A stretch of DNA of 64,000 nt from Adineta ricciae (taxonomy: Eukaryota; Rotifera; Eurotatoria; Adinetida; Adinetidae). The position numbers and the translations under genes were made by a program. A model generated the notes under the pieces. That model was not told the origin of the DNA and did no database searches. It saw nothing but the letters and a program-made list of their open reading frames with translations. The DNA is taken from assembly GCA_905250025.1 (NCBI GenBank), contig CAJNOJ010000147.1, positions 124,001 to 188,000 of the forward strand. The letters run 5' to 3'. Each line of letters opens with the position of its first letter. Position 1 is the stretch's first letter. Positions 1 to 64,000 of this stretch are shown here, piece by piece.

Positions 1-214
1 CATTCAATGTTTGCAGACAGCGACCTAGTGTTTCTAATGCTAATCCAGCTCCATACTTTCCAGCACAATCAAACACGATGGGCTTTTGTATCGATGGATA
101 TTGCATACATGTTTGAACGATTTCAAGTTTTGTTTCTTCGTCGAGTGCTACATATAAATTTCCCAGTGAACTTGTTCCGAAGATTACCTTTGGAAGTGCA
201 ATGCTGTGTGACAT
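1..214 (-). CDS. Aldo-keto reductase, N-terminal part (haplotype A, runs off window)
   Basis: The minus strand is open from an ATG at 212-214 to the window edge, about 71 codons. It reads as the N-terminus of the same NAD(P)-dependent aldo-keto reductase that is complete at 9489-10508, with a few substitutions (for example Q3H and V6A). The catalytic Asp and Tyr of the AKR tetrad lie in the visible part (FDCAGKYG). The 3' two thirds lie left of the window. Upstream sequence also matches the complete copy, so this is the other allele and not a separate paralogue. Function is discussed at the complete copy. Confidence 0.75.
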   Translation of the reverse strand, partial: MSHSIALPKVIFGTSSLGNLYVALDEETKLEIVQTCMQYPSIQKPIVFDCAGKYGAGLALETLGRCLQTLN

Positions 215-933
215 CACCAAGTAGATACAGAATACGCTTGGAATTGGTAGAAAATTTCACAAAAGAAAACTCCAGAAGTGTTCTAATGTTCACCAGTCCT
301 TCGATGCATTTATTCAACGCGTTTGAAGTGAAGATAAAAGAAGACAATAGATAAAACTGAATAGTTACTTTTATCTTTTCTTTCAATAAAAAGAACGCGA
401 GAACTTAGGTGTAAAGAAGATAACGCATATGCGTACGGTAAAATATTTGAATATCTGTTTAAAATCTATAAAATCATAAGCTTTATGATACGTATGGCAT
501 TTCAAAAGTCCTATTCGTATAATTACAATCTCGTCATTCCAGCAGGAAAACTCTCAAAAATATTTTTGGAGTTCAAGCGATAGAAATTAACGAGACCATT
601 GGTGGACTAATTCTAGGAATATTTTAGATCTGACTTTTCGCTCTTCTTCATGCATAGAATCAGTTGAGAAATTCGTCATTGAATCCTGTCCCATCCTATG
701 GAAGAAAGAAAAATTTCCCAGAGTAATTCAATGGCATGATTACAACATTTAAGCCACTCCTATACATCAATTTAAAAGAAGGCCAACTAACGGCAAACGC
801 TAATCACGAAACACAATAGATCAAATGATAAATTTTATGGCACATGCTTGTTTAGTTTTACAATTGACATCTATATATACATACATCTATTCGTTTGTTA
901 CCTTATGAAATCTGATTTGAATTTACAGTGAAT
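215..933. other. Intergenic, haplotype A
   Basis: This stretch lies between the divergent AKR start (214) and the decayed plus-strand gene (934). It matches 10509-11228 with small indels. I see no coding exon. It should hold the AKR promoter, but I recognise no specific element. A TTTACAG just before 934 could be a 3' splice site for an upstream exon. Confidence 0.5.
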
Positions 934-1535
934 ATGGCAATGATTATCTTCATTTTCAAGTGCCGTATCTTCTTCTTATTTTGGTTAATTCATCTCAGGG
1001 AGCTATTTCGGATGCTGTGCGTATAACTCAACTGAATCAACAATACGCATAAGGTATACCACCTATCGACCGTCAAGTTCAATCGCTAGTGTGTCCAGTA
1101 GTCAATGATGTTGTGCATCAATTAAATCAACTTTCAAGGAACATTTAAGCGTAGCTGGATTCGACAGAGCTAGTGCTCTACTGAATGCATGTATTGGCAC
1201 TGAATCTCTACTCACCCTCCTTCTAACATGTCCAATGACTAGAAAATTTCTATCAATACGTCAACATCCCGACTATATGTCGGTTAGCTGAAATTAACTG
1301 ATGTGCAAGTTGCACGCCCATGATCAGTGACAAAAAGTATTATGCACAGGATTCCAAAGAATTGGAATCGTGCGAACAAAAAGCACTCACATATGTTGCA
1401 ATACACAATACCGATGATCCATACAAGAAGTATGTTAAAGAAGAACAATAACAGGGAAAAACCTTTGTCGATTCTCGATTACACTACGATATTTCCGTTC
1501 AGCTTCTTTCCAAGGGCAAAGCGACTATATATGAG
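934..1535 (+). pseudogene. Decayed secreted Cys-rich protein gene (haplotype A)
   Basis: This is the counterpart of 11229-11877. The reading begins at ATG 934-936. Relative to haplotype B it carries a changed signal region (shifted frame), lacks about 24 bases after the signal, and has further indels around 1100-1130 and 1275-1300, so no continuous frame survives. Fragments still recognisable by comparison with the other copy include the part with the spaced Cys of the C-terminal third (about 1330-1530). The product family is not recognised. The gene converges on the ART gene. Confidence 0.55.
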
Positions 1536-1543
1536 GGTGATAT

Positions 1544-2815
1544 TCAGATATATTTCTGTTTATTTTTATGGATGATAAAGCGAATAAGATTGGCATCTTC
1601 AATTATCTTGTAACCATCCGAACTTGTTTCTATTTGACGTGGCGGCTTTGATCGACTTCTTTGTCTCCATACGGAATAATCTTCAAGTAAGATCGTAATC
1701 GAATGTTCGTATTGCGCAGGTTGTGTTGCATCATCGTTCTTCATCTCTATATTCTTTAACTTGCCTAAAAGCATCTCCATTTGAACAGCAACTTCTTCAA
1801 CTGATGTTTCATCACGAGATTCGCTTATTGTCTGAAATTCCTCAAGGTCAGGCATACCATCGTAGTGGATACTCAAGCTCATGATCAGTAATTTTTTGGC
1901 GATAGTATACTGATGTAATTTAACGAAGATATCAGCTAGTTTTTCTGATATACTTGCAAGTCTGTCGGCACCAAAATAAAGTGATCTAAATTATCAGAGT
2001 TCAACAGATTCCATTTCTGCAATATGCATCAACTTACTCTTCATCATCGTGACCTGAAATACAATTGTTGCTGGCGTAAAATTTTGATGCATCCAAATAA
2101 TATTCAATAGCTGCAGTAAAGTTATCCAATCCACAGCAATTATCTGCAATTCTTTCTTGAATGTAGACAATCACTTTCTCATTGTTTTCACGTGGATTAT
2201 CTTCCTGATAATATTTTATGGCCTTCTCAAGATGTTCATTTGCTGCAGCATATTTCTTTTGTTTCGAGCAAACAAGAGCCAATTTTCGTTCAATCGTAGC
2301 CAAATGTTGTTTTTTCATATCCAGTTCTATTCCATCGACCATCTGTAAAGCGATTTGAAAACACACGTAAGATAAATCGTATTCATGAAATGCTAAATGA
2401 ATAAGTGCTAATTGCATGTGACTGTCAGCAGCGGCTACTACCATATTCTCTTTTATATACAATTTCTGTATAAGTATGTATACCATGTCCTCCGTGATCA
2501 TTTGATTTCTCATGGCATGATATCGAAGCGCTTGTTCGTAATCCGGCTTATACTTTGTGTAAATACCGATGATACTGAAGTAAAGGCCAGAAATAATGTC
2601 ATAATCCGGCGTAAGGTTTCCATTAGAAAATAACATAAGGTGCTTTTCATGGCAACTCAGTTCATGATCGTACATGTGTAGATCTTTGCAGTCGCCGGCC
2701 AACTGTATCATAATGTCGCTTGTCGTCATATTATCGAATATTTCTTGGCGGAATGAATAATCAAGAAAGAGTTCAGTGTGTTGGATTAATTTCGTTCTGT
2801 TTTCCAAAGTGTTTT
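1544..2815 (-). pseudogene. ADP-ribosyltransferase-TPR gene, C-terminal exons (haplotype A, interrupted)
   Basis: The last exon (1544-1985) and part of the preceding exon (2038-2815) of the ART-TPR gene are separated by a 52-bp intron (1986-2037). The intron sits exactly where it does in haplotype B (12407-12458). The visible part encodes tetratricopeptide-like helices. The C-terminus differs from haplotype B: a deletion between two TGGCAT repeats removes about 65 bp and replaces the last residues and stop, giving a new tail. At about 2815 the exon is cut by a short repeat and then the contig ends. The remaining part of this allele is at 21816-23300, where it is also damaged. Confidence 0.7.
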
Positions 2816-2898
2816 TTGTGAAACACGACCTGAAAGAGAGTGTTAAAGTGTGTAGGGGCAGAAATTTTGACGCACCCCCGCCCCCCCCCGCCCCCGCG
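2811..2898. repeat. Short dispersed repeat end plus C-rich tract at contig end
   Basis: From about 2815 the ART exon gives way to a sequence beginning TGTGAAACACGACCTG. Its first ~35 bases match, in reverse orientation, an insertion at about 28290-28370 in the NHL/EGF gene. It is followed by an almost pure C tract (about 2874-2897, G-rich on the other strand) and the N at 2899. The C tract may be real low-complexity sequence or an assembly-end artefact. Confidence 0.55.
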
Positions 2899-2899
2899 N
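2899..2899. other. Contig junction (single N), block 1/block 2
   Basis: A single ambiguous base. Sequence to the left belongs to the ART-TPR region (haplotype A), and sequence to the right is unrelated and starts block 2 (haplotype B). I interpret it as a scaffold join. Confidence 0.8.
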
Positions 2900-4282
2900 T
2901 CAGCGTGAACTTACAGTGATCGTGAACCATATAACAGGATCACCCAAGCAAAAATTTATAACGATCATACTTCACCCAGGTCATCTGGGTGGAAAAATTT
3001 TTTAGCCCCACCCAGCACTTCCAACCACGGTTTGTGCATATTGGGGGTCTAAACTCTCTATTTATGTGATTAATTCTTTCTCCATTTCACAAAAACCCTC
3101 TTCGGCTTTTAAGGGTTAAAAAGAAAACTAGATTTGTCATAAATTAGGATCAGAATGACCGATTCTCATGTACACTCATTTTGCACACCATCGAAATAAA
3201 TCCGTCTTCTTCGGTATAGCAACCATATGACAGCCAATACAAGCTGTGCAAAAAAAGTCTTTTACATCAACAAATGGAATTTTTCTCGGCTAGAAACGCA
3301 AATAGTCTTTGATTTTATTTCATCATCATGTTTCGGTGACGAATCGACTCAATGCAAGTTGGACTTTTCTTTATTTACATTTCGGCTGACGACGGCGGAA
3401 CTGTTCTCTTGTGCGAGAAATGTTTGTTAAATAATCGCGATTCATGATTGTTTATTGGAAGGAAAATCAACATAAGAAGCAAGCAAAATTAATATGCATG
3501 GAGAAGTATCGTTTTCTGTCCGGATAGAATGCTATTAAAAAAGCTACAATGGAAGAGAAAGAGCATGGTTTGGTGATTACGTGTGCCGATGAATGGTTTT
3601 ACATTTGGTTGCTGGCCTTTATTCATATGTTAAGGACAAACATGGCCACTGAATGTCAATTGATCTAAACAAGGAAAATGTTAACGTAAGTAATAGATTT
3701 CTTATGTTTAAATACTTTAGGGTGAAGGTAAGGATGAGAATAAGTGGCGGAACTTTGTTATTTTTTTACTTCTTAAAGCTTTTTGTTCGATTTTGTCAGC
3801 ATATTCAAAGAATGCCCAATGTGTATGATATTATACTTTCGCTTTACAAATTAAAGCACGAAATTTGATCCAGCATATAAGAGTAGGAACCCAATCTTTT
3901 AAAAATTACTAGCTGAACAAAGTGCCCTAACTTGGCTCATCATGATTATCGATCAAACTTCGCCGCAGACACCGGCGTCGTTCAAGAAACCTTCGACGAT
4001 TCACCCAGACTCATTCTCACCCACACCCTCACCCTCAATTTGTATATGTAAAAAAATCTATCTTGAATATTCGACTGTTAATAACTCTTGTTCGTTAACC
4101 AATTTAAAGATGAAATATTTTTACCTAATTTAGAATACCGACGACTACGAAGCTGCTTGCTCCTGCGCTCTCTCGTCTGATTAAGCCGTTTCAATGGAAA
4201 TCGAAGTCGTGGCGATGACATACAGTGCATTGGATACATTGTAAAATGATTGTCTAAACACAAAAACCCATAACAATGAACA
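2900..4282. other. No gene recognised
   Basis: AT-rich sequence at the left end of block 2. A small hairpin (CACCCAG, 5-base loop, CTGGGTG) lies at about 2977-2996. A 40-codon open stretch from about 3558 and a Pro/Ser-rich stretch near 3942-4050 could be coding remnants, but I find no splice-consistent gene and recognise no family. Possibly decayed mobile DNA. Confidence 0.4.
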
Positions 4283-5356
4283 TCAAAACATTATGATTCT
4301 ACCAAAAACAAAGGGGCTCGCAGTGGTGTTGTTGTTACTACCTCCGGTTTGTATTGGATTATTTGTTTGTATGTGTTGAGCTGGTAGACCTAAAAATTAG
4401 GTAAAATATTGTATGAAGAACTCCAAAGTGTTTTCTCTCTGTAAGGAATCATTTGATACGATATCTAAGATTATAAAGAATTAAGAGAAGTTCCAAAGCC
4501 AATTTAAAAAAAAAGTATTTTCAGTTAGTAATCAACTAATTTTATTTATGTTCTTTTGTATTTTAGGTGGAACGAGTTATACACGATCAAGAACATACAG
4601 AAGTCATCAGCAACGATGTTCCATGGCTGACAGCATTGCTGTTTCGAAAAGGCTCCTGAAATGTTCAATGTGTTTGTGCAGCAGTAGCATCAACAATAAA
4701 GAACTTTCCAACATCTCAGTGAGTCCAAAGAGTTCTACGATCATAACTATGTTTAACTTTATTTAGAATATAATGGACATCTAGCCAACAAAGTTTTACT
4801 ACTATTGACGACAGCATAATTCAATGATTATCAACAATTGAAAACTTTATCATCATATACGCCTGGTTTGGTGAATTTCTCAACTCATTTCTTGAAGAGG
4901 ACGGCGTTTTCATCGAAATTATCTATTTAAACTACGCAGAAAATGAAACTGGAAGCTATTCTCTCAAAGAATCATCATACATTTTCAACACTTATATCTG
5001 GTTTTCGATTCTCATTCTGAATTCTTTAATACAATTAGGAAGAATGTTAAACCAGTCAAAAGTACTCATATATTAAGATATATATGGCATACCTGCATGT
5101 CCAACTGGAGCGGCGGCAGCACTTCGACCCGATTCTTGCTGGAAAAGGAAAATAATTCGATTTCTACAAACCAGAAAGAATATCTTACTTGGCCTTGTTG
5201 TTCATCCGACGAGTTTAGATCTTCATTTGGTTCGATACTCTCGGCGTACGAGGAATCCTTGATAAAAAAAATATACAAAACAGATACGTTTTAAAATCAA
5301 TCAAATCGAAAGCATCAATTTGTCTTGTATCTTACACTATGTAATGTATTGTTCAT
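4283..5356 (-). CDS. Small five-exon gene, unrecognised (about 99 aa)
   Basis: Reconstructed on the minus strand as exons 5336-5356, 5189-5257, 5093-5138, 4599-4655 and 4283-4389. All junctions are GT-AG and every phase is compatible, giving 300 bases (99 codons plus TGA). The introns are 78, 50, 437 and 209 bp. The product is low complexity: an acidic Ser/Glu/Asp segment, a QQGQQES stretch, an Ala run, a CCQPW motif, and an Asn/Thr/Gly-rich tail. There is no signal peptide or recognised domain. The start is uncertain, because the frame stays open upstream of the ATG (to about 5385) and further 5' exons may exist near 5640-5730. The long fourth intron could hide another exon. Confidence 0.45.
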
Positions 5357-6714
5357 TGTCCGAACTTGTTTTTCTTTTGCAAATCTACATAAAGTGACAA
5401 GATAAATACAAATCGTTTTAGTTCATTTAGGAATCTGTTTGTTAATGCCAAAATTGTTCATAGAGGTGCCCAATTTTAACGAAAAGAGCCGCTATATCGC
5501 TACTAACATTCTACTTCCGAGTGCTCTAGTAACGGATATTTTTTCATCATTCTATTATCTGGATTACATAAACACACAGTATTTCATTTAGAAACCATCA
5601 GCTCTTGGATATCTCAATATTCATTTATATGAACAGGAATTTAAACAAAGTGATGACAAGGCAGTCTTTGCCAATCGGAAGCCGTGGTCCATTTCCCTGA
5701 ACATAGAGCAGCGGCATCTCTTCCTAGCAGGAAACATCTTCTTTTTTCCGTTTTTACTACATATAAGTTTCTGATATTTGGATACGCTTTATTTTTTGAA
5801 TGAATCAAATTATTTTACACAGAAATTTTGTGTGAATGCTGATAGGCATGTTGATGCGCGATGAGTCATCGTTTTATGTACACACAACCTTGAAATGCCA
5901 TTCTTTTGCGGCTCCCTTTTTTAATCGAAGAGGTTTTGCCCAGTAAATCAACTGACAATATTCAGACAAATGATGATAAGCCTAAACGCTTATTCATGTC
6001 GAAAATAACCAACTGTATCGAACTGAAATGTGATTTACTGAAAAATGATAACAGAAGTAAAGAAGTTCTCAGTTGCAATTTAGTTGATCAGTTGAATGAC
6101 AGTGTAAAATGTTTGAACGTATCGGTCGTAGCATTGGAAAGCCCTTTTTCCTGTTGTACTAAGTTCAAGAATAGTGGGCAAGGTCTTTTCCTTTCGATCT
6201 TTGACATGAAAACTTCTATAAAGTATCCGCTTCTGTTCCACTTGGAATTTTCCATAGAAAACAATGAGTCTTCGTACGTTCCCACCACTAATTTTATCCG
6301 TGTAAAATTGGAAATCACTACATCCCTATTTGATATAGAAACTAAATATCCAAATTTCTCTTTTGGGCTGAATTAATTTAATCTGTTTCTTCTGCTATAG
6401 TTTCATGACATCTTGTAGATGACAATGTCTTAGCATAAGAAAGAAATATAAAATGTTTTGTGTAAATCATAATTTAATTCATATAAAACGACGAAGTTTG
6501 TTTTGCGATGTTTGAGTGTAAAACGCGTAATTCGCAATAGATATCATTTTTCTTCTTTCAACAAAGTAAACGCGCAAAAACGTATGTTTCTCACATATTT
6601 ATCTCCGCTGACAACTTATCTATCATGTTTACACTCTATTTTGCATATAAATAACCGAGTAAAATCAGAGCATTTCTTAATTTAATTGATGTAAAATTAT
6701 TTCTTTATAATACT
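5357..6714. other. Mostly non-coding; one unexplained open frame
   Basis: The only strong open frame is 5906-6376 on the plus strand (about 150 codons), listed separately. On the minus strand near 5640-5735 two frames look protein-like, one beginning MPLLYVQGNG, and could be a 5' exon of the gene at 4283-5356. The rest is AT-rich without recognisable features. Confidence 0.35.
5906..6376 (+). CDS. Unrecognised open frame (possible exon or gene remnant)
   Basis: An open frame of 156 codons is unusually long for this base composition, which is the main reason to list it. There is no ATG at the 5' end (the frame is open from a TTG), so if coding it is an internal or terminal exon. An adjacent frame just upstream, beginning with ATG at about 5848, runs 32 codons to a stop at the same place and could be joined by a frameshift. 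The translation has mixed polar and beta-prone character with several Cys. No domain is recognised. The opposite strand also has a shorter open frame here. Confidence 0.25.
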   Translation: MRLPFLIEEVLPSKSTDNIQTNDDKPKRLFMSKITNCIELKCDLLKNDNRSKEVLSCNLVDQLNDSVKCLNVSVVALESPFSCCTKFKNSGQGLFLSIFDMKTSIKYPLLFHLEFSIENNESSYVPTTNFIRVKLEITTSLFDIETKYPNFSFGLN

Positions 6715-7104
6715 ATGGGCAACGAGATTGCAAAGAGAAAGAATAGCTACACATTTGACAATGAATCTCATCGGAACCGACGGCAGTATTCGAAATTTCT
6801 CAATGATGATGGTTTGTATGATTTCTTTTTCTCTTAATAATACATTCGTACCTTTTTCTTGTTAGTACTAGACATAATACCAACAGAATCTGAACACAAT
6901 CTAAGTGATACAGGTAATAAGGATAATATCCATAAAAAACGAATGATGTTTTTTTTGTACAAATTCTTTTGTTTAGAGTCTGAACAAATTCGATCGGTAA
7001 ATTACATTTCATTCGAATAAATTTTATTTATTTATCATTCTTTTATCTAGGAAGCTCGTCGTTATTCATTCACTCTACTTTCTGCTACTCTACCTGTACA
7101 GTAA
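6715..7104 (+). CDS. Small four-exon gene, 72 aa, N-terminal MGN
   Basis: Exons are 6715-6811, 6866-6913, 6977-6996 and 7051-7104. All junctions are GT-AG, the introns are 54, 63 and 54 bp (the typical size in this genome), and the phases fit to give 73 codons including TAA. The product is short, hydrophilic and charged, starting MGNEIAKRK. A Gly at position 2 could allow N-myristoylation, although position 6 is Ala and not Ser/Thr, so this is weak. There is no signal peptide or known domain. The gene is invisible as a single ORF. The stop is followed by an inverted repeat (CCTGTACA/TGTACAGG). Confidence 0.5.
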
Positions 7105-7470
7105 TTGTACAGGTACTGTTTGATAATTCTAGTATTCTTGCTTGAACATTTTTTGTACTTTTGTTTGGATAAATCATTTCGATAAAAAAAAAGAAATTTG
7201 CTCGTTCTCGGATACCAACTTATATTCAGTAGTACTTTCACATTCAAACAGAAAAATGTTGAGGGTGTCATATTGGTACGTTCAAGTATTTTCAATTACT
7301 AAAAATTTGCTTCGTCATATGAAGAGGTGTTTTCAAATTGTTCTGGTTGATTGCTTTTGATGACTCAATTACGATGAGAAATCTTTTTGACATGTTACAT
7401 ATTTTCTCATTTATAAGAATAGAACACTAACAGGCACCTGAATTCACTCTACATTCTATTATCATTCATT

Positions 7471-7725
7471 ATGAGTGCTCCTACTGGTATGGGTCGTCGA
7501 ACTGCTGCACATTATCGTGATATCGATGTTCGTCTGCATAAGTATATTAATCAACAAAGTGGAAATGTTCTCTTTCCGGCTCATCAGAACTTTCGTCACT
7601 TTCATCCGGCGCCTGGAATAGTACATAAACCTCACTTTGCTCGTCGAGAACACCGACACTATGGAATCTACTCATATGATGACGACGATGAAAGAATGTT
7701 TCGACGACATTGGATGCATTACTAA
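7471..7725 (+). CDS. Small His/Arg-rich protein, 84 aa
   Basis: A single-exon ORF from ATG 7471. The product is rich in His, Arg, Tyr and Asp, with a run of four Asp near the C-terminus and HRHYG and RRHWMHY motifs. It has no signal peptide or membrane segment. A canonical AATAAA at 7849-7854, about 125 bp after the stop, supports a real mRNA 3' end. The opposite-strand frames over the same DNA are less protein-like. Function unknown. Confidence 0.5.
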   Translation: MSAPTGMGRRTAAHYRDIDVRLHKYINQQSGNVLFPAHQNFRHFHPAPGIVHKPHFARREHRHYGIYSYDDDDERMFRRHWMHY

Positions 7726-8176
7726 CCAAGTGAATTGATTGCAGATTTGTTTCTATCCTTAACTGAACGGGACAAAGAGGAAAAGTGGATGATACGCATA
7801 AGAACTAATGTCCTTTTTCTTTTAATATTTTGACAGAATACAAAGAAAAATAAAGTATACGTCATGACATTTTATCTTTCAGAGCAATATATTTGATGCG
7901 CTGTAACCATCATAGTTATGCTCATTTGTTTTATTTCATTGACGTCAGTTCATATTATAGTCTATTATTCATTGAATTCCGCAACTGGACTAGCTATGAA
8001 AAACAACATTGATATCTAGTTTAGATTCATCCATAGGATATATATAAGAATATCAGTACCGTTCGTTCAACTATACCTTGGTTTATACCTTTATTAAAAT
8101 GTTTTTAATATTTTATAATTTGTTAGCTTCGACCTTTATTAAGACAGTTACAAAAGAATCTTTTTTTCAATAGCCA
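7726..8176. other. Intergenic between convergent genes
   Basis: Holds the 3' UTR and AATAAA (7849-7854) of the 84-aa gene and presumably the 3' UTR of the minus-strand Apple-kelch gene. No coding exon seen. Confidence 0.5.
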
Positions 8177-9223
8177 TCAATAATACTCGGCAGTGTTAAG
8201 ACAACGGCTGCCATCAGACCCACCAATCACTAGCACTGATCCATTTGGTAAAAGGCTTGCCGTATGATAGCACCGCCTAGTGCTCATATTTTTAATCATT
8301 TTCCAGCTGTCTGTCGATAAATCATACAGTTCTGCACTATTGAGTTTAACATTATTAGTATCTCTTCCGCCAGTTACTAATACATTTCCATTTGATAACA
8401 TGGTTGCTGTATGATCATATCGCGGAAAATTCATATTTCCACGTACTGTCCAATTACCTGTGGACGGATTATACAATTCAGTAATATTGTGATAAGTACC
8501 CCCAGTTACTAACACCATTCCATTGGATAACATGGTCGCTGTGTGACTAGAGCGTGCAAAATTCATGTCCCCAGCCTTCGTCCAATTACCTGTTGATGGA
8601 TCATACAATTCCACACTCTTGAGAAAATTATTGCCATCAAACCCACCAATCACTAGCACTTTTCCATTTTGTAGCAAGGTCGCTGTGTGAAACTTTCGCT
8701 CAAAACTCATGCTTCCAGTTGTTATCCAAGCTAAATGAGTCATTTACCAGTTATTCTCTATTCGCCTTAGTACATATCATAGTTAACATACTTTGAGCAA
8801 TATTTGTCGTGATTGGCATCGCGGTTGATATCATGGTGGAAGGACAGTGCATATTTGACTCTATACCAGAAATCCTTAATTTTTTTAAGATCGAATAGAA
8901 GTAAACTGACCATCATTTTTTCGACAGCAAATAGTACTTGCTCGAATATTTGTGGACGAGCTAATATTGCCTGCTTCACAGTGTTCGCCAAACATCGAAC
9001 AGTTCCTATTCTCATGAAAGTAAACAGCTGTTTGACACTGAATCTCGTGCACACATCGCCAAATGCAAGATTGAATCGATGCATCCGTGGGTGGCAATAT
9101 TGTATTTCCAAGAGCAGCACAAGCCGAATTAGGAGTATAGATTGCAGATCGATGGACCTTGGTCACAAGAATCGCATCGATCTTTGAAAGAACAAGATAA
9201 ATCAAAAGAACATACATTCTCAT
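8177..9223 (-). CDS. Secreted Apple/PAN-like plus kelch-repeat protein
   Basis: Three exons: 8911-9223, 8792-8860 and 8177-8730. The GT-AG introns are 50 and 61 bp and the frame is continuous (312 codons, 311 aa). Residues 1-18 form a signal peptide. Residues about 25-105 are Cys-rich and read like an Apple/PAN module (paired CxxxC and final CC). A short Ser/Thr-rich linker follows. From about residue 125 to the end there are four kelch-type blades, each with an HTAT..L.NG.VLV.GG core and a tyrosine/tryptophan strand ending W. Four to five blades is fewer than a usual six-blade propeller, so the domain may be short or assemble with another chain. Expected to be extracellular, with a binding role. 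Only haplotype B is in the window. Confidence 0.75.
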
Positions 9224-9488
9224 TCCTTCCTAGTTTATGAATTCTTCTTTTTTTTTAGAGTATGTGTTTAAATAATAAAGTCCAGTAGAATGTCAATATT
9301 TTCTTATGATCGTTCGATTTTTGGTTAATTTATTTAAGAAACTATGACATTACTATATTTACCGTAGAAAAGGCATGCATTTTTTTCTTCGCGAAACAAA
9401 AATAGTTTGTTTACACAAAAAGTTTGACTTTGTTCTTTGATTAAATACAAAAAGTTGGAAATCGATCTTGTCATTTGACTGCTTACGA

Positions 9489-10508
9489 TCATTGATAAGG
9501 ATAATTTTTATCGATTAACCCATGTAGTTTCATTTCATTCCAAAATTCCATCGGTATAACAGCATCTCCTGCCATTGTCATATCTACATTTTCCCTAACA
9601 CGATTCACATCGGCAATATTCACAGCGACACACTTCACTCCCGGCGCTTTTAAACCAAATGTTATGCAAACTTGTGCCGGTTTAATTCGATATTTATCAC
9701 AGAGTTTGAAAAATTCACTTCGCCACTGAAATAATTGTTGATCGTGCACACGATCCATCAATTTATAATTATAATAATCTTCTCCAATTAGAAAGCCACC
9801 ATTGAACACAGCAGCATTGATAATAACTATTCCACGTCGTTCTAATTCTCTCATAAAACCGACTAGTTCATGAGGATGACTATGCACAGTCATACAATTC
9901 GCAATCATTACCCAATCCAATTCAACATCGTGTATAACACGTTGTATCATTTTCCAATCTTTTGATCCGATACCGATAGCTGTAACTTTGCCTGCTTTCT
10001 TCAAGTCACTCAGTGCACGATATGCATCGATAATATCACGATAACGTTCGTTTCCACCATTGGCAACATACTCATCGGGATCGTGTACAGATACCAGCTG
10101 TGCATTGTAGCCATTCAATAATTTGTTACCTTGTTCGAAACACTGAAGTATTCCATCGTAGCTAATCCTTTGTTCGGCATCGTATTTTAAATTACGCCAG
10201 ACACCTGGTTCAAAAGTCGGTTCCATGCCGTCTTCTAGTTCGTTTGTTCGATACCAGCCAAGTTTATTACTGATGATCACCTCTTCGGGTTTTACATTTA
10301 ATGTTTGCAGACAGCGACCCAGTGTTTCTAGTGCTAATCCAGCCCCATACTTTCCAGCACAATCAAATACGATGGGCTTTTGTATCGATGGATATTGCAT
10401 ACAAGTTTGAACGATTTCAAGTTTTGTTTCTTCGTCGAGCGCTACATATAAATTTCCCAGCGAACTTGTTCCGAAGATTACCTTTGGAAGTACAATGCTT
10501 TGTGACAT
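9489..10508 (-). CDS. Aldo-keto reductase, L-fucose/D-threo-aldose 1-dehydrogenase type
   Basis: A single uninterrupted exon of 339 aa. I chose ATG 10508 (MSQSIVLPKV); the open frame extends further only with non-ATG codons. The fold is the AKR TIM barrel, with the catalytic tetrad visible as D49, Y54, K82 and H142 (SVHDPDEY). The C-terminal GLIDxxYPY ending and the FDCAGKYGAGLALE segment resemble bacterial D-threo-aldose dehydrogenases, which oxidise L-fucose and related sugars with NAD(P). The lack of introns, in a locus where several genes have many, together with the bacterial resemblance suggests horizontal acquisition (inference). No signal peptide, so cytosolic. A secreted alpha-L-fucosidase gene lies 6 kb away. 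Exact substrate is not proven. Confidence 0.8.
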   Translation of the reverse strand: MSQSIVLPKVIFGTSSLGNLYVALDEETKLEIVQTCMQYPSIQKPIVFDCAGKYGAGLALETLGRCLQTLNVKPEEVIISNKLGWYRTNELEDGMEPTFEPGVWRNLKYDAEQRISYDGILQCFEQGNKLLNGYNAQLVSVHDPDEYVANGGNERYRDIIDAYRALSDLKKAGKVTAIGIGSKDWKMIQRVIHDVELDWVMIANCMTVHSHPHELVGFMRELERRGIVIINAAVFNGGFLIGEDYYNYKLMDRVHDQQLFQWRSEFFKLCDKYRIKPAQVCITFGLKAPGVKCVAVNIADVNRVRENVDMTMAGDAVIPMEFWNEMKLHGLIDKNYPYQ

Positions 10509-11228
10509 CACCAAGTAGATACAGAATACGCTTGGAATTGGTAAGAAATTTAACAAAAGAAAACTCCAGAAGTGTTCTAATGTTCACCAGTCATTCGATG
10601 CATTTATTCAACACGTTTGAAGTGAAGATAAAAAAGACAATAGATAAAACAGAATAGTTATTTTTATCTTTTCTTTCAATAAAAGAACGCGAGAACTTAA
10701 GTGTAAAGAAGATAACACATACACATACAGTGAAATATTTCGAATATGTGTTTAAAATCTATGAAATCATAAGCTTTATGGTTTGTATGGCATTTCAAAG
10801 ATCCTATTCGTATAATTACAATCTCGTCGTTCCAGTAGAAAACTCAAAAATATATTAGGAGTTGAAGCGATAGAAACTAATGAGACCATTAGTGGACTAA
10901 TTCTAGAAATATTTTAGATCTGACTCTCCGCTCTTCTTCATTCATAGAATCAGTTGAGAAATTCACCATTGAATCCTATCCCATCCCATCCCATGAAAGA
11001 AAGAAGAGTTTCCCAGAGTAATTCAATAGCATGATTACAACATTTAAGCCACTCCTATACATCAATTCAAAAGAAGGCTGACTAACGGCAAACGCTAATC
11101 ACGAGACACAATAGGTCAACTGATAGATTTTATGACACATGCTTGTTTAGTTTTATAATTTACATCTATAAATACATACATCTGTTCACTTGTTAACTTA
11201 TGAAATCTGAATTGGATTTACAGTGAAT
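10509..11228. other. Intergenic, haplotype B
   Basis: Divergent spacer between the AKR start and the decayed plus-strand gene at 11229. Alignable with 215-933. No exon or named regulatory element recognised. Confidence 0.5.
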
Positions 11229-11877
11229 ATGGCAGTGATTATCTTCATTCAACTGTCGTATCTTCTTCTTATTTTGGTTAATTCATCTCAAGGAGCTATG
11301 TCGAATGCAACAATTAAATCGGATGCTGTGCAAATCACTCGACTGAATCAACAATACGCATAAGGTACACCACCTATTGACCGTCAAGTTCAATCGCTAG
11401 TGTGTCCAATGGTCGATGATTGTCGTTCACCAATTAAGTCAACTTTCAATAGATATTTAAGCGTAGCTGGATTCGATAGAGCTAGTGCACTACTGAATGC
11501 ATGTATTGGCACTGAATCTCCACTCACCTCCCTTCTAACATGTCCAATGACTAGAAAATTTGTGTCCATACGTCAAGATCCCGACTATATCAATTTCCGT
11601 ATTGTTTCCGAACGAACTGTCGGTCAGCTGAAATCAACTGATGTGAAAGTTGCACGCCCATGATCAGTGTAAAAAATATTATGCACAGGATTGCAAAGAA
11701 TTGGAATCGTGCGAACAAAAAGCACTCACATATGTTGCAACACACAATACCGATGATCCATGCAAGAAGTATGTTAAAGAAGAACAACAACAGAGAAAAA
11801 TCTTTGTCGATTCTCGATTACACTACGATATTTCTGTTCAGCTTCTTTCCAAGGGTAAAACGACTATATATATATGA
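11229..11877 (+). pseudogene. Decayed secreted Cys-rich protein gene (haplotype B)
   Basis: ATG 11229 opens a signal peptide-like N-terminus (hydrophobic core, then SSQG). The frame hits TAA after ...NQQYA (about 11359-11361), continues in the same frame for about 95 further codons with several Cys, then stops at TGA near 11661. A second frame, overlapping from 11650, carries a further 70 codons with regularly spaced Cys (QCKKYY, SCEQ, PCKKY). So at least one in-frame stop and one frameshift separate three parts of one ancestral ORF of about 220 residues. Family not recognised. The same in-frame TAA context is present in haplotype A, so this lesion predates the split of the two copies. Confidence 0.6.
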
Positions 11878-11991
11878 GGGTGATATTCAGAAATATTTTT
11901 ATTTATTTATATGAATGATAAAGCGAATAAGATTGGCATTTTTGAGTATGGAAGATGCGTGAGCATCGTAAAATGTAACCGTTTGCAGTAA

Positions 11992-14915
11992 TCAATCCTT
12001 CATAGCGCGTCTGGCATCTTCAATTATCTTGTAACCATCCGAACTTGTTTTTATATGACGTGGCGGCTTTGATCGACTCTTTTGTCTCCATACGGAATAA
12101 TCTTCAAGTAAGATCGTAATTGAATGTTCGTATTGCACAGGTTGTGTTGTATCATCATTCTTCATCTCTATATTCTTTAACTTGTCTAAAAGCATCTCCA
12201 TTTGAACAGTAACTTCTTCAACTGATGTTTCATCACGAGATTCGTTTATTGTCTGAAATTCATCAAAGTCAGGCATATCATCGCAGTGAATACTCAAACT
12301 CATGATCAGTAATTTTTTGACGATAGTATACTGATGTAATTTAACGAAGATATCAGCTAGTTTTTCTGAAATACTTCCAAGTCTGTCGGCACCAAAATAA
12401 AGTGATCTAAATTATCAGAGTTCAGAAGATTTCATCGCTGCAAAATGCATCAACTTACTCTTCATCATCGTGACCTGAAATATAACTGTTGCTGGCGTAA
12501 AATTTTGATGCATTCAAATAATATTCAATAGCTGCAGTATAGTTATCCAATCCACAGTAATTATCTGCAATTCTTTCTTGAATATAGACAATCACTTTCT
12601 CATTCTTTTCACGTGGATTATCTTGCTGATAATATCTTATGGCTTTCTCAAGATGTTCATTCGCTGCAGTGTATTTCTTTTGTTTCGAGCAAACAAGAGC
12701 CAATTTTCGTTCAATCGTAGCCAAATGTTGTTTTTTCATGTCTACTTCTATTCCATCTATCATCTGTAAAGCAATTTGAAAACACACATAAGATAAATCG
12801 TATTCATGAAATGCTAAATGAATAAGTGCTAATTGCATGTGACTATCAGCAGAGGCTACTACCATATTCTCTTCTATATACAATTTCTGTATAAGTATGT
12901 ATACCATGTCCTCCGTGATCATTTGATCTCTCATGGCATGATATCGAAGCGCTTGTTCGTAATCTGGCTTATACTTTGTGTAAATTCTGATGATACTGGA
13001 GTAAAGGCCAGAAATAATGTCGTAATCCGGCGTAAGATTTCCATTAGAAAATAACATCAGGTGCTTTTCATGGCAGCTCAGTTCATGATCATACATGTGT
13101 AGATCGTTGCAGTCGCCGGCCAACTGTATCATAATGTCACTTGTCTTCATGTTATCGAATATTTCTTGGCGGAATGAATAGTCAAGAAAGAGTTCAGTGT
13201 GCTGGATTAATTTCATTCTGTTTTCCAAAGTGTTTTTCATATGTTTATTGTAGATTTTCATCAGCTTTCTGTGTATGTGAATTTTTTCATAATCTGTTGT
13301 GGCATTTTCACTAGCTAACAGATAAAAGTCAATGGCCAACTTAAAATGTTCTACTGCCAATTGCGAACCTTCCTTTTGTCTTCCTCCAATCTTTTTATGA
13401 AGTCGTGCGATATCAGACAAAGAGTTTAATTCTTTATCGCGCGCAAACTCCATCCAGATTTTTAATGCTGCTTTGTAATCTGCCAGATAAATACAACTAC
13501 CATCCATCCAATACACACCTTTTTTTACACCTAAAATCCATTTTTCTGTTGGATATAAATACATCAGTTCATCGAAAATATATTTTGTATTTTCAGTGCA
13601 AAGTGTATGCAATGAACCGGTAATGCAGTTTTTCAGTGTTCGTCTTTCTGATGTACTCTGGAAACATTTGAAAACATTATGATCACGAATCAGCTTTAAT
13701 TTAATTATCCAGAATTGTTCATTTGCATCGTATTGAGCTGATTGAATTTTAAACTGTGTACCAGGCATGAATAAAATCTCGGATTCATCCTACATGTATG
13801 TTTCAGATGAAAGATCACCGTATGGACGAGATTTCATTTGCGTATCGAGTTCAATTTCAAACAGAACACTTTGAAGTTTATCTTCAGGCCGTGATGGACC
13901 TAGGAAGAATGTTGCTGGTGTTCGATCTCGTGCTGTTGAAAAAAAACTATTGATCGATATGTAGGGAAATGATGTTTCTCGAAATTGCTCAACCTCATGT
14001 CTGTTCATAATTTGTCCACGATAAAGTGTTGATATTCTCGGTTCTTCGCGAATGAATTTTTCATGTTTCTTTTCGAGTTCTCGATAAAGATCTTGAATGT
14101 AGAATCCAAATAGAAATGCTAGACCGGCATTTTTTTGACGCAGTGATTGATTAAGAAGTCGATAAAGAAATGAATTGCGCGTGTACCACTGAATAGCTTG
14201 ATCAGGTGTATACGTATCTTGAAACTTATTTAACATATCCATGTTTGCCGAACTTTTCTGGTAATAGGCTTTAAGTTTGGTAACCAATCGCAGGCGACAT
14301 ATGGTTTTAGGATACGGAATTTGAAGAAGAAAATTAATAAATTTTGGCCATGATGAGGCAGTTGGATGGCCTTTGACTTCACTCTGGTTGGATCCGACAG
14401 TAAAAATTGAATGAATTTTACCTTTAGAGGGAACACTCAACTCTTTGGCCAAGACTTTATCTATCTGCTTGAATTTTTTATAGACAATGGGATGTACCTG
14501 TATGAGATAAATGTGTATTAATAGTAAAAACAAATAAAGTTCCTACCTTCGGATATTCTAACATCCAAGTGTGATCATTCTCCTCGTTTGGATCGTGAAT
14601 GTATATTTTTGAAATGTGAGGTAATTGATGAACAAGAGAAACAAATTCTTTGTGCTGACGTGAACAAATTAAAAATGTCGTCTTGATACTCTGCTGAGTG
14701 TCGTATAGATGCTGCCGGCATTTCTCCATATCTTCGAATAATTCGACATAGTCGACGTCTGGTTTAAACGAGTATATGGAAAATCGATCAAACACATCGT
14801 CCTCAGTTGCTTCTGAGCAAAACCATACTAGTTGACTAAACTCGCGATCTTCGTAGTCGGGATCATATGTTACTTCGTCTTCTTCTACATCGCTGTCACT
14901 TTCTGTATTAGACAT
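11992..14915 (-). CDS. ADP-ribosyltransferase (R-S-ExE type) with TPR repeats, haplotype B, interrupted by an in-frame TAG
   Basis: Exons are 14547-14915, 12459-14497 and 11992-12406, with introns of 49 and 52 bp. The phases fit, giving 941 codons. Residues 1-130 form an acidic N-terminal region. The mono-ART domain spans about residues 230-375, with R283 (YRGQ), S307 (SINSFFST) and the E361-x-E363 pair, the arginine-specific ART signature. About residues 400-770 carry tetratricopeptide-like helical repeats, followed by a helical tail. An in-frame TAG at 13790-13792 (codon 359) replaces a Lys codon found in haplotype A, two codons before the catalytic E-x-E. A protein ending there would lack the catalytic glutamates and all TPRs. 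Likely cytosolic: no signal peptide. Could be a sequencing error, but the rest of the frame is intact. Confidence 0.75.
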
Positions 14916-16429
14916 ACTGTCAAACGAAAGAAAAACAACACTAGTGTGTGCAGTTACTCAACTATTGAGTCTATGGTGAAAGAAAAAACAAAACTAGCAG
15001 TTTTTCTCTCACGCTGTTATTTTATATATGTTCGTTAGAGTATGAGTCATTTTTGTACTGGTTATATTCTTACCTATTTTTGGAAGGAAAGGAAATGATT
15101 TATTCGATACATTTTACTCATCGAAAACAATATTTTTCACGCAACAAGACATAGTTAATGAATAATACAGTTATTCACAGTTTTTTTCCATCGACTGATC
15201 GAAATACAATACGAAAGACTGGTTTGCATTTGAAATGGTCACCGGTGGATGCGCATATGTCTTCTCCTTCAGGCTATAGAACAAGTTTAGGTAATTTTGA
15301 CCGCTAGTTACCCATTTGACCAGTTTATTCTTCTGCATGAGCGAGTAACTGAAAATGTTCTCACTATGAATACACTTTTCGCACAATATGAAATCATCAG
15401 CGGTAGTGCTCTATGGAAAAAAGGCAACTAGAGACTATCAATTCAGTGAAAACAGCGATAATTAAGATTCATTATTATCGTCGTCGGCTATTTCACTCCT
15501 GAATACAAAAAGTTTCAATTCACTTGAATCGATCGTTTGGTAATGTATCATATTTTTATACATATTCTTCGAAAGATCTACAAAATGTATTTGCTCTATG
15601 ACTATCATTTTTCAAGATCGATATTTAGATGTGTAGGAAAACTTGATGATTCGGAAGCATTTCATAATTATGCTTTGGTAATATCTTCACGTTGTAAGCT
15701 GACTACAATGATTTAATTTGATTGCCGCATGTTCTTTGAAAGATTATCCAGATCATTTCTCCTTATTCTAGGATAAATTTGAAACAGAGAAGATGTTTGT
15801 TTCTGTATATTTGTTAGTGATAATCACAAACAGAAAATATGTCTTCAATATTAATACCTGATGTTAGTTTGAAAATATTTATTCGATGATAAATTACTTA
15901 GTCCTTTTTGATTGGCAGTTGCCACCTACGTAGTGATATTTTTTTGCAATAGCGAAGTATAATATTTTACGAAGATTTTCGATGGGTGAATGTGGTTAAA
16001 TTGAACAGAATAGGTTGAAAACAACGCACGTAGCTGTTAACTTCATTCCTGTTTTGTTTTTCATGGTGTGTTGTTATAACTCGTGTAACTCGGCATACAG
16101 ATTATTGTTTTCACTCGACTTGTTCGTTGTCAATAGTATGATCAATGTCATTGAAAAACAAAGAATAGCTTTTGGAGATTTATATCTTTTGAGATGAAGA
16201 TAAAAAGACCATAAAAACGGTTTGATGACCCTATTGGTTTTATTTTATAATTGTAATCATGAAAAGTATCATTAATTGCCGCCACAGAGTATTCACTCTA
16301 CTTTTTTTCTTTTTTCGGATTATTTCAAGTGCAATAAATAGGTGAAGAATATTTCTTTCTTTCAAAGATCATTTCGAACATTTTTACATTCGCCTGTTCT
16401 TATCTAACAGCAAACTATTGTATCCTTGG
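14916..16429. other. Intergenic between divergent ART and fucosidase genes, with gene remnants
   Basis: Should contain both promoters. The only protein-like content is the minus-strand remnant listed at 15171-15650. An ATCTAACAG shortly before the fucosidase ATG could be a 3' splice site for a non-coding first exon. Confidence 0.4.
15171..15650 (-). pseudogene. Remnant of an unidentified gene (haplotype B)
   Basis: Two minus-strand stretches look like ancient coding sequence: one in about 15470-15610 (containing HFVDLSKNMYKN) and one at 15171-15386 (ending FDQSMEKNCE). They are separated by stops. Both are matched in haplotype A (23470-23930), where the second has additional stops and a MITE has inserted just upstream of the first. 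No family recognised. Confidence 0.35.
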
Positions 16430-18445
16430 ATGTCTGTGATATTCACTGTTCTTATTCTTTGTTCACTTTCATCATGGAGCGAACAACAATATACATCTGA
16501 CTGGACATCACTTGATGCACGTCCTTTGCCAAAGTGGTATGATGAAAGCAAAATAGGTATCTTCATTCATTGGGGACTATATAGCGTGCCAGCTATCTCT
16601 TCCGAATGGTAAAATCGTTTTATCAATTCTTATCACCTACGTCTTCGTGCCAAGTATAGGATGTGGTGGAACTGGAAAGGCGATAATCCAAGTCAGGTTG
16701 TTGTCGATTATATGAAAGCAAATTATCCACCTGACTGGACTTATGCAAATTTCGGTCCAGAGTTCCGTGCAGATCTCTATGGTGAACCAATGTTGAATGT
16801 TTTATCGATAATTTGTTTCCGTTTCAGATCCAAACGAATGGGCTGATCTATTCGCTGCATCCGGAGCTAAGTGAGTAGGTGTGTTTTTAACTTCGAAAGA
16901 TTCGTTTTTCGCATTTCATATAGATACATTGTGTTTACAAGCAAGGTCAGTTAAAAATACGAATTAAATAGATTTGTTTATGCTGAGAAAATCTGAGTAG
17001 CATCATGAAGGTTATACCATGTGGCCATCAACATTTTCATTCAACTGGAACTCGATGCATGTCGGCCCAAAACGAGATTTACTTGGTTATACAGCGGACT
17101 TTATCCTTTCTTTAACTTCATTTTCTTTATTTTCAGGAGATTTAGCCTCAGCTATTCGAAATCGAACAAATCTTGTTTTTGGTTTGTATTATTCTCTATT
17201 CGAATGGTTCAATCCATTGTATCTACGTGATAAGTCAACTAATTTTACTTCTCAAGATTATGCGAAAGTACTATCATCGTTAACTGTTCATATTTCGAAT
17301 CAAAATTTGAATTCTTCAGACAAAAACAATGCCTGAATTGAAAGAAATCGTTGAAACATACAAACCTGAAATTGTCTGGTCTGATGGTGAATGGGGTTCG
17401 TTGAAAGAAGCTCCTTATTGTTCTCTAGTAGTTTGTATATCAATTCAGAACCACTGGATACTTACTGGAGTGCGACACAATTCTTAGCATGGCTTTATAA
17501 TGACAGTCCGGTGAAAGATACTGTTGTAAGTAGAGAAAACGAACAAGATATGTTGAGTTCTTCTTCGCCTAGGTGACCAACGATCGATGGGGTAGTGGAA
17601 CACTATGTAAACATGGTGGTTTCTATACTTGTTTGGATCGTTACAACCCAGGACATTTGGTTGAACACAAATGGGAGAATTGCTTCACGGTATGGAAGAA
17701 AATTCGATTCCGTAGAATGGTATGTTTTGTGTAGATTGATAAACGATCATGGGCATATCGTCCTATTGCAAATATTGATGATTACATGACAATTGAAGAA
17801 GTGATTCGAGAAATAGTGATAACGATCAGTACTGGAGGAAATGCATTGGTGAATGTCGGTCCCAATAGACATGGCAAAATCCCACCGATATTTCAAGAAC
17901 GTTTGCAACAGATGGGCTCTTGGTTGAAAGTAAACGGGGAAGGGATTTACGCGTCGGTACCATGGAAATATCAAAACGACACAATCAATTCTGATATTTG
18001 GTGAGTTGTGATTACAACTGTCTGAGAGTTCTAATGTATGTTCACTGGTAGGTATACCTCATCGAAAGATGGTAGATATGTGTATGCTTTTCTCCTGATG
18101 TGGCCGAAGAATATCACTGAGATAACATTGGGTGCTCCGTTACCTTCAGCAAACACAGTTGTGACAATGCTGGGCTCAAATGATCGTTCTATTCCATGGA
18201 AAGTAGGCAGTGACAATCGTGGTATGATGATTGATATATCGAATGTCAAACTTCATCTGCTCGAGAGTCAATGGGTGTGGGTATTTAGACTAACCGATTT
18301 GCTAACTGACAATGCCACTATGACTACAATCCAACGAACAACATCGACTGCACGTATCACTCCTCGAAGCAATGCAAACCTTTCTTTTTCTTCTTCTTTG
18401 TCATTATTTATGCTTCTTGATGTACTTCTTTATGTCGTAATGTGA
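16430..18445 (+). CDS. Alpha-L-fucosidase, GH29, secreted or membrane-anchored (haplotype B)
   Basis: Eleven exons: 16430-16608, 16660-16781, 16828-16870, 16924-16945, 17001-17085, 17137-17267, 17320-17395, 17449-17525, 17573-17689, 17735-18000 and 18052-18445. All introns are GT-AG and 45-55 bp, and the frame is continuous for 504 codons. ATG 16430 starts a signal peptide. GH29 landmarks in order are [38 protein letters not shown], the nucleophile D216 in [15 protein letters not shown] with CKHGG, and [14 protein letters not shown]. The C-terminus ends in a Ser-rich stretch and a hydrophobic segment, suggesting a GPI-anchor signal or a membrane tail. It should hydrolyse terminal alpha-L-fucose from glycans in the lumen or outside the cell. 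One intron (17396-17448) uses a weak GTTCGT donor. Confidence 0.92.
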
Positions 18446-18696
18446 GCATCGCTCAACATATTCCAACAATAAAGAACAGTACAGATAAAAAGTTAATATT
18501 TTGTGTTGAGGGTGTGGATGGACATACGAATGTCCATCTCTCATCGAAACCATTTTGCTCACCTTGTACTTCACACTCCGTAGAATTCCTTCTCGCGGAA
18601 AACATTTACTTTATTCGACTGAAAAATAAAACGATGAAAAAATACAGTCTTTCCTTTCTCAAGTGAATATTCTAACTTGGTTGATTCGATGATATT

Positions 18697-21600
18697 TCAA
18701 AATGGTAGTGCATTGACATAAATATATCGCGTAATGCCTGGTCGCCTAGATCTGCTTCCTTTCTTCGCTTGTTTTCTCTTGAGAAGATCTTTACCTGCTG
18801 GATCAATATTGAAACCATACTTCAGCACATCCATGACAATAATAAACATTGCAGTACTTATTATTGCAACAATTACAATATAAGCAAATGATTTAGAAAG
18901 CGTCTGAAAAGCCACAGTTCTACTCGATGTTATTTCACAATGCTGACCAGAATAACTTCCGGAAAAACATTGACAGGTGTAATTAAGTAACAGTGGTTGG
19001 CAAACGCCTCGATTTAAACACGTTGTCGCTTTACAATAGTTGATTTTTGTTTCGCAATGACTATTCTGCCAACCAGACGAACATGAACACGTAAATGTTG
19101 TGTTGGATGTTTCATTACATATTCCTACAATGGAAAAAAATGTTGTTTTGACATTGTTTTTCTTCTAAACACACCATTATTGAGACAAGTACTCGATTGA
19201 CATGGACGATAGTTATATTGACATTGGGTACCGTTAAAGCCAGGCAAACATTTGCAACTGTAGCCAAGAAGTGTAGTGTTGTCAGAAGAACATGTAGCAT
19301 TATTTTGACATGGTCGAAGGATATCACACGTCACATTGGATATATTACAATTTGGACACGATGGAAGAAAAGCAGATGATTGTTGTCCACCTTGGAAATA
19401 GTTAGGAATCAATTCAGAGTAGTTTATTTCAGAACATGAAATAACTTGACCAAGTGCGTTCTACCGAAAGTGTTTATTAGTCTTAGCTACCTTCCCTGCG
19501 AATGGATTGACTGAGTATAGACCTTACGTACCACTTTGATAAGAAACTGTATTAGAGTTTATTTGAAGAGTGGTCAGAGATGAAGTAGTCGTTTTGACAG
19601 CATTGGTCGAGATTAGTTCTACAAACAGAAGATCAGGTTCTACTAATCAAATTGGAGAGAATAAAGATTAGTATTACGCATATTCGCAGTGGTCTCCAAT
19701 GTATTTTGCAAAGTTGTTGATTCATCTAGAAATTGCAAATCTCGTTTTATGTTTGTCTAATGAATAAGATTCAGTACGAAAAAGGTAGTAGAACACTTTT
19801 TCATCTGATCGATTAGACGGTGACGAACGAGTGATGTTGGCAGCAATAGAACCCGAACAAACTGTAGCTTATTCGAAATGGAATGGCGAACATTCATTCA
19901 ATCTCTCATGTTCATCTCTGTTATTCAAAAATGTTCAAGAAATTGCCGACAGGTCATTGTACAAATAAGGCATCAGTTACTTACTGCATGAATTTGTTAT
20001 TAAGAGAAACTTTTGCACTCGATTGTTATAAGTATCAGCAACAAATAAATTACCATAACTATCGAAACTAAGACTTGTCGGTTGATACAGTTGGTCTGAT
20101 GCCGAACCCGAACCCATACATCCAATTATACATCGATAACCGTTGAATCCCGGGCCAACGACGCGACTACTACCATAATCAAGAATAAATAGATGTCCAT
20201 CCGCGTCAAAAACGATTGCTATTGGATACAAAAGTGTAATCATTTCATTAGATCCATTTCCAACTATTGTAGTGGCGCTTGAATTGTTCATTAGAAAGAA
20301 CTGGATTCTGTTATTGAAACAATCTGCTACATATAGGTTGAGTTCAAGGTCGACAAATATTCCTCGAGGTCCGAAAAGCGTGTATGGTGTGGTTCCAGCT
20401 GTTCCTGTTCCTGCAACGATGGTGGTTGAGTTGACACTGTCATTTAATGATTTTTTTATTACCATTTGAAAAGCACCTAAAGAACAATAGAGATGATCAT
20501 TCACATCGATAAAGAGTCCATAGCAAATTCCATTAACGTCCATTGCGACAACGCTGCTCGTTGCATTTAGTGTCCACTTATCGACTCGACCGTTGTACAT
20601 GCCGTTGTCAACATACACATCGCCAATAGTGGAAATAAACATACTGTATGGCTCATTTAAACCGCCAGAGATATCTCTCGAAACGTTTACGCTGTCTTCA
20701 GGCCATACCAGAATCCGATTCAGAATTGGTGCAGCAACGTAGAGAGTATTATTAATATCTACATAAACGCTATCAGGTAATGCACCGAATGTGTCGTTAT
20801 CACCGATAGTTACACCGTTAGAATTCCATGTTGTACAAGAGGAAATCTTCGGTCGGTTGTAAGAAAGTCCTACAATGAATAGAACATTCACATTTATTAT
20901 CTTATCGGTCTTTATTCATGAACTAAAAACATAATAAAGAAAAGTCAACTTTGTAGTTATTGCGATTAAAATTCTAATCGAAAATTTGAGGCGCAGTGGT
21001 AGAGATATGTCATTTTTTGTAGACAAAAACAATTTTCTCCTCAACACATACGTACATTAACTTACTTGTCTATGTTTCCAATAAAGTACACTTTAAATGT
21101 TGCTTTATGAGTTCTATCTATATAATAATTACTTACTAGTCGATTAGATCTACACAATCTCTAATCTTGTTCGCGGACGATCATAGCGATCGAAAAAGGA
21201 TTATTTCATCGATTGTTTCCCTATTTTTGATAATAGCCAATGAAAATACTTACCGCAAGAATTTGTAGCTAAAGTAAACTTTTGAATTCGTTGATTGTAA
21301 GTATCGGCGACGAAGAAGTTACCGTAACTATCGAAACTGAAGCTATACGGATAGTTCAATTGCTCGGACCCAGCTCCAACCACCCCCGAACATCCAACTA
21401 TACATCGAAAACCGTTCAAACTAGATCCAACAATACGATTGTTTTTGTGATCGACAATGAATAAATATCCGGCTGCATCCAGTAGAATATCTGACGGACC
21501 ATTGAGTACCATTGTTCCGGACGTTCCAACTACGGTAGTAGCGTTTAATTCATTTGGTCGAAATTGTTGAATTCTATTGTTGTTGAAATCAGCAACATAT

Positions 21601-21814
21601 AGATTTAAATTTGCATCGACGCAAATTCCAAGGGGACTGGAAAGCATGTATGCATTTGATCCATTTGTTCCATTTCCCGCTGCGATTGAGGGTGCAGTGT
21701 TTGCAGTGCTGTTAAGTGATATTTTAATAACTATATTTCTATTATCACTCGAGCAGTAGAGAGTCTCGTTAATATCAATAAATAGATAAGCACATCTTCC
21801 AGTAACATTCATAA
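18697..21814 (-). CDS. NHL-repeat x2, Ser/Thr-rich, EGF-like, transmembrane protein (haplotype B, 3' part)
   Basis: Minus-strand exons 21254-21814 (cut by the contig end), 19985-20869, 19678-19725, 19532-19618, 19175 to about 19444, and 18697-19124. The two NHL modules are 295 codons each, with repeated SPLGI(F/C)VDxxLNLYVADxxNNRIQ.F motifs that predict a six-bladed propeller. A short Ser/Thr/Asn-rich mucin-like linker follows, then about four EGF-like repeats with CxxxxTCxxxx and CxCxxG spacing. One transmembrane helix (AYIVIVAIISTAMFIIVMDV) and a basic cytoplasmic tail of about 45 residues complete it. The 5' end continues at 43417-43906 with signal peptide. Likely a type I cell-surface receptor or adhesion protein. 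The acceptor of the first EGF exon is ambiguous (19444 or 19460). This allele reads intact. Confidence 0.8.
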
Positions 21815-21815
21815 N
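21815..21815. other. Contig junction (single N), block 2/block 3
   Basis: Left side is inside NHL module 1 on the minus strand (equivalent to position about 30574 in block 3). Right side is inside the ART-TPR exon (equivalent to about 13306 in block 2). The join is not biological: it links two coding exons of different genes within one base. Confidence 0.9.
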
Positions 21816-23300
21816 TTTCATTAGCTAACAGATAAAAGTCAATGGCCAACTTAACATGTTCTACTGCCAATTGCGAGCCTTCCTTTAGTCTTCCTCCAAT
21901 ATTTTTATGAAGTCGTGCCATATCAGACAAAGAGTTTAATTCCCTATCGTGCGCAAACTCCATCCAGATTTTTAGTGCTGCTTCGTAATTTGCCAGATAC
22001 ATACAACTACCATCCATCCAATACACACCTTTTTTTACACCTAAAATCCATTTTTCTGTTGGATATAAATACATCAGTTCATCGAAAATATATTTTGTAC
22101 TTTCAGTGCAAAGCGTATGCAATGAACCGGTAATGCAGTTTTTCAGTGTTCGCCTTTCTGATGTACTTTGGAAGCATTTGAAAACAGCATGATCGCGAAT
22201 TAGCTTTAATTTAATTATCCAGAATTGTTCAGTCGCATCGTATTGGGCTGATTGAATTTTAAACTGTGTACCAGGCATGAACAAAATCTCGGATTCATCC
22301 TTCATGTATGTTTCAGATGAAAGATCACCGTATGGACGAGATTTCATTTGGGTATCGACTTCAATTTCAAACAGAACACTTTGAAGTTTATCTTCAGGCT
22401 GTGATGGACCTAGGAAGAATGTTGCTGGTGTTCGATCTCGTGCTGTTGAAAAAAAACTATTGATCGATATGTAGGGAAATAATGTTTCTCGAAATTGTTC
22501 CACTTCATGTCTGTTCATAATTTGTCCACGATAAAATGTCGATATCCTCGGTTCTTCGCGAATGAATTTTTCATGTTTCTTTTCGAGTTCTCGATAAAGA
22601 TCTTGAATGTAGAATCCGAATAGAAATGCTAGACCGGCATTTTTTTGACGCAGTGATTGATTAAGAAGTCGATAAAGAAATGAATTGCGCGTGTACCACT
22701 GTATAGCTTGATCAGATGTATACGTATCTTGAAACTCATTTAACGTATTCACGTTTGCCGAACTTTTACGGTAATAGGCTTTAAGTTTGGTAACCAATCG
22801 CAGGCGACAGATCGTTTTCGGATAGGGAACTTGAAGAAGAAAATTAATAAATTTTGGCCATGATGAGACAGTTGGATGGCCTTTGACTTCACTCTGGTTG
22901 GAAGCGACAGTAAAAATTGAATGAATTTTAGTTTTGGAACGAACATTCAACTCTTTGATCAAGACTTTATCTAACTGCTTGAATTTTTTTATAGACAGCG
23001 GGATGCACCTGTATGAGATAAATGTGTATTAACAGTAAAAACGAATGAAGTTCCTACCTTCGGATATTCTAATATCCAAGTGTGATCATTCTGCTCGTTC
23101 GGATCGTGAATGTATATTTTTGAAATGTGAGGTAACTGATGAACAAGGGAAACAAATTCTTTTTGCTGCCGTGAACAAATTAAAAATGTCGTACAGATGC
23201 TGCCGGCATTTCTCCATATCTTCGAATAATTCGACATAGTCGACGTCTGGTTTAAACGAGTACACGGAAAATCGATCAAACACATCGTCCTCAGTTGCTT
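21816..23300 (-). pseudogene. ADP-ribosyltransferase-TPR gene, 5' half (haplotype A, several lesions)
   Basis: The catalytic exon (21816-23008) keeps the whole ART core including the E-x-E pair. It has a Lys codon where haplotype B has TAG. The allele is broken elsewhere. The start codon and about 34 codons are missing because of a ~200-bp deletion near 23297 (TTCT microhomology compared with 14810-15012). A 23-bp deletion near 23190 shifts the first exon out of frame. One extra A in the A-run after the first intron (about 22990, seven instead of six) shifts the frame again. The 3' part of this allele lies at 1544-2815, separated by a repeat insertion. Together these argue for a non-functional allele. 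Confidence 0.75.
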
Positions 23301-25186
23301 CTCTCACGCTGTTATTTTGTATACGTTCGTTAGAGTATGAGTCATTTTTGTGCAGGTTATATTCTTACCTATTTTTGAAAGAAAAGGAAATGATTTGTTC
23401 GATATATTTTACTCATCGAAAACAATATTCTTCACGCAACAAGACATAGTTAATGAATAATACATTTATTCACAGTTTTTTTGCTATCGGTTGATCAAAA
23501 CACAATACGAAAGACTGATTTGTACTTGAAATTGTCACCGGTGGATGTGCATGTCCTTTTCTTCAGGCTATAGAACAAGTTTAGGTAATGTTGATCGCTA
23601 ATTACTCATTTGACCAGTATATTCTTCTACGTAAGCGAATAACTGAAAATGTACTCACTACGAATACACTTTTCGTACAATATGAGATCACCAGCGGTGG
23701 TGCTCTATGGAAAAAAGACAACTAGAGGCTTTCAATTCAGTGAAAACATCGATAATCAAGATCCATTACCGTCGTTAGCTATTTCACTCCTGAATACAAA
23801 AGATTTCAATTCACTTGAATCGATCGTTTGATAATGTATCATATTTTTATACATATTCTTCGAAAGATCTACAAAATGTAACGGGTGGTCCAGGATAAAT
23901 GAGCGCCTAAGTATTTCGGTGACATCTTCCTCGTGCTTCATCTGATTGAACCAATTTTTTTTTTGAAAGACGCGCCGTTCAATTCTCTCTCAACGGTTAT
24001 CTAATGAACTAAAATAGAGCTATTCTTGTCAACGAAAAGAGATGAAAAGTAAAGACGTTCAGAAAATNAATGGAGAATATTTGAGAGATTAGGAAATAAA
24101 GCCTTTGCGTGAAATCTGACGGCGATTCTTTCAAGACAAAGAACGACTCTATAAGTCAAAAATTGACCGAGATAAAGCGAAAATAGTCAGGCGCTCATTT
24201 ATTCTGGACCACCCGTTATTTGCTACTTGTTGATCTCTGTCCAACTTATTTGAAAGTACACTTGATTGGTTATCGTCTATGTCCAACTCTGCGATTGGCT
24301 TCACAACAATCTATCCATCTGAGCAAATGTATTTGCTCTATGACTATCATTGTTCGGAATCGATCTTTAGATGTGTAGGAAAACTTGATGATCCGAAAGC
24401 ATCTACGGATTATGCTTTAGTAATATCTTCACGTTGTAAACTGACTACAGTGATTTAATTTGATTGCCGGGTGTTCTTCGAAAGATTATCCAAGATCATT
24501 TCTCCTTCTTCTAGGATAAATTTGAAACAGAGAATATGTTTGTTTCTGTATATTAGTTAGTGATAGTCACGAACAGAAAATATATCTTCAATACTACTAG
24601 ATTTTAGTCTGAAAATATTTATTCGATGATAAATTACTTAGACCTTTTTGATTGGCAGTTGTCATCTACGTAGTGATTTTCTTTTGCAATAGCGAAGTAT
24701 AACATTTTACGAAGATTTTCGATGGGTGAATGTGGTTAAATTGAACTGAATAGGTTGAAAACAACGCCTGTAGCTGTTGATTTCATTCCTGTTTTGTTTT
24801 TCATACTATGTTGTAATATAACTCGTGTAACTCGGCACACAGATCATGATTGTTCTCACTCGACTTGTTCGCTGTCAATAGTATGGTCAATGTCATTAAA
24901 AAACAAAGAACAGCTCTTAGAGATTTATATCTTTTGAGACGAAGATAAAAAGATCATAAATACGGTTTGATGACCCTATTGATTTGGTTTTATAATTGTA
25001 ATCATGAAAAGTATATCATTAATTGCCGCCACAGAGTATTCACTCTACTTCTTTTCTTTTTTTTTTTAGATTACTTCAAGTGCAATATATAGGTGAAGAG
25101 TATTTCTTTCTTTCAAAGATCATTTCGAACATTTTTACATTCCTCCTTTCTTTTAAATTTATAGCAGCAAACTATTGTATTCTTGG
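23301..25186. other. Intergenic, haplotype A, with MITE and gene remnants
   Basis: Counterpart of 15012-16429. Contains the remnant of an unidentified minus-strand gene (about 23470-23870, with more stops than in haplotype B) and the inverted-repeat element at 23881-24216. There is also a ~115-bp stretch (24217-24331) absent from haplotype B. No intact gene. Confidence 0.5.
23881..24216. mobile_element. MITE with 28-bp terminal inverted repeats and TA target duplication
   Basis: The left end is ACGGGTGGTCCAGG... and the right end is its reverse complement. Over 28 bases the two ends differ at one position. The element is flanked by TA on both sides (23879-23880 and 24217-24218), as for Tc1/mariner-type elements. 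Length is 336 bp with no open frame, so it is non-autonomous. It is absent at the equivalent site in haplotype B (after about 15599), making it a haplotype-specific insertion. A single N lies inside it at 24068. A 7-base repeat AAATGTA (23874-23880 and 24325-24331) brackets the element plus the following ~110 bp. Confidence 0.85.
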
Positions 25187-27207
25187 ATGGCTGTGATATT
25201 CACTGTTCTTATTCTTTGTTCACTTTCATCAAGGAGCGAACAACAATATACATCTGACTGGACATCACTTGATGCGCGCCCTTTACCGAAGTGGTATGAC
25301 GAAAGCAAAATAGGTATCTTCATTCATTGGGGACTATACAGCGTGCCAGCTATTTCTTCCGAATGGTAAAATCATTTTATCAATTCTTATCTCCTACCTC
25401 TTCGTGCCAACTATAGGATGTGGTGGAACTGGAAAGGTGATAATCCAAGTCAGGTTGTTGTCGATTATATGAAAGCAAATTATCCACCAGACTGGACTTA
25501 TGCAAATTTCGGTCCAGAGTTCCGTGCAGATCTCTATGGTGAACCAATGTTGAATAGTTCTTCGATAATTTCTTTCCGTTTCAGATCCAAATGAATGGGC
25601 TGATCTATTCGCTGCATCCGGTGCTAAGTGAGTAGGTATGTTTTCAACTTCGAAAGATTCGTTTTTCGCATTTCATATAGATACATTGTGTTTACAAGCA
25701 AGGTCAGTTGAAAATACGAATTAAATAGATTCGTTTATGTTGAGAAAATCTGAGTAGCATCATGAAGGTTATACCATGTGGCCATCAACATTTTCATTCA
25801 ACTGGAACTCGATGCATGTTGGCCCAAAGCGAGATTTACTTGGTTATACAGCGGATTTAATGCTTTCTTTAACTTCGTTTTCTTTATTTTCAGGAGATTT
25901 AGCCTCAGCTATTCGAAATCGAACAAATCTTGTTTTTGGTTTGTATTATTCTCTGTTCGAATGGTTCAATCCATTGTATCTACGTGATAAATCGACTAAT
26001 TTTACTTCTCAAGATTATGCGAAAGTACTATCATCGTTGACTGTTTATATTTCGAATCAAAATTTGAATTCTTCAGACAAAAACAATGCCTGAATTGAAA
26101 GAAATCGTTGAAACATACAAACCTGAAATTGTTTGGTCTGATGGTGAATGGGGTTCGTTGAAAGAAGCTCCTTATTGTTCTCTAGTAGTTAGTAAGTTAT
26201 ATCAATTCAGAACCACTGGATACTTACTGGAGTGCGACACAATTCTTGGCATGGCTTTATAATGACAGTCCAGTGAAAGATACTGTTGTAAGTAGAGAAA
26301 ACGAACGAGATATGTTGAGTTCTTCTCCGCCTAGGTGACCAACGATCGATGGGGTAGTGGAACACTATGTAAACATGGTGGTTTCTATACTTGCTTGGAT
26401 CGTTACAACCCAGGACATTTGGTTGAACACAAATGGGAGAATTGCTTCACGGTATGGAAGAGAATTCGATTCCGTAGAATGTTACATTTTGTGTAGATTG
26501 ATAAACGATCATGGGCATATCGTCCTATTGCAAATATTGATGATTACATGACAATTGAAGAAGTACTTCGAGAAATAGTGATAACGATCAGTACTGGAGG
26601 AAATGCATTGGTGAATGTCGGTCCCAATAGACATGGCAAAATCCCACCGATATTTCAAGAACGTTTGCAACAGATGGGTTCATGGTTGAAAGTAAACGGG
26701 GAAGGGATTTACGCGTCGGTACCATGGAAATATCAAAACGACACAATCAATTCTGATGTTTGGTGAGTTGTGATTACAACTGTCTGAGAGTTCTAATGTA
26801 TGTTCACTGGTAGGTATACCTCATCGAAAGATGGTAGATATGTATATGCTTTTCTTCTGATGTGGCCGAAGAATATCACTGAGATAACATTGGGGGCTCC
26901 GTTACCTTCGGCAAATACAGTTGTGACAATGCTGGGCTCAAATGGTCATTCTATTCCATGGAAAGTAGGTAGTGACAATCGTGGTATGATGATTGATACA
27001 TCGAATGTCAAACTTCATTTGCTCGAAAGTCAATGGGTGTGGGTATTCAGACTAGCCGATTTATCAATTGACAATACCACTATGACTACAATCCAACGGA
27101 CAACATCGACTGCACGTATCACTTCTCGAAGCAATGCAAACCTTTCTTTTTCTTCTTCTTTGTCATTATTTATGCTTCTTGGTGTGCTACTTTATGTCAC
27201 AATGTGA
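25187..27207 (+). CDS. Alpha-L-fucosidase, GH29 (haplotype A)
   Basis: Exons 25187-25365, 25417-25538, 25585-25627, 25681-25702, 25758-25842, 25894-26024, 26077-26152, 26211-26287, 26335-26451, 26497-26762 and 26814-27207. Each has exactly the same length as in the haplotype B allele (504 codons), so the frame is preserved. The only intron length change is +5 bp in the seventh intron. Substitutions are scattered and conservative. The catalytic IVWSDGEW and the [10 protein letters not shown] segment are unchanged. Both alleles look functional, unlike the flanking ART and NHL/EGF genes. Confidence 0.9.
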
Positions 27208-27435
27208 GCATCGGCTCAACATATTCCAACAATAAAGAACAGTACAGAAAAAAAAAAGTTAATATTTTATGTTGAGGATGTAGATGGCCATACGAATGTC
27301 CATCTCTCATTGAAACCATTTTGCTCACCTTGCACTTCACGCGCCGTAGGATTCCTTCTCACGGAAAACGTTTACTTTATTCGACTGAAAAATAAAACGA
27401 TGGAAAAATAGTCTTTCTTTTGCTCAAGTGAATAT

Positions 27436-30400
27436 TCAAAATGGTAGTGCATTGACATAAATATATCGCGTAACGTCTGGTCGCCTAGTTCTGCTTGCTT
27501 TCTTCGCTTGTTTTTTCTTGAGAAGATCTTTACCTACTGGATCAATATTGAAACCATACTTCAGCACATCCATGACAATAATAAACATTGCAGTACTTAT
27601 TATTGCAAAAATTACAATATAAGCAAATGATTTAGAAAACGTCTGAAAAGCCACGGTTCTACTCGATGTTATTTCACAATATTGGCCAGAATAACTTCCG
27701 GAAATACATTGGCAGGTGTAATTGAGTAACAGTGGTTGGCAAACGCCTCGATTTAAACACGTTGTCGGTTTACAATAGTTTATTTTTGTTTCACAATGAC
27801 TATTCTGCCAACCAGGCGAACATGAACACGTAAATGTTGTGTTGGATGTTTCGTTACATATTCCTAAAATGGGAAAAAAATGTTGTTTTCATATTGTGTT
27901 TTTCTTCTAAACGCACCATTATTGAGACAAGTACTCGATTGGCATGGACGATAGTTATATTGACATTGGGTACCATTAAAGCCAGGCAGACACATGCAAC
28001 TATAACCAAGAAGTGTAGTGTTATCAGAAGAACATGTAGCATTGTTTTGACATGGTCGAAGAATATCACACGTCACATTGAATATACTATAATTTGGACA
28101 CGATGGAAGAAAAGCAGATGATTGTTGTCCACCTTGGAAATAGATAGGAATCAATTAAAAGTAATTTCTTTTCGAAATCATGAAATAACTTGGCAAAGTG
28201 CGTTCTAGAGCGATAGTGTTTATTAGTCTTAGCTACCTTCCCTGCGGATAGATTGACTGAGTATAGACCTTACGTACCAATTTGATAAAAAAAACTTTCA
28301 GAGCAATCCCTACAGGATTAAAATGTGAAACTAAACCTTCAACACTCCCTTCCAGGTCGTGTTTCACAAAACTGTATTAGAGTTAATTTGAAGAGTGGTC
28401 AAAGATGAAGTAGTCGTTTTGACAACATTAGTATTACGTGTATTCGCAGTTGAGTTCAATGTATTTTGTAAAGTCGTTGATTCATCTAGGATATGCAAAT
28501 CTCGTTCTATGTTTGTCCAATGAATAAGATTCAGCACGAAAAAGGCAGTAGAACATTTTGTCATCTAATCGATTAGATGGTCACGAACAAGTGATGCTGT
28601 CAACAATAGAACCGGAACAAACTGTAACTTATTCGAAATAGAATAGCGAACATTCATTCAAGCTCTCATTTTCATCTCTGTTATTCAAAAATGTTCAAGA
28701 AATTGCTGACAGGTCATTGTAAAAATATGGCATCAGCTACTTACTGCATGAATTTGTTATTAAGAAAAACTTTTGCACTCGATTGTTATGAGTATCAGCA
28801 ATAAATAAATTACCATAACTATCGAAACTAAGACTTGTCGGTTGATATAGTTGGTTTGATGCTGAACCAGAACCCGTACATCCAATTACACATCGATAAC
28901 CGTTGAATCCCGGGCCGACAACGCGACCACTACCATACTCAAGAATAAATAGGTGCCTATCCGCGTCAAGAACGATTGCTATTGGATACGAAAGTGTAAT
29001 CGTTTCGTTTGATCCATTTCCAACTATCGTAGTGGCGTTTGAATCGTTCGTTAGAAAGAGCTGGATTCTGTTATTGAAACAATCTGCTACATATAGGTTG
29101 AGTTCAAGGTCGACAAATATTCCTCGAGGCCCGTAAAGCATGTTTGGTGCGTTTCCAAATGTTCCTGTTCCTGCAACGGCGGTGGTTGAGTTGACACTGT
29201 CGTTCAATGATTTTTTTACCACTATGTGAGAATTACCAATAGAACAATAGAGATGATCACTCACATCGATAAAGAGTCCATAGCAAATTCCATTAACGTA
29301 CATTGCGACAACGCTGCTCGTTGCATTCAGTGTCCACTTATCGACTCGACCGTTATACTTGCCGTTGTCAACATACACATCACCAATGGTGGATATGAAC
29401 ATACTGTATGGCTCATTTAAACCGCCCGAAATATCTCTGGAAACGTTTATGCTATCTTCAGGCCATACCAGAATCCGATTCAGAATCGGTGCAGCAACGT
29501 AGAGAGTATTATCAATATCTATATAAACGCTATCAGGTAATGCACCGAATGTGTTGTTATCACCGATAGTTACACCGCTAGAATTCCATGTTGTATAAGA
29601 AGAAATCTTCGGTCGGTTGTAAGAAAGTCCTACAATGAATAGAATATTTCTATTTATTATCTTATCTGTGTTCATTCATGAACTAAAATCACAATAAAGG
29701 AAAGTCAACTCTGTGGTCATTGTGATTAGAGTTCTAATCGAAAATTTGGGGCGCAGTGGCAGAAATATGCCATTTTTGTAGACAAAAACAATTTTCTTCT
29801 CAACACATACGTACATTAATTTACTCGTCTATGTTTCCAATAAAATACACTTTAAATGTTGCTTTATGAGTTCTGTCTATATAGTACCTACTTACTAGTC
29901 GGTTAGATCTGCACAATCCCTAACCGTGTTCGCGGACGATCATAGCGATCGAAAAAAGATTGTTTCATCGATCGTTTCCCTATATTTTTTATTATAGCCA
30001 ATGAAAATACTTACCACAAGAATTCGTAGCTAAAATAAACTTTTGAATTCGTTGATTGTAAGTATCGGCGACGAATAAGTTGCCGTAACTATCGAAACTG
30101 AAGCTATACGGATAGTTCAATTGGTCGGACCCAGCTCCGCCCACCCTCGAACATCCAACTATACATCGAAAACCGTTGAAACTAGATCCAACAATACGAT
30201 TATTATTGTGATCGACAATAAATAAATATCCGGCTGCATCCAGTAGAACATCTGATGGACCATTGAGTACGATTGTTCCTGACGTTCCGACTACGGTAGT
30301 AGCGTTTAATTCATTTGGTCGAAATTGTTGAATTCTATTGTTCTTGAAATCGGCAACATATAGATTTAAATTTGCATCGACCCAAATTCCAAGGGGATTG

Positions 30401-31263
30401 GAAAGCATGTATGCGTTTGGTCCATTTGTTCCATTTCCTGCTGCGATCGAGGGTGCAGTGTTTGCAGTGCTGTTAAGTGATATTTTAATAACTATATTTC
30501 TATTATCACTCGAGCAGTAGAGAGTCTCGTTAATATCAATAAATAGATAAGCACATCTTCCACTAACATTCATAATAGTGACTTTAACCGTTGCATTCGC
30601 CGACCACTTACTCACTTGACCAATCGCATCACCACTGCTAACGTAAATATCACCAGTACTCGTGACAAAAACGCCATAAGAATTGTTTACACCAATAGAT
30701 ATGTTTTGTGTTACAATGTCACTATCTTTAGCCCACACAAGAACTTGCTTTATAGATGCGGCCGTCACATAAACAGTGTTGTCTTTGTTGACAAAGATTT
30801 TATACGGATAGGTGCCTACGGTTGTATTGTTTGCAAACGTAGTGGCCACTGAATTCCAAATTGCACAGGAGGAAAATTGTGGTTGGTTTATAGATAAACC
30901 TATCGAATGGAATATGTCTTCTATTACTGAACACAAGCATTAGCTGATATCCCCTCCAAATTACCAACAATTCTTTACCACTAAATTTCATACGATGAAA
31001 TATTTCTATATCGTAGTTGGTAAAGATGGAAACTACTATAGTACACTCAAATGATTCTTGTTGGAATCTAGACAACCCTTTGGTTATTTTAGAGAATTAG
31101 TGCTCCGTTTTTTCAAAATAAACGCAACCGGTAGCCGTGTTTAATCACTTCTACCCATATAACTTTTACAAAGGAGAAAATGTTGTTGCATTCGCTTACC
31201 GATAATCTGATTGATTATTATCAACATCAGCAAGCCTAAAACTGATTTGTACATCGTCCACAT
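27436..31263 (-). pseudogene. NHL x2/EGF/transmembrane protein gene, haplotype A (complete length, EGF part interrupted)
   Basis: Exons recognised: 31200-31263 (ATG and signal peptide, hydrophobic VLGLLMLIII), 30015-30899 and 28745-29629 (NHL modules of exactly 295 codons each, joined through a 385-bp intron), a Ser/Thr-rich exon ending near 28374, the EGF exon from 27917 upward, and 27436-27863 (EGF, transmembrane helix, tail). Two defects separate the NHL part from the EGF/membrane part. A short insertion at about 28290-28370 brings an in-frame TGA (28364-28366), and TAA at 28155-28157 replaces a Glu codon of haplotype B. Unless splicing avoids both, the product would be a soluble secreted double NHL propeller. 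The 5' intron is 300 bp. Confidence 0.7.
28290..28370. mobile_element. Short repeat insertion in the NHL/EGF gene
   Basis: Compared with 19540-19552 of haplotype B, block 3 has about 80 extra bases bounded by AAACT-like direct repeats, consistent with target duplication. One end (reverse complement TGTGAAACACGACCTGGAAGG) matches the sequence that interrupts the ART exon at 2815-2850. An internal GTGAAAC/GTTTCAC inverted pair is present. No coding capacity. The family is unnamed here. Confidence 0.55.
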
Positions 31264-31880
31264 ATTTTGTGTGGTTGGTTTTGGTTTAAAAACGATAGAA
31301 TAATAATTTACAAGTCTTCTGTATAGTTCGCAGCTAACAGGAACTGTTGAAAATGACGAGCAAAATACTTTCTGAAAGAATTTTCTCGATAATAAAAAAT
31401 GAATTCAAGTTTCATGTCTTCATCTTTATATATGATCGAGTGTTGAGTCAACATAGGAACAAATCAAGGCAACAGAGGAAAGAGCCTATTTGTTATTCAT
31501 CAGATTTTTTCTAGTACCGATTGATTTCCTTTTCCCGTCTGACTATATCCTTAGCATGTGATAGAAGTCTTCTGACACTGTATATATGTGAAAAGTGAAA
31601 ATTTCATTCTCTAATATATATTTGGGATCATATCTCAAAATTCGATGTATACTATTTCATTATCGATGGCCATTAATGAATATTTTTCAGGTTTCATTAT
31701 GATTGAACATTATTCAAATATATGTCAAATAAAATTTTTGCATTGTCATTTGTTTATTCTGTTATGTGCTTTTCAACTATGTTCAAGCAAAAAAAAGGCA
31801 AAGAATGTTTTTGTTTGATCAGAATAACGAAGGAAAAAACTGATGGTTTTCCGAAATCAAACAAGAACACGGAATGATGC

Positions 31881-32249
31881 TACTTTTTCTTTCTTTCTTC
31901 TGAGCACAACCGTGAACTTGAAGGCTATTTAAGTGTGACTGAAATGCGCATGATAAATGTTGCTATAACCAATGACAACGAACTGATAAATAGGCCAATT
32001 ATATTTGAGGAGTATATTTGAATACCAGTGACATGAACAGATCGTTGAATGATTGGATTACGATGATCAACCATGTACAAATAGAGAAGCCCCTAAATAA
32101 ATCTATTTTATTCATAGCTGCTGAGCTGTAAATCGGTACGAATACCGCCGGAATGAAATTTCATAAAGGACCATGTATACACAAATCAAAATGAAATTCA
32201 TTATTGTAGAAGGAAACATAATCTGTTCGTTATGTTCGCAAAGTTGCAC
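31881..32249 (-). pseudogene. Nucleotide-sugar transporter (SLC35A-type) relic, haplotype A
   Basis: Counterpart of 44577-45361. Only the final transmembrane segments and a fragment at the 5' end remain. The middle ~415 bp present in haplotype B (about 44887-45303) is missing at about 32188. No continuous frame. Identification rests on the better preserved haplotype B relic. Confidence 0.45.
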
Positions 32250-32493
32250 CAAAATCCAATACGATTCCTAGGTGATTATTTGAAATAAAATCATCGATTA
32301 AAAGAGTAGTGTATGAGCGAGATAATTCTTTTTATCCAATGGTTCTTCATTCCTGTCATTGATCATCATTTTCATGTTTTCCATTGTAACAGCTATTAAA
32401 CAACAAATCAATTCAAACGTCGCGGCGACAGGAATTGATTAAAAACATTGCTGAAACGAAATCGAATCGACAAAATGTAGAGATTTGTAGAAG

Positions 32494-32633
32494 TGATTGG
32501 ACAATTACAAGTATGTTAAGTCCAATACACATTGAATGTACTTGTACTACAAAAGTGTACTGTGTGGTGGAGGTTCTTAAGTAAAAAGTACGAAAATACT
32601 TAAGTACTGTACTAAGTATCCAATCACTGACTT
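32494..32633. repeat. Imperfect palindromic repeat (TACTTAAGTA core)
   Basis: Begins GTGATTGGA and ends TCCAATCAC, with nested AAGTAC/GTACTT units between. The haplotype B counterpart (about 45518-45596) is shorter and lacks the middle and the left end. Looks like a small inverted-repeat element or hairpin-forming sequence. No target duplication identified. Confidence 0.35.
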
Positions 32634-32889
32634 CTAGGCATTCGAATTGTACATGTCGTAATGTTGTTGTTTACATTGGTTAACACAAAAGCCTACAAGA
32701 GAAATGCTTGCCTTACAAGATAATAATTATGCCGTATTTTTGTCTTTCTCTCAAAAAAAAGTGTATTCGTTGATGCGTAGGTTAATCACTCGGTCTATCG
32801 ATAGAACCCCACGTGTGTTAAGATTGCGACGCGATTTATTTTGAAAACAAACAAATACGTACAGTCGTGCAGTCGATTTATTCGTCGAA

Positions 32890-33872
32890 ATGGAGGCATT
32901 TATGAACGCCGGTGTGATTCCAATCCCATCGAAAATGGACGAAGAAAAGAATTTACATGCGGCAATCAGTGCTATAGCCAATGATCTAGCCCCGAGTTTT
33001 ACCGAACTGGAAAGCGAAACTGAAATAGAAGATAAACGCCTAATCAATGCCCTACGTCAAATGGCTCCGTATCCAACACTTGTAGAACTACAATCAACGA
33101 TTGTTAAACAAAACGCAAATGAAGCTACAACGACGATGGAACCTCCCTCGATTGAACGATTGCAACTATTTCTTGCACAACGTACAACTACCATCAAAGA
33201 ATTGAAGAAACTTCGAGCTAGTATGTCTAAACATATTCGAAATTGTAAGATATCGAATACATTTGGCAACTCTGCATCTGTTGTCGGCGGTACTCTATGT
33301 TTTTTCTTTCCGACTATCGGCGTTCCCCTTGTACTTGCTGGCAGTGCTACAAGCCTTGGTAAATATCTACAATCAAAATGACTTCTTTTCTCGATGTTTG
33401 CCCATCAATTGTAGGTACAGCTATTGCTGGAAGTATGATTGAAAAACGTCTTCAAAAGAAATACACTCACTTATTGAACGAAGACTCATTGGCGATGCAA
33501 ATGTGCGAAACAAATCTGAAAGATATCACTACCTGGCTGATCACTGTTTATTCATTTGGACAATCTGTGACACGAGCTGGAGTTGATCTGTTCCAACTAG
33601 CTGACTCCATTCAAGCAGCATCGACACTCACCGCATGGTCAGAAATCATCGCTCAACTACCATCGTTAAGTAATGCGCTGGCAACAGGAGCAAAAACTAT
33701 TAGCACAGTTAGCGGACAAATTCTCGGCATATCAGTCATTATATCTGTAGCTGATCTAATTCATACATGGATATCAAAAAATGCAACATTAGAAAGTATT
33801 GATAAAGACATCGTATTATTGGAACAACAATTAAACGAACTGAAACACATCGCTGCAGTATATCCTGTCTAA
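32890..33872 (+). CDS. ApoL-like membrane-active protein (haplotype A)
   Basis: Exons 32890-33358 and 33415-33872 with a 56-bp GT-AG intron give 309 codons. Splicing joins ...SATSLG to TAIAGSMIEKR without a break. The unspliced reading would make two ORFs overlapping at ATGA (33378). Residues about 1-120 are helical and charged. A hydrophobic Gly-rich hairpin (VVGGTLCFFFPTIGVPLVLAG, then TAIAGSMI) followed by amphipathic helices resembles the membrane-inserting region of the apolipoprotein L family. A second hydrophobic segment is near residue 260, and the C-terminus is coiled. No signal peptide. ApoL-like proteins act on membranes in host defence and lipid biology. The role here is inferred from weak similarity. 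Confidence 0.65.
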
Positions 33873-33947
33873 TTCCAATTGTTTTTCTTAATATGCAACA
33901 CGCTGAAAGTGCGCATCGAGTTTTTATTTTCATTAGTACAGAAAAAT

Positions 33948-34588
33948 TTATGGTCGTGGTACGGTCTGATTATTTCGAAATAATTTATTAACGTTGTTAA
34001 CAATATTTGTAAGCATTGATTTGAATTCTTTTCGGAAGATATGTGAAATTGAAAAGTTTAGATAAAAGGATAAGACTGAATGTAGGAAACGAAATGTTTT
34101 GCGTAAGAAATCGAATAAATGATTCAGCTCAGACATGTTTCGCAGATTTATTCGTTCTAGTTAATGATGTTATAGTAGAATACCAAGAATACTTGTTGAT
34201 CTTTGATTTGCTCTCGATCATTGTTTCTTCTTGAGATTGTGCTCGTCAAAAATTCCTTACGGCACTGTTTGTTTTAAATTCAAATTTTGAATAATAAGCA
34301 AGACAAAAGGAATGCTAAACCAGGTGGGGCAATTCCGATCAACACAGTACTATCAATACTCTGATAAATATTTAACGCACTTATTGAAGTTAAAATACAA
34401 GTGTTATTCGAAACAATAGAATAGATGGGCAGGTGCATGGACATTAAAAGCCAAAAGATCTATTTTGATAAATATAAGCTTTATCGTTCAAATTTATATC
34501 TATAAATCACCATAAATGAGTACCTGTAATACCTAATCATTTGTTGAGCTAACGTTAACGTGGAATTTAATTGATCCAATGACGACAT
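33948..34588 (-). pseudogene. Rhodopsin-type GPCR relic, haplotype A
   Basis: Begins at ATG 34588 and retains the N-terminus and the last membrane segments (FLHSVLSFYLNFSISHIFRKEFKSM near the end). Two deletions are evident against 46912-47870. About 80 bp in the first transmembrane region are missing. About 240 bp (TM2-TM4) are missing between two AGCCAAAAGA direct repeats. It lacks the 1-bp frameshift that breaks haplotype B near 47355, but cannot encode a receptor. Confidence 0.6.
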
Positions 34589-34880
34589 TCTCTGCGTTTT
34601 TTTTTCAACTCTACTCGTGGAAAACGTTTCTGGTAATAGTGAATATAAAGAGCCTGTAAAAAGTTTTATTAAATATTCTCTTCCTAAAGGGAATCTTCGC
34701 CGGAAAAAATTTTCCATTGGGTATATGACGGTTAATTTTTTAAGAACATTCTCTCTTACATGGCTTTATTTTCACGGTAGAAGAAAAATCATCTGAAGAC
34801 ATGATTAAGATGAGCGTACATTTATTACAATAGAGTTGACTTATAAATATTTGCTTTCTGAGCTGTATGGCGTATACAAA

Positions 34881-37160
34881 TCAAAGGGCAGCAATACCAC
34901 CGTATGTAGTTAAAACAAAAACATGATTCGAGTCTTCAGCGACAGACAAATGTACATGAGATAAGTAAGTATAATCAAGAAAAGCGAACTCATCGACTGT
35001 TACAGATGGAAAACTACATTGACATGAGGCGTGATTGAATCCTTGTGTTACTTCAGCTAGTTTGTTAATATTGACACGGTAATATGAGATAGGAGTTTTT
35101 GATGATACTGAGTTTTGTAAGAATTGTACACAGTTTGACAATAATGATTGATATCCACTCGTCGGTGCTTTATCAGATAAATGCTCAACGGATAATTGAT
35201 GTGTATTGAAATCAAAGATGAGGTGATTATAAATTTCAATAATATCATCAACAACACTGATACGATTATAGTTTAAAGGACAAGCGCAGATTCCATCAAT
35301 TCGATGATCTTTTGCTGATAGTATTCGAAACAGACCAGTGCCTGAATCATGTTTAGTTTGATCTAGTAAATGTTCACGATAACCCAAAACATGATTTTTT
35401 GCGCATGTAGGCGTATCGTACCAGTCATTATCCTCTTCATCTGTATTTGAACGTTGATCAACAAGTTTTCCATCATAATCGAATAAAGCATTTCTTCTTT
35501 GATACCCTAAAATGTTCTCTTCAGTCATATACTTCCTCTCATCATCGTCGTCCATTAATTCATGCGAGTCCGATATGTCAGTTATCTTGTAATGTAGTTT
35601 TGAGAGAAAATCCTGTCCAATGAATTGTGATTGATGTCGATTTGTCATATACGTTCGATCAACACTATGGTCAAAATCGGTCATTGGTTCTCGTCTGCTT
35701 TCATCTTTTTGTTTCACTCGATACAATGAGCCATAACAATTTCGATTGTAAAATATATCTGATAACAACTGTTGCTTCGAAACTTCGCACACTTCTTGCG
35801 TAGTTCGATCGTATCGCACTGTATACGTTTGTGAATCTTCAGTATGTCCGAGCAGGAAGAAAGCGTAGACAGCAGCAACACGGCAGCATGCGTCGACATG
35901 TTGATTGAAGAAGTTAACATCGGAAAAGCAAAATAAGGTTTGACTTCCATATTGTGCATGAATTGTTGGGATAAACTTGGACTGATTTGTATCTGTGTTC
36001 ATTCGATGGATTTCTTGTGCCTGCCATATGAGTCTGAATGGTTGAAATTGCGGATAGGCAAAAATAAAATTTCGAACATCTTGTTCGTGCAAATATTTCA
36101 AAACATTGAGCCACATTTCAAGTGGTAATTCATATTGTTTAGCATTGATTTTCTTCGATATTATTTTCTGTTCCAATAAACGTGGATAACAGTATCGAAT
36201 TGATAATGACCGTTCGTATAATTCGCCTGTTTCCACCGTGTTTATCTTCCTGATGGATTTACCTTGTTCTTTCAATTCATTTGCCTGCGCTTCACGAAAT
36301 AAATTCAGACATGCGAAATAATCTTCTTCTTCTTCGGCACAAACGGCAAAACCTAATGGTTTGTCCATTCTTTTGACAATCACATCACTTCGAAGAATAA
36401 AACGCTTTCCATTTCCTCCTTTTGGTGCAACAGCTTCATGTAATAAATTGTGTGTGAATAAAATAGCATGACCTTTCTTTGGCTGAATCGTCACACATTT
36501 GTATCCATTCTTTAACCCACCGTAAGCATTGATCTCTTCTCTTATAGTTAATCCTTTTATGTCTGAATTCGGTGCTTTCTTTGGAAAATAGAATTTGGTT
36601 TGCCCTTGTTCGTAATCATCGTTGAGATAGACAATTAAACTCAACAGAGATCGTTCATCGCCACTTGGAGCATATTGTGCGTCTTTATGAGGTGAAAAGT
36701 GCTGCCCGGGATGATATTTGTTCAATCTCATAGCAGGATTAACGCCACTCAGTTCCCATTGGCCTTGGACATTGAAGCCTAAAGGTTTTGTGTTTGTTAT
36801 TAATTTCGTCAATCGATTACTGAACTTTAATCGTCGCCAAAGTGTACGGGCTAATCGATCGTCCATAACGATCAATCTCGAGTTATTTCGCATCTCAGCA
36901 TCGTATTTTTCTGACATGTCTTCCATTGTTTGTTTGCTCATATTTGCAAGAATGTCATCACATTCGTCATGAGTTAGTAATGTACCTAACTCGATCAAGA
37001 TTAAATCATCTTGTTGTTTGATGCTGTTCAACTGAGTACGATTCGGTATTTTTGTCGGAACATTATAATTTGTTAATAATGAAGTCGTAACGCTCAGGTC
37101 TGTAGTACCAAGAAAATGCTGTCGAGACATAAAGATTTGATTGGAAGTTCGTAACTGCAT
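34881..37160 (-). CDS. Prolyl-4-hydroxylase-like 2OG-Fe(II) dioxygenase with F-box-like motif (haplotype A)
   Basis: A single exon of 759 aa from ATG 37160. Residues about 45-265 form a P4Hc-type double-stranded beta-helix: iron ligands H158 and D160 (SPHKDAQY) and H241 (NLLHEAV), with R253 or R257 as the 2-oxoglutarate anchor. Residues about 343-372 (ELPLEMWLNVLKYLHEQDVRNF) read as an F-box. The remaining ~380 residues have no recognised domain and end in a hydrophobic beta-rich stretch. No signal peptide, so it is probably nuclear or cytosolic and not a collagen hydroxylase of the ER. It may hydroxylate a protein and link it to an SCF ubiquitin ligase (inference). Confidence 0.75.
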   Translation of the reverse strand: MQLRTSNQIFMSRQHFLGTTDLSVTTSLLTNYNVPTKIPNRTQLNSIKQQDDLILIELGTLLTHDECDDILANMSKQTMEDMSEKYDAEMRNNSRLIVMDDRLARTLWRRLKFSNRLTKLITNTKPLGFNVQGQWELSGVNPAMRLNKYHPGQHFSPHKDAQYAPSGDERSLLSLIVYLNDDYEQGQTKFYFPKKAPNSDIKGLTIREEINAYGGLKNGYKCVTIQPKKGHAILFTHNLLHEAVAPKGGNGKRFILRSDVIVKRMDKPLGFAVCAEEEEDYFACLNLFREAQANELKEQGKSIRKINTVETGELYERSLSIRYCYPRLLEQKIISKKINAKQYELPLEMWLNVLKYLHEQDVRNFIFAYPQFQPFRLIWQAQEIHRMNTDTNQSKFIPTIHAQYGSQTLFCFSDVNFFNQHVDACCRVAAVYAFFLLGHTEDSQTYTVRYDRTTQEVCEVSKQQLLSDIFYNRNCYGSLYRVKQKDESRREPMTDFDHSVDRTYMTNRHQSQFIGQDFLSKLHYKITDISDSHELMDDDDERKYMTEENILGYQRRNALFDYDGKLVDQRSNTDEEDNDWYDTPTCAKNHVLGYREHLLDQTKHDSGTGLFRILSAKDHRIDGICACPLNYNRISVVDDIIEIYNHLIFDFNTHQLSVEHLSDKAPTSGYQSLLSNCVQFLQNSVSSKTPISYYRVNINKLAEVTQGFNHASCQCSFPSVTVDEFAFLDYTYLSHVHLSVAEDSNHVFVLTTYGGIAAL

Positions 37161-37402
37161 TTTTTTCTATGTGACAATCTACGAGCATCTGTGTTTGTCG
37201 TTTTATATTCATCAGAGCTGTAATTGCACAACGACGCACTCATTACATACAAAAGCAAGTTTTTCTTTGTAGATGGCGAAAGTATCATGTAGGATATTTG
37301 TTTCGGGATAAGTACAGCGTGAAATCTATCCCGTTCAATTCAAATTTCTTTTCAAATAGGCAAAATACATAAAAAAAAGGATGTCTTTCTTCGTGCCTCA
37401 TT

Positions 37403-38395
37403 TTAAATCCTTATTTGTGTTTGAATATGAAATAGATTCAAATGAAGCATCCACGGGAAAGGACAGTGTTTAGTGTCAACTTCTATTGTATACGATTTCT
37501 TCGAACGAAAATTGTGCATACAAATCATTCGTTGATCGCATTTGAGTATTAATTCAATTGTATCTCCTTGTGCATAATCACTCACATATCCATTGACATC
37601 CTTCTGACAGTGGCCATGCACGTAGACTTCATTGTGGCCAGCCCACCCATACGAAGATGATGAATTATGTGAATTCGTCTGCATAGGTGTTGATTCTGAA
37701 ATGATGCCAAAAAACCACCATGGATGCATATCAAGATGTTGAATGTGTAGGTAAAGTCGATATGTGCCACTAGTATATGTATTTTTGCCACGAATTTCTC
37801 CTGAACTACCGAACAGATTGAAATTATGACACGCAAGATGTCCATCTTCTGCAATGTGTACATCTCCACACGTCTTAGTGAACCGATCTTGTAGATTGAT
37901 AAAAATACTGTTCACGAGAGGAAAACTTTGATGTTTTGCATCGACGATAATATCTATTCGTGAGATATCTGTTTTTAGTTTGTTTAGTGTGTGTTGCCAT
38001 TTTATTAAATTACGTTCATCGAAGTCGTCATTAGACTGCCTATGGTGTACTTCTTCTTTCATTTCCTGGAATCTTGTCAGATATTTGCCTTTGTCCAATG
38101 TGATTCTTTCTTCAACTTGTTGACGAGCGTCTTTCGCAGCATTTTTAATCTTTTCAATGGATTTCATTTCCCAATTGGTAATTTCGTTCAGCAGAGTGGA
38201 CTTTTGGGCACGAATTTTTTCTTTCGATGTTTCGTGGAATGTGTTCATTTCATTGAGAACGCTTTCAAGTTGTGAGTCAAGTTTGTTTCGATGCACGTTC
38301 AGATCATGACGGCAAAACAGTTCTTCACATCCTTGGCATTTAAAACTACCTACTTTTTTCTTACAAACAACGCAACGATCATTTACTGTGGACAT
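37403..38395 (-). CDS. B-box-like zinc finger, coiled-coil, SPRY-like protein (haplotype A)
   Basis: A single exon of 330 aa. The N-terminus has a compact Cys/His cluster (CVVCKKKVGSFKCQGCEELFCRHDLNVH, described by its C-x2-C, C-x2-C, C-x-H spacing), like a B-box zinc finger. Residues about 32-155 are a long charged coiled coil. The C-terminal ~150 residues contain WWFFGIISES, SYGWAGHNE and GDTIELILKCDQRMI, the strand pattern of a SPRY/B30.2 fold. The architecture is TRIM-like without the RING. Such proteins are common in bdelloids and may act in recognition or defence. Transcribed in the same direction as the 2OG/F-box gene, 243 bp upstream of it. Confidence 0.75.
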   Translation of the reverse strand: MSTVNDRCVVCKKKVGSFKCQGCEELFCRHDLNVHRNKLDSQLESVLNEMNTFHETSKEKIRAQKSTLLNEITNWEMKSIEKIKNAAKDARQQVEERITLDKGKYLTRFQEMKEEVHHRQSNDDFDERNLIKWQHTLNKLKTDISRIDIIVDAKHQSFPLVNSIFINLQDRFTKTCGDVHIAEDGHLACHNFNLFGSSGEIRGKNTYTSGTYRLYLHIQHLDMHPWWFFGIISESTPMQTNSHNSSSSYGWAGHNEVYVHGHCQKDVNGYVSDYAQGDTIELILKCDQRMICMHNFRSKKSYTIEVDTKHCPFPWMLHLNLFHIQTQIRI

Positions 38396-38708
38396 TGTGA
38401 AAAAGAAAAGAAACGCAAAACTGCGTTGGTTTGTTTTTCGTCGGTGTTATCTTTTGCTACTCAAATTGGTTTTGCGTTCTTGAAGAACGATAAAATAAAA
38501 AAGAGCGTGTTTACATTGATTATCTCATGCGATATCAGTTTGACAAACGACCTTGAGTGCTATTGGATGATTTCAGGCAGATTCAGCTGTGATAGTACCA
38601 ACATGAAAATTGGATTCTTTTGTTACAATTTTCTTATTTTCTTGGAAAAATTCTGACAAAATAATCCGATTTCTATCAAAGAATTTCATACGTATCAAGT
38701 GATTCGAT

Positions 38709-38876
38709 TTAATAAATAGCTAAGTCATGATGGTGATGGAAAGTTACAGTCACTGCCTCGATTATAGTTTTATTTTGTTGCAGAGAAATCTCATTAAAAT
38801 CAAGCAATAGTCTTTGTATAGATTTTATATCATCGAGTGTTTCTTTTGTAGACATGCATTTGAGCTCAATTAACAT
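38709..38876 (-). CDS. Small conserved ORF, 55 aa (haplotype A)
   Basis: An ORF from ATG 38876 to TAA 38709. It is preserved in the other haplotype (52022-52180) with in-frame substitutions and a different stop, which suggests coding selection. The predicted product is helical (TLDDIKSIQRLLLDFNEI core). An AG acceptor-like TTTTTTATAG precedes the ATG by three bases in this copy and similarly in the other, so this may be the last exon of a spliced gene whose other exons I could not find. No family recognised. Confidence 0.35.
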   Translation of the reverse strand: MLIELKCMSTKETLDDIKSIQRLLLDFNEISLQQNKTIIEAVTVTFHHHHDLAIY

Positions 38877-39355
38877 AGTACCTATAAAAAATAACGTAGT
38901 TATGCTCGCACTGAATATCTGTCTGATCCAAGGCTTTTTGCTTTCTCTCTCTCCTCCTCCTCTTACGCAGCCGACTATTTATAAAAGAACCTAGTTTCTC
39001 TCATTACTAATCGAGACTCGGCGATGCCTCTCTTCTTCTTCTTCATCATCAACTACACGTTCAGGAACCCAAATTATACTTTCCCTATAATTTAACATTG
39101 TCATGCCTGTGCATTATCTAGTCCCCCAATTCCATTTTCCCTGTAGTTTTATTTTTCTCTTTCTTCCAAGAACTTCCTCGCCGGATGCGAAAGATATAAA
39201 AAGCATCTCTCATCAACTATCCATCGTGATCTGTCTGCCTTTTTCGTTGATGCCATAGACTGCAACATTCATCGTATATTAACACACTTTTCAGTCATCA
39301 TTTTTCTTTATTTCCTTCTTATTTCTTAGTAGAGCTGCACACACATCATTACAGT
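38877..39355. other. Upstream region of the 7TM receptor gene
   Basis: AT-rich with CT-rich tracts (about 38942-38965). Presumably the receptor promoter and 5' UTR. No specific element recognised. Confidence 0.35.
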
Positions 39356-40261
39356 ATGACGAACTTCATCAAGTTTACATTACTGGTAATATTCGAAATT
39401 CCAGCTATTTGCGTATCGATTCTCATGATTATATATTTCCTCACGAATCCTATAGTTCGTGCAAAATCGAAGAACCATATCTGGATGATTCTTCTCCTCT
39501 TCAATTTCGTTCAGTTATTAGTTCTTCTACCTATGCCCATCAGTTTCTACTATCTGGAAAGAATATGGCCAGCAACGAACACCTATTGCGTATGGTGGAA
39601 CTGGTATGAATATTCATCAAATACAGCGGGTGTCATTCTCATGGCATGGGCATCGATTGAACGATACTTTTTCATCTTTTATCCGAGATTTTTGCTCGGC
39701 GAATGGTGGAAAAAGTGGTGTTTTCATTTCATTCCCATCTATCTGTGTATTCTCTGGCCATCATCGTGGTATTTTGCAGTTTCAGTCATCAGTCCGGGAT
39801 GTGTGAATGTGTGGCAATTCGATCAAGTTATCTGTGGTGTTCCATGTTTCACGATGATATATGGAGGGATTCTTGGTGTGCTTCATTTGCTGCTCAACAT
39901 CATGATTCCGATCTTTGTCATAGTCGCGACAAACATTGCGCTTATCAGTCGTGTGATCTGCGAAAAGTTCGCTCGTCGTCAGATTGTGAATTGGCCACGT
40001 CAGCGTCGAATGGCATTTCAGTTGTGGTTTGTTTCATCTCTGTACATGACTGGATGGTTACCATTGACATTCACAGGATTAGTTCAGTTCACTGGACGTC
40101 CAACATTCATGATGGAGCATTTGTCGAACATTTACTTTGCTCTTTACTTTGTTCCGTTATTGTTGCCGATCGTGTGCTTGTGTCTGTTTCCTGATGTGGT
40201 GAAGATAACTCGAGAATTGCTGAAACGCCGAAGAATAAATCGAGTAGCGACAATGACATAG
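39356..40261 (+). CDS. Rhodopsin-class 7TM G-protein-coupled receptor (haplotype A)
   Basis: An intronless ORF of 301 aa with seven hydrophobic segments: about 8-30, 42-66, 88-110, 118-142, 165-195, 220-245 and 257-280. The start of intracellular loop 2 reads ASIERYFFIFYP, the DRY equivalent being E102-R103-Y104. A Cys at 78 could pair with one in extracellular loop 2. The C-terminal tail is short and basic. It belongs to the large bdelloid-specific rhodopsin-like receptor group. Ligand unknown. Plasma membrane. The allele at 52635-53540 is the same length. Confidence 0.8.
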   Translation: MTNFIKFTLLVIFEIPAICVSILMIIYFLTNPIVRAKSKNHIWMILLLFNFVQLLVLLPMPISFYYLERIWPATNTYCVWWNWYEYSSNTAGVILMAWASIERYFFIFYPRFLLGEWWKKWCFHFIPIYLCILWPSSWYFAVSVISPGCVNVWQFDQVICGVPCFTMIYGGILGVLHLLLNIMIPIFVIVATNIALISRVICEKFARRQIVNWPRQRRMAFQLWFVSSLYMTGWLPLTFTGLVQFTGRPTFMMEHLSNIYFALYFVPLLLPIVCLCLFPDVVKITRELLKRRRINRVATMT

Positions 40262-41133
40262 ATTTACTTCTGGAACAAAATGTGATCATTTGCGTAATTC
40301 TAATGAAAACAGTATTTTGTACTTGTTGTACGATTTCTTTTCATCAGCGTGGTGAATAAATGTTCTCTTTGAGGTGTTTCTATCTGATTAATCAGAAACC
40401 TTTGCCATGAAATACCACTCATGGATCTTTTTATTAAAAAAAGATTTATACAATGCTGATTATTTTAACTTCGTTACCAAGAAGGACTATACGTTGTTCG
40501 TTCTCTTTTGCTAAATGGGTGCACTCTGTTGAATAAGGATCTCTGCGGACTAAACGAAAAACGAGAATCAGCGATTGAAAGACATTTACTTTATTTTTCT
40601 AATTCTCTTACAATTTCGTGGACGTTTCGTCCAATATATTTTTGAATATTGAGTAATTTCGAATGTTCACACTAAAACGAAATGATATACGTAAGAAGAA
40701 GTACAGAATCAAACCTTTTTTATTGCAATTCTTTCTTAAATTCATTAACATCACGACCTATAGATATGCTTCTAAATTGTCACTCGTTTTTACACTGTGG
40801 AAAAGTAATCACAAGTGTTTGACTGATAATTGAATAACGAAAAGAACAAGAGAAAATTTCTTGTTGTTTTGTTTCGTTCTGTCTCACATGAAACATATTA
40901 CCTATCGATCGTCGTTAATGATTAATTATTCTGAAAGCATATCAATCCGGAAATGCTCTCAACGAAGAAAGTAAACAACTGAAGGTCAATTTTTTTACAA
41001 AAAGTATCACCGATTTTTGATAAGACATCAAACATCTCAGTTAACAAAGTAGGTTATTAACAGATAGAAAGAATGAGAGTATTTCACGAACAAATGTGAA
41101 GTAAGGATACTTGTAGTCGAATGTAGAGAAGAT
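40262..41133. other. Intergenic, nothing recognised
   Basis: AT-rich spacer after the receptor gene, alignable with 53541-54487. No coding, RNA or repeat signal that I can support. Confidence 0.4.
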
Positions 41134-42061
41134 TATGACTTTCGGTGTGATGATACGAACCAAGCGATACAAAGAACGAAAAATGGTGCTTGTTATCATC
41201 GACGGCGTGCTTCGCCCTTCAACCAGTTTATATTTAGGGTATAGGCCTCCATTCGATGGATCAATTAATTTGTTTGATCCAAGTTCGTCGGCGTTTAATC
41301 AATATGCTAATTTTGTATTTCACATACCTCCCGACAACAAAACTGATCAATTTTGCTTCTAAGCTAGCCCTGCCGTTCTTCTAAATAACGGTCTGTCCAC
41401 CATCATCATATCCTTGCGATGTACTGCTTTGATTGAACATTTGCTATTTACTTAAATACGATATACAAACAAAAACATATGCGCGAAGTTCATGGATTTC
41501 AAATTCTGGTACATTTTTGTATCTTCGTTATGACTCACGTCGGCAACTATCGACGACGAATGTAATATCACAACATTATATTTTGTGCAGGAATATACTC
41601 AGCAAGATGTTAAAAAAATGTGGATATCCTGACCAAACATCCATATTTGATCCAGACGAGAATTGACTAGTTTATATTCGCACATTGCTTATTGATAGAG
41701 AATATTGTCCATATATTATGTCAAAATACTAGATTTTCAATCGAATCGGTAAAGTCAAAGATATCATTGTGGATTTTTGTTCATTACATAAAGATGGTAG
41801 ATCGACTTCAATGACATATGATTCAAAGACAAAACGAGTATTATTATCTATACTGGTATGGTTTATATGAAATCTTATACCAGTGAATTTCAAAAAGAAA
41901 CATTACTTTTGAGAATACCTGGCGGACTATTTGTCCAAAGCGTTCAAGTTTTTTTTGATGAATTCACCCGTCATGTCATGTGTCCAATTATTGTTGAACT
42001 TGATACAATGAAAATTGTGGAGAAAAAGCAAACGATAGTCGATGTCGGTTTCCTTAATTAG
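41134..42061 (+). pseudogene. Decayed unidentified gene (haplotype A)
   Basis: Several plus-strand open stretches in different frames (41135-41362, 41433-41666, 41858-42061) together resemble one ancestral protein. One contains FDPSSS.FNQYANFVFHIP, which is also present in haplotype B. Stops and frameshifts are at different places in the two haplotypes. No domain recognised, so I give no function. Confidence 0.4.
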
Positions 42062-42470
42062 CCTTTTTTCAAACACATTAGAAATTGTAGTCTAGATAAT
42101 CTGAATGAATGATCATAAAATTAAACACTCTACTAGCAATCGAATAACCTTATGTCAATATAGAATGAGGCAGAATATCATGTTGATTTCGTCATTCGAT
42201 GACGCACATAAAGAGCAACGCAATTCATGTTTTCTGCAACATGAAAAGAAATTGTTCGTAATTGGGTGTCTAATTGATTTTTCTGCCACTTCGTGAATAA
42301 ATGAAAACAACTAACGATGATTTCTCTTTCGACCGGTCGATGACAAGCTTTCTTATTTTTCTCCTCCATCTTTCCATCTGTATATATACATACATCTACA
42401 CATATATTTTAGTTATTTTTCAATACAATCAGTTTTGCCATTGGCCTATACTGTACATCCCTACACTGGT

Positions 42471-42662
42471 ATGGATATGAATTTGTATCTCGGATCGAAT
42501 GGCATTCCTTATGGCCAACCTACGACAAGAACTGGAATGGTTCATTTAAATAATATTCCACCGCAGCTCTATGGATTCCACTATGATCCGTTACCAAACA
42601 TTGGTGTCAATGCACCGTACGTTAGATATCACAGACTACCCAATTCTGGATTGCCTAACTGA
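42471..42662 (+). CDS. Small 63-aa protein, Pro/Tyr/Asn-rich (haplotype A)
   Basis: An ORF from the first ATG (42471) of a slightly longer open frame. The same ORF occurs at 55840-56031 with few substitutions. The product is rich in Pro, Asn, Tyr and Gly (PPQLYGFHYDPLPN) with no signal or membrane segment. A CAATCAG acceptor-like site about 40 bp upstream leaves open a 5' exon. AATAAA at about 42725 follows the stop. Converges on the amidase gene. Function unknown. Confidence 0.45.
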   Translation: MDMNLYLGSNGIPYGQPTTRTGMVHLNNIPPQLYGFHYDPLPNIGVNAPYVRYHRLPNSGLPN

Positions 42663-42809
42663 CATTGATAAAATGCATTTCCATTTTGTAAACTGCAATA
42701 TATTGTGACGAAATATGCACACTAAATAAACTAAGGAAAACAGCTCGGTTGATGTTGTTATTTATTAGGTATAATCTTATGAAAGAAAATACTAGATAGA
42801 ACAACGACT

Positions 42810-43415
42810 TTACAGAGCGGCACGAAATTCATTCATTGAGAAATTAGGATCGATCTTGCGACCTCTTGGTACAGCTGCTTCTTTATGACCAAGAACACGT
42901 GCAGAAGGAACGCCATAAGCTTTTTGAAGAGCACGGACTCCCCTGAGATAGCTTTGATATTGCACTTCAGGCCAGTGGCTATGTCCACTATCAGTTGCTG
43001 GTAGACCAACTCCTTCAGCTTCGATACCGATCGCGTTGTTGTTTCCATAAACTGAATCGTCGATGGTGCTACCAGCATGATAGCAGCGACCAGCAGCAAT
43101 GACAAACCATGTTCCTGATCGACCGAGCCCGAGTTGAGCAAGTGGGCCAGCAAGACTGGAGGTGCCGTCACGAACAACAGCTAGCGATGGGTAGTCTCCT
43201 GAAGCTGGGCCAGCTGTGTGGTGAACGACAATACCTTTGACAGATGACATGACACCGTGACCACGAGTTCTCCAACCGGCAACTTCAACAACATTGAGAC
43301 CAGCACCGCGGAGAATGTCAGCCAAACCGGTAAGCATGGTGTTCACTGGTTTACTTGGACCGGGTCCACCAGTTGGTGCAGATCCAGTTGTACAACATTG
43401 AATGTTGTTACCACC
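42810..43415 (-). CDS. Bacterial-type N-acetylmuramoyl-L-alanine amidase, C-terminal part (haplotype A, cut by contig end)
   Basis: Encodes the complete Amidase_2 domain and part of the linker. The signal peptide and Cys-rich modules are beyond the N at 43416. Nearly identical to 56179-56784. Details are given at the complete copy. The truncation is technical: the frame runs open into the N. Confidence 0.8.
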   Translation of the reverse strand, partial: GGNNIQCCTTGSAPTGGPGPSKPVNTMLTGLADILRGAGLNVVEVAGWRTRGHGVMSSVKGIVVHHTAGPASGDYPSLAVVRDGTSSLAGPLAQLGLGRSGTWFVIAAGRCYHAGSTIDDSVYGNNNAIGIEAEGVGLPATDSGHSHWPEVQYQSYLRGVRALQKAYGVPSARVLGHKEAAVPRGRKIDPNFSMNEFRAAL

Positions 43416-43416
43416 N
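43416..43416. other. Contig junction (single N), block 3/block 4
   Basis: Left side is inside the amidase coding sequence (equivalent to 56784). Right side is inside NHL module 1 (equivalent to about 30799). As at the other junctions, two unrelated coding exons meet at one N. Confidence 0.9.
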
Positions 43417-43906
43417 TTTATACGGATAGGTGCCTACGGTTGTATTGTTTGCAAACGTAGTGGCCACTGAATTCCAAATTGCACAGGAGGAAAATTGTGG
43501 TTGGTTTATAGATAAACCTATCGAATGGAATATGTCTCCTATTACTAATCACAATTATTAGCTGATATCGCCTCCCCATGACCAACAATTCTCTACCACT
43601 AAGTTTCATACTATGAAATATTTGTGTATCGTGGTTGGTAAAGATGGAAACTACTATAGTACACTCAAATGATTTTTGTTGGACAATATTCAATCGAGTC
43701 TGTTGGAACCTATACAACTCGTTGGTCATTTTAGAGAATTAATGCTCCTTTTTTTAAAAAACAAACGCAACCGGTAACCGTGTTCAATCACTTCTACTCA
43801 GATAACTTTTACAAAGGAGGAAATGTTGTTGCATTCGCTTACCGATAATCTGATCGATTATTATCAACGTCAGCAAACCTAAAACTGAATTGTACATCGT
43901 CCACAT
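43417..43906 (-). CDS. NHL/EGF gene, 5' end (haplotype B)
   Basis: Exon 1 is 43843-43906 (ATG and signal peptide, 21 codons plus one base), followed by a 325-bp intron and the start of NHL module 1 (43417-43517). The contig edge cuts it. It completes the gene whose remaining exons are at 18697-21814 after a gap of about 225 bp judged from block 3 (30575-30799). Confidence 0.75.
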
Positions 43907-44576
43907 ATTTTGTATGGTTGTTTTTGGTTTAAAAACGATAGAATAATAATTGACAAGTCTTCTATGTAGTTCGCAGCTAACGAGAACTATTGAAAATGAC
44001 GAGCAGATTTTTTTGTCAAAGAATTTTCTCGATAAAAAAAGTAAATTCAAGTTTCATGACTTCATCTCTATATATGATCGGGTGTTGAATCAACGTAGAA
44101 ATAAACATAAACTATTGCTTGAACAAATCAAGGCAACAGAGGAAACGACTTATTTGTTATTCATCAGATGTTTTCTAGTACCGATTGATTTCTTTTTCCC
44201 GTTTCACTATGCTTCTTAAATAACATCCTTAACGTGTAATGGAAGTCTTCTGACACTGTATATATGTGAAAATCGGAAATTTCATTCTCTAATATATATT
44301 TGGGATCATATTTCAAAATTCGATGTATACTATTTCATTATGGATGGCTATTAATAAATATGTTTCAGATCTCATTATGATTGAACATTATTTAGGTGTG
44401 TCAAACAAAATTTTTCCATTGTCAATTGTTTATTCCGCTATGTACTTTTTAACTATGTTCAAGCAAAAACAAACATTCGATTGTAATCAAGGAGACTAAT
44501 AATGTTTTTGTTTGATCAGAATGACGAAGGAAAAAACTGCTAGTTTTCCGAAACCAAACAAGAATACGGAATGATG
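43907..44576. other. Intergenic, haplotype B
   Basis: Upstream of the NHL/EGF gene, alignable with about 31264-31880. Probable promoter region. No exon seen. Confidence 0.4.
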
Positions 44577-45361
44577 CTACTCTTTTTTTTTTCTTTCTTC
44601 TGAGCACAACCGTGAACTTGAAGGTCGTTTAAGTGTGATTGAAATGCGCATGATAAACGTTGTTATAACCAATGAGAACGAAATGATAAATAGGCGAATT
44701 ATATTCGAGAAGTATTTGAATATCAGTGACATGAACAGATCGTTGAGTGATTGGATTACGATGATCAACCACGTATAAATAGAGAAGCCCCCAAATAAAT
44801 CCATTTTATTCATAGTTGCTGAGTTGTAAATCGGTACGAATACCGCCGGAACGAAATTTAATAAAGGGTCATATATACACAAATCATGAGAATACAGAAT
44901 GAACGAATGTACGTTCGTGTTCTGCTGATTTTCTTGTGGTATTTCGTTATATGACTGTAAAATGTAAACTATAAAAATTACATCAATAATGGTTCGCAGA
45001 TTAAATCTAATCTATAGAGTAAGGCAGCAAGGACAATAGTATCAAAAGAGAAAACGATTGTTGTCGAGTAAATTTCTGTTTAATAATAATTCGATAGAGA
45101 ATCGTCATCGATACAATCATAAAAATTCGATAAGCGTTGATACGAAGTTGGATCCATGTAAAGTTGAGTATGAACAACAAGATTGTTGATTGTAAAATAG
45201 AGTAAATCCAAGATAAAATAAGGCAGAGATTGTTTAAACGGGGATTTGAGGCATGTTGAAGTAGGAATTAATAATGATAAAATAAATTTAGTCAATTGAA
45301 GAATGAAATTCATTATCGTAGAAGAAAACATAATCTGTCCGTTATGTTCGTAAAGTTGCAC
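44577..45361 (-). pseudogene. Nucleotide-sugar transporter (SLC35A-type) relic, haplotype B
   Basis: The 5' fragment (45080-45361) reads like TM2-TM3 of the family (LTKFILSLL, then LPYFILDLLYFTINNLVVH...DPTSYQ). The 3' fragment (44577-44882) matches the C-terminal core (YTWLIIVIQSLNDLFMSLIFKYFSNIIRLF). The middle (about 44883-45079) contains only a short loop-like remnant (SYNEIPQENQQN), and the frame is broken, so the substrate-binding half is gone. Functional members carry UDP- or CMP-sugars into the Golgi. Confidence 0.5.
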
Positions 45362-45853
45362 TAAAATCGAATACGGGTTCCTAGGTGATTATTTGAAATA
45401 AAATCACCGCTTGAAAGAATAGTGTGTGAACGAGCTAATTCTTTTTATTCAATGGTTCTTCATTCTCGTCATTGATAATAATTTTCATGTTTTCCATTGT
45501 AACAGTCATTGAAGAAGTACAAGTATGTTAAGTCCAGTACACATTGAATGTACTTGTACTACAAAATTGTACTGTACTAAGTATCGAATCACTGATTTGT
45601 AGGCATTCAAGTTGCACATGTCGCAACGTTGTTGTTTACATTGGTTAAAACAAAAGCTTAGAAAAGAAATGCTTGTTTTACAAGGCAATGATTATGCCGT
45701 ATTTTTGTCTTTCTCTCAAAAAAGGTGTATTAGTAGATGCGTAGGTTATTCACTCGGTCTATCGATAGAATCCCACGTGTGTTAAGATTGCGACGCGATT
45801 TATTTTGAAAACAAGCAAATACGTATAGTCGTGCATTCGATTTCTTCATCGAA
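45362..45853. other. Upstream region of ApoL-like gene, haplotype B
   Basis: Counterpart of about 32250-32889. Contains the shorter form of the palindromic repeat (about 45518-45596). No exon seen. Confidence 0.4.
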
Positions 45854-46836
45854 ATGGAAGCATTTATGAACGCCGGTGTGATTCCAATTCCATCGAAAAT
45901 GGACGAAGAAAAGAATTTACATGCAGCAATAAGTGCTATAGCCAATGATCTAGCCCCGAGTTTTGCCGAACTGGAAAGTGAAACTGAAATAGAAGACAAA
46001 CGCTTAACCAATGCCCTACGTCAAATGGCTCCGTATCCAACACTTGTAGAATTACAATCAACGATTGTTAAACAAAAAGCAAATGAAGTTACAACGACGA
46101 TGGAACCTCCTTCGATTGAACGATTGCAAATATTTCTTGCGCAACGTGCAACTACCATCAAAGAATTGAAGAAACTTCGAGCTAGCATGTCTAAACATAT
46201 TCGAAATTGCAGGATATCGAATACATTTGGCAACTCTGCATCTGTTGTCGGCGGTACTCTATGTTTTTTCTTTCCGACTATCGGCGTTCCACTTGTACTT
46301 GCTGGCAGTGCTACAAGTCTTGGTAAATATCGACAATCAATATGACTTCTTTTCTCGATTTTTGCCCATCAATTTTAGGTACAGCTATTGCCGGAAGTAT
46401 GATTGAAAAACGTCTTCAAAAGAAATACACTCACTTATTGAACGAAGACTCATTGGCGATGCAAATGTGCGAAACAAATCTGAAAGATATCACTACCTGG
46501 CTGGTCACTGTTTATTCACTCGGACAATCTGCGACAAGAGCTGGAGTTGATCTGTTCCAACTAGCTGAATCCATTCAAGCAGCATCGACACTCACCGCAT
46601 GGTCAGAAATCATCGCCCAACTACCATCGTTAAGTAATGCTCTGGCAACAGGAGCGAAAACTATTAGCACAATTAGCGGACAAATTCTCGGCATATCAGT
46701 CATTATATCTGTAGCTGATCTAATTCATACGTGGATATCAAAAAATGCAACATTAGAAAGTATTGATAAAGACATCGTATTATTGGAACAACAATTAAAC
46801 GAACTGAAACACATCGCTGAAATATATTCTGTCTAA
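45854..46836 (+). CDS. ApoL-like membrane-active protein (haplotype B)
   Basis: Exons 45854-46322 and 46379-46836, same exon sizes and 56-bp intron as the haplotype A allele (309 codons). Differences are scattered single residues (for example T/A near residue 39). The hydrophobic hairpin is unchanged. Both alleles are intact. Confidence 0.65.
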
Positions 46837-46911
46837 TTTCAATTGTTTTTCTTAATATGCAACACGCTGAAAGTGCGCATCGAATTTTTATTTTCATTAG
46901 TACAGAAAAAT

Positions 46912-47870
46912 TTATGGTCGAGGTACGGTCTGATTATTTCGAAATAATTTACTAATGTTGTTAACAATATTTGTAAGCATTGATTTGAATTCTTTTCGGA
47001 AGATATGTGGAATTGAAAAGTATAGATAAAACGATAAGACTGGATGTAGGAAACGAAATGTTTCCGTAAAGAAGCGAATAAATGATTCAGTTCGAACGTG
47101 TTTCGCAGATTTATTCATTCTAGTTAATGATATTATAGTAGAATACCAAGAATACTTGTTGATCTTTGATTTGCTCTCAATCATTGTTTCTTCTTGAGCT
47201 TGTGCTCATCAGTTTCTCGCGGCGCTGTTGTTTTAACTTCAAATTTTTGAATAATAAGCAAGACAAAAGGAAGGCTAAACCAGGCGGGACAATCCCGATC
47301 AACACAATACTATAAACACTCTGATCAATATGTAACGCACTTATTGAAGTTAAAATACAAGACGCTATTCGAAACAATAAAATAGATAGACAGGTGCATT
47401 GACATTAAAAGCCAAAAGAGCACAATACTTAGTATGACATAGCACAACATGCGATATGGATACGAGCAAATTATCATAGTCGAGCACTTGCTGAAGAAAG
47501 AACAAAACGATCGAGACACTTGTTGAGCGGAATTCATGACATATATCCTTATTTTGCAGTAAATCAATACATCAACAGTCCATGCTCGATTGTAAACATA
47601 AATAACCGGTAAAACACCTATAATCAAAGTGATGAAATTCGCTATTGTTGAAGCCAAAAGATCTATTTTAATAAATATAAGCTTTATCGTTCGAATTTGT
47701 ATCTACTTAAAATTATCACAAGATATCGTACGTAATTGTTTTCGCCGAAAGATGAATACGCTAATAAGATTACCTAGGGTTCCCAAAACCATCATAAATG
47801 AGTATCTGCAATACGTAATCATTTGTTGAGCTGACGTTAACGTGGAACTTAATTGATTCAATGATGACAT
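46912..47870 (-). pseudogene. Rhodopsin-type GPCR pseudogene, haplotype B
   Basis: From ATG 47870: N-terminus and TM1 (MVLGTLGNLISVFIFRRKQLRT), then TM2 (LASTIANFITLIIGVLP), TM3-TM4 (SRSFCSFFSKCSTM; VILSIVLFWLLMSMHL), TM5 (IVLIGIVPPGLAFLLSCLLF) and TM7/C-tail (FYLYFSIPHIFRKEF). All are recognisable but in three frames. A 1-bp insertion near 47355 (relative to haplotype A) shifts the frame before TM5. Further breaks lie near 47180. The TM1-TM2 junction may be a real intron (donor within TCTTGTGATAA, acceptor AATAG). The family is the bdelloid rhodopsin-like group. Confidence 0.65.
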
Positions 47871-48168
47871 TCTCTGCGTTTTTGTTTCAATTCTACTCGT
47901 GGAAAACGTTCCTTAATGGTAATAGTGAATATAAAGAGTCTATAAAAAGTTTTATTAAATATTCTCTTCCTAAAAGGAATCTACGCTGGAAAGATTTTTT
48001 CCATTGGATATATGATGGTTACTTTTTAAAGAAAATTCTCTCTTACCTGACTTTCTTTTTCAAGGTAGAAGAAAAATCACTTGAAGACATAATTAAGATG
48101 ACCGTACATTTATTACAACAGAGCTAGTTTATAAATATTTGTTTTCAGAACTGTAAGACGTGTACAAA
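47871..48168. other. Spacer between GPCR pseudogene and 2OG/F-box gene, haplotype B
   Basis: About 300 bp, mostly alignable with 34589-34880. Contains an 88-codon plus-strand open frame (47861-48127) without recognisable features, which is not open in haplotype A. Confidence 0.35.
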
Positions 48169-50445
48169 TCAAAGAGCAGCAATACCACCGTATGTAGTTA
48201 AAACAAAAACATGATTCGAGTCTACAGCGACAGACAAATGTACATGAGATAAGTAAGTATAATCAAGAAAAGCAAACTCATCGACTGTTACAGATGGAAA
48301 ACTACATTGACATGATGCGTGATTGAATCCTCGTGTTACTTCAGCTAGTTTGTTAATATTAACACGGTAATATGAGATAGGAGTTTTTGATGATATTGAG
48401 TTTTGTAAGAATTGTACACAGTTTGATAATAATGCGCGATATCCACCCGTCGGTGCTTTATCAGGTAAATGCTCAACGGATAATTGGTGTGTATTGAAAT
48501 CGAAGATGAGGTGATTATAAATTTGAATAAGATCATCAACAACACTGATACGATTATAGTTTAAAGGACAAGCGCAGATTTCATCAATTCGATGATCTTT
48601 TGCTGATAGTATTCGAAACAGACTAGTGCCTGAATCATGTTTAGTTTGATCTAGTAGATGTTCACGATAACCCAAAACATGATTTTTTGCGCATATAGGC
48701 GGATCAAACCAGCCATCATCCTCTTCATCTGTATTTAAACGTTGATCAACAAGTTTTCCATCATAATCGAACAAAGCATTTCTTCTTTGATACCCTAAAA
48801 TGTTCTCTTCAGTCATAAACTTCCTATAATCATCTTCCATTAATTCATCCGGGTCCGATATGTCAGTTATCTTATAATGTAGTTTTGAGAGAAAATCCTG
48901 TCCAATGAATTGTGATTGATGTCGATTTGTCATATACGTTCGATCAACACTATGGTCAAAATCGGTCATTGGTTCTCGTCTGCTTTCATCTTTTTGTTTC
49001 ACTCGATACAATGAGCCATAACAATTTCGATTGTAAAATATATCTGATAACAACTGTTGCTTCGAAACTTCACACACTTCTTGAGTAGTTCGATCGTATC
49101 GCACTGTATACGTTTGTGAATCTTCAGTATGTCCGAGTAGAAAGAAAGCGTAGACAGCAGCAACACGGCAGCATGCGTCGGCATGTTGATTGAAGAAGTT
49201 AACATCGGAAAAGCAAAATAAGGTTTGACTTCCATATTGTGCATGAATTGTTGGTATAAACTTGGACTGATTTGGATCTGTGTTCATTCGATTGGTTTCT
49301 TGTGCCTGCCAAATGAGTTTGAACGGTTGAAATTGCGGATAGGCAAAAATAAAATTTTGAACATCTTGTTCGTGCAAATATTTCAAAACATTAAGCCACA
49401 TTTCAGGTGGTAATTCATATTGTTTAGCATTGATTTTCTTCGATATCATTTTCTGTTCCAATAAACGTGGATAACAATATCGAATTGATAATGATCGTTC
49501 GTATAATTCACCTGTTTCCACCGTGTTTATCTTCCTGATGGATTTACCTTGTTCTTTCAATTCATTTGCTTGCGCTTCACGAAATAAATTCAAACATGCG
49601 AAATAATCTTCTTCTTCTTCGGCACAAACGGCAAAACCTAATGGTTTGTCGATTCTTTTGACAGTCACATCACTTCGAAGAATAAAACGCTTTGCATTTG
49701 GTCCTTTTGGTGCAACAGCTTCGTGTAATAAATTGTGTGTGAATAAAATAGCATGACCTTTCTTTGGCTGGATCGTCACACATTGGTATCCATTCTTTAA
49801 CCCATCGTAAGCATTGATCTCTTCTCTTATGGTTAATCCTTTTATGTCTGAATTTGGTGCTTTCTTTGGAAAATAGAATTTGGTTTGCCCTTGTTCGTAA
49901 TCATCGTTGAGATAGATAATTAAACTCAACAGAGATCGTTCATCGCCACTTGGAGCATATTGTGCGTCTTTATGAGGTGAAAAGTGCTGTCCGGGATTAT
50001 ATTTGTTCAATCTCATAGCAGGATTAACACCACTTAGTTCCCATTGGCCTTGGACATTGAAGCCTAAAGGTTTCGTGTTTGCTATTAATTTCGTCAGTCG
50101 ATTACTGAACTTTAATCGTCGCCAAAGTGTACGGGCTAATCGATCGTCTATAACGATCAATCTCGAGTTATTTCGTATCTCAGCATCATATTTTTCTGAC
50201 ATATCTTCCATTGTTTGTTGGTTCATATTTGAAAGAATATCATCACATTCGTCATGAGTTAGTAATGTACCTAACTCGATCAAGATTAAATCATCTTGTT
50301 GTTTGATGCTGTTCAACTGAGTACGATTCGGTATTTTTGTCGGAACATTATAATTTGTTAATAATGAAGTCGTGACGCTTAAGTCTGTAGTACCAAGAAA
50401 ATGTTGTCGAGACATAAAGATTTGATTAGAAGTTCGTAACTGCAT
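48169..50445 (-). CDS. Prolyl-4-hydroxylase-like 2OG-Fe(II) dioxygenase with F-box-like motif (haplotype B)
   Basis: 758 aa, one residue shorter than haplotype A owing to a small deletion in an acidic Asp/Glu stretch (about residue 550). All iron and 2-oxoglutarate residues and the F-box-like segment are conserved. Most substitutions sit in the C-terminal half. Intact. Confidence 0.75.
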   Translation of the reverse strand: MQLRTSNQIFMSRQHFLGTTDLSVTTSLLTNYNVPTKIPNRTQLNSIKQQDDLILIELGTLLTHDECDDILSNMNQQTMEDMSEKYDAEIRNNSRLIVIDDRLARTLWRRLKFSNRLTKLIANTKPLGFNVQGQWELSGVNPAMRLNKYNPGQHFSPHKDAQYAPSGDERSLLSLIIYLNDDYEQGQTKFYFPKKAPNSDIKGLTIREEINAYDGLKNGYQCVTIQPKKGHAILFTHNLLHEAVAPKGPNAKRFILRSDVTVKRIDKPLGFAVCAEEEEDYFACLNLFREAQANELKEQGKSIRKINTVETGELYERSLSIRYCYPRLLEQKMISKKINAKQYELPPEMWLNVLKYLHEQDVQNFIFAYPQFQPFKLIWQAQETNRMNTDPNQSKFIPTIHAQYGSQTLFCFSDVNFFNQHADACCRVAAVYAFFLLGHTEDSQTYTVRYDRTTQEVCEVSKQQLLSDIFYNRNCYGSLYRVKQKDESRREPMTDFDHSVDRTYMTNRHQSQFIGQDFLSKLHYKITDISDPDELMEDDYRKFMTEENILGYQRRNALFDYDGKLVDQRLNTDEEDDGWFDPPICAKNHVLGYREHLLDQTKHDSGTSLFRILSAKDHRIDEICACPLNYNRISVVDDLIQIYNHLIFDFNTHQLSVEHLPDKAPTGGYRALLSNCVQFLQNSISSKTPISYYRVNINKLAEVTRGFNHASCQCSFPSVTVDEFAFLDYTYLSHVHLSVAVDSNHVFVLTTYGGIAAL

Positions 50446-50696
50446 TTTTTTCTATATGACAATCTACGAGCATCTGTGTTTGTTGTTTTATATTCACCAG
50501 AACTGTAATTGCACAACGACGCGCTCATTACACACAAAAGCAAGTTTTTCTTTGTAGATGGCGAAAGTAGTAAAAGAGAGTATCATGTAGGATTTGTTTC
50601 GGGATAATTACAGCGTGAAATCTATCCCGTTCAATTCAAATTTCTTTTCAAATAGATAAAATGCATAAAAAAGAATGTCTTTCTATGTGCCTCATT

Positions 50697-51689
50697 TTAA
50701 ATTCTTATTCGTGTTTGAATATGTAATAGATTCAAATGAATCATCCACGGGAAAGGACAGTGTTTAGTGTCAACTTCTATTGTATACGATTTCTTTGAAC
50801 GAAAATTGTTCATACGAATCATTCGTTGATCGCATTTGAGTATTAATTCGATTGTATCTCCTTGTGCATAATCACTCACATATCCATTGACATCCTTCTG
50901 ACAGTGCCCATGCATGTAGACTTCATTATGACCGGCCCATCCATACGAAGATGATGAATTATGTGAATTCGGCTGCATAGGTGTTGATTCTGAAATGATG
51001 CCAAAAAACCACCATGGATGCATATCAAGATGTTGAATGTGTAGGTAAAGTCGATATGTGCCACTAGTGTATCTGTTTTTGCCACGAATTTCTCCTGAAC
51101 TACCGAACAGATTGAAATTATGACACGCAAGATGTCCATCGTCTTCAATGTGTACATCTCCACACTTCTGATCGAATCGATCTTGTAGATTGATAAAAAT
51201 ACTGTTCACGAGAGGAAAATTTTGATGTTTTGCATCGACGATAATGTCTATCCGTGAGATATCTGTTTTTAGTTTGTCTAGTGTGTGTCGCCATTTTTTT
51301 AAATTACGTTCATCGAAGTCGTCATTAGATTGCCTGTGGCGTATTTCTTCTTTCATTTCCTGGAATTCTGTCAGATATTTGCCTTTGTCCAACGTGATCC
51401 TTTCTTCAACTTGTTGACGAGCGTCTTTCGCAGCATTTCTAATCTTTTCAATGGATTTCATTTCCCAATCGGTAATTTCGTTCAATAGAGTGGACTTTTG
51501 GGCACGAATTTTTTCTTCCGATGTTTCCTGGAATGTGTTCATTTTATTGAGAACGCTTTCAAGTTGTGAGTCAAGCTCGTTTCGATGCACGTTCAGATCA
51601 TGACGGCAAAACAAATCTTCACACCCTTGGCATTTAAAATTACCTACTTTTTTCTTACAGACGATGCAAAGATCATTCACTGTGGACAT
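50697..51689 (-). CDS. B-box-like zinc finger, coiled-coil, SPRY-like protein (haplotype B)
   Basis: 330 aa, collinear with 37403-38395. The Cys/His cluster and the SPRY-like strands are conserved. Substitutions concentrate in the coiled coil and around residues 165-180. Intact. Confidence 0.75.
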   Translation of the reverse strand: MSTVNDLCIVCKKKVGNFKCQGCEDLFCRHDLNVHRNELDSQLESVLNKMNTFQETSEEKIRAQKSTLLNEITDWEMKSIEKIRNAAKDARQQVEERITLDKGKYLTEFQEMKEEIRHRQSNDDFDERNLKKWRHTLDKLKTDISRIDIIVDAKHQNFPLVNSIFINLQDRFDQKCGDVHIEDDGHLACHNFNLFGSSGEIRGKNRYTSGTYRLYLHIQHLDMHPWWFFGIISESTPMQPNSHNSSSSYGWAGHNEVYMHGHCQKDVNGYVSDYAQGDTIELILKCDQRMIRMNNFRSKKSYTIEVDTKHCPFPWMIHLNLLHIQTRIRI

Positions 51690-52021
51690 TGTGAAAAAGA
51701 AAAGAAACGCAAAACTGTTTTGGTTTGTTTTTCATCTGTCTTATCTTTTGCTACTCAAATTGGTTTTGCGTTCTTGAAGAACGATAAAATAAAAAAGAGC
51801 GTGTTTCTGTTGATTATCTCGTGCGACATAAGTTTGACAAACGACCTTGAGAGCTATTGGATGATTTCAAGCAGATTCAGCTGTGATAGGATCAGCATGA
51901 AAATTGGATTCTTTTGTTACAACTTTCTTATTTTCTTATATTCTTGGAAAAATTCTGATAAAATAATCCGATTTTTATCAAAGAATTTCATACGTATTAA
52001 GTGATTGGATTCAATAAATAG

Positions 52022-52180
52022 CTATAAGTCATTACGGTGATGGAAATTCACAGTCACTACCTCGATTATAGTTTTATTTTCTTCCAGAGAAATCTCATTA
52101 AAATCAAGCAATAGTCTTTGTATAGATTTTATACCATCGAGTGTTCCTTTTGGAGACATACATTTAAACTCAGTCAACAT
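52022..52180 (-). CDS. Small conserved ORF, 52 aa (haplotype B)
   Basis: Allele of 38709-38876. Frame maintained with several amino-acid changes and a TAG stop three codons earlier. The central IKSIQRLLLDFNEISL is identical. A TTTTTATAG lies just upstream of the ATG. Possibly the last exon of a spliced gene. Confidence 0.35.
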   Translation of the reverse strand: MLTEFKCMSPKGTLDGIKSIQRLLLDFNEISLEENKTIIEVVTVNFHHRNDL

Positions 52181-52634
52181 AGCAGCTATAAAAAGAAAAG
52201 AACGTAGTTATGTTCGCACTGAATAACTGTCTGACCCAAGGCATTTTACTTTCTCTCTCTCTTACGCAGCTGACTATTCATCATAAAGAATCTAGCTTCT
52301 CTACTCACTAATCAAGACTCGGTGATGCCTCTCTTGTTTTTAATCAACAAATACATGTTCAGGAAGCCAAATCATACCTTCCCTATGATTCAACATTGTC
52401 AGATCTATGAATCATCTACTTCTACAATTCTATTTTCTTATAGTTTTATTTTTCTCTTTCTTCCAAGAACCTCGTCGCCAGATACGAAAGATATAAAAAG
52501 CATCTTTCATCAACTATTCATCGTGATCTGTCTGCTCTTTTAATTGATGCCGTAGACAGCCTCCTACAGTATTCATCGTATATTAACAGGCTTTTCAGTC
52601 ATCATTTTTCTTTATTTCCTTCTTATTTCTTAAT

Positions 52635-53540
52635 ATGACGAATTCCATCAAGTTTGCATTACTGGTAATATTCGAAATTCCAGCTATTTGTGTATCGATT
52701 CTCATGCTTATATATTTCCTCACAAATCCTATAGTTCGTGCAAAATCGAAGAACCATATCTGGATGATTCTTCTCCTCTTCAATTTCGTTCAGTTATTAG
52801 TTCTTCTACCTATGCCCATCAGTTTCTACTATTTGGAAAGAATAAGGCCAGCAACAAACACCTATTGTGTATGGTGGAACTGGTACGAATATTCATCAAA
52901 TGCAGCGAGTGTCATTCTCATGGCATGGGCATCGATTGAACGGTACTTTTTCATCTTTCATCCGAGATTTTTGCTCGGCGAATGGTGGAAAAAGTGGTGT
53001 TTTCATTTCATTCCCATCTGTCTATGTATTTTCTGGCCATCAGTGTGGTATTTTGCAGTTTCAGTCATCAGTCCGGGATGTATGAATGTGTGGCAATTCG
53101 ATCAAGTTATCTGTGGCATTCCATGTTTCACGATGATATATGGAGGGATTCTTGGTGTGCTTCATTTGCTGCTCAACATCATGATTCCGATCTTTGTCAT
53201 AGTCGCAACAAACATTGCGCTTATCAGTCGAGTGATCTGCGAAAAGTTTGCTCGTCGTCAGATTGTGAATTGGCTTCGTCAGCGTCGAATGGCATTTCAG
53301 TTGTGGTTTGTTTCATCTCTGTACATGACTGGATGGTTACCATTGACGTTCACAGGATTAGTTCAGTTCACAGGACGTCCAACATTCATGTTGGAACATT
53401 TGTCGAACATTTACTTTTCTCTTTACTTTGTTCCCTTATTGTTGCCGATCGTGTGCTTATGTCTGTTTCCTGATGTGGTAAAGATAACGCGAGAATCGTT
53501 GAAACGCCGAAGGATAAATCGAGTAGCGACAATGACATAG
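52635..53540 (+). CDS. Rhodopsin-class 7TM G-protein-coupled receptor (haplotype B)
   Basis: 301 aa, same length as the haplotype A allele, with few conservative changes. The ERY motif and all seven hydrophobic segments are conserved. Intact. Confidence 0.8.
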   Translation: MTNSIKFALLVIFEIPAICVSILMLIYFLTNPIVRAKSKNHIWMILLLFNFVQLLVLLPMPISFYYLERIRPATNTYCVWWNWYEYSSNAASVILMAWASIERYFFIFHPRFLLGEWWKKWCFHFIPICLCIFWPSVWYFAVSVISPGCMNVWQFDQVICGIPCFTMIYGGILGVLHLLLNIMIPIFVIVATNIALISRVICEKFARRQIVNWLRQRRMAFQLWFVSSLYMTGWLPLTFTGLVQFTGRPTFMLEHLSNIYFSLYFVPLLLPIVCLCLFPDVVKITRESLKRRRINRVATMT

Positions 53541-54487
53541 ATTTACTTTTCGGACAGAATACAATCATTTGCGTATTTCTAATGAGAACGGTATTTTGTA
53601 CTTGCCGTACGATTTCTTTTCATCGGCATGGTTAATAAACGTTCTTGTTGAGGTGTTTCTATTTGATTAATTAGAAAACTTCGTCATGAAATATCAGTCG
53701 TGGATATTTTTTTATTAAAAAAGGATTTATACAATGCTGAATATTTTAACTTCGTCATAAATCAGGACTATACGTTGTTCATTATCTTTTGTTAAATGGG
53801 TGCACTCTGTTGAATAAGGATCTCTGCGGACTAAATGAAAAACGAGAATCAGTAATTGAAACACATTTACTTTATTTTTCTAATTCTCTTGCAATTTAGT
53901 AGACGTTTCATCCAATATATTTTTGAGTATTGAGTAATTTCGAAAGTGCACACTTAAACGAAATGTTATACGAGATATTCTTGAACAGTTCCAATAACTT
54001 CCAACTGATTTCTTAACTATAGGCAGGTATTCGTAGAACTCATACGTAAGAAGAAGTACAGAATCAAACCTTTTTCTTGCAATTCTTTCTTGAGTTCATT
54101 AACATCACGACCTAGATATGCTTCTAAATTGTCACTCGTTTTTACCCTGTAGAAAAGTAATCAAAAGTGTTTGACTGATGATTGAATAATGAAAAGAACA
54201 AGAGACAATTGCTTATTGTTTTGTTTTGTTCTGTCTCACATGAAATATATTACATATCGATCGTCGTTAACGATTAATTATTCTGAAATCATATCAATCG
54301 GGCAACGCTCTCAACGAAGAAAGTAAACAACTGAAGGTAAGTTGTTTTACAAAAAATATCATCTATTTTTGATAAAACATCAAACATCTCAGTTAAACAA
54401 AGTAGGTTATTACCAGGTAGAAAGAATAAAACTAATCTACGGACAAATGTGAAGTAAGAATACTTTTAGTCGAATGTAGCAAAGATT
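53541..54487. other. Intergenic, nothing recognised
   Basis: Counterpart of 40262-41133, with an extra ~90 bp near 53965-54045. No coding or structural signal supported. Confidence 0.4.
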
Positions 54488-55450
54488 ATGACTTTCGATG
54501 TGATGATAAGAGCCAAACGATACAAAGAACGAAAGACGGTGCTTGTTATATCATTAACGGCGTGCTTCACCCTTCAACCAGTATAATTATTTAGAGTATA
54601 GGCTTCCATTCGATGAATCAGTCAATTTGTTTGATCCAAGTTCTTCAGAGTTTAATCAATATGCTAATTTTGTATTTCACATACCTTCCGACAACAAAAC
54701 TGACCAATTTTACTTCCAAGCTGGTTCTACCGTAGTTCTAAATAACGGTCTGTCAACCATCATCACATCCTTGCGATGTACTGCTTTGATCCAACGTTTG
54801 CTTTTACTTAAATATAATATACAAACAAAAAACATGCGCAAAGTTCATGGATTTCAAATTCTGGCACATTTTTATATCTTCATCATGACTCATGTCGGCA
54901 ACTGTCGATGAATATAATATCACAACATTAGATTTTGTGCAAGAATATATTCAGCAAGATGTAAAAAAATGTGGATATTCTGATCAAACATTCATATTTG
55001 ATCCAGACGAGAATTGGCTGGTTGATATTCACACATTGATTATTGATAGAGAATATCATCCATATTATGTCAAAATAGATTTTAAATTTAATCGATAAAG
55101 TCAAAGATATCGTTGTGGATTTTTGTTCACTACACAAAGATGGTAGAGCTAGTTCAATGACATACGATTCAAAGACAAAACGAATATTATTATCATGGTT
55201 AAAAACTGGAATCACTAGGGATATTGTTATGGTTGATATGAACTCTTATACCAGTGAATTTTAAAAAGAAACATTACTTTTGAGAATACTTGGTGGATTA
55301 TTTGTCCAAAGCGTTCAAGTTTTTTTGATGAATCCACCCGTCATGTAATGTGTCTAATTATTGTTGAACTTGATAGAATGAAAATTGTGGAAAAAAGGCA
55401 AGCGATAGTCGATGTAGGTTTCCTTGGTTGGACTTTATTCAGACATAATA
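54488..55450 (+). pseudogene. Decayed unidentified gene (haplotype B)
   Basis: Starts with ATG 54488 (MTFDVMIRAKRYKERK). The frame breaks near 54590, then reopens (54627-54911 and 54892-55098) with FDPSSSEFNQYANFVFHIP and QAGSTVVLNNG. This copy keeps more of the central part than 41134-42061 but has its own frameshifts and stops. Family not recognised. Confidence 0.4.
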
Positions 55451-55839
55451 GAACTTGTAGTATAGATATTCTGAATGATCATCATAAAAATAAACACTCT
55501 ACTAGCAATTGAATAATCTTATGTCAATATAGAATGAGGCAGAATATCATGTTGATTTCGTCATTCGATGACGCACATAAAGAGCAACGCAATTCATGTT
55601 TTCTGCAACATGAAAAGAAATTGTTTGTAATTGGGTGTCTAATTGATTTTTCTGCCACTTCGTGAATGAATGAAAACAACTAACGATGATTTCTCTTTCG
55701 ACCGGTCGATGACAAGCTTTCTCATTTTTCTTCTCCATCTTTCCATCTGTATATATACATACATCTACACATATATTTTAGTTATTTTTCAATACAATCA
55801 GTTTTGCTATTGGTCTATTCTGTACATCTCCACACTGGT

Positions 55840-56031
55840 ATGGATATGAATTTGTTTCTCGGCTCGAATGGCATTCCTTATGGTCAACCTGTGACAAGAA
55901 GTGAAATGGTTCATTTAAATAATATTCCACCACAGCTCTATGGATTCCACTATGATCCGTTACCAAACATAGGTGTCAATGCACCGTACGTTAGATATCA
56001 CAGACTACCCAATTCTGGATTGCCTAACTGA
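55840..56031 (+). CDS. Small 63-aa protein, Pro/Tyr/Asn-rich (haplotype B)
   Basis: Allele of 42471-42662, same length, with only a handful of residue changes in the first third. The last 40 residues are identical, which supports coding selection or recent divergence. Confidence 0.45.
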   Translation: MDMNLFLGSNGIPYGQPVTRSEMVHLNNIPPQLYGFHYDPLPNIGVNAPYVRYHRLPNSGLPN

Positions 56032-56178
56032 CATTGAAAAAATGCATTTCCAATTTGTAAACTGCGATCTATTGTGATGAAATATGCACACTAAATAAAC
56101 TAAGGAAAACAGCTCGGTTGATGTTGTTATTTATTAGATATAATCTTATGAAAGAAAATACTAGATAGAACAACGATG

Positions 56179-57069
56179 TCATAGAGCGGCACGAAATTCA
56201 TTCATTGAGAAATTAGGATCGATCTTGCGACCTCTTGGTACGGCTGCTTCTTTATGACCAAGAACACGTGCAGAAGGAACGCCATAAGCTTTTTGAAGTG
56301 CTCGGACTCCCCTGAGATAGCTTTGATATTGCACTTCAGGCCAGTGATTGTGTCCACTATCAGTTGCTGGGAGACCAACTCCTTCAGCTTCGATACCGAT
56401 CGCGTTGTTGTTTCCATAAACTGAATCGTCGATGGTACTACCAGCATGATAGCAGCGACCAGCAGCAATGACAAACCATGTTCCTGATCGACCGAGTCCG
56501 AGTTGGGCTAGTGGACCTGCAAGACCGGAGATGCCGTCACGAATAGCAGTCAGCGATGGGTAATCTCCTGAAGCTGGGCCAGCTGTGTGGTGAACGACAA
56601 TACCTTTGACAGATGACATGACACCGTGACCACGAGTTCTCCAACCGGCAACTTCAACAACATTGAGACCAGCACCGCGGAGAATGTCAGCCAAACCGGT
56701 AAGCATGGTGTTCACTGGTTTACTTGGACCGGGTCCACCAGTTGGTGCAGATCCAGTTGTACAACATTGAATGTTGTTACCACCGGGACAAAGGTTAGCT
56801 GGATCAGAGCTTCCTGAACAAGTCGAAGTTGGTTGACATTGACCACCAACACCTTTGCTGTTTGTACATGTGCGGTATGTACAACATTGAATGGTTTGGT
56901 CACCAGGACAGAGATTTGCTGGATCTGATGTTCCGCCTAAGGTTTTACAACTGCTGGTGCTAATACATTCTCCTTTGCGACCATTTCTAGCTGTGCATGT
57001 GCCATGTTTTTGACCAAGAGCGATCAACGGCAGAGCTAACAAGACAATGAGTTGGACACGAATCATCAT
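56179..57069 (-). CDS. Secreted bacterial-type N-acetylmuramoyl-L-alanine amidase with two Cys-rich modules
   Basis: A single exon of 296 aa. Residues 1-19 form a signal peptide. Residues 24-63 and 68-103 are two copies of a six-Cys module (each ending DPANLCPG....QCC). A Gly/Pro/Ser linker follows. Residues about 125-296 are an Amidase_2 domain with H160/H161 (VVHHTAG), H208 (CYHAGS) and H272 (LGHKEAA) as likely zinc or catalytic residues, then GRKIDPNFSM. The domain resembles actinobacterial and phage amidases (GPLAQLGLGRSGTW, NNAIGIEAEG) more than animal PGRPs. The local GC content is visibly higher than its surroundings and there are no introns. This suggests horizontal acquisition, probably for antibacterial or digestive use outside the cell. 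It cuts the muramic acid-L-Ala bond of peptidoglycan. Confidence 0.88.
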   Translation of the reverse strand: MMIRVQLIVLLALPLIALGQKHGTCTARNGRKGECISTSSCKTLGGTSDPANLCPGDQTIQCCTYRTCTNSKGVGGQCQPTSTCSGSSDPANLCPGGNNIQCCTTGSAPTGGPGPSKPVNTMLTGLADILRGAGLNVVEVAGWRTRGHGVMSSVKGIVVHHTAGPASGDYPSLTAIRDGISGLAGPLAQLGLGRSGTWFVIAAGRCYHAGSTIDDSVYGNNNAIGIEAEGVGLPATDSGHNHWPEVQYQSYLRGVRALQKAYGVPSARVLGHKEAAVPRGRKIDPNFSMNEFRAAL

Positions 57070-57386
57070 TGTTATCTTCTATATAATATCAGTCGATACT
57101 GTTAAAAACAACGATCCACCTTCTATCTATTTCATATAAATGTGTAACAGCCTATATATATGCTGCGCTTAATCTTTTTTTTAATAACGATGAAAAACAA
57201 AAGATGAAAAATCCACCGTTTATTTTTTCTCTGCTTTCAAAAATTGATCCGTCGGTAATTAATTGAAAAGTGAAATATAATATAATTTTCTTAAATAGGA
57301 CATATCACAGCTAGTCATTTGAAAAACGGTACTTTCGCAAAAATCAAAGTCTGCTTCTGTACGATAGCAGCATATTACTGATTATT

Positions 57387-60322
57387 TCAATGTATTCTAT
57401 AGTAACTGTTGATTTCCCTGATATGTTCAGGATAATGAATCGCATTTTGAAGTTCTAGGCCTTTCTTCAAACAATCATCAATCGTTGGCGGCGAAATACT
57501 TCCAGTTATAGTATTTAGCACCTGTTTACCCCATGCGATCATGTTTGCTGTCAACAATGACTTAATCTCTTTTTTTATAGCTTTGTTACGTATACGCTTC
57601 GATGGTAAGCCCTCCAACGATGTTAAAGTGTGATTAATTTTCAGGGCGTCTCTTAGTTGTATTAATCCTTGTTCTGAAATTGCATTACGAGCCAAATCGA
57701 TAGAACGTATATGCTGATTGAATTGTATCAATCGACTGATTTCCGCTGCTCCTTCATTTCCCAGAATGTTATCTAAGCCACCGAAGATAGTTGTAGACTT
57801 TAAAAAACCTAGGCCCAATTGTTGCAAGCTTGGATGATGTATCAGTGCGTCAGTCAAAGATCGGGCACCATCAGGACCAACGGAATTTGATGCTAGACTC
57901 AATCGTTGTAGACATTTATCATGTTTGAGTCCTGCTGCTATTTGACACGTGCCTGCATCAGTCAACGCATTGCACGACAGGTACAATGTTTCTAGACAAC
58001 TATCGTTTTCTTCGAAATGACGACGAATCACTTCTGCACACTTCACAGTGAGACCGTTCGAATCGATGTATAAATGCTTTAACGTACGGTTCATTTTAAG
58101 ACCACCGAATAGAATTTCACATCCTTTATCCAATAAACCAGTGTTCAGTAGATCTAATGTTTGAATGCAAGTATTGCTGGATAGCATTCGAGCGATATGA
58201 ACTGCACCAGAAGCTAAGATTGGGTTACGCTTGAGCCAAAGTGCTTTGACTTTGGTATCCGTGGCTAAGGCATCGCATAGCAATCCAATGCTGTCACTGT
58301 CAAATCTGTTACAAGCAATATACCACGTGTCAATGGTCGAATCAGGATTGAAACGAATGTAATCAGAAATTGCTTCTGCTCCAGGTCGTCCTACGATATT
58401 GTTCCCTTAGAAAACGACAGATTAGAGAATTAGCTTTAATGATTGCTTCGAGGTTCTTACCGAGTAGCAGACGGTTAACTGTCGAGCTGTGTTTCATAGC
58501 GTCGAGTACTGGTTGAACTCCCTGAGGACCTACGGCTTGTTTACATAAATCCAATCGTCCGCCTGTCATCATCGTTCCACGTGGAAAAACAATCGGATTT
58601 TTATCATCCGATGGGCCAGGTTTATTTGCTCTTAAATATTCTATAAGTGGTTGAAGTTCTTCCAAAGGACACGGAACAACTAAAGGAGTCCGTACGTCAC
58701 TTTTTCTAGGCAATGAAAAATTTTGAGAATGTCTTTACTTGGTTGTGGCTGAGGATGTATAACATTGGAGGCGGGAGAAGCAGATAACACTTCTTCTCGT
58801 TGTTGTCGAGTACAGAACAATGGTCGATCTTTCCATGCAACTTGCTCTTCGATAAAAATCAACGATCTTCTCTTCAATTGCCGACGAATGGTTTCAATAA
58901 GGTTCCGATACATTTGATCTGCTTGACGGTTTTCATTAGATAAGATTTGTATATACTTCGCAACTTCTTTTGCCATAACTAAACACAAGTTCATGATAGA
59001 ACTAAGATTAATATACATATTCTTACTTGTTGTGAGTTCGTTTGGATTATTTGAAATGAATGGTGCTTCATAAATACACTGACTGATCAAAATCTCATTT
59101 TTAATGTTGTCATTCGTTTGTTTTAATGCAATTTCATAATCATGATACAGCTGATTTCCAATCATTTGAACACATGCTTGTTTTAGATTTTCTAGTAATG
59201 TTGTTCCCGTTGGATGTGTATCTTTCAGCCGTTCAGCGTATGCATAAAGTGTTTTCATATCACCCCAATCACCGTATCTTGGAATTGTACTAAGATGCTT
59301 GGAGAGAACTTCATCTGGTTTTTTCAAATACAATTGTATCCAATGATGAAAGAAAGGTGTCATCATATTAGTATTGTCAACCGATTCACTCTGATGAAAT
59401 TTCATTCGTTCACACCAAACAAGTAACATTCCATCATCAAAGTGATTACTCTCGATATCTTCAATTAAATGCTGAATACTTTCTTTCGACACTGGATGTA
59501 AGAGACCAATCGGAGTGGCAAACGCTTGTTCTTCTTTTCTTCGAGACGACAGTGTACAAGTTCGTCTCTGATGATATAAGATAGTGGCTTCGATTTTCCC
59601 ATCAAAGGATTTTGACGTGTGGCTTTGATAGGTATTGTCTCTTTCTGAAAGATTTTCTTGTTGCTCTAGTAAAAATTCTCGAATCATTGCGTACGGCCAA
59701 GTTTTTGGTGTGAAGCGACTCCCTTGATGCGTGATCACCTTTGCATCTACAAAAGCTGCTGCCAGTCGCAAAGTTCGATCATTATTAATCGAACCATCTT
59801 TAGTTCCATAGATGTGCAAAGAACAAACATTTTGTATAGACTTTGATTTCATTAAATCTTGGTAGTGTTGCATTTGTGACTCCAATCCAGAGACAAGAAT
59901 AGCAAAATAAAACGAAATATTTCCTAATGGTTTTAGTCCGCATAGAATGCCAGCTAATGATGCGCCTTCCTAAATACGAAAATGCAATATTCTTTTTCAC
60001 AAAAAAGATAAGTGTCACATACCCCCAGACCAAGTATGCCATCGAAAGGCCCTTCTGATTTGAATAATCGATCGAGATAGTACACTGAAGTGTATAGATG
60101 CTGCTGCTGAGTTTTGTCACTCAAAGTTGATAAAGGTTGAACTTCTCCATCAATTGTGCTATGATAAAGTTGTTTCCTATTAGCGATATGAAAGGTCGCT
60201 ATATCTGTCAAGGCTTTAAATAACGCTTTTGTATTACGTTTGAAAAGCTTAAAGTTTTGATGGAAGTCTGGAAGAATAAGTATCTTCAAAGGAAGATCTG
60301 TTGTTCTATCTGATACAACCAT
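57387..60322 (-). CDS. FSH1/OVCA2-like pseudo-hydrolase fused to leucine-rich repeats
   Basis: Five exons: 60023-60322, 59027-59969, 58739-58978, 58461-58658 and 57387-58405. The GT-AG introns are 53, 48, 80 and 55 bp and all phases fit, giving 900 codons. Residues about 10-205 match the FSH1/OVCA2 alpha/beta-hydrolase (LKILILPDFHQN start, GPFDGILGLGEGASLAG elbow, LHIYGTKD, then THQGSRFTP). At the nucleophile elbow the usual Ser is G100, and the usual catalytic His is R185. D158 remains, so it is probably not an esterase. Residues about 210-490 have no recognised domain. Residues about 520-830 are RNI-type leucine-rich repeats (LxxLxLxxNxLxDxG). The 80-bp intron is the least certain junction: a frameshift is the alternative. 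No signal peptide. Possibly a sensor or scaffold. Confidence 0.7.
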
Positions 60323-60496
60323 ATATGAATAAGAAGCAACTATTTGAAAAAGAATCCGAATCGAAATATGCTATTTCTTCTAAGTTACGACAGTATCTAC
60401 CATGTAATCATTATTGGTTTGATGTACATAACGACAGAAAAGAAAAGGTAAAGAAAGATGTCAGTAAAAACAGAACCGACTAATAACAAGATATAT

Positions 60497-61405
60497 TCAA
60501 CGATAAACAGCTGGTGACACATTTAAAAATAAAACACGAACTTCGACGCTCTGTCGATGGTCTTGTCGAGCATCAGGTCGCTCAATTGTTGCAGCGGAAT
60601 GTGGTGTATGTAAAGTGTCAAATACTACTGCATCACCTATCTTCATGTCTGACTGACATATCCATCGGTGATAGTCACGAAAGTACACGCCTAGTGCAGT
60701 GAAATGGTTGCCTGTTCGTCGTACAGCAGTATACGGCTGTAGTTCTTGATCGAATTGATCGATTGAGCTGTAATCCATGACAGCAAGGGTGTTCTTAGTA
60801 GGACAGGGCGTAAGTGGCATCCATATGTTTACTACTTTTTCTACTTGTACGCTGGTATACTGTTCATCCGTTAATGTATGAGGTTGTAGGCCTAACGCTA
60901 GCTCAATATTGACTTTCCATGTGTCTTTAAAGTGAAAAAGTGTTTCGGTAAAATTCGTACTGGGAAAATCAACATGAGCAAAGCACACTGGACCAAAGGC
61001 ATTCGAATGTTGTTTATGGTTCGTGTCTCGGTATACGGTGTCCAAAGGCACGACAAGATTGAATTTCAAATTGAGCTGGTGACCCCATTCTGTTAACAAT
61101 GGAATAATGCTCTGTCGTAGACGAATTCGATTCGCTCGTTCGGTGGGTACTGCTGCTAGTTGGTGAAGTGCTTCCGAGATTATGTTGTTCAGTTGCCAAT
61201 ACTCAAAGCCATGCTGTTGAAAGGCGAACAATCTGCGTACTTCTTCGCCATCGTAAAGTTGAACAGAAGTGTCTTCAACCTGCAGATTACCGTTTTGAAT
61301 CAGAGAGGAAACCTCATCTGTACTCACATCGTTCAGCGGCTTAAATGCTGGACCGAGATAGATCATTTCTGTGTATACCGTTTTCTTCATTTCCTTCTGC
61401 GCCAT
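60497..61405 (-). CDS. CmcJ/NvfI-type 2OG-Fe(II) oxygenase
   Basis: An intronless ORF of 302 aa. Conserved features of the CmcJ/NvfI/GA4-desaturase-like group: H144 and D146 (FAHVDF), NIWMPL.PCPTKNTLAVMD, the distal His in FDTLHTPHSA (H266 or H269), and a C-terminal arginine (SVEVR). These enzymes hydroxylate or desaturate small molecules in fungal and bacterial secondary metabolism. No signal peptide. A fungal or bacterial origin is likely but not shown here. Substrate unknown. A FAD monooxygenase gene lies 730 bp away, divergently transcribed. Confidence 0.75.
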   Translation of the reverse strand: MAQKEMKKTVYTEMIYLGPAFKPLNDVSTDEVSSLIQNGNLQVEDTSVQLYDGEEVRRLFAFQQHGFEYWQLNNIISEALHQLAAVPTERANRIRLRQSIIPLLTEWGHQLNLKFNLVVPLDTVYRDTNHKQHSNAFGPVCFAHVDFPSTNFTETLFHFKDTWKVNIELALGLQPHTLTDEQYTSVQVEKVVNIWMPLTPCPTKNTLAVMDYSSIDQFDQELQPYTAVRRTGNHFTALGVYFRDYHRWICQSDMKIGDAVVFDTLHTPHSAATIERPDARQDHRQSVEVRVLFLNVSPAVYR

Positions 61406-62135
61406 ATTCTGATAAAAAGATAGTATGCGTACTTATCAACTGTGATCGTTTTTTAACAAAATAAATAGTTGTAAATCTATCGAGCTATACGTAACTTGAG
61501 AGGGCACATGATGCGATATGTTGACGACATTATTGCACAATATAGTCAAAAAACAAAAGTAACCTTATCGGAAGTGACGCAGAAATGAATAATAAGGATC
61601 TCTGACTGTTAGAGAAAAAGAGAGAACCATTGGAGGTGATGATATGGACGATCTTCGGCCGTTCGTTTATTTCTCAAACCCTTTTACAAATACAGACAAC
61701 GGTGCACATATATACGAAGGAGAGACGAGACGATAAAGAATATAGTGATGGATGTGGAGGACAACCCCACGTCGCCTTAACACTAACGCAATTACTGTTT
61801 TCTTTAATTATTTACACCTAACATTTGACATAGTATCTGTCGACAGTACTCATTAACTCGGTCACGAGTGATACATAACAACATAGAACACTGTACACGT
61901 ATATAACACTTAATGAGTATAAAAAATTTGTCTTACATTGAACACTCTTTTATCGATATATTGTCATTATAATTACCTAAAAAAAGAAGTGCTTTGCAAG
62001 TCCAATAAATACCCTCAAAATATGTTGTTATTTCTTTCGTTCTTCACGACATCTGAATGCATTACCTATCGGCGGAAAGAAAAGCAAAATGAGTCGTTCG
62101 TAAATAACAAACTTATTCTCACTTGATGAGAAATT
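61406..62135. other. Divergent spacer between CmcJ-like and FAD monooxygenase genes
   Basis: About 730 bp, AT-rich. Could be a shared bidirectional promoter for two oxygenases. A 63-codon plus-strand open frame at 61630-61821 has no coding character. Confidence 0.4.
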
Positions 62136-63494
62136 ATGGAAGGTATTGAAACCCCACAAATCGTTGTTGTCGGCGGTAAGAAAACAAACGACTATTTCAT
62201 ATCTAGTCATTTCTATTCAGGTGGACCAGTTGGTCTATTCACTGGTATCCAAATCAAAATTCTTATTCCAGACATTAAACTTGCTATCTATGAAAAACAT
62301 ACCGAATATCAGCGTAAACATGTACTTCGCTTAAACAAATTGACGACATTTTTCGGTTTTCCACCTCATCCGTTATTAACGGATATGATCAACAATCTAC
62401 CCTCCGTGGTTCGAACTTCGGTTCTAGAAGGTCAACTCCTAGATATAGCCAAACAACTAAAAATACCTATTCACTATCGGCATATCACTAACCTTAGTGA
62501 ATTTTCCAACGCACAAGTGATTATCGGCGCTGATGGTTCTCATTCATTAGTACGTGAAATTGTTTTCGAAAATAAAATGAAGTACGAAAATGTTCTGAAA
62601 TATGTTCTCGAAGTTAAATACGAAGTTTATGGTCAAGGCGAAAAGCTTGATTATGTTAAATATCAATATCGGACACAAAAACAAATGAAATATATCATTG
62701 AAGAACATATTGGTACAGAAAAAGATAATCGCACACCGATTACCATTCACTTATTAATTGATCAACAAACGTACGAACAAATGAAGCAAGCAACGTTTAA
62801 AAATCCCTTTTATCTACGTACACACAAACATCTGATGCCAAATGATTTACTTGACACAATTATGCTTTGGTTAAATGTGAAAAAGGAGTATGCTAATGAG
62901 AAACGCGTGGAAAACTCAGAGAGAATCACGACAATCGCTCTAGCTTGTTACGCATCCGCGAATGTCGTTCACTACGATGAAGATAAAGCACAACACATAT
63001 GTCTAGTTGGTGATGCAGCGTTTGGCGTTCCATTCTTTCGTTCTTTAAATAACGGCATCATCTGTAGTAGAAAACTCGCCTCTTGTATTGAATTATTCTT
63101 TAAGTCGAATTCTGCACAGACAAACGGAGGAAGTTTGTTAAACAACATGACATATGAATGGACAAAATTCGTCAATCGAACTCATTCTCTAATACATTTG
63201 AATCAGCCATTACAAGCATATAGTCAATTCGTTCAAACTCTCGCAGGAAAAGAGATCATCGTCGCACAAAATAAAGCGCATTTACTTTTTGCAGCCGATA
63301 TGATGAACAAAATAAATGGCGCAGTCCCATGGCAAGTCAACTGCTGGTCGAAAAAGGAAGTTGATCATTTCAAACACAACAACGATGATTCATCTGAAGA
63401 AATAGTTCATGAAGGACACGCCGGCATCTCCGAAGTAGATGACGAATATGATTTAGTGCAAGAATTCGATCTTATACCAACAAACACATCTTAA
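62136..63494 (+). CDS. FAD-dependent monooxygenase (PHBH fold, group A)
   Basis: Exons 62136-62175 and 62221-63494 with a 45-bp GT-AG intron give 437 aa. The intron is a multiple of three and contains no stop, so an unspliced ORF also exists. Only the spliced form restores the dinucleotide-binding motif G13-G-G15-P-V-G18 (IVVVGGGPVG). Further FAD motifs are GADG (about 116) and GDAA..VPF..SLNNGI (about 277). The C-terminus is acidic, with an EE/DDE-rich tail of about 40 residues. It would hydroxylate an aromatic or similar small molecule with NAD(P)H and O2. Cytosolic. Bacterial-type flavoenzymes of this kind are often horizontally acquired in bdelloids. Origin not tested. Confidence 0.8.
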   Translation: MEGIETPQIVVVGGKKTNDYFISSHFYSGGPVGLFTGIQIKILIPDIKLAIYEKHTEYQRKHVLRLNKLTTFFGFPPHPLLTDMINNLPSVVRTSVLEGQLLDIAKQLKIPIHYRHITNLSEFSNAQVIIGADGSHSLVREIVFENKMKYENVLKYVLEVKYEVYGQGEKLDYVKYQYRTQKQMKYIIEEHIGTEKDNRTPITIHLLIDQQTYEQMKQATFKNPFYLRTHKHLMPNDLLDTIMLWLNVKKEYANEKRVENSERITTIALACYASANVVHYDEDKAQHICLVGDAAFGVPFFRSLNNGIICSRKLASCIELFFKSNSAQTNGGSLLNNMTYEWTKFVNRTHSLIHLNQPLQAYSQFVQTLAGKEIIVAQNKAHLLFAADMMNKINGAVPWQVNCWSKKEVDHFKHNNDDSSEEIVHEGHAGISEVDDEYDLVQEFDLIPTNTS

Positions 63495-63567
63495 GACTTC
63501 AAATGTGAATTCAAATCTTTATTTATATTTCAAGAATGATTTTTTTCTGAAATAAAACAAAAACGAC

Positions 63568-64000
63568 TCATTTTGAACAACGAGCATTGTTGGCATTGAA
63601 TGGGAAGTTGAGCATTGAGTCAATCAATACTTGTAGACCTGTTTTTGCTTGATTGACTTCTTGACCGGATAGTTTGGCGATACTAAATGATGTCATGAAT
63701 TGGTTTTGTTGTAATTCATCGTAAACAGCATTCAATGGCTTGACGATCGAATCGAAATCGATCATTGTCATCAGACCATTGGGAAAAGATCCGGCATTGT
63801 TCAATGCCAATTGCACTGTACTTGCAACACTCGAGAGTTTTTGATTGATGGATAAAATAATGTGTTGTTCATTTGGTAGGGCAACTAAGGAGTTTTGTAG
63901 TTGAGTTAATTGGTAATTTAAATTATATAGTTGAGCACTGTAAACAACTAAATCATTTTGCATGGAATTTAAGTCGTTCTTCAATGATTGAACTTGACTT
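63568..64000 (-). CDS. C-terminal part of an unrecognised helical protein (runs off window)
   Basis: The frame is open from the window edge down to a stop at 63568, about 143 codons visible. The translation is strongly helical, rich in Gln, Asn, Leu and Ser, with coiled-coil heptads (LYNLNYQLTQLQNSL). It ends in a short Cys-containing tail (NARCSK). The start lies outside the window. No domain recognised. Confidence 0.55.
   Translation of the reverse strand, partial: SQVQSLKNDLNSMQNDLVVYSAQLYNLNYQLTQLQNSLVALPNEQHIILSINQKLSSVASTVQLALNNAGSFPNGLMTMIDFDSIVKPLNAVYDELQQNQFMTSFSIAKLSGQEVNQAKTGLQVLIDSMLNFPFNANNARCSK

What the first reader, a model, noticed from the sequence alone, without database searches (positions are those of the whole stretch)
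1..64000. Apparent triple tandem duplication is best explained as two interleaved haplotypes
Each of the three single-N junctions separates overlapping near-identical copies, and the ends interlock. Block 1 ends (2815) about 65 bp before the place where block 3 begins, measured on block 2 (13240 versus 13306). Block 2 ends (21814, equivalent to 30574) about 225 bp before block 4 begins (43417, equivalent to 30799). Blocks 1+3 and 2+4 each form one continuous haplotype. A real tandem duplication would not produce reciprocal breakpoints lying within coding exons at single Ns. Every gene count from this scaffold would otherwise be doubled.
Basis: seen in the sequence. Interest (0 to 1): 0.85.

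Follow-up and report, generated by a model that had tools for sequence, protein, structure and literature searches.

The report
Two rotifer haplotypes zipped into one
What looks like a row of duplicated gene blocks is most likely the two parental-type versions of one stretch of a bdelloid rotifer genome, cut up and stacked alternately by assembly software, so its genes are counted twice; the duplication is an artefact, not biology.

Summary
At the first three, the end of the left block is repeated after the N, and the ends interlock (68 and 223 bp apart). 95.1% of the window has a direct partner on the same scaffold.

The pattern runs through the whole 258.7-kb scaffold: 14 of 23 N junctions separate overlapping copies, and 10 of 13 successive overlaps interlock within 640 bp.

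The strongest evidence is a computational fingerprint. The copies are identical for exactly 121 bp at 7 of 12 contig left ends tested; an identical run stops exactly 221 bp inside 6 of 13 right ends (a seventh: 121). Right flanks on two other scaffolds also gave 121 (2 of 2). Such ends are de Bruijn-graph forks, not duplication breakpoints. In the window only 43416 shows it: 21815 does not, and 2899 could not be tested.

The genome is a bdelloid rotifer's; partner divergence resembles that of homologs on separate scaffolds. This is a known artefact class (heterotype false duplication). It matters because same-scaffold homologs have been read as evidence of ameiotic bdelloid genomes. Read depth was not testable.

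The parts
1..2898 (+). Block 1, haplotype A (continues upstream to scaffold C147:112493); last 82 bp (2817-2898) are a C-rich contig end without a partner
   Evidence: 1-2816 matches 10295-13237; tail seen; upstream part
2899..2899 (.). Single N, zipper junction (J13)
2900..21814 (+). Block 2, haplotype B; spans the A gap at 13238-13305 without a break; first 216 bp without a partner
13238..13305 (.). 68 bp between the end of block 1's match and the start of block 3, measured on block 2; inside a TPR-repeat reading frame
21815..21815 (.). Single N, zipper junction (J14); neither side bears the 121/221 mark
21816..24067 (+). Block 3, first contig, haplotype A
   Evidence: 13306-14814 and 15004-15589 match 21816-23880
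23881..24216 (.). Insertion with 28-bp terminal inverted repeats (27 of 28 matching) between TA dinucleotides, absent from block 2; contains the N at 24068
   Evidence: sequence; the same inverted-repeat pair at 4 places in the genome
24068..24068 (.). Single N between two contigs of the same haplotype (J15), not a duplication junction
   Evidence: flanks map to scaffold 139173-139589 and 139583-139928 in order
24069..43415 (+). Block 3, second contig, haplotype A; spans the B gap at 30576-30798
30576..30798 (.). 223 bp between the end of block 2 and the start of block 4, measured on block 3; inside an NHL-like reading frame
43416..43416 (.). Single N, zipper junction (J16); left end has a 221-bp and right end a 121-bp identical run with the partner copy
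43417..64000 (+). Block 4, haplotype B (continues to scaffold 202886, window coordinate 78886)

Best explanation
The scaffold is a zipper of two haplotypes of one bdelloid rotifer. A short-read de Bruijn assembler built the two homologous copies (about 8% different) as separate contigs. Many of these contigs end where the copies share a k-mer (k about 121), because the graph forks there. A scaffolder then linked contigs of both haplotypes into one path ordered by start position, A1-B1-A2-B2..., and wrote a single N at most joins because the contigs overlap instead of leaving a gap. Each haplotype is continuous apart from small gaps; nothing is duplicated in tandem. Shown: the two-copy interleaving, its extent over the scaffold, the 121/221 marks, the two-copy count for the stretches searched, and the bdelloid identity. 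Inferred: that the copies are alleles on homologous chromosomes, that A1 joins A2 in one molecule, and how and by which program the joins were made.
For: Direct collinear overlaps at the three junctions and interlocking ends in the window. Same pattern over the 258,000 bases read: 14 of 23 N junctions are zipper joins, 6 join contigs of the same haplotype, 3 are unclassified; 10 of 13 successive overlaps interlock within 640 bp. Identical run exactly 121 bp at 7 of 12 distinct contig left ends tested; run limit exactly 221 bp from 6 of 13 contig right ends, and 121 at one more; inside the alignments only 13 runs reach 121 bp in 102,743 columns, about 1.3e-4 per position. Two right flanks on other scaffolds, measured after the mark was found, both exactly 121: C200, C148. 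Among the matches returned for three stretches of 2.3, 6.0 and 5.5 kb there is no third homolog-level copy, apart from a 179-bp contig-end overlap. Six sampled loci have a homolog-level partner: three on another scaffold, three on the same scaffold in direct order. Eight gene pairs picked from long open frames give dN/dS 0.13-0.60.
Against: No read depth or spanning reads. 11 of 25 distinct contig ends tested lack the 121/221 mark, among them both sides of the window's junction at 21815; the junction at 2899 had no end-to-end partner and was not tested; the C148 left flank lacks the mark. A fork at a shared k-mer would also arise between recent paralogs, so the mark does not by itself prove allelism. 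Three of 13 successive overlaps do not interlock closely (1,448 bp, about 2.2-2.7 kb, and 9,153 bp). 24% of the 258,000 bases read have no in-scaffold partner at 84% over 200 bp.
Confidence: 0.95

Rival explanations
1. Real tandem duplications: three neighbouring segments in the window (and eleven more along the scaffold) were each duplicated in place.
For: Copies are direct, adjacent and diverged. Bdelloid assemblies have been reported with homologous blocks on one scaffold, some as tandem repeats (PMC5916493 section 9).
Against: In the window each copy begins or ends at an N or within 216 bp of one. The duplicated segments mostly abut end to end within tens to hundreds of bp, which independent duplications do not do. 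Many block ends sit exactly 121 or 221 bp from the limit of an identical run. No third homolog-level copy among the matches returned for the stretches searched, as would be needed if each homolog carried the duplication and were assembled.
Confidence: 0.02
2. Two long paralogous segments (a real segmental duplication of more than 100 kb, in tandem or elsewhere), with their contigs interleaved by the scaffolder.
For: The zipper and the k-mer mark would look the same for any two sequences about 8% apart.
Against: Divergence is like that of sampled homologs on separate scaffolds (85-95% identity), while weaker relatives, perhaps ohnologs, are 65-77% identical. Only two copies were returned; paralogs would need alleles of their own or be homozygous.
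Confidence: 0.03
3. Homologous copies truly linked on one chromosome, as was inferred from the 2013 Adineta vaga assembly, with a correct or nearly correct scaffold.
For: The 2013 A. vaga assembly showed such linkage (PMC5916493 introduction passage and section 9).
Against: That pattern was mostly palindromic (23 of 25 blocks), whereas here all long copies are direct. The alternation at the Ns and the fork marks predict an assembly cause. Three of six sampled loci have their homolog on another scaffold.
Confidence: 0.01

Closest known systems
Heterotype false duplication (Ko et al. 2022, PMC9516828; passages seen)
   Same: Divergent haplotypes assembled as if paralogs, on the same scaffold, with gaps between the copies
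   Different: Here they alternate along most of a 258-kb scaffold instead of forming one adjacent pair, and contig ends carry exact k-mer marks. Depth and k-mer spectra were not available.
Uncollapsed haplotypes in Adineta vaga long-read assemblies (Guiglielmoni et al. 2021, PMC8178825; passages seen)
   Same: Same animal group; divergent homologs kept apart and enlarging the assembly
   Different: That study compares long-read assemblers; this scaffold has k-mer marks and scaffold joins that point to a short-read assembly
Same-scaffold homologous blocks in bdelloid assemblies (Flot et al. 2013 as described in Nowell et al. 2018, PMC5916493 section 9, read)
   Same: Homologous blocks linked on one scaffold; Nowell et al. 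note that many collinearity breaks span scaffold gaps
   Different: Those in A. vaga were mostly palindromes (23 of 25); these are direct repeats, and their cause can be read from many of the contig ends

Membership tests
[quoted passage not shown]
   Single N at all three window junctions; 14 of 23 scaffold junctions separate a pair
Heterotype false duplication | Half read depth of the duplicated copies | not testable with these tools
   No reads held
Heterotype false duplication | Haplotype-specific (one-copy) k-mers in the reads | not testable with these tools
   No reads held
Heterotype false duplication | Discordant or spanning read pairs at the join | not testable with these tools
   No reads held
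Heterotype false duplication | Divergence like that between homologs elsewhere in the genome (my own criterion) | tested here: met
   Scaffold mean 7.85% including gaps; homologs on other scaffolds at 85-95% identity at 3 loci
Real tandem duplication | Breakpoints independent of contig ends | tested here: not met
   Copies in the window begin or end at Ns or within 216 bp of one; 121/221 marks at 14 of 25 distinct ends tested on the scaffold
Bdelloid rotifer genome | Bdelloid spliced-leader exon (23-mer recalled from memory) | tested here: met
   41 matches, each with 1 mismatch; 0 for the reversed pattern
Bdelloid rotifer genome | Degenerate tetraploidy: homologs plus more distant ohnologs | tested here: inconclusive
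   Homolog plus weaker 65-77% copies seen at some loci; synteny of the weaker copies not shown

The most novel reading that the evidence does not exclude
The two homologous copies really lie on one chromosome (for example as one long tandem or dispersed segmental pair), and only the fine order of contigs is wrong. This would be real linkage of homologs in a bdelloid.
Probability: 0.03. Interest if true: 0.55.

Novelty: not a real feature. Interest (0 to 1): 0.22.

Why it matters
Gene counts, gene-family sizes and tandem-duplicate lists from this scaffold would be inflated, nearly doubled within the window, and several genes at the joins would look truncated. In bdelloid rotifers, homologous copies on one scaffold have been used as evidence for a genome that cannot undergo ordinary meiosis; here the same appearance most likely comes from software. 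The exact 121/221-bp mark gives a test that needs no reads: any published same-scaffold homolog pair can be checked for contig ends that sit at a fixed k-mer distance from the limit of identity. That artefacts of this class exist is already known.

Tried and rejected
A haplotype link from the 179-bp overlap between the end of block 3 (scaffold 167237-167415) and the start of the next contig (202888-203066) looked decisive at 99.4%. But block 4 is 100% identical to block 3 there, so it does not tell the haplotypes apart; dropped.

Use of an ohnologous region as an outgroup for gene order: a 69% relative of the 2OG-oxygenase gene lies on C43, but two neighbouring stretches gave no match on C43 at DNA level, and the letters of C43 could not be had. 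Abandoned.

Idea that the interlock gaps are homozygous tracts collapsed into one contig: the last 100 bp of several right ends differ from the partner (J2L, J3L, J6L, J10L, J12L), so this is not general. Not claimed.

Identifying the species: not the 2018 Adineta ricciae assembly (174.5 Mb, longest scaffold 1,675.3 kb, per PMC5916493, against 130.46 Mb and a contig of 1,697,170 bp here). Left unnamed. A 2021 bdelloid paper (PMC7943196, passages) did not settle it.

Naming the scaffolder from the single Ns: I recall that SSPACE writes one n where contigs overlap without merging. The SSPACE-LongRead passages seen (PMC4076250) say that negative gaps with an overlap found are merged and that gaps are written as one or more Ns, which does not settle it. 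One paper search on this found 389 papers; none of the 10 listed abstracts said so, and passages of two of them did not help.

Ends dropped before the k-mer count: of 46 contig ends at 23 junctions, 26 had an end-to-end partner and were tested. J5R and J6R are the same pair, so 25 are distinct. The 20 others (repeats, unaligned tails, same-haplotype overlaps, no partner, or end of the held sequence) were not counted; both sides of 2899 and of 24068 are among them.

Loci not searched: 4 of the 10 fetched (C1, C25, C75, C125).

Full report
WHAT WAS CHECKED. The window is C147:124001-188000 of a 130.46-Mb assembly in 1033 contigs. It holds four single Ns, at 2899, 21815, 24068 and 43416. 1-2816 matches 10295-13237, 13306-21814 matches 21816-30575, and 30799-43415 matches 43417-56784, with aligned pieces at 85.6-94.6% identity. 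The 1-2816 copy and its partner are the right-hand part of a longer overlap that begins upstream of the window. The ends interlock with 68 bp and 223 bp between them. The fourth N, at 24068, joins two contigs of the same copy.

THE PATTERN IS NOT LOCAL. I read bases 1-258000 of the 258,723-base scaffold. It has 23 N junctions in that stretch: 21 single Ns and two of 100 Ns. Of these, 14 separate overlapping direct copies (one of them, at 46914, in a repeat-rich stretch at 76-89% in pieces). Six join contigs of one copy: both flanks map in order to one partner stretch, or they share an exact 221-bp overlap. Three are unclassified (224052, 226445, 257680). Between successive overlaps, 10 of 13 steps run from a 179-bp overlap to a 638-bp gap; the other three are 1,448 bp, about 2.2-2.7 kb, and 9,153 bp, in or near repeats, same-haplotype joins or unpartnered stretches. 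At 84% and 200 bp or more, inverted partners cover 466 bases against 196,723 of 258,000 bases (76.2%) with a direct partner. In the window the direct share is 60,855 of 64,000 bases (95.1%). Two blocks run several kb past their match, short repeats apart: scaffold 75872-81416 and 199822-202886.

WHERE THE BLOCK ENDS COME FROM. At 26 contig ends with an end-to-end partner I measured how far the two copies are identical from the contig end inwards. At contig left ends (right of an N), the identical run is exactly 121 bp at J2, J3, J5 (= J6, the same pair), J9, J12, J16 and J22: 7 of 12 distinct ends. At contig right ends, an identical run stops exactly 221 bp from the end at J2, J3, J6, J10, J12 and J16 (6 of 13) and exactly 121 bp at J11. 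So 14 of 25 distinct ends bear a mark and 11 do not. Inside the alignments only 13 identical runs reach 121 bp in 102,743 aligned columns, a rate of about 1.3e-4 per position. The binomial tail for the nine 121-bp ends first counted (including the doubled pair) was 2.6e-29, or 2.4e-12 with a generous penalty for offsets; the number 121 itself was chosen after seeing the data. As a check on fresh sequence I then looked at two further scaffolds: C200 (single N at 52693, right block matching from 29240 at 93.9% over the 9.3 kb held) gave 121; C148 (single N at 31750) gave 121 on its right flank. The left flank of C148 gave neither 121 nor 221; the left flank of C200 could not be tested. A fixed length of shared sequence at contig ends is what a de Bruijn graph with k about 121 leaves where two similar sequences share a k-mer. 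The extra 100 bp at right ends suggests an extension step; the assembler is not known and this is inference. In the window only 43416 bears the mark, on both sides; 21815 does not; 2899 had no end-to-end partner; and 24068 lies inside an inserted element.

WHY ALLELES. The genome is a bdelloid rotifer's: the spliced-leader exon, recalled from memory, matches 41 times with one mismatch and its reversed control 0 times; that bdelloids share a 23-nt spliced leader is stated in PMC1925144 (passages). Of ten 2-kb loci fetched from other scaffolds I searched six. The homolog-level partner lies on another scaffold for C10 (95%, C190), C50 (85-91%, in two pieces on C222 and C33) and C100 (92%, C311), and on the same scaffold in direct order for C148 (85-99% in pieces, with a further 142-bp match at 99%), C200 (97%) and C300 (78-93% in pieces; no N was looked for there). 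The window's copies are in the same range (scaffold mean divergence 7.85% including gaps), and no third homolog-level copy was returned for the stretches searched, save the 179-bp contig-end overlap; the search scores only its best candidates. Weaker relatives at 65-77% look like ohnologs or paralogs. In eight gene pairs, chosen because both copies hold a long open frame (one is a partial copy), dS is 0.07-0.15 and dN/dS 0.13-0.60. Allelism is therefore likely, but it is not proven without reads.

GENES AT THE JOINS. The three window joins cut a TPR-repeat gene, an NHL-like frame and an Amidase_2 gene. By position, one haplotype is cut while the other runs through, and the missing part of the cut copy lies in the next contig of the same chain; for the Amidase_2 gene that contig begins at scaffold 202888, outside the window, with a 179-bp overlap. 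Counting genes on the scaffold as printed gives false extra copies and false truncations.

LITERATURE. Ko et al. 2022 (PMC9516828, passages) describe heterotype false duplications and list half depth, gaps between the copies, discordant linked reads and one-copy k-mers; here only the gap criterion could be tested, plus the divergence. Nowell et al. 2018 (PMC5916493, section 9 read; passages) report that same-scaffold homologs and palindromes in the 2013 A. vaga assembly were taken as signs of ameiotic evolution, found only two linked blocks in A. ricciae, both tandem, and noted that many collinearity breaks span scaffold gaps. Guiglielmoni et al. 2021 (PMC8178825, passages) treat uncollapsed haplotypes in A. 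vaga long-read assemblies. I recall a later chromosome-scale A. vaga assembly with ordinary homologous chromosomes; I did not read it here.

VERDICT. The object is an assembly artefact of a known class, unusually regular and extending along a scaffold, with a clear numerical mark of its cause at more than half of the contig ends tested.

Noticed in passing
23881-24216: Insertion present in one haplotype only, with 28-bp terminal inverted repeats (one mismatch) between TA dinucleotides. The same inverted-repeat pair occurs at 4 places in the genome (C7, C147, C237, C877) as elements of 326-339 bp, so the N inside this copy probably hides only a few bases.
   Followed up: partly
24217-24324: About 107 bp next to that insertion have no counterpart in block 2, and the words around it look repeated; origin not worked out.
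   Followed up: no
2817-2898: C-rich tail at the end of block 1 without a partner, perhaps a faulty contig end.
   Followed up: no
G000 C6, C8, C43, C77, C79, C99, C146: Spliced-leader exons often occur in head-to-head pairs, mostly about 153 bp apart (371 on C79, 467 on C146), several pairs per cluster; some copies are unpaired.
   Followed up: no
scaffold C147:5732-6798 and 219805-221372: Tandem arrays (unit about 126 bp) at two distant places of the scaffold that resemble each other at about 70%.
   Followed up: no
scaffold C147:101716-101948: A 233-bp piece at 97% identity lies inverted between two contigs of one haplotype, at a single N.
   Followed up: no
contig right ends on C147: At six right ends the limit of identity lies 221 bp in, exactly 100 bp more than the 121 bp at left ends; the program step that causes this is not known.
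   Followed up: partly
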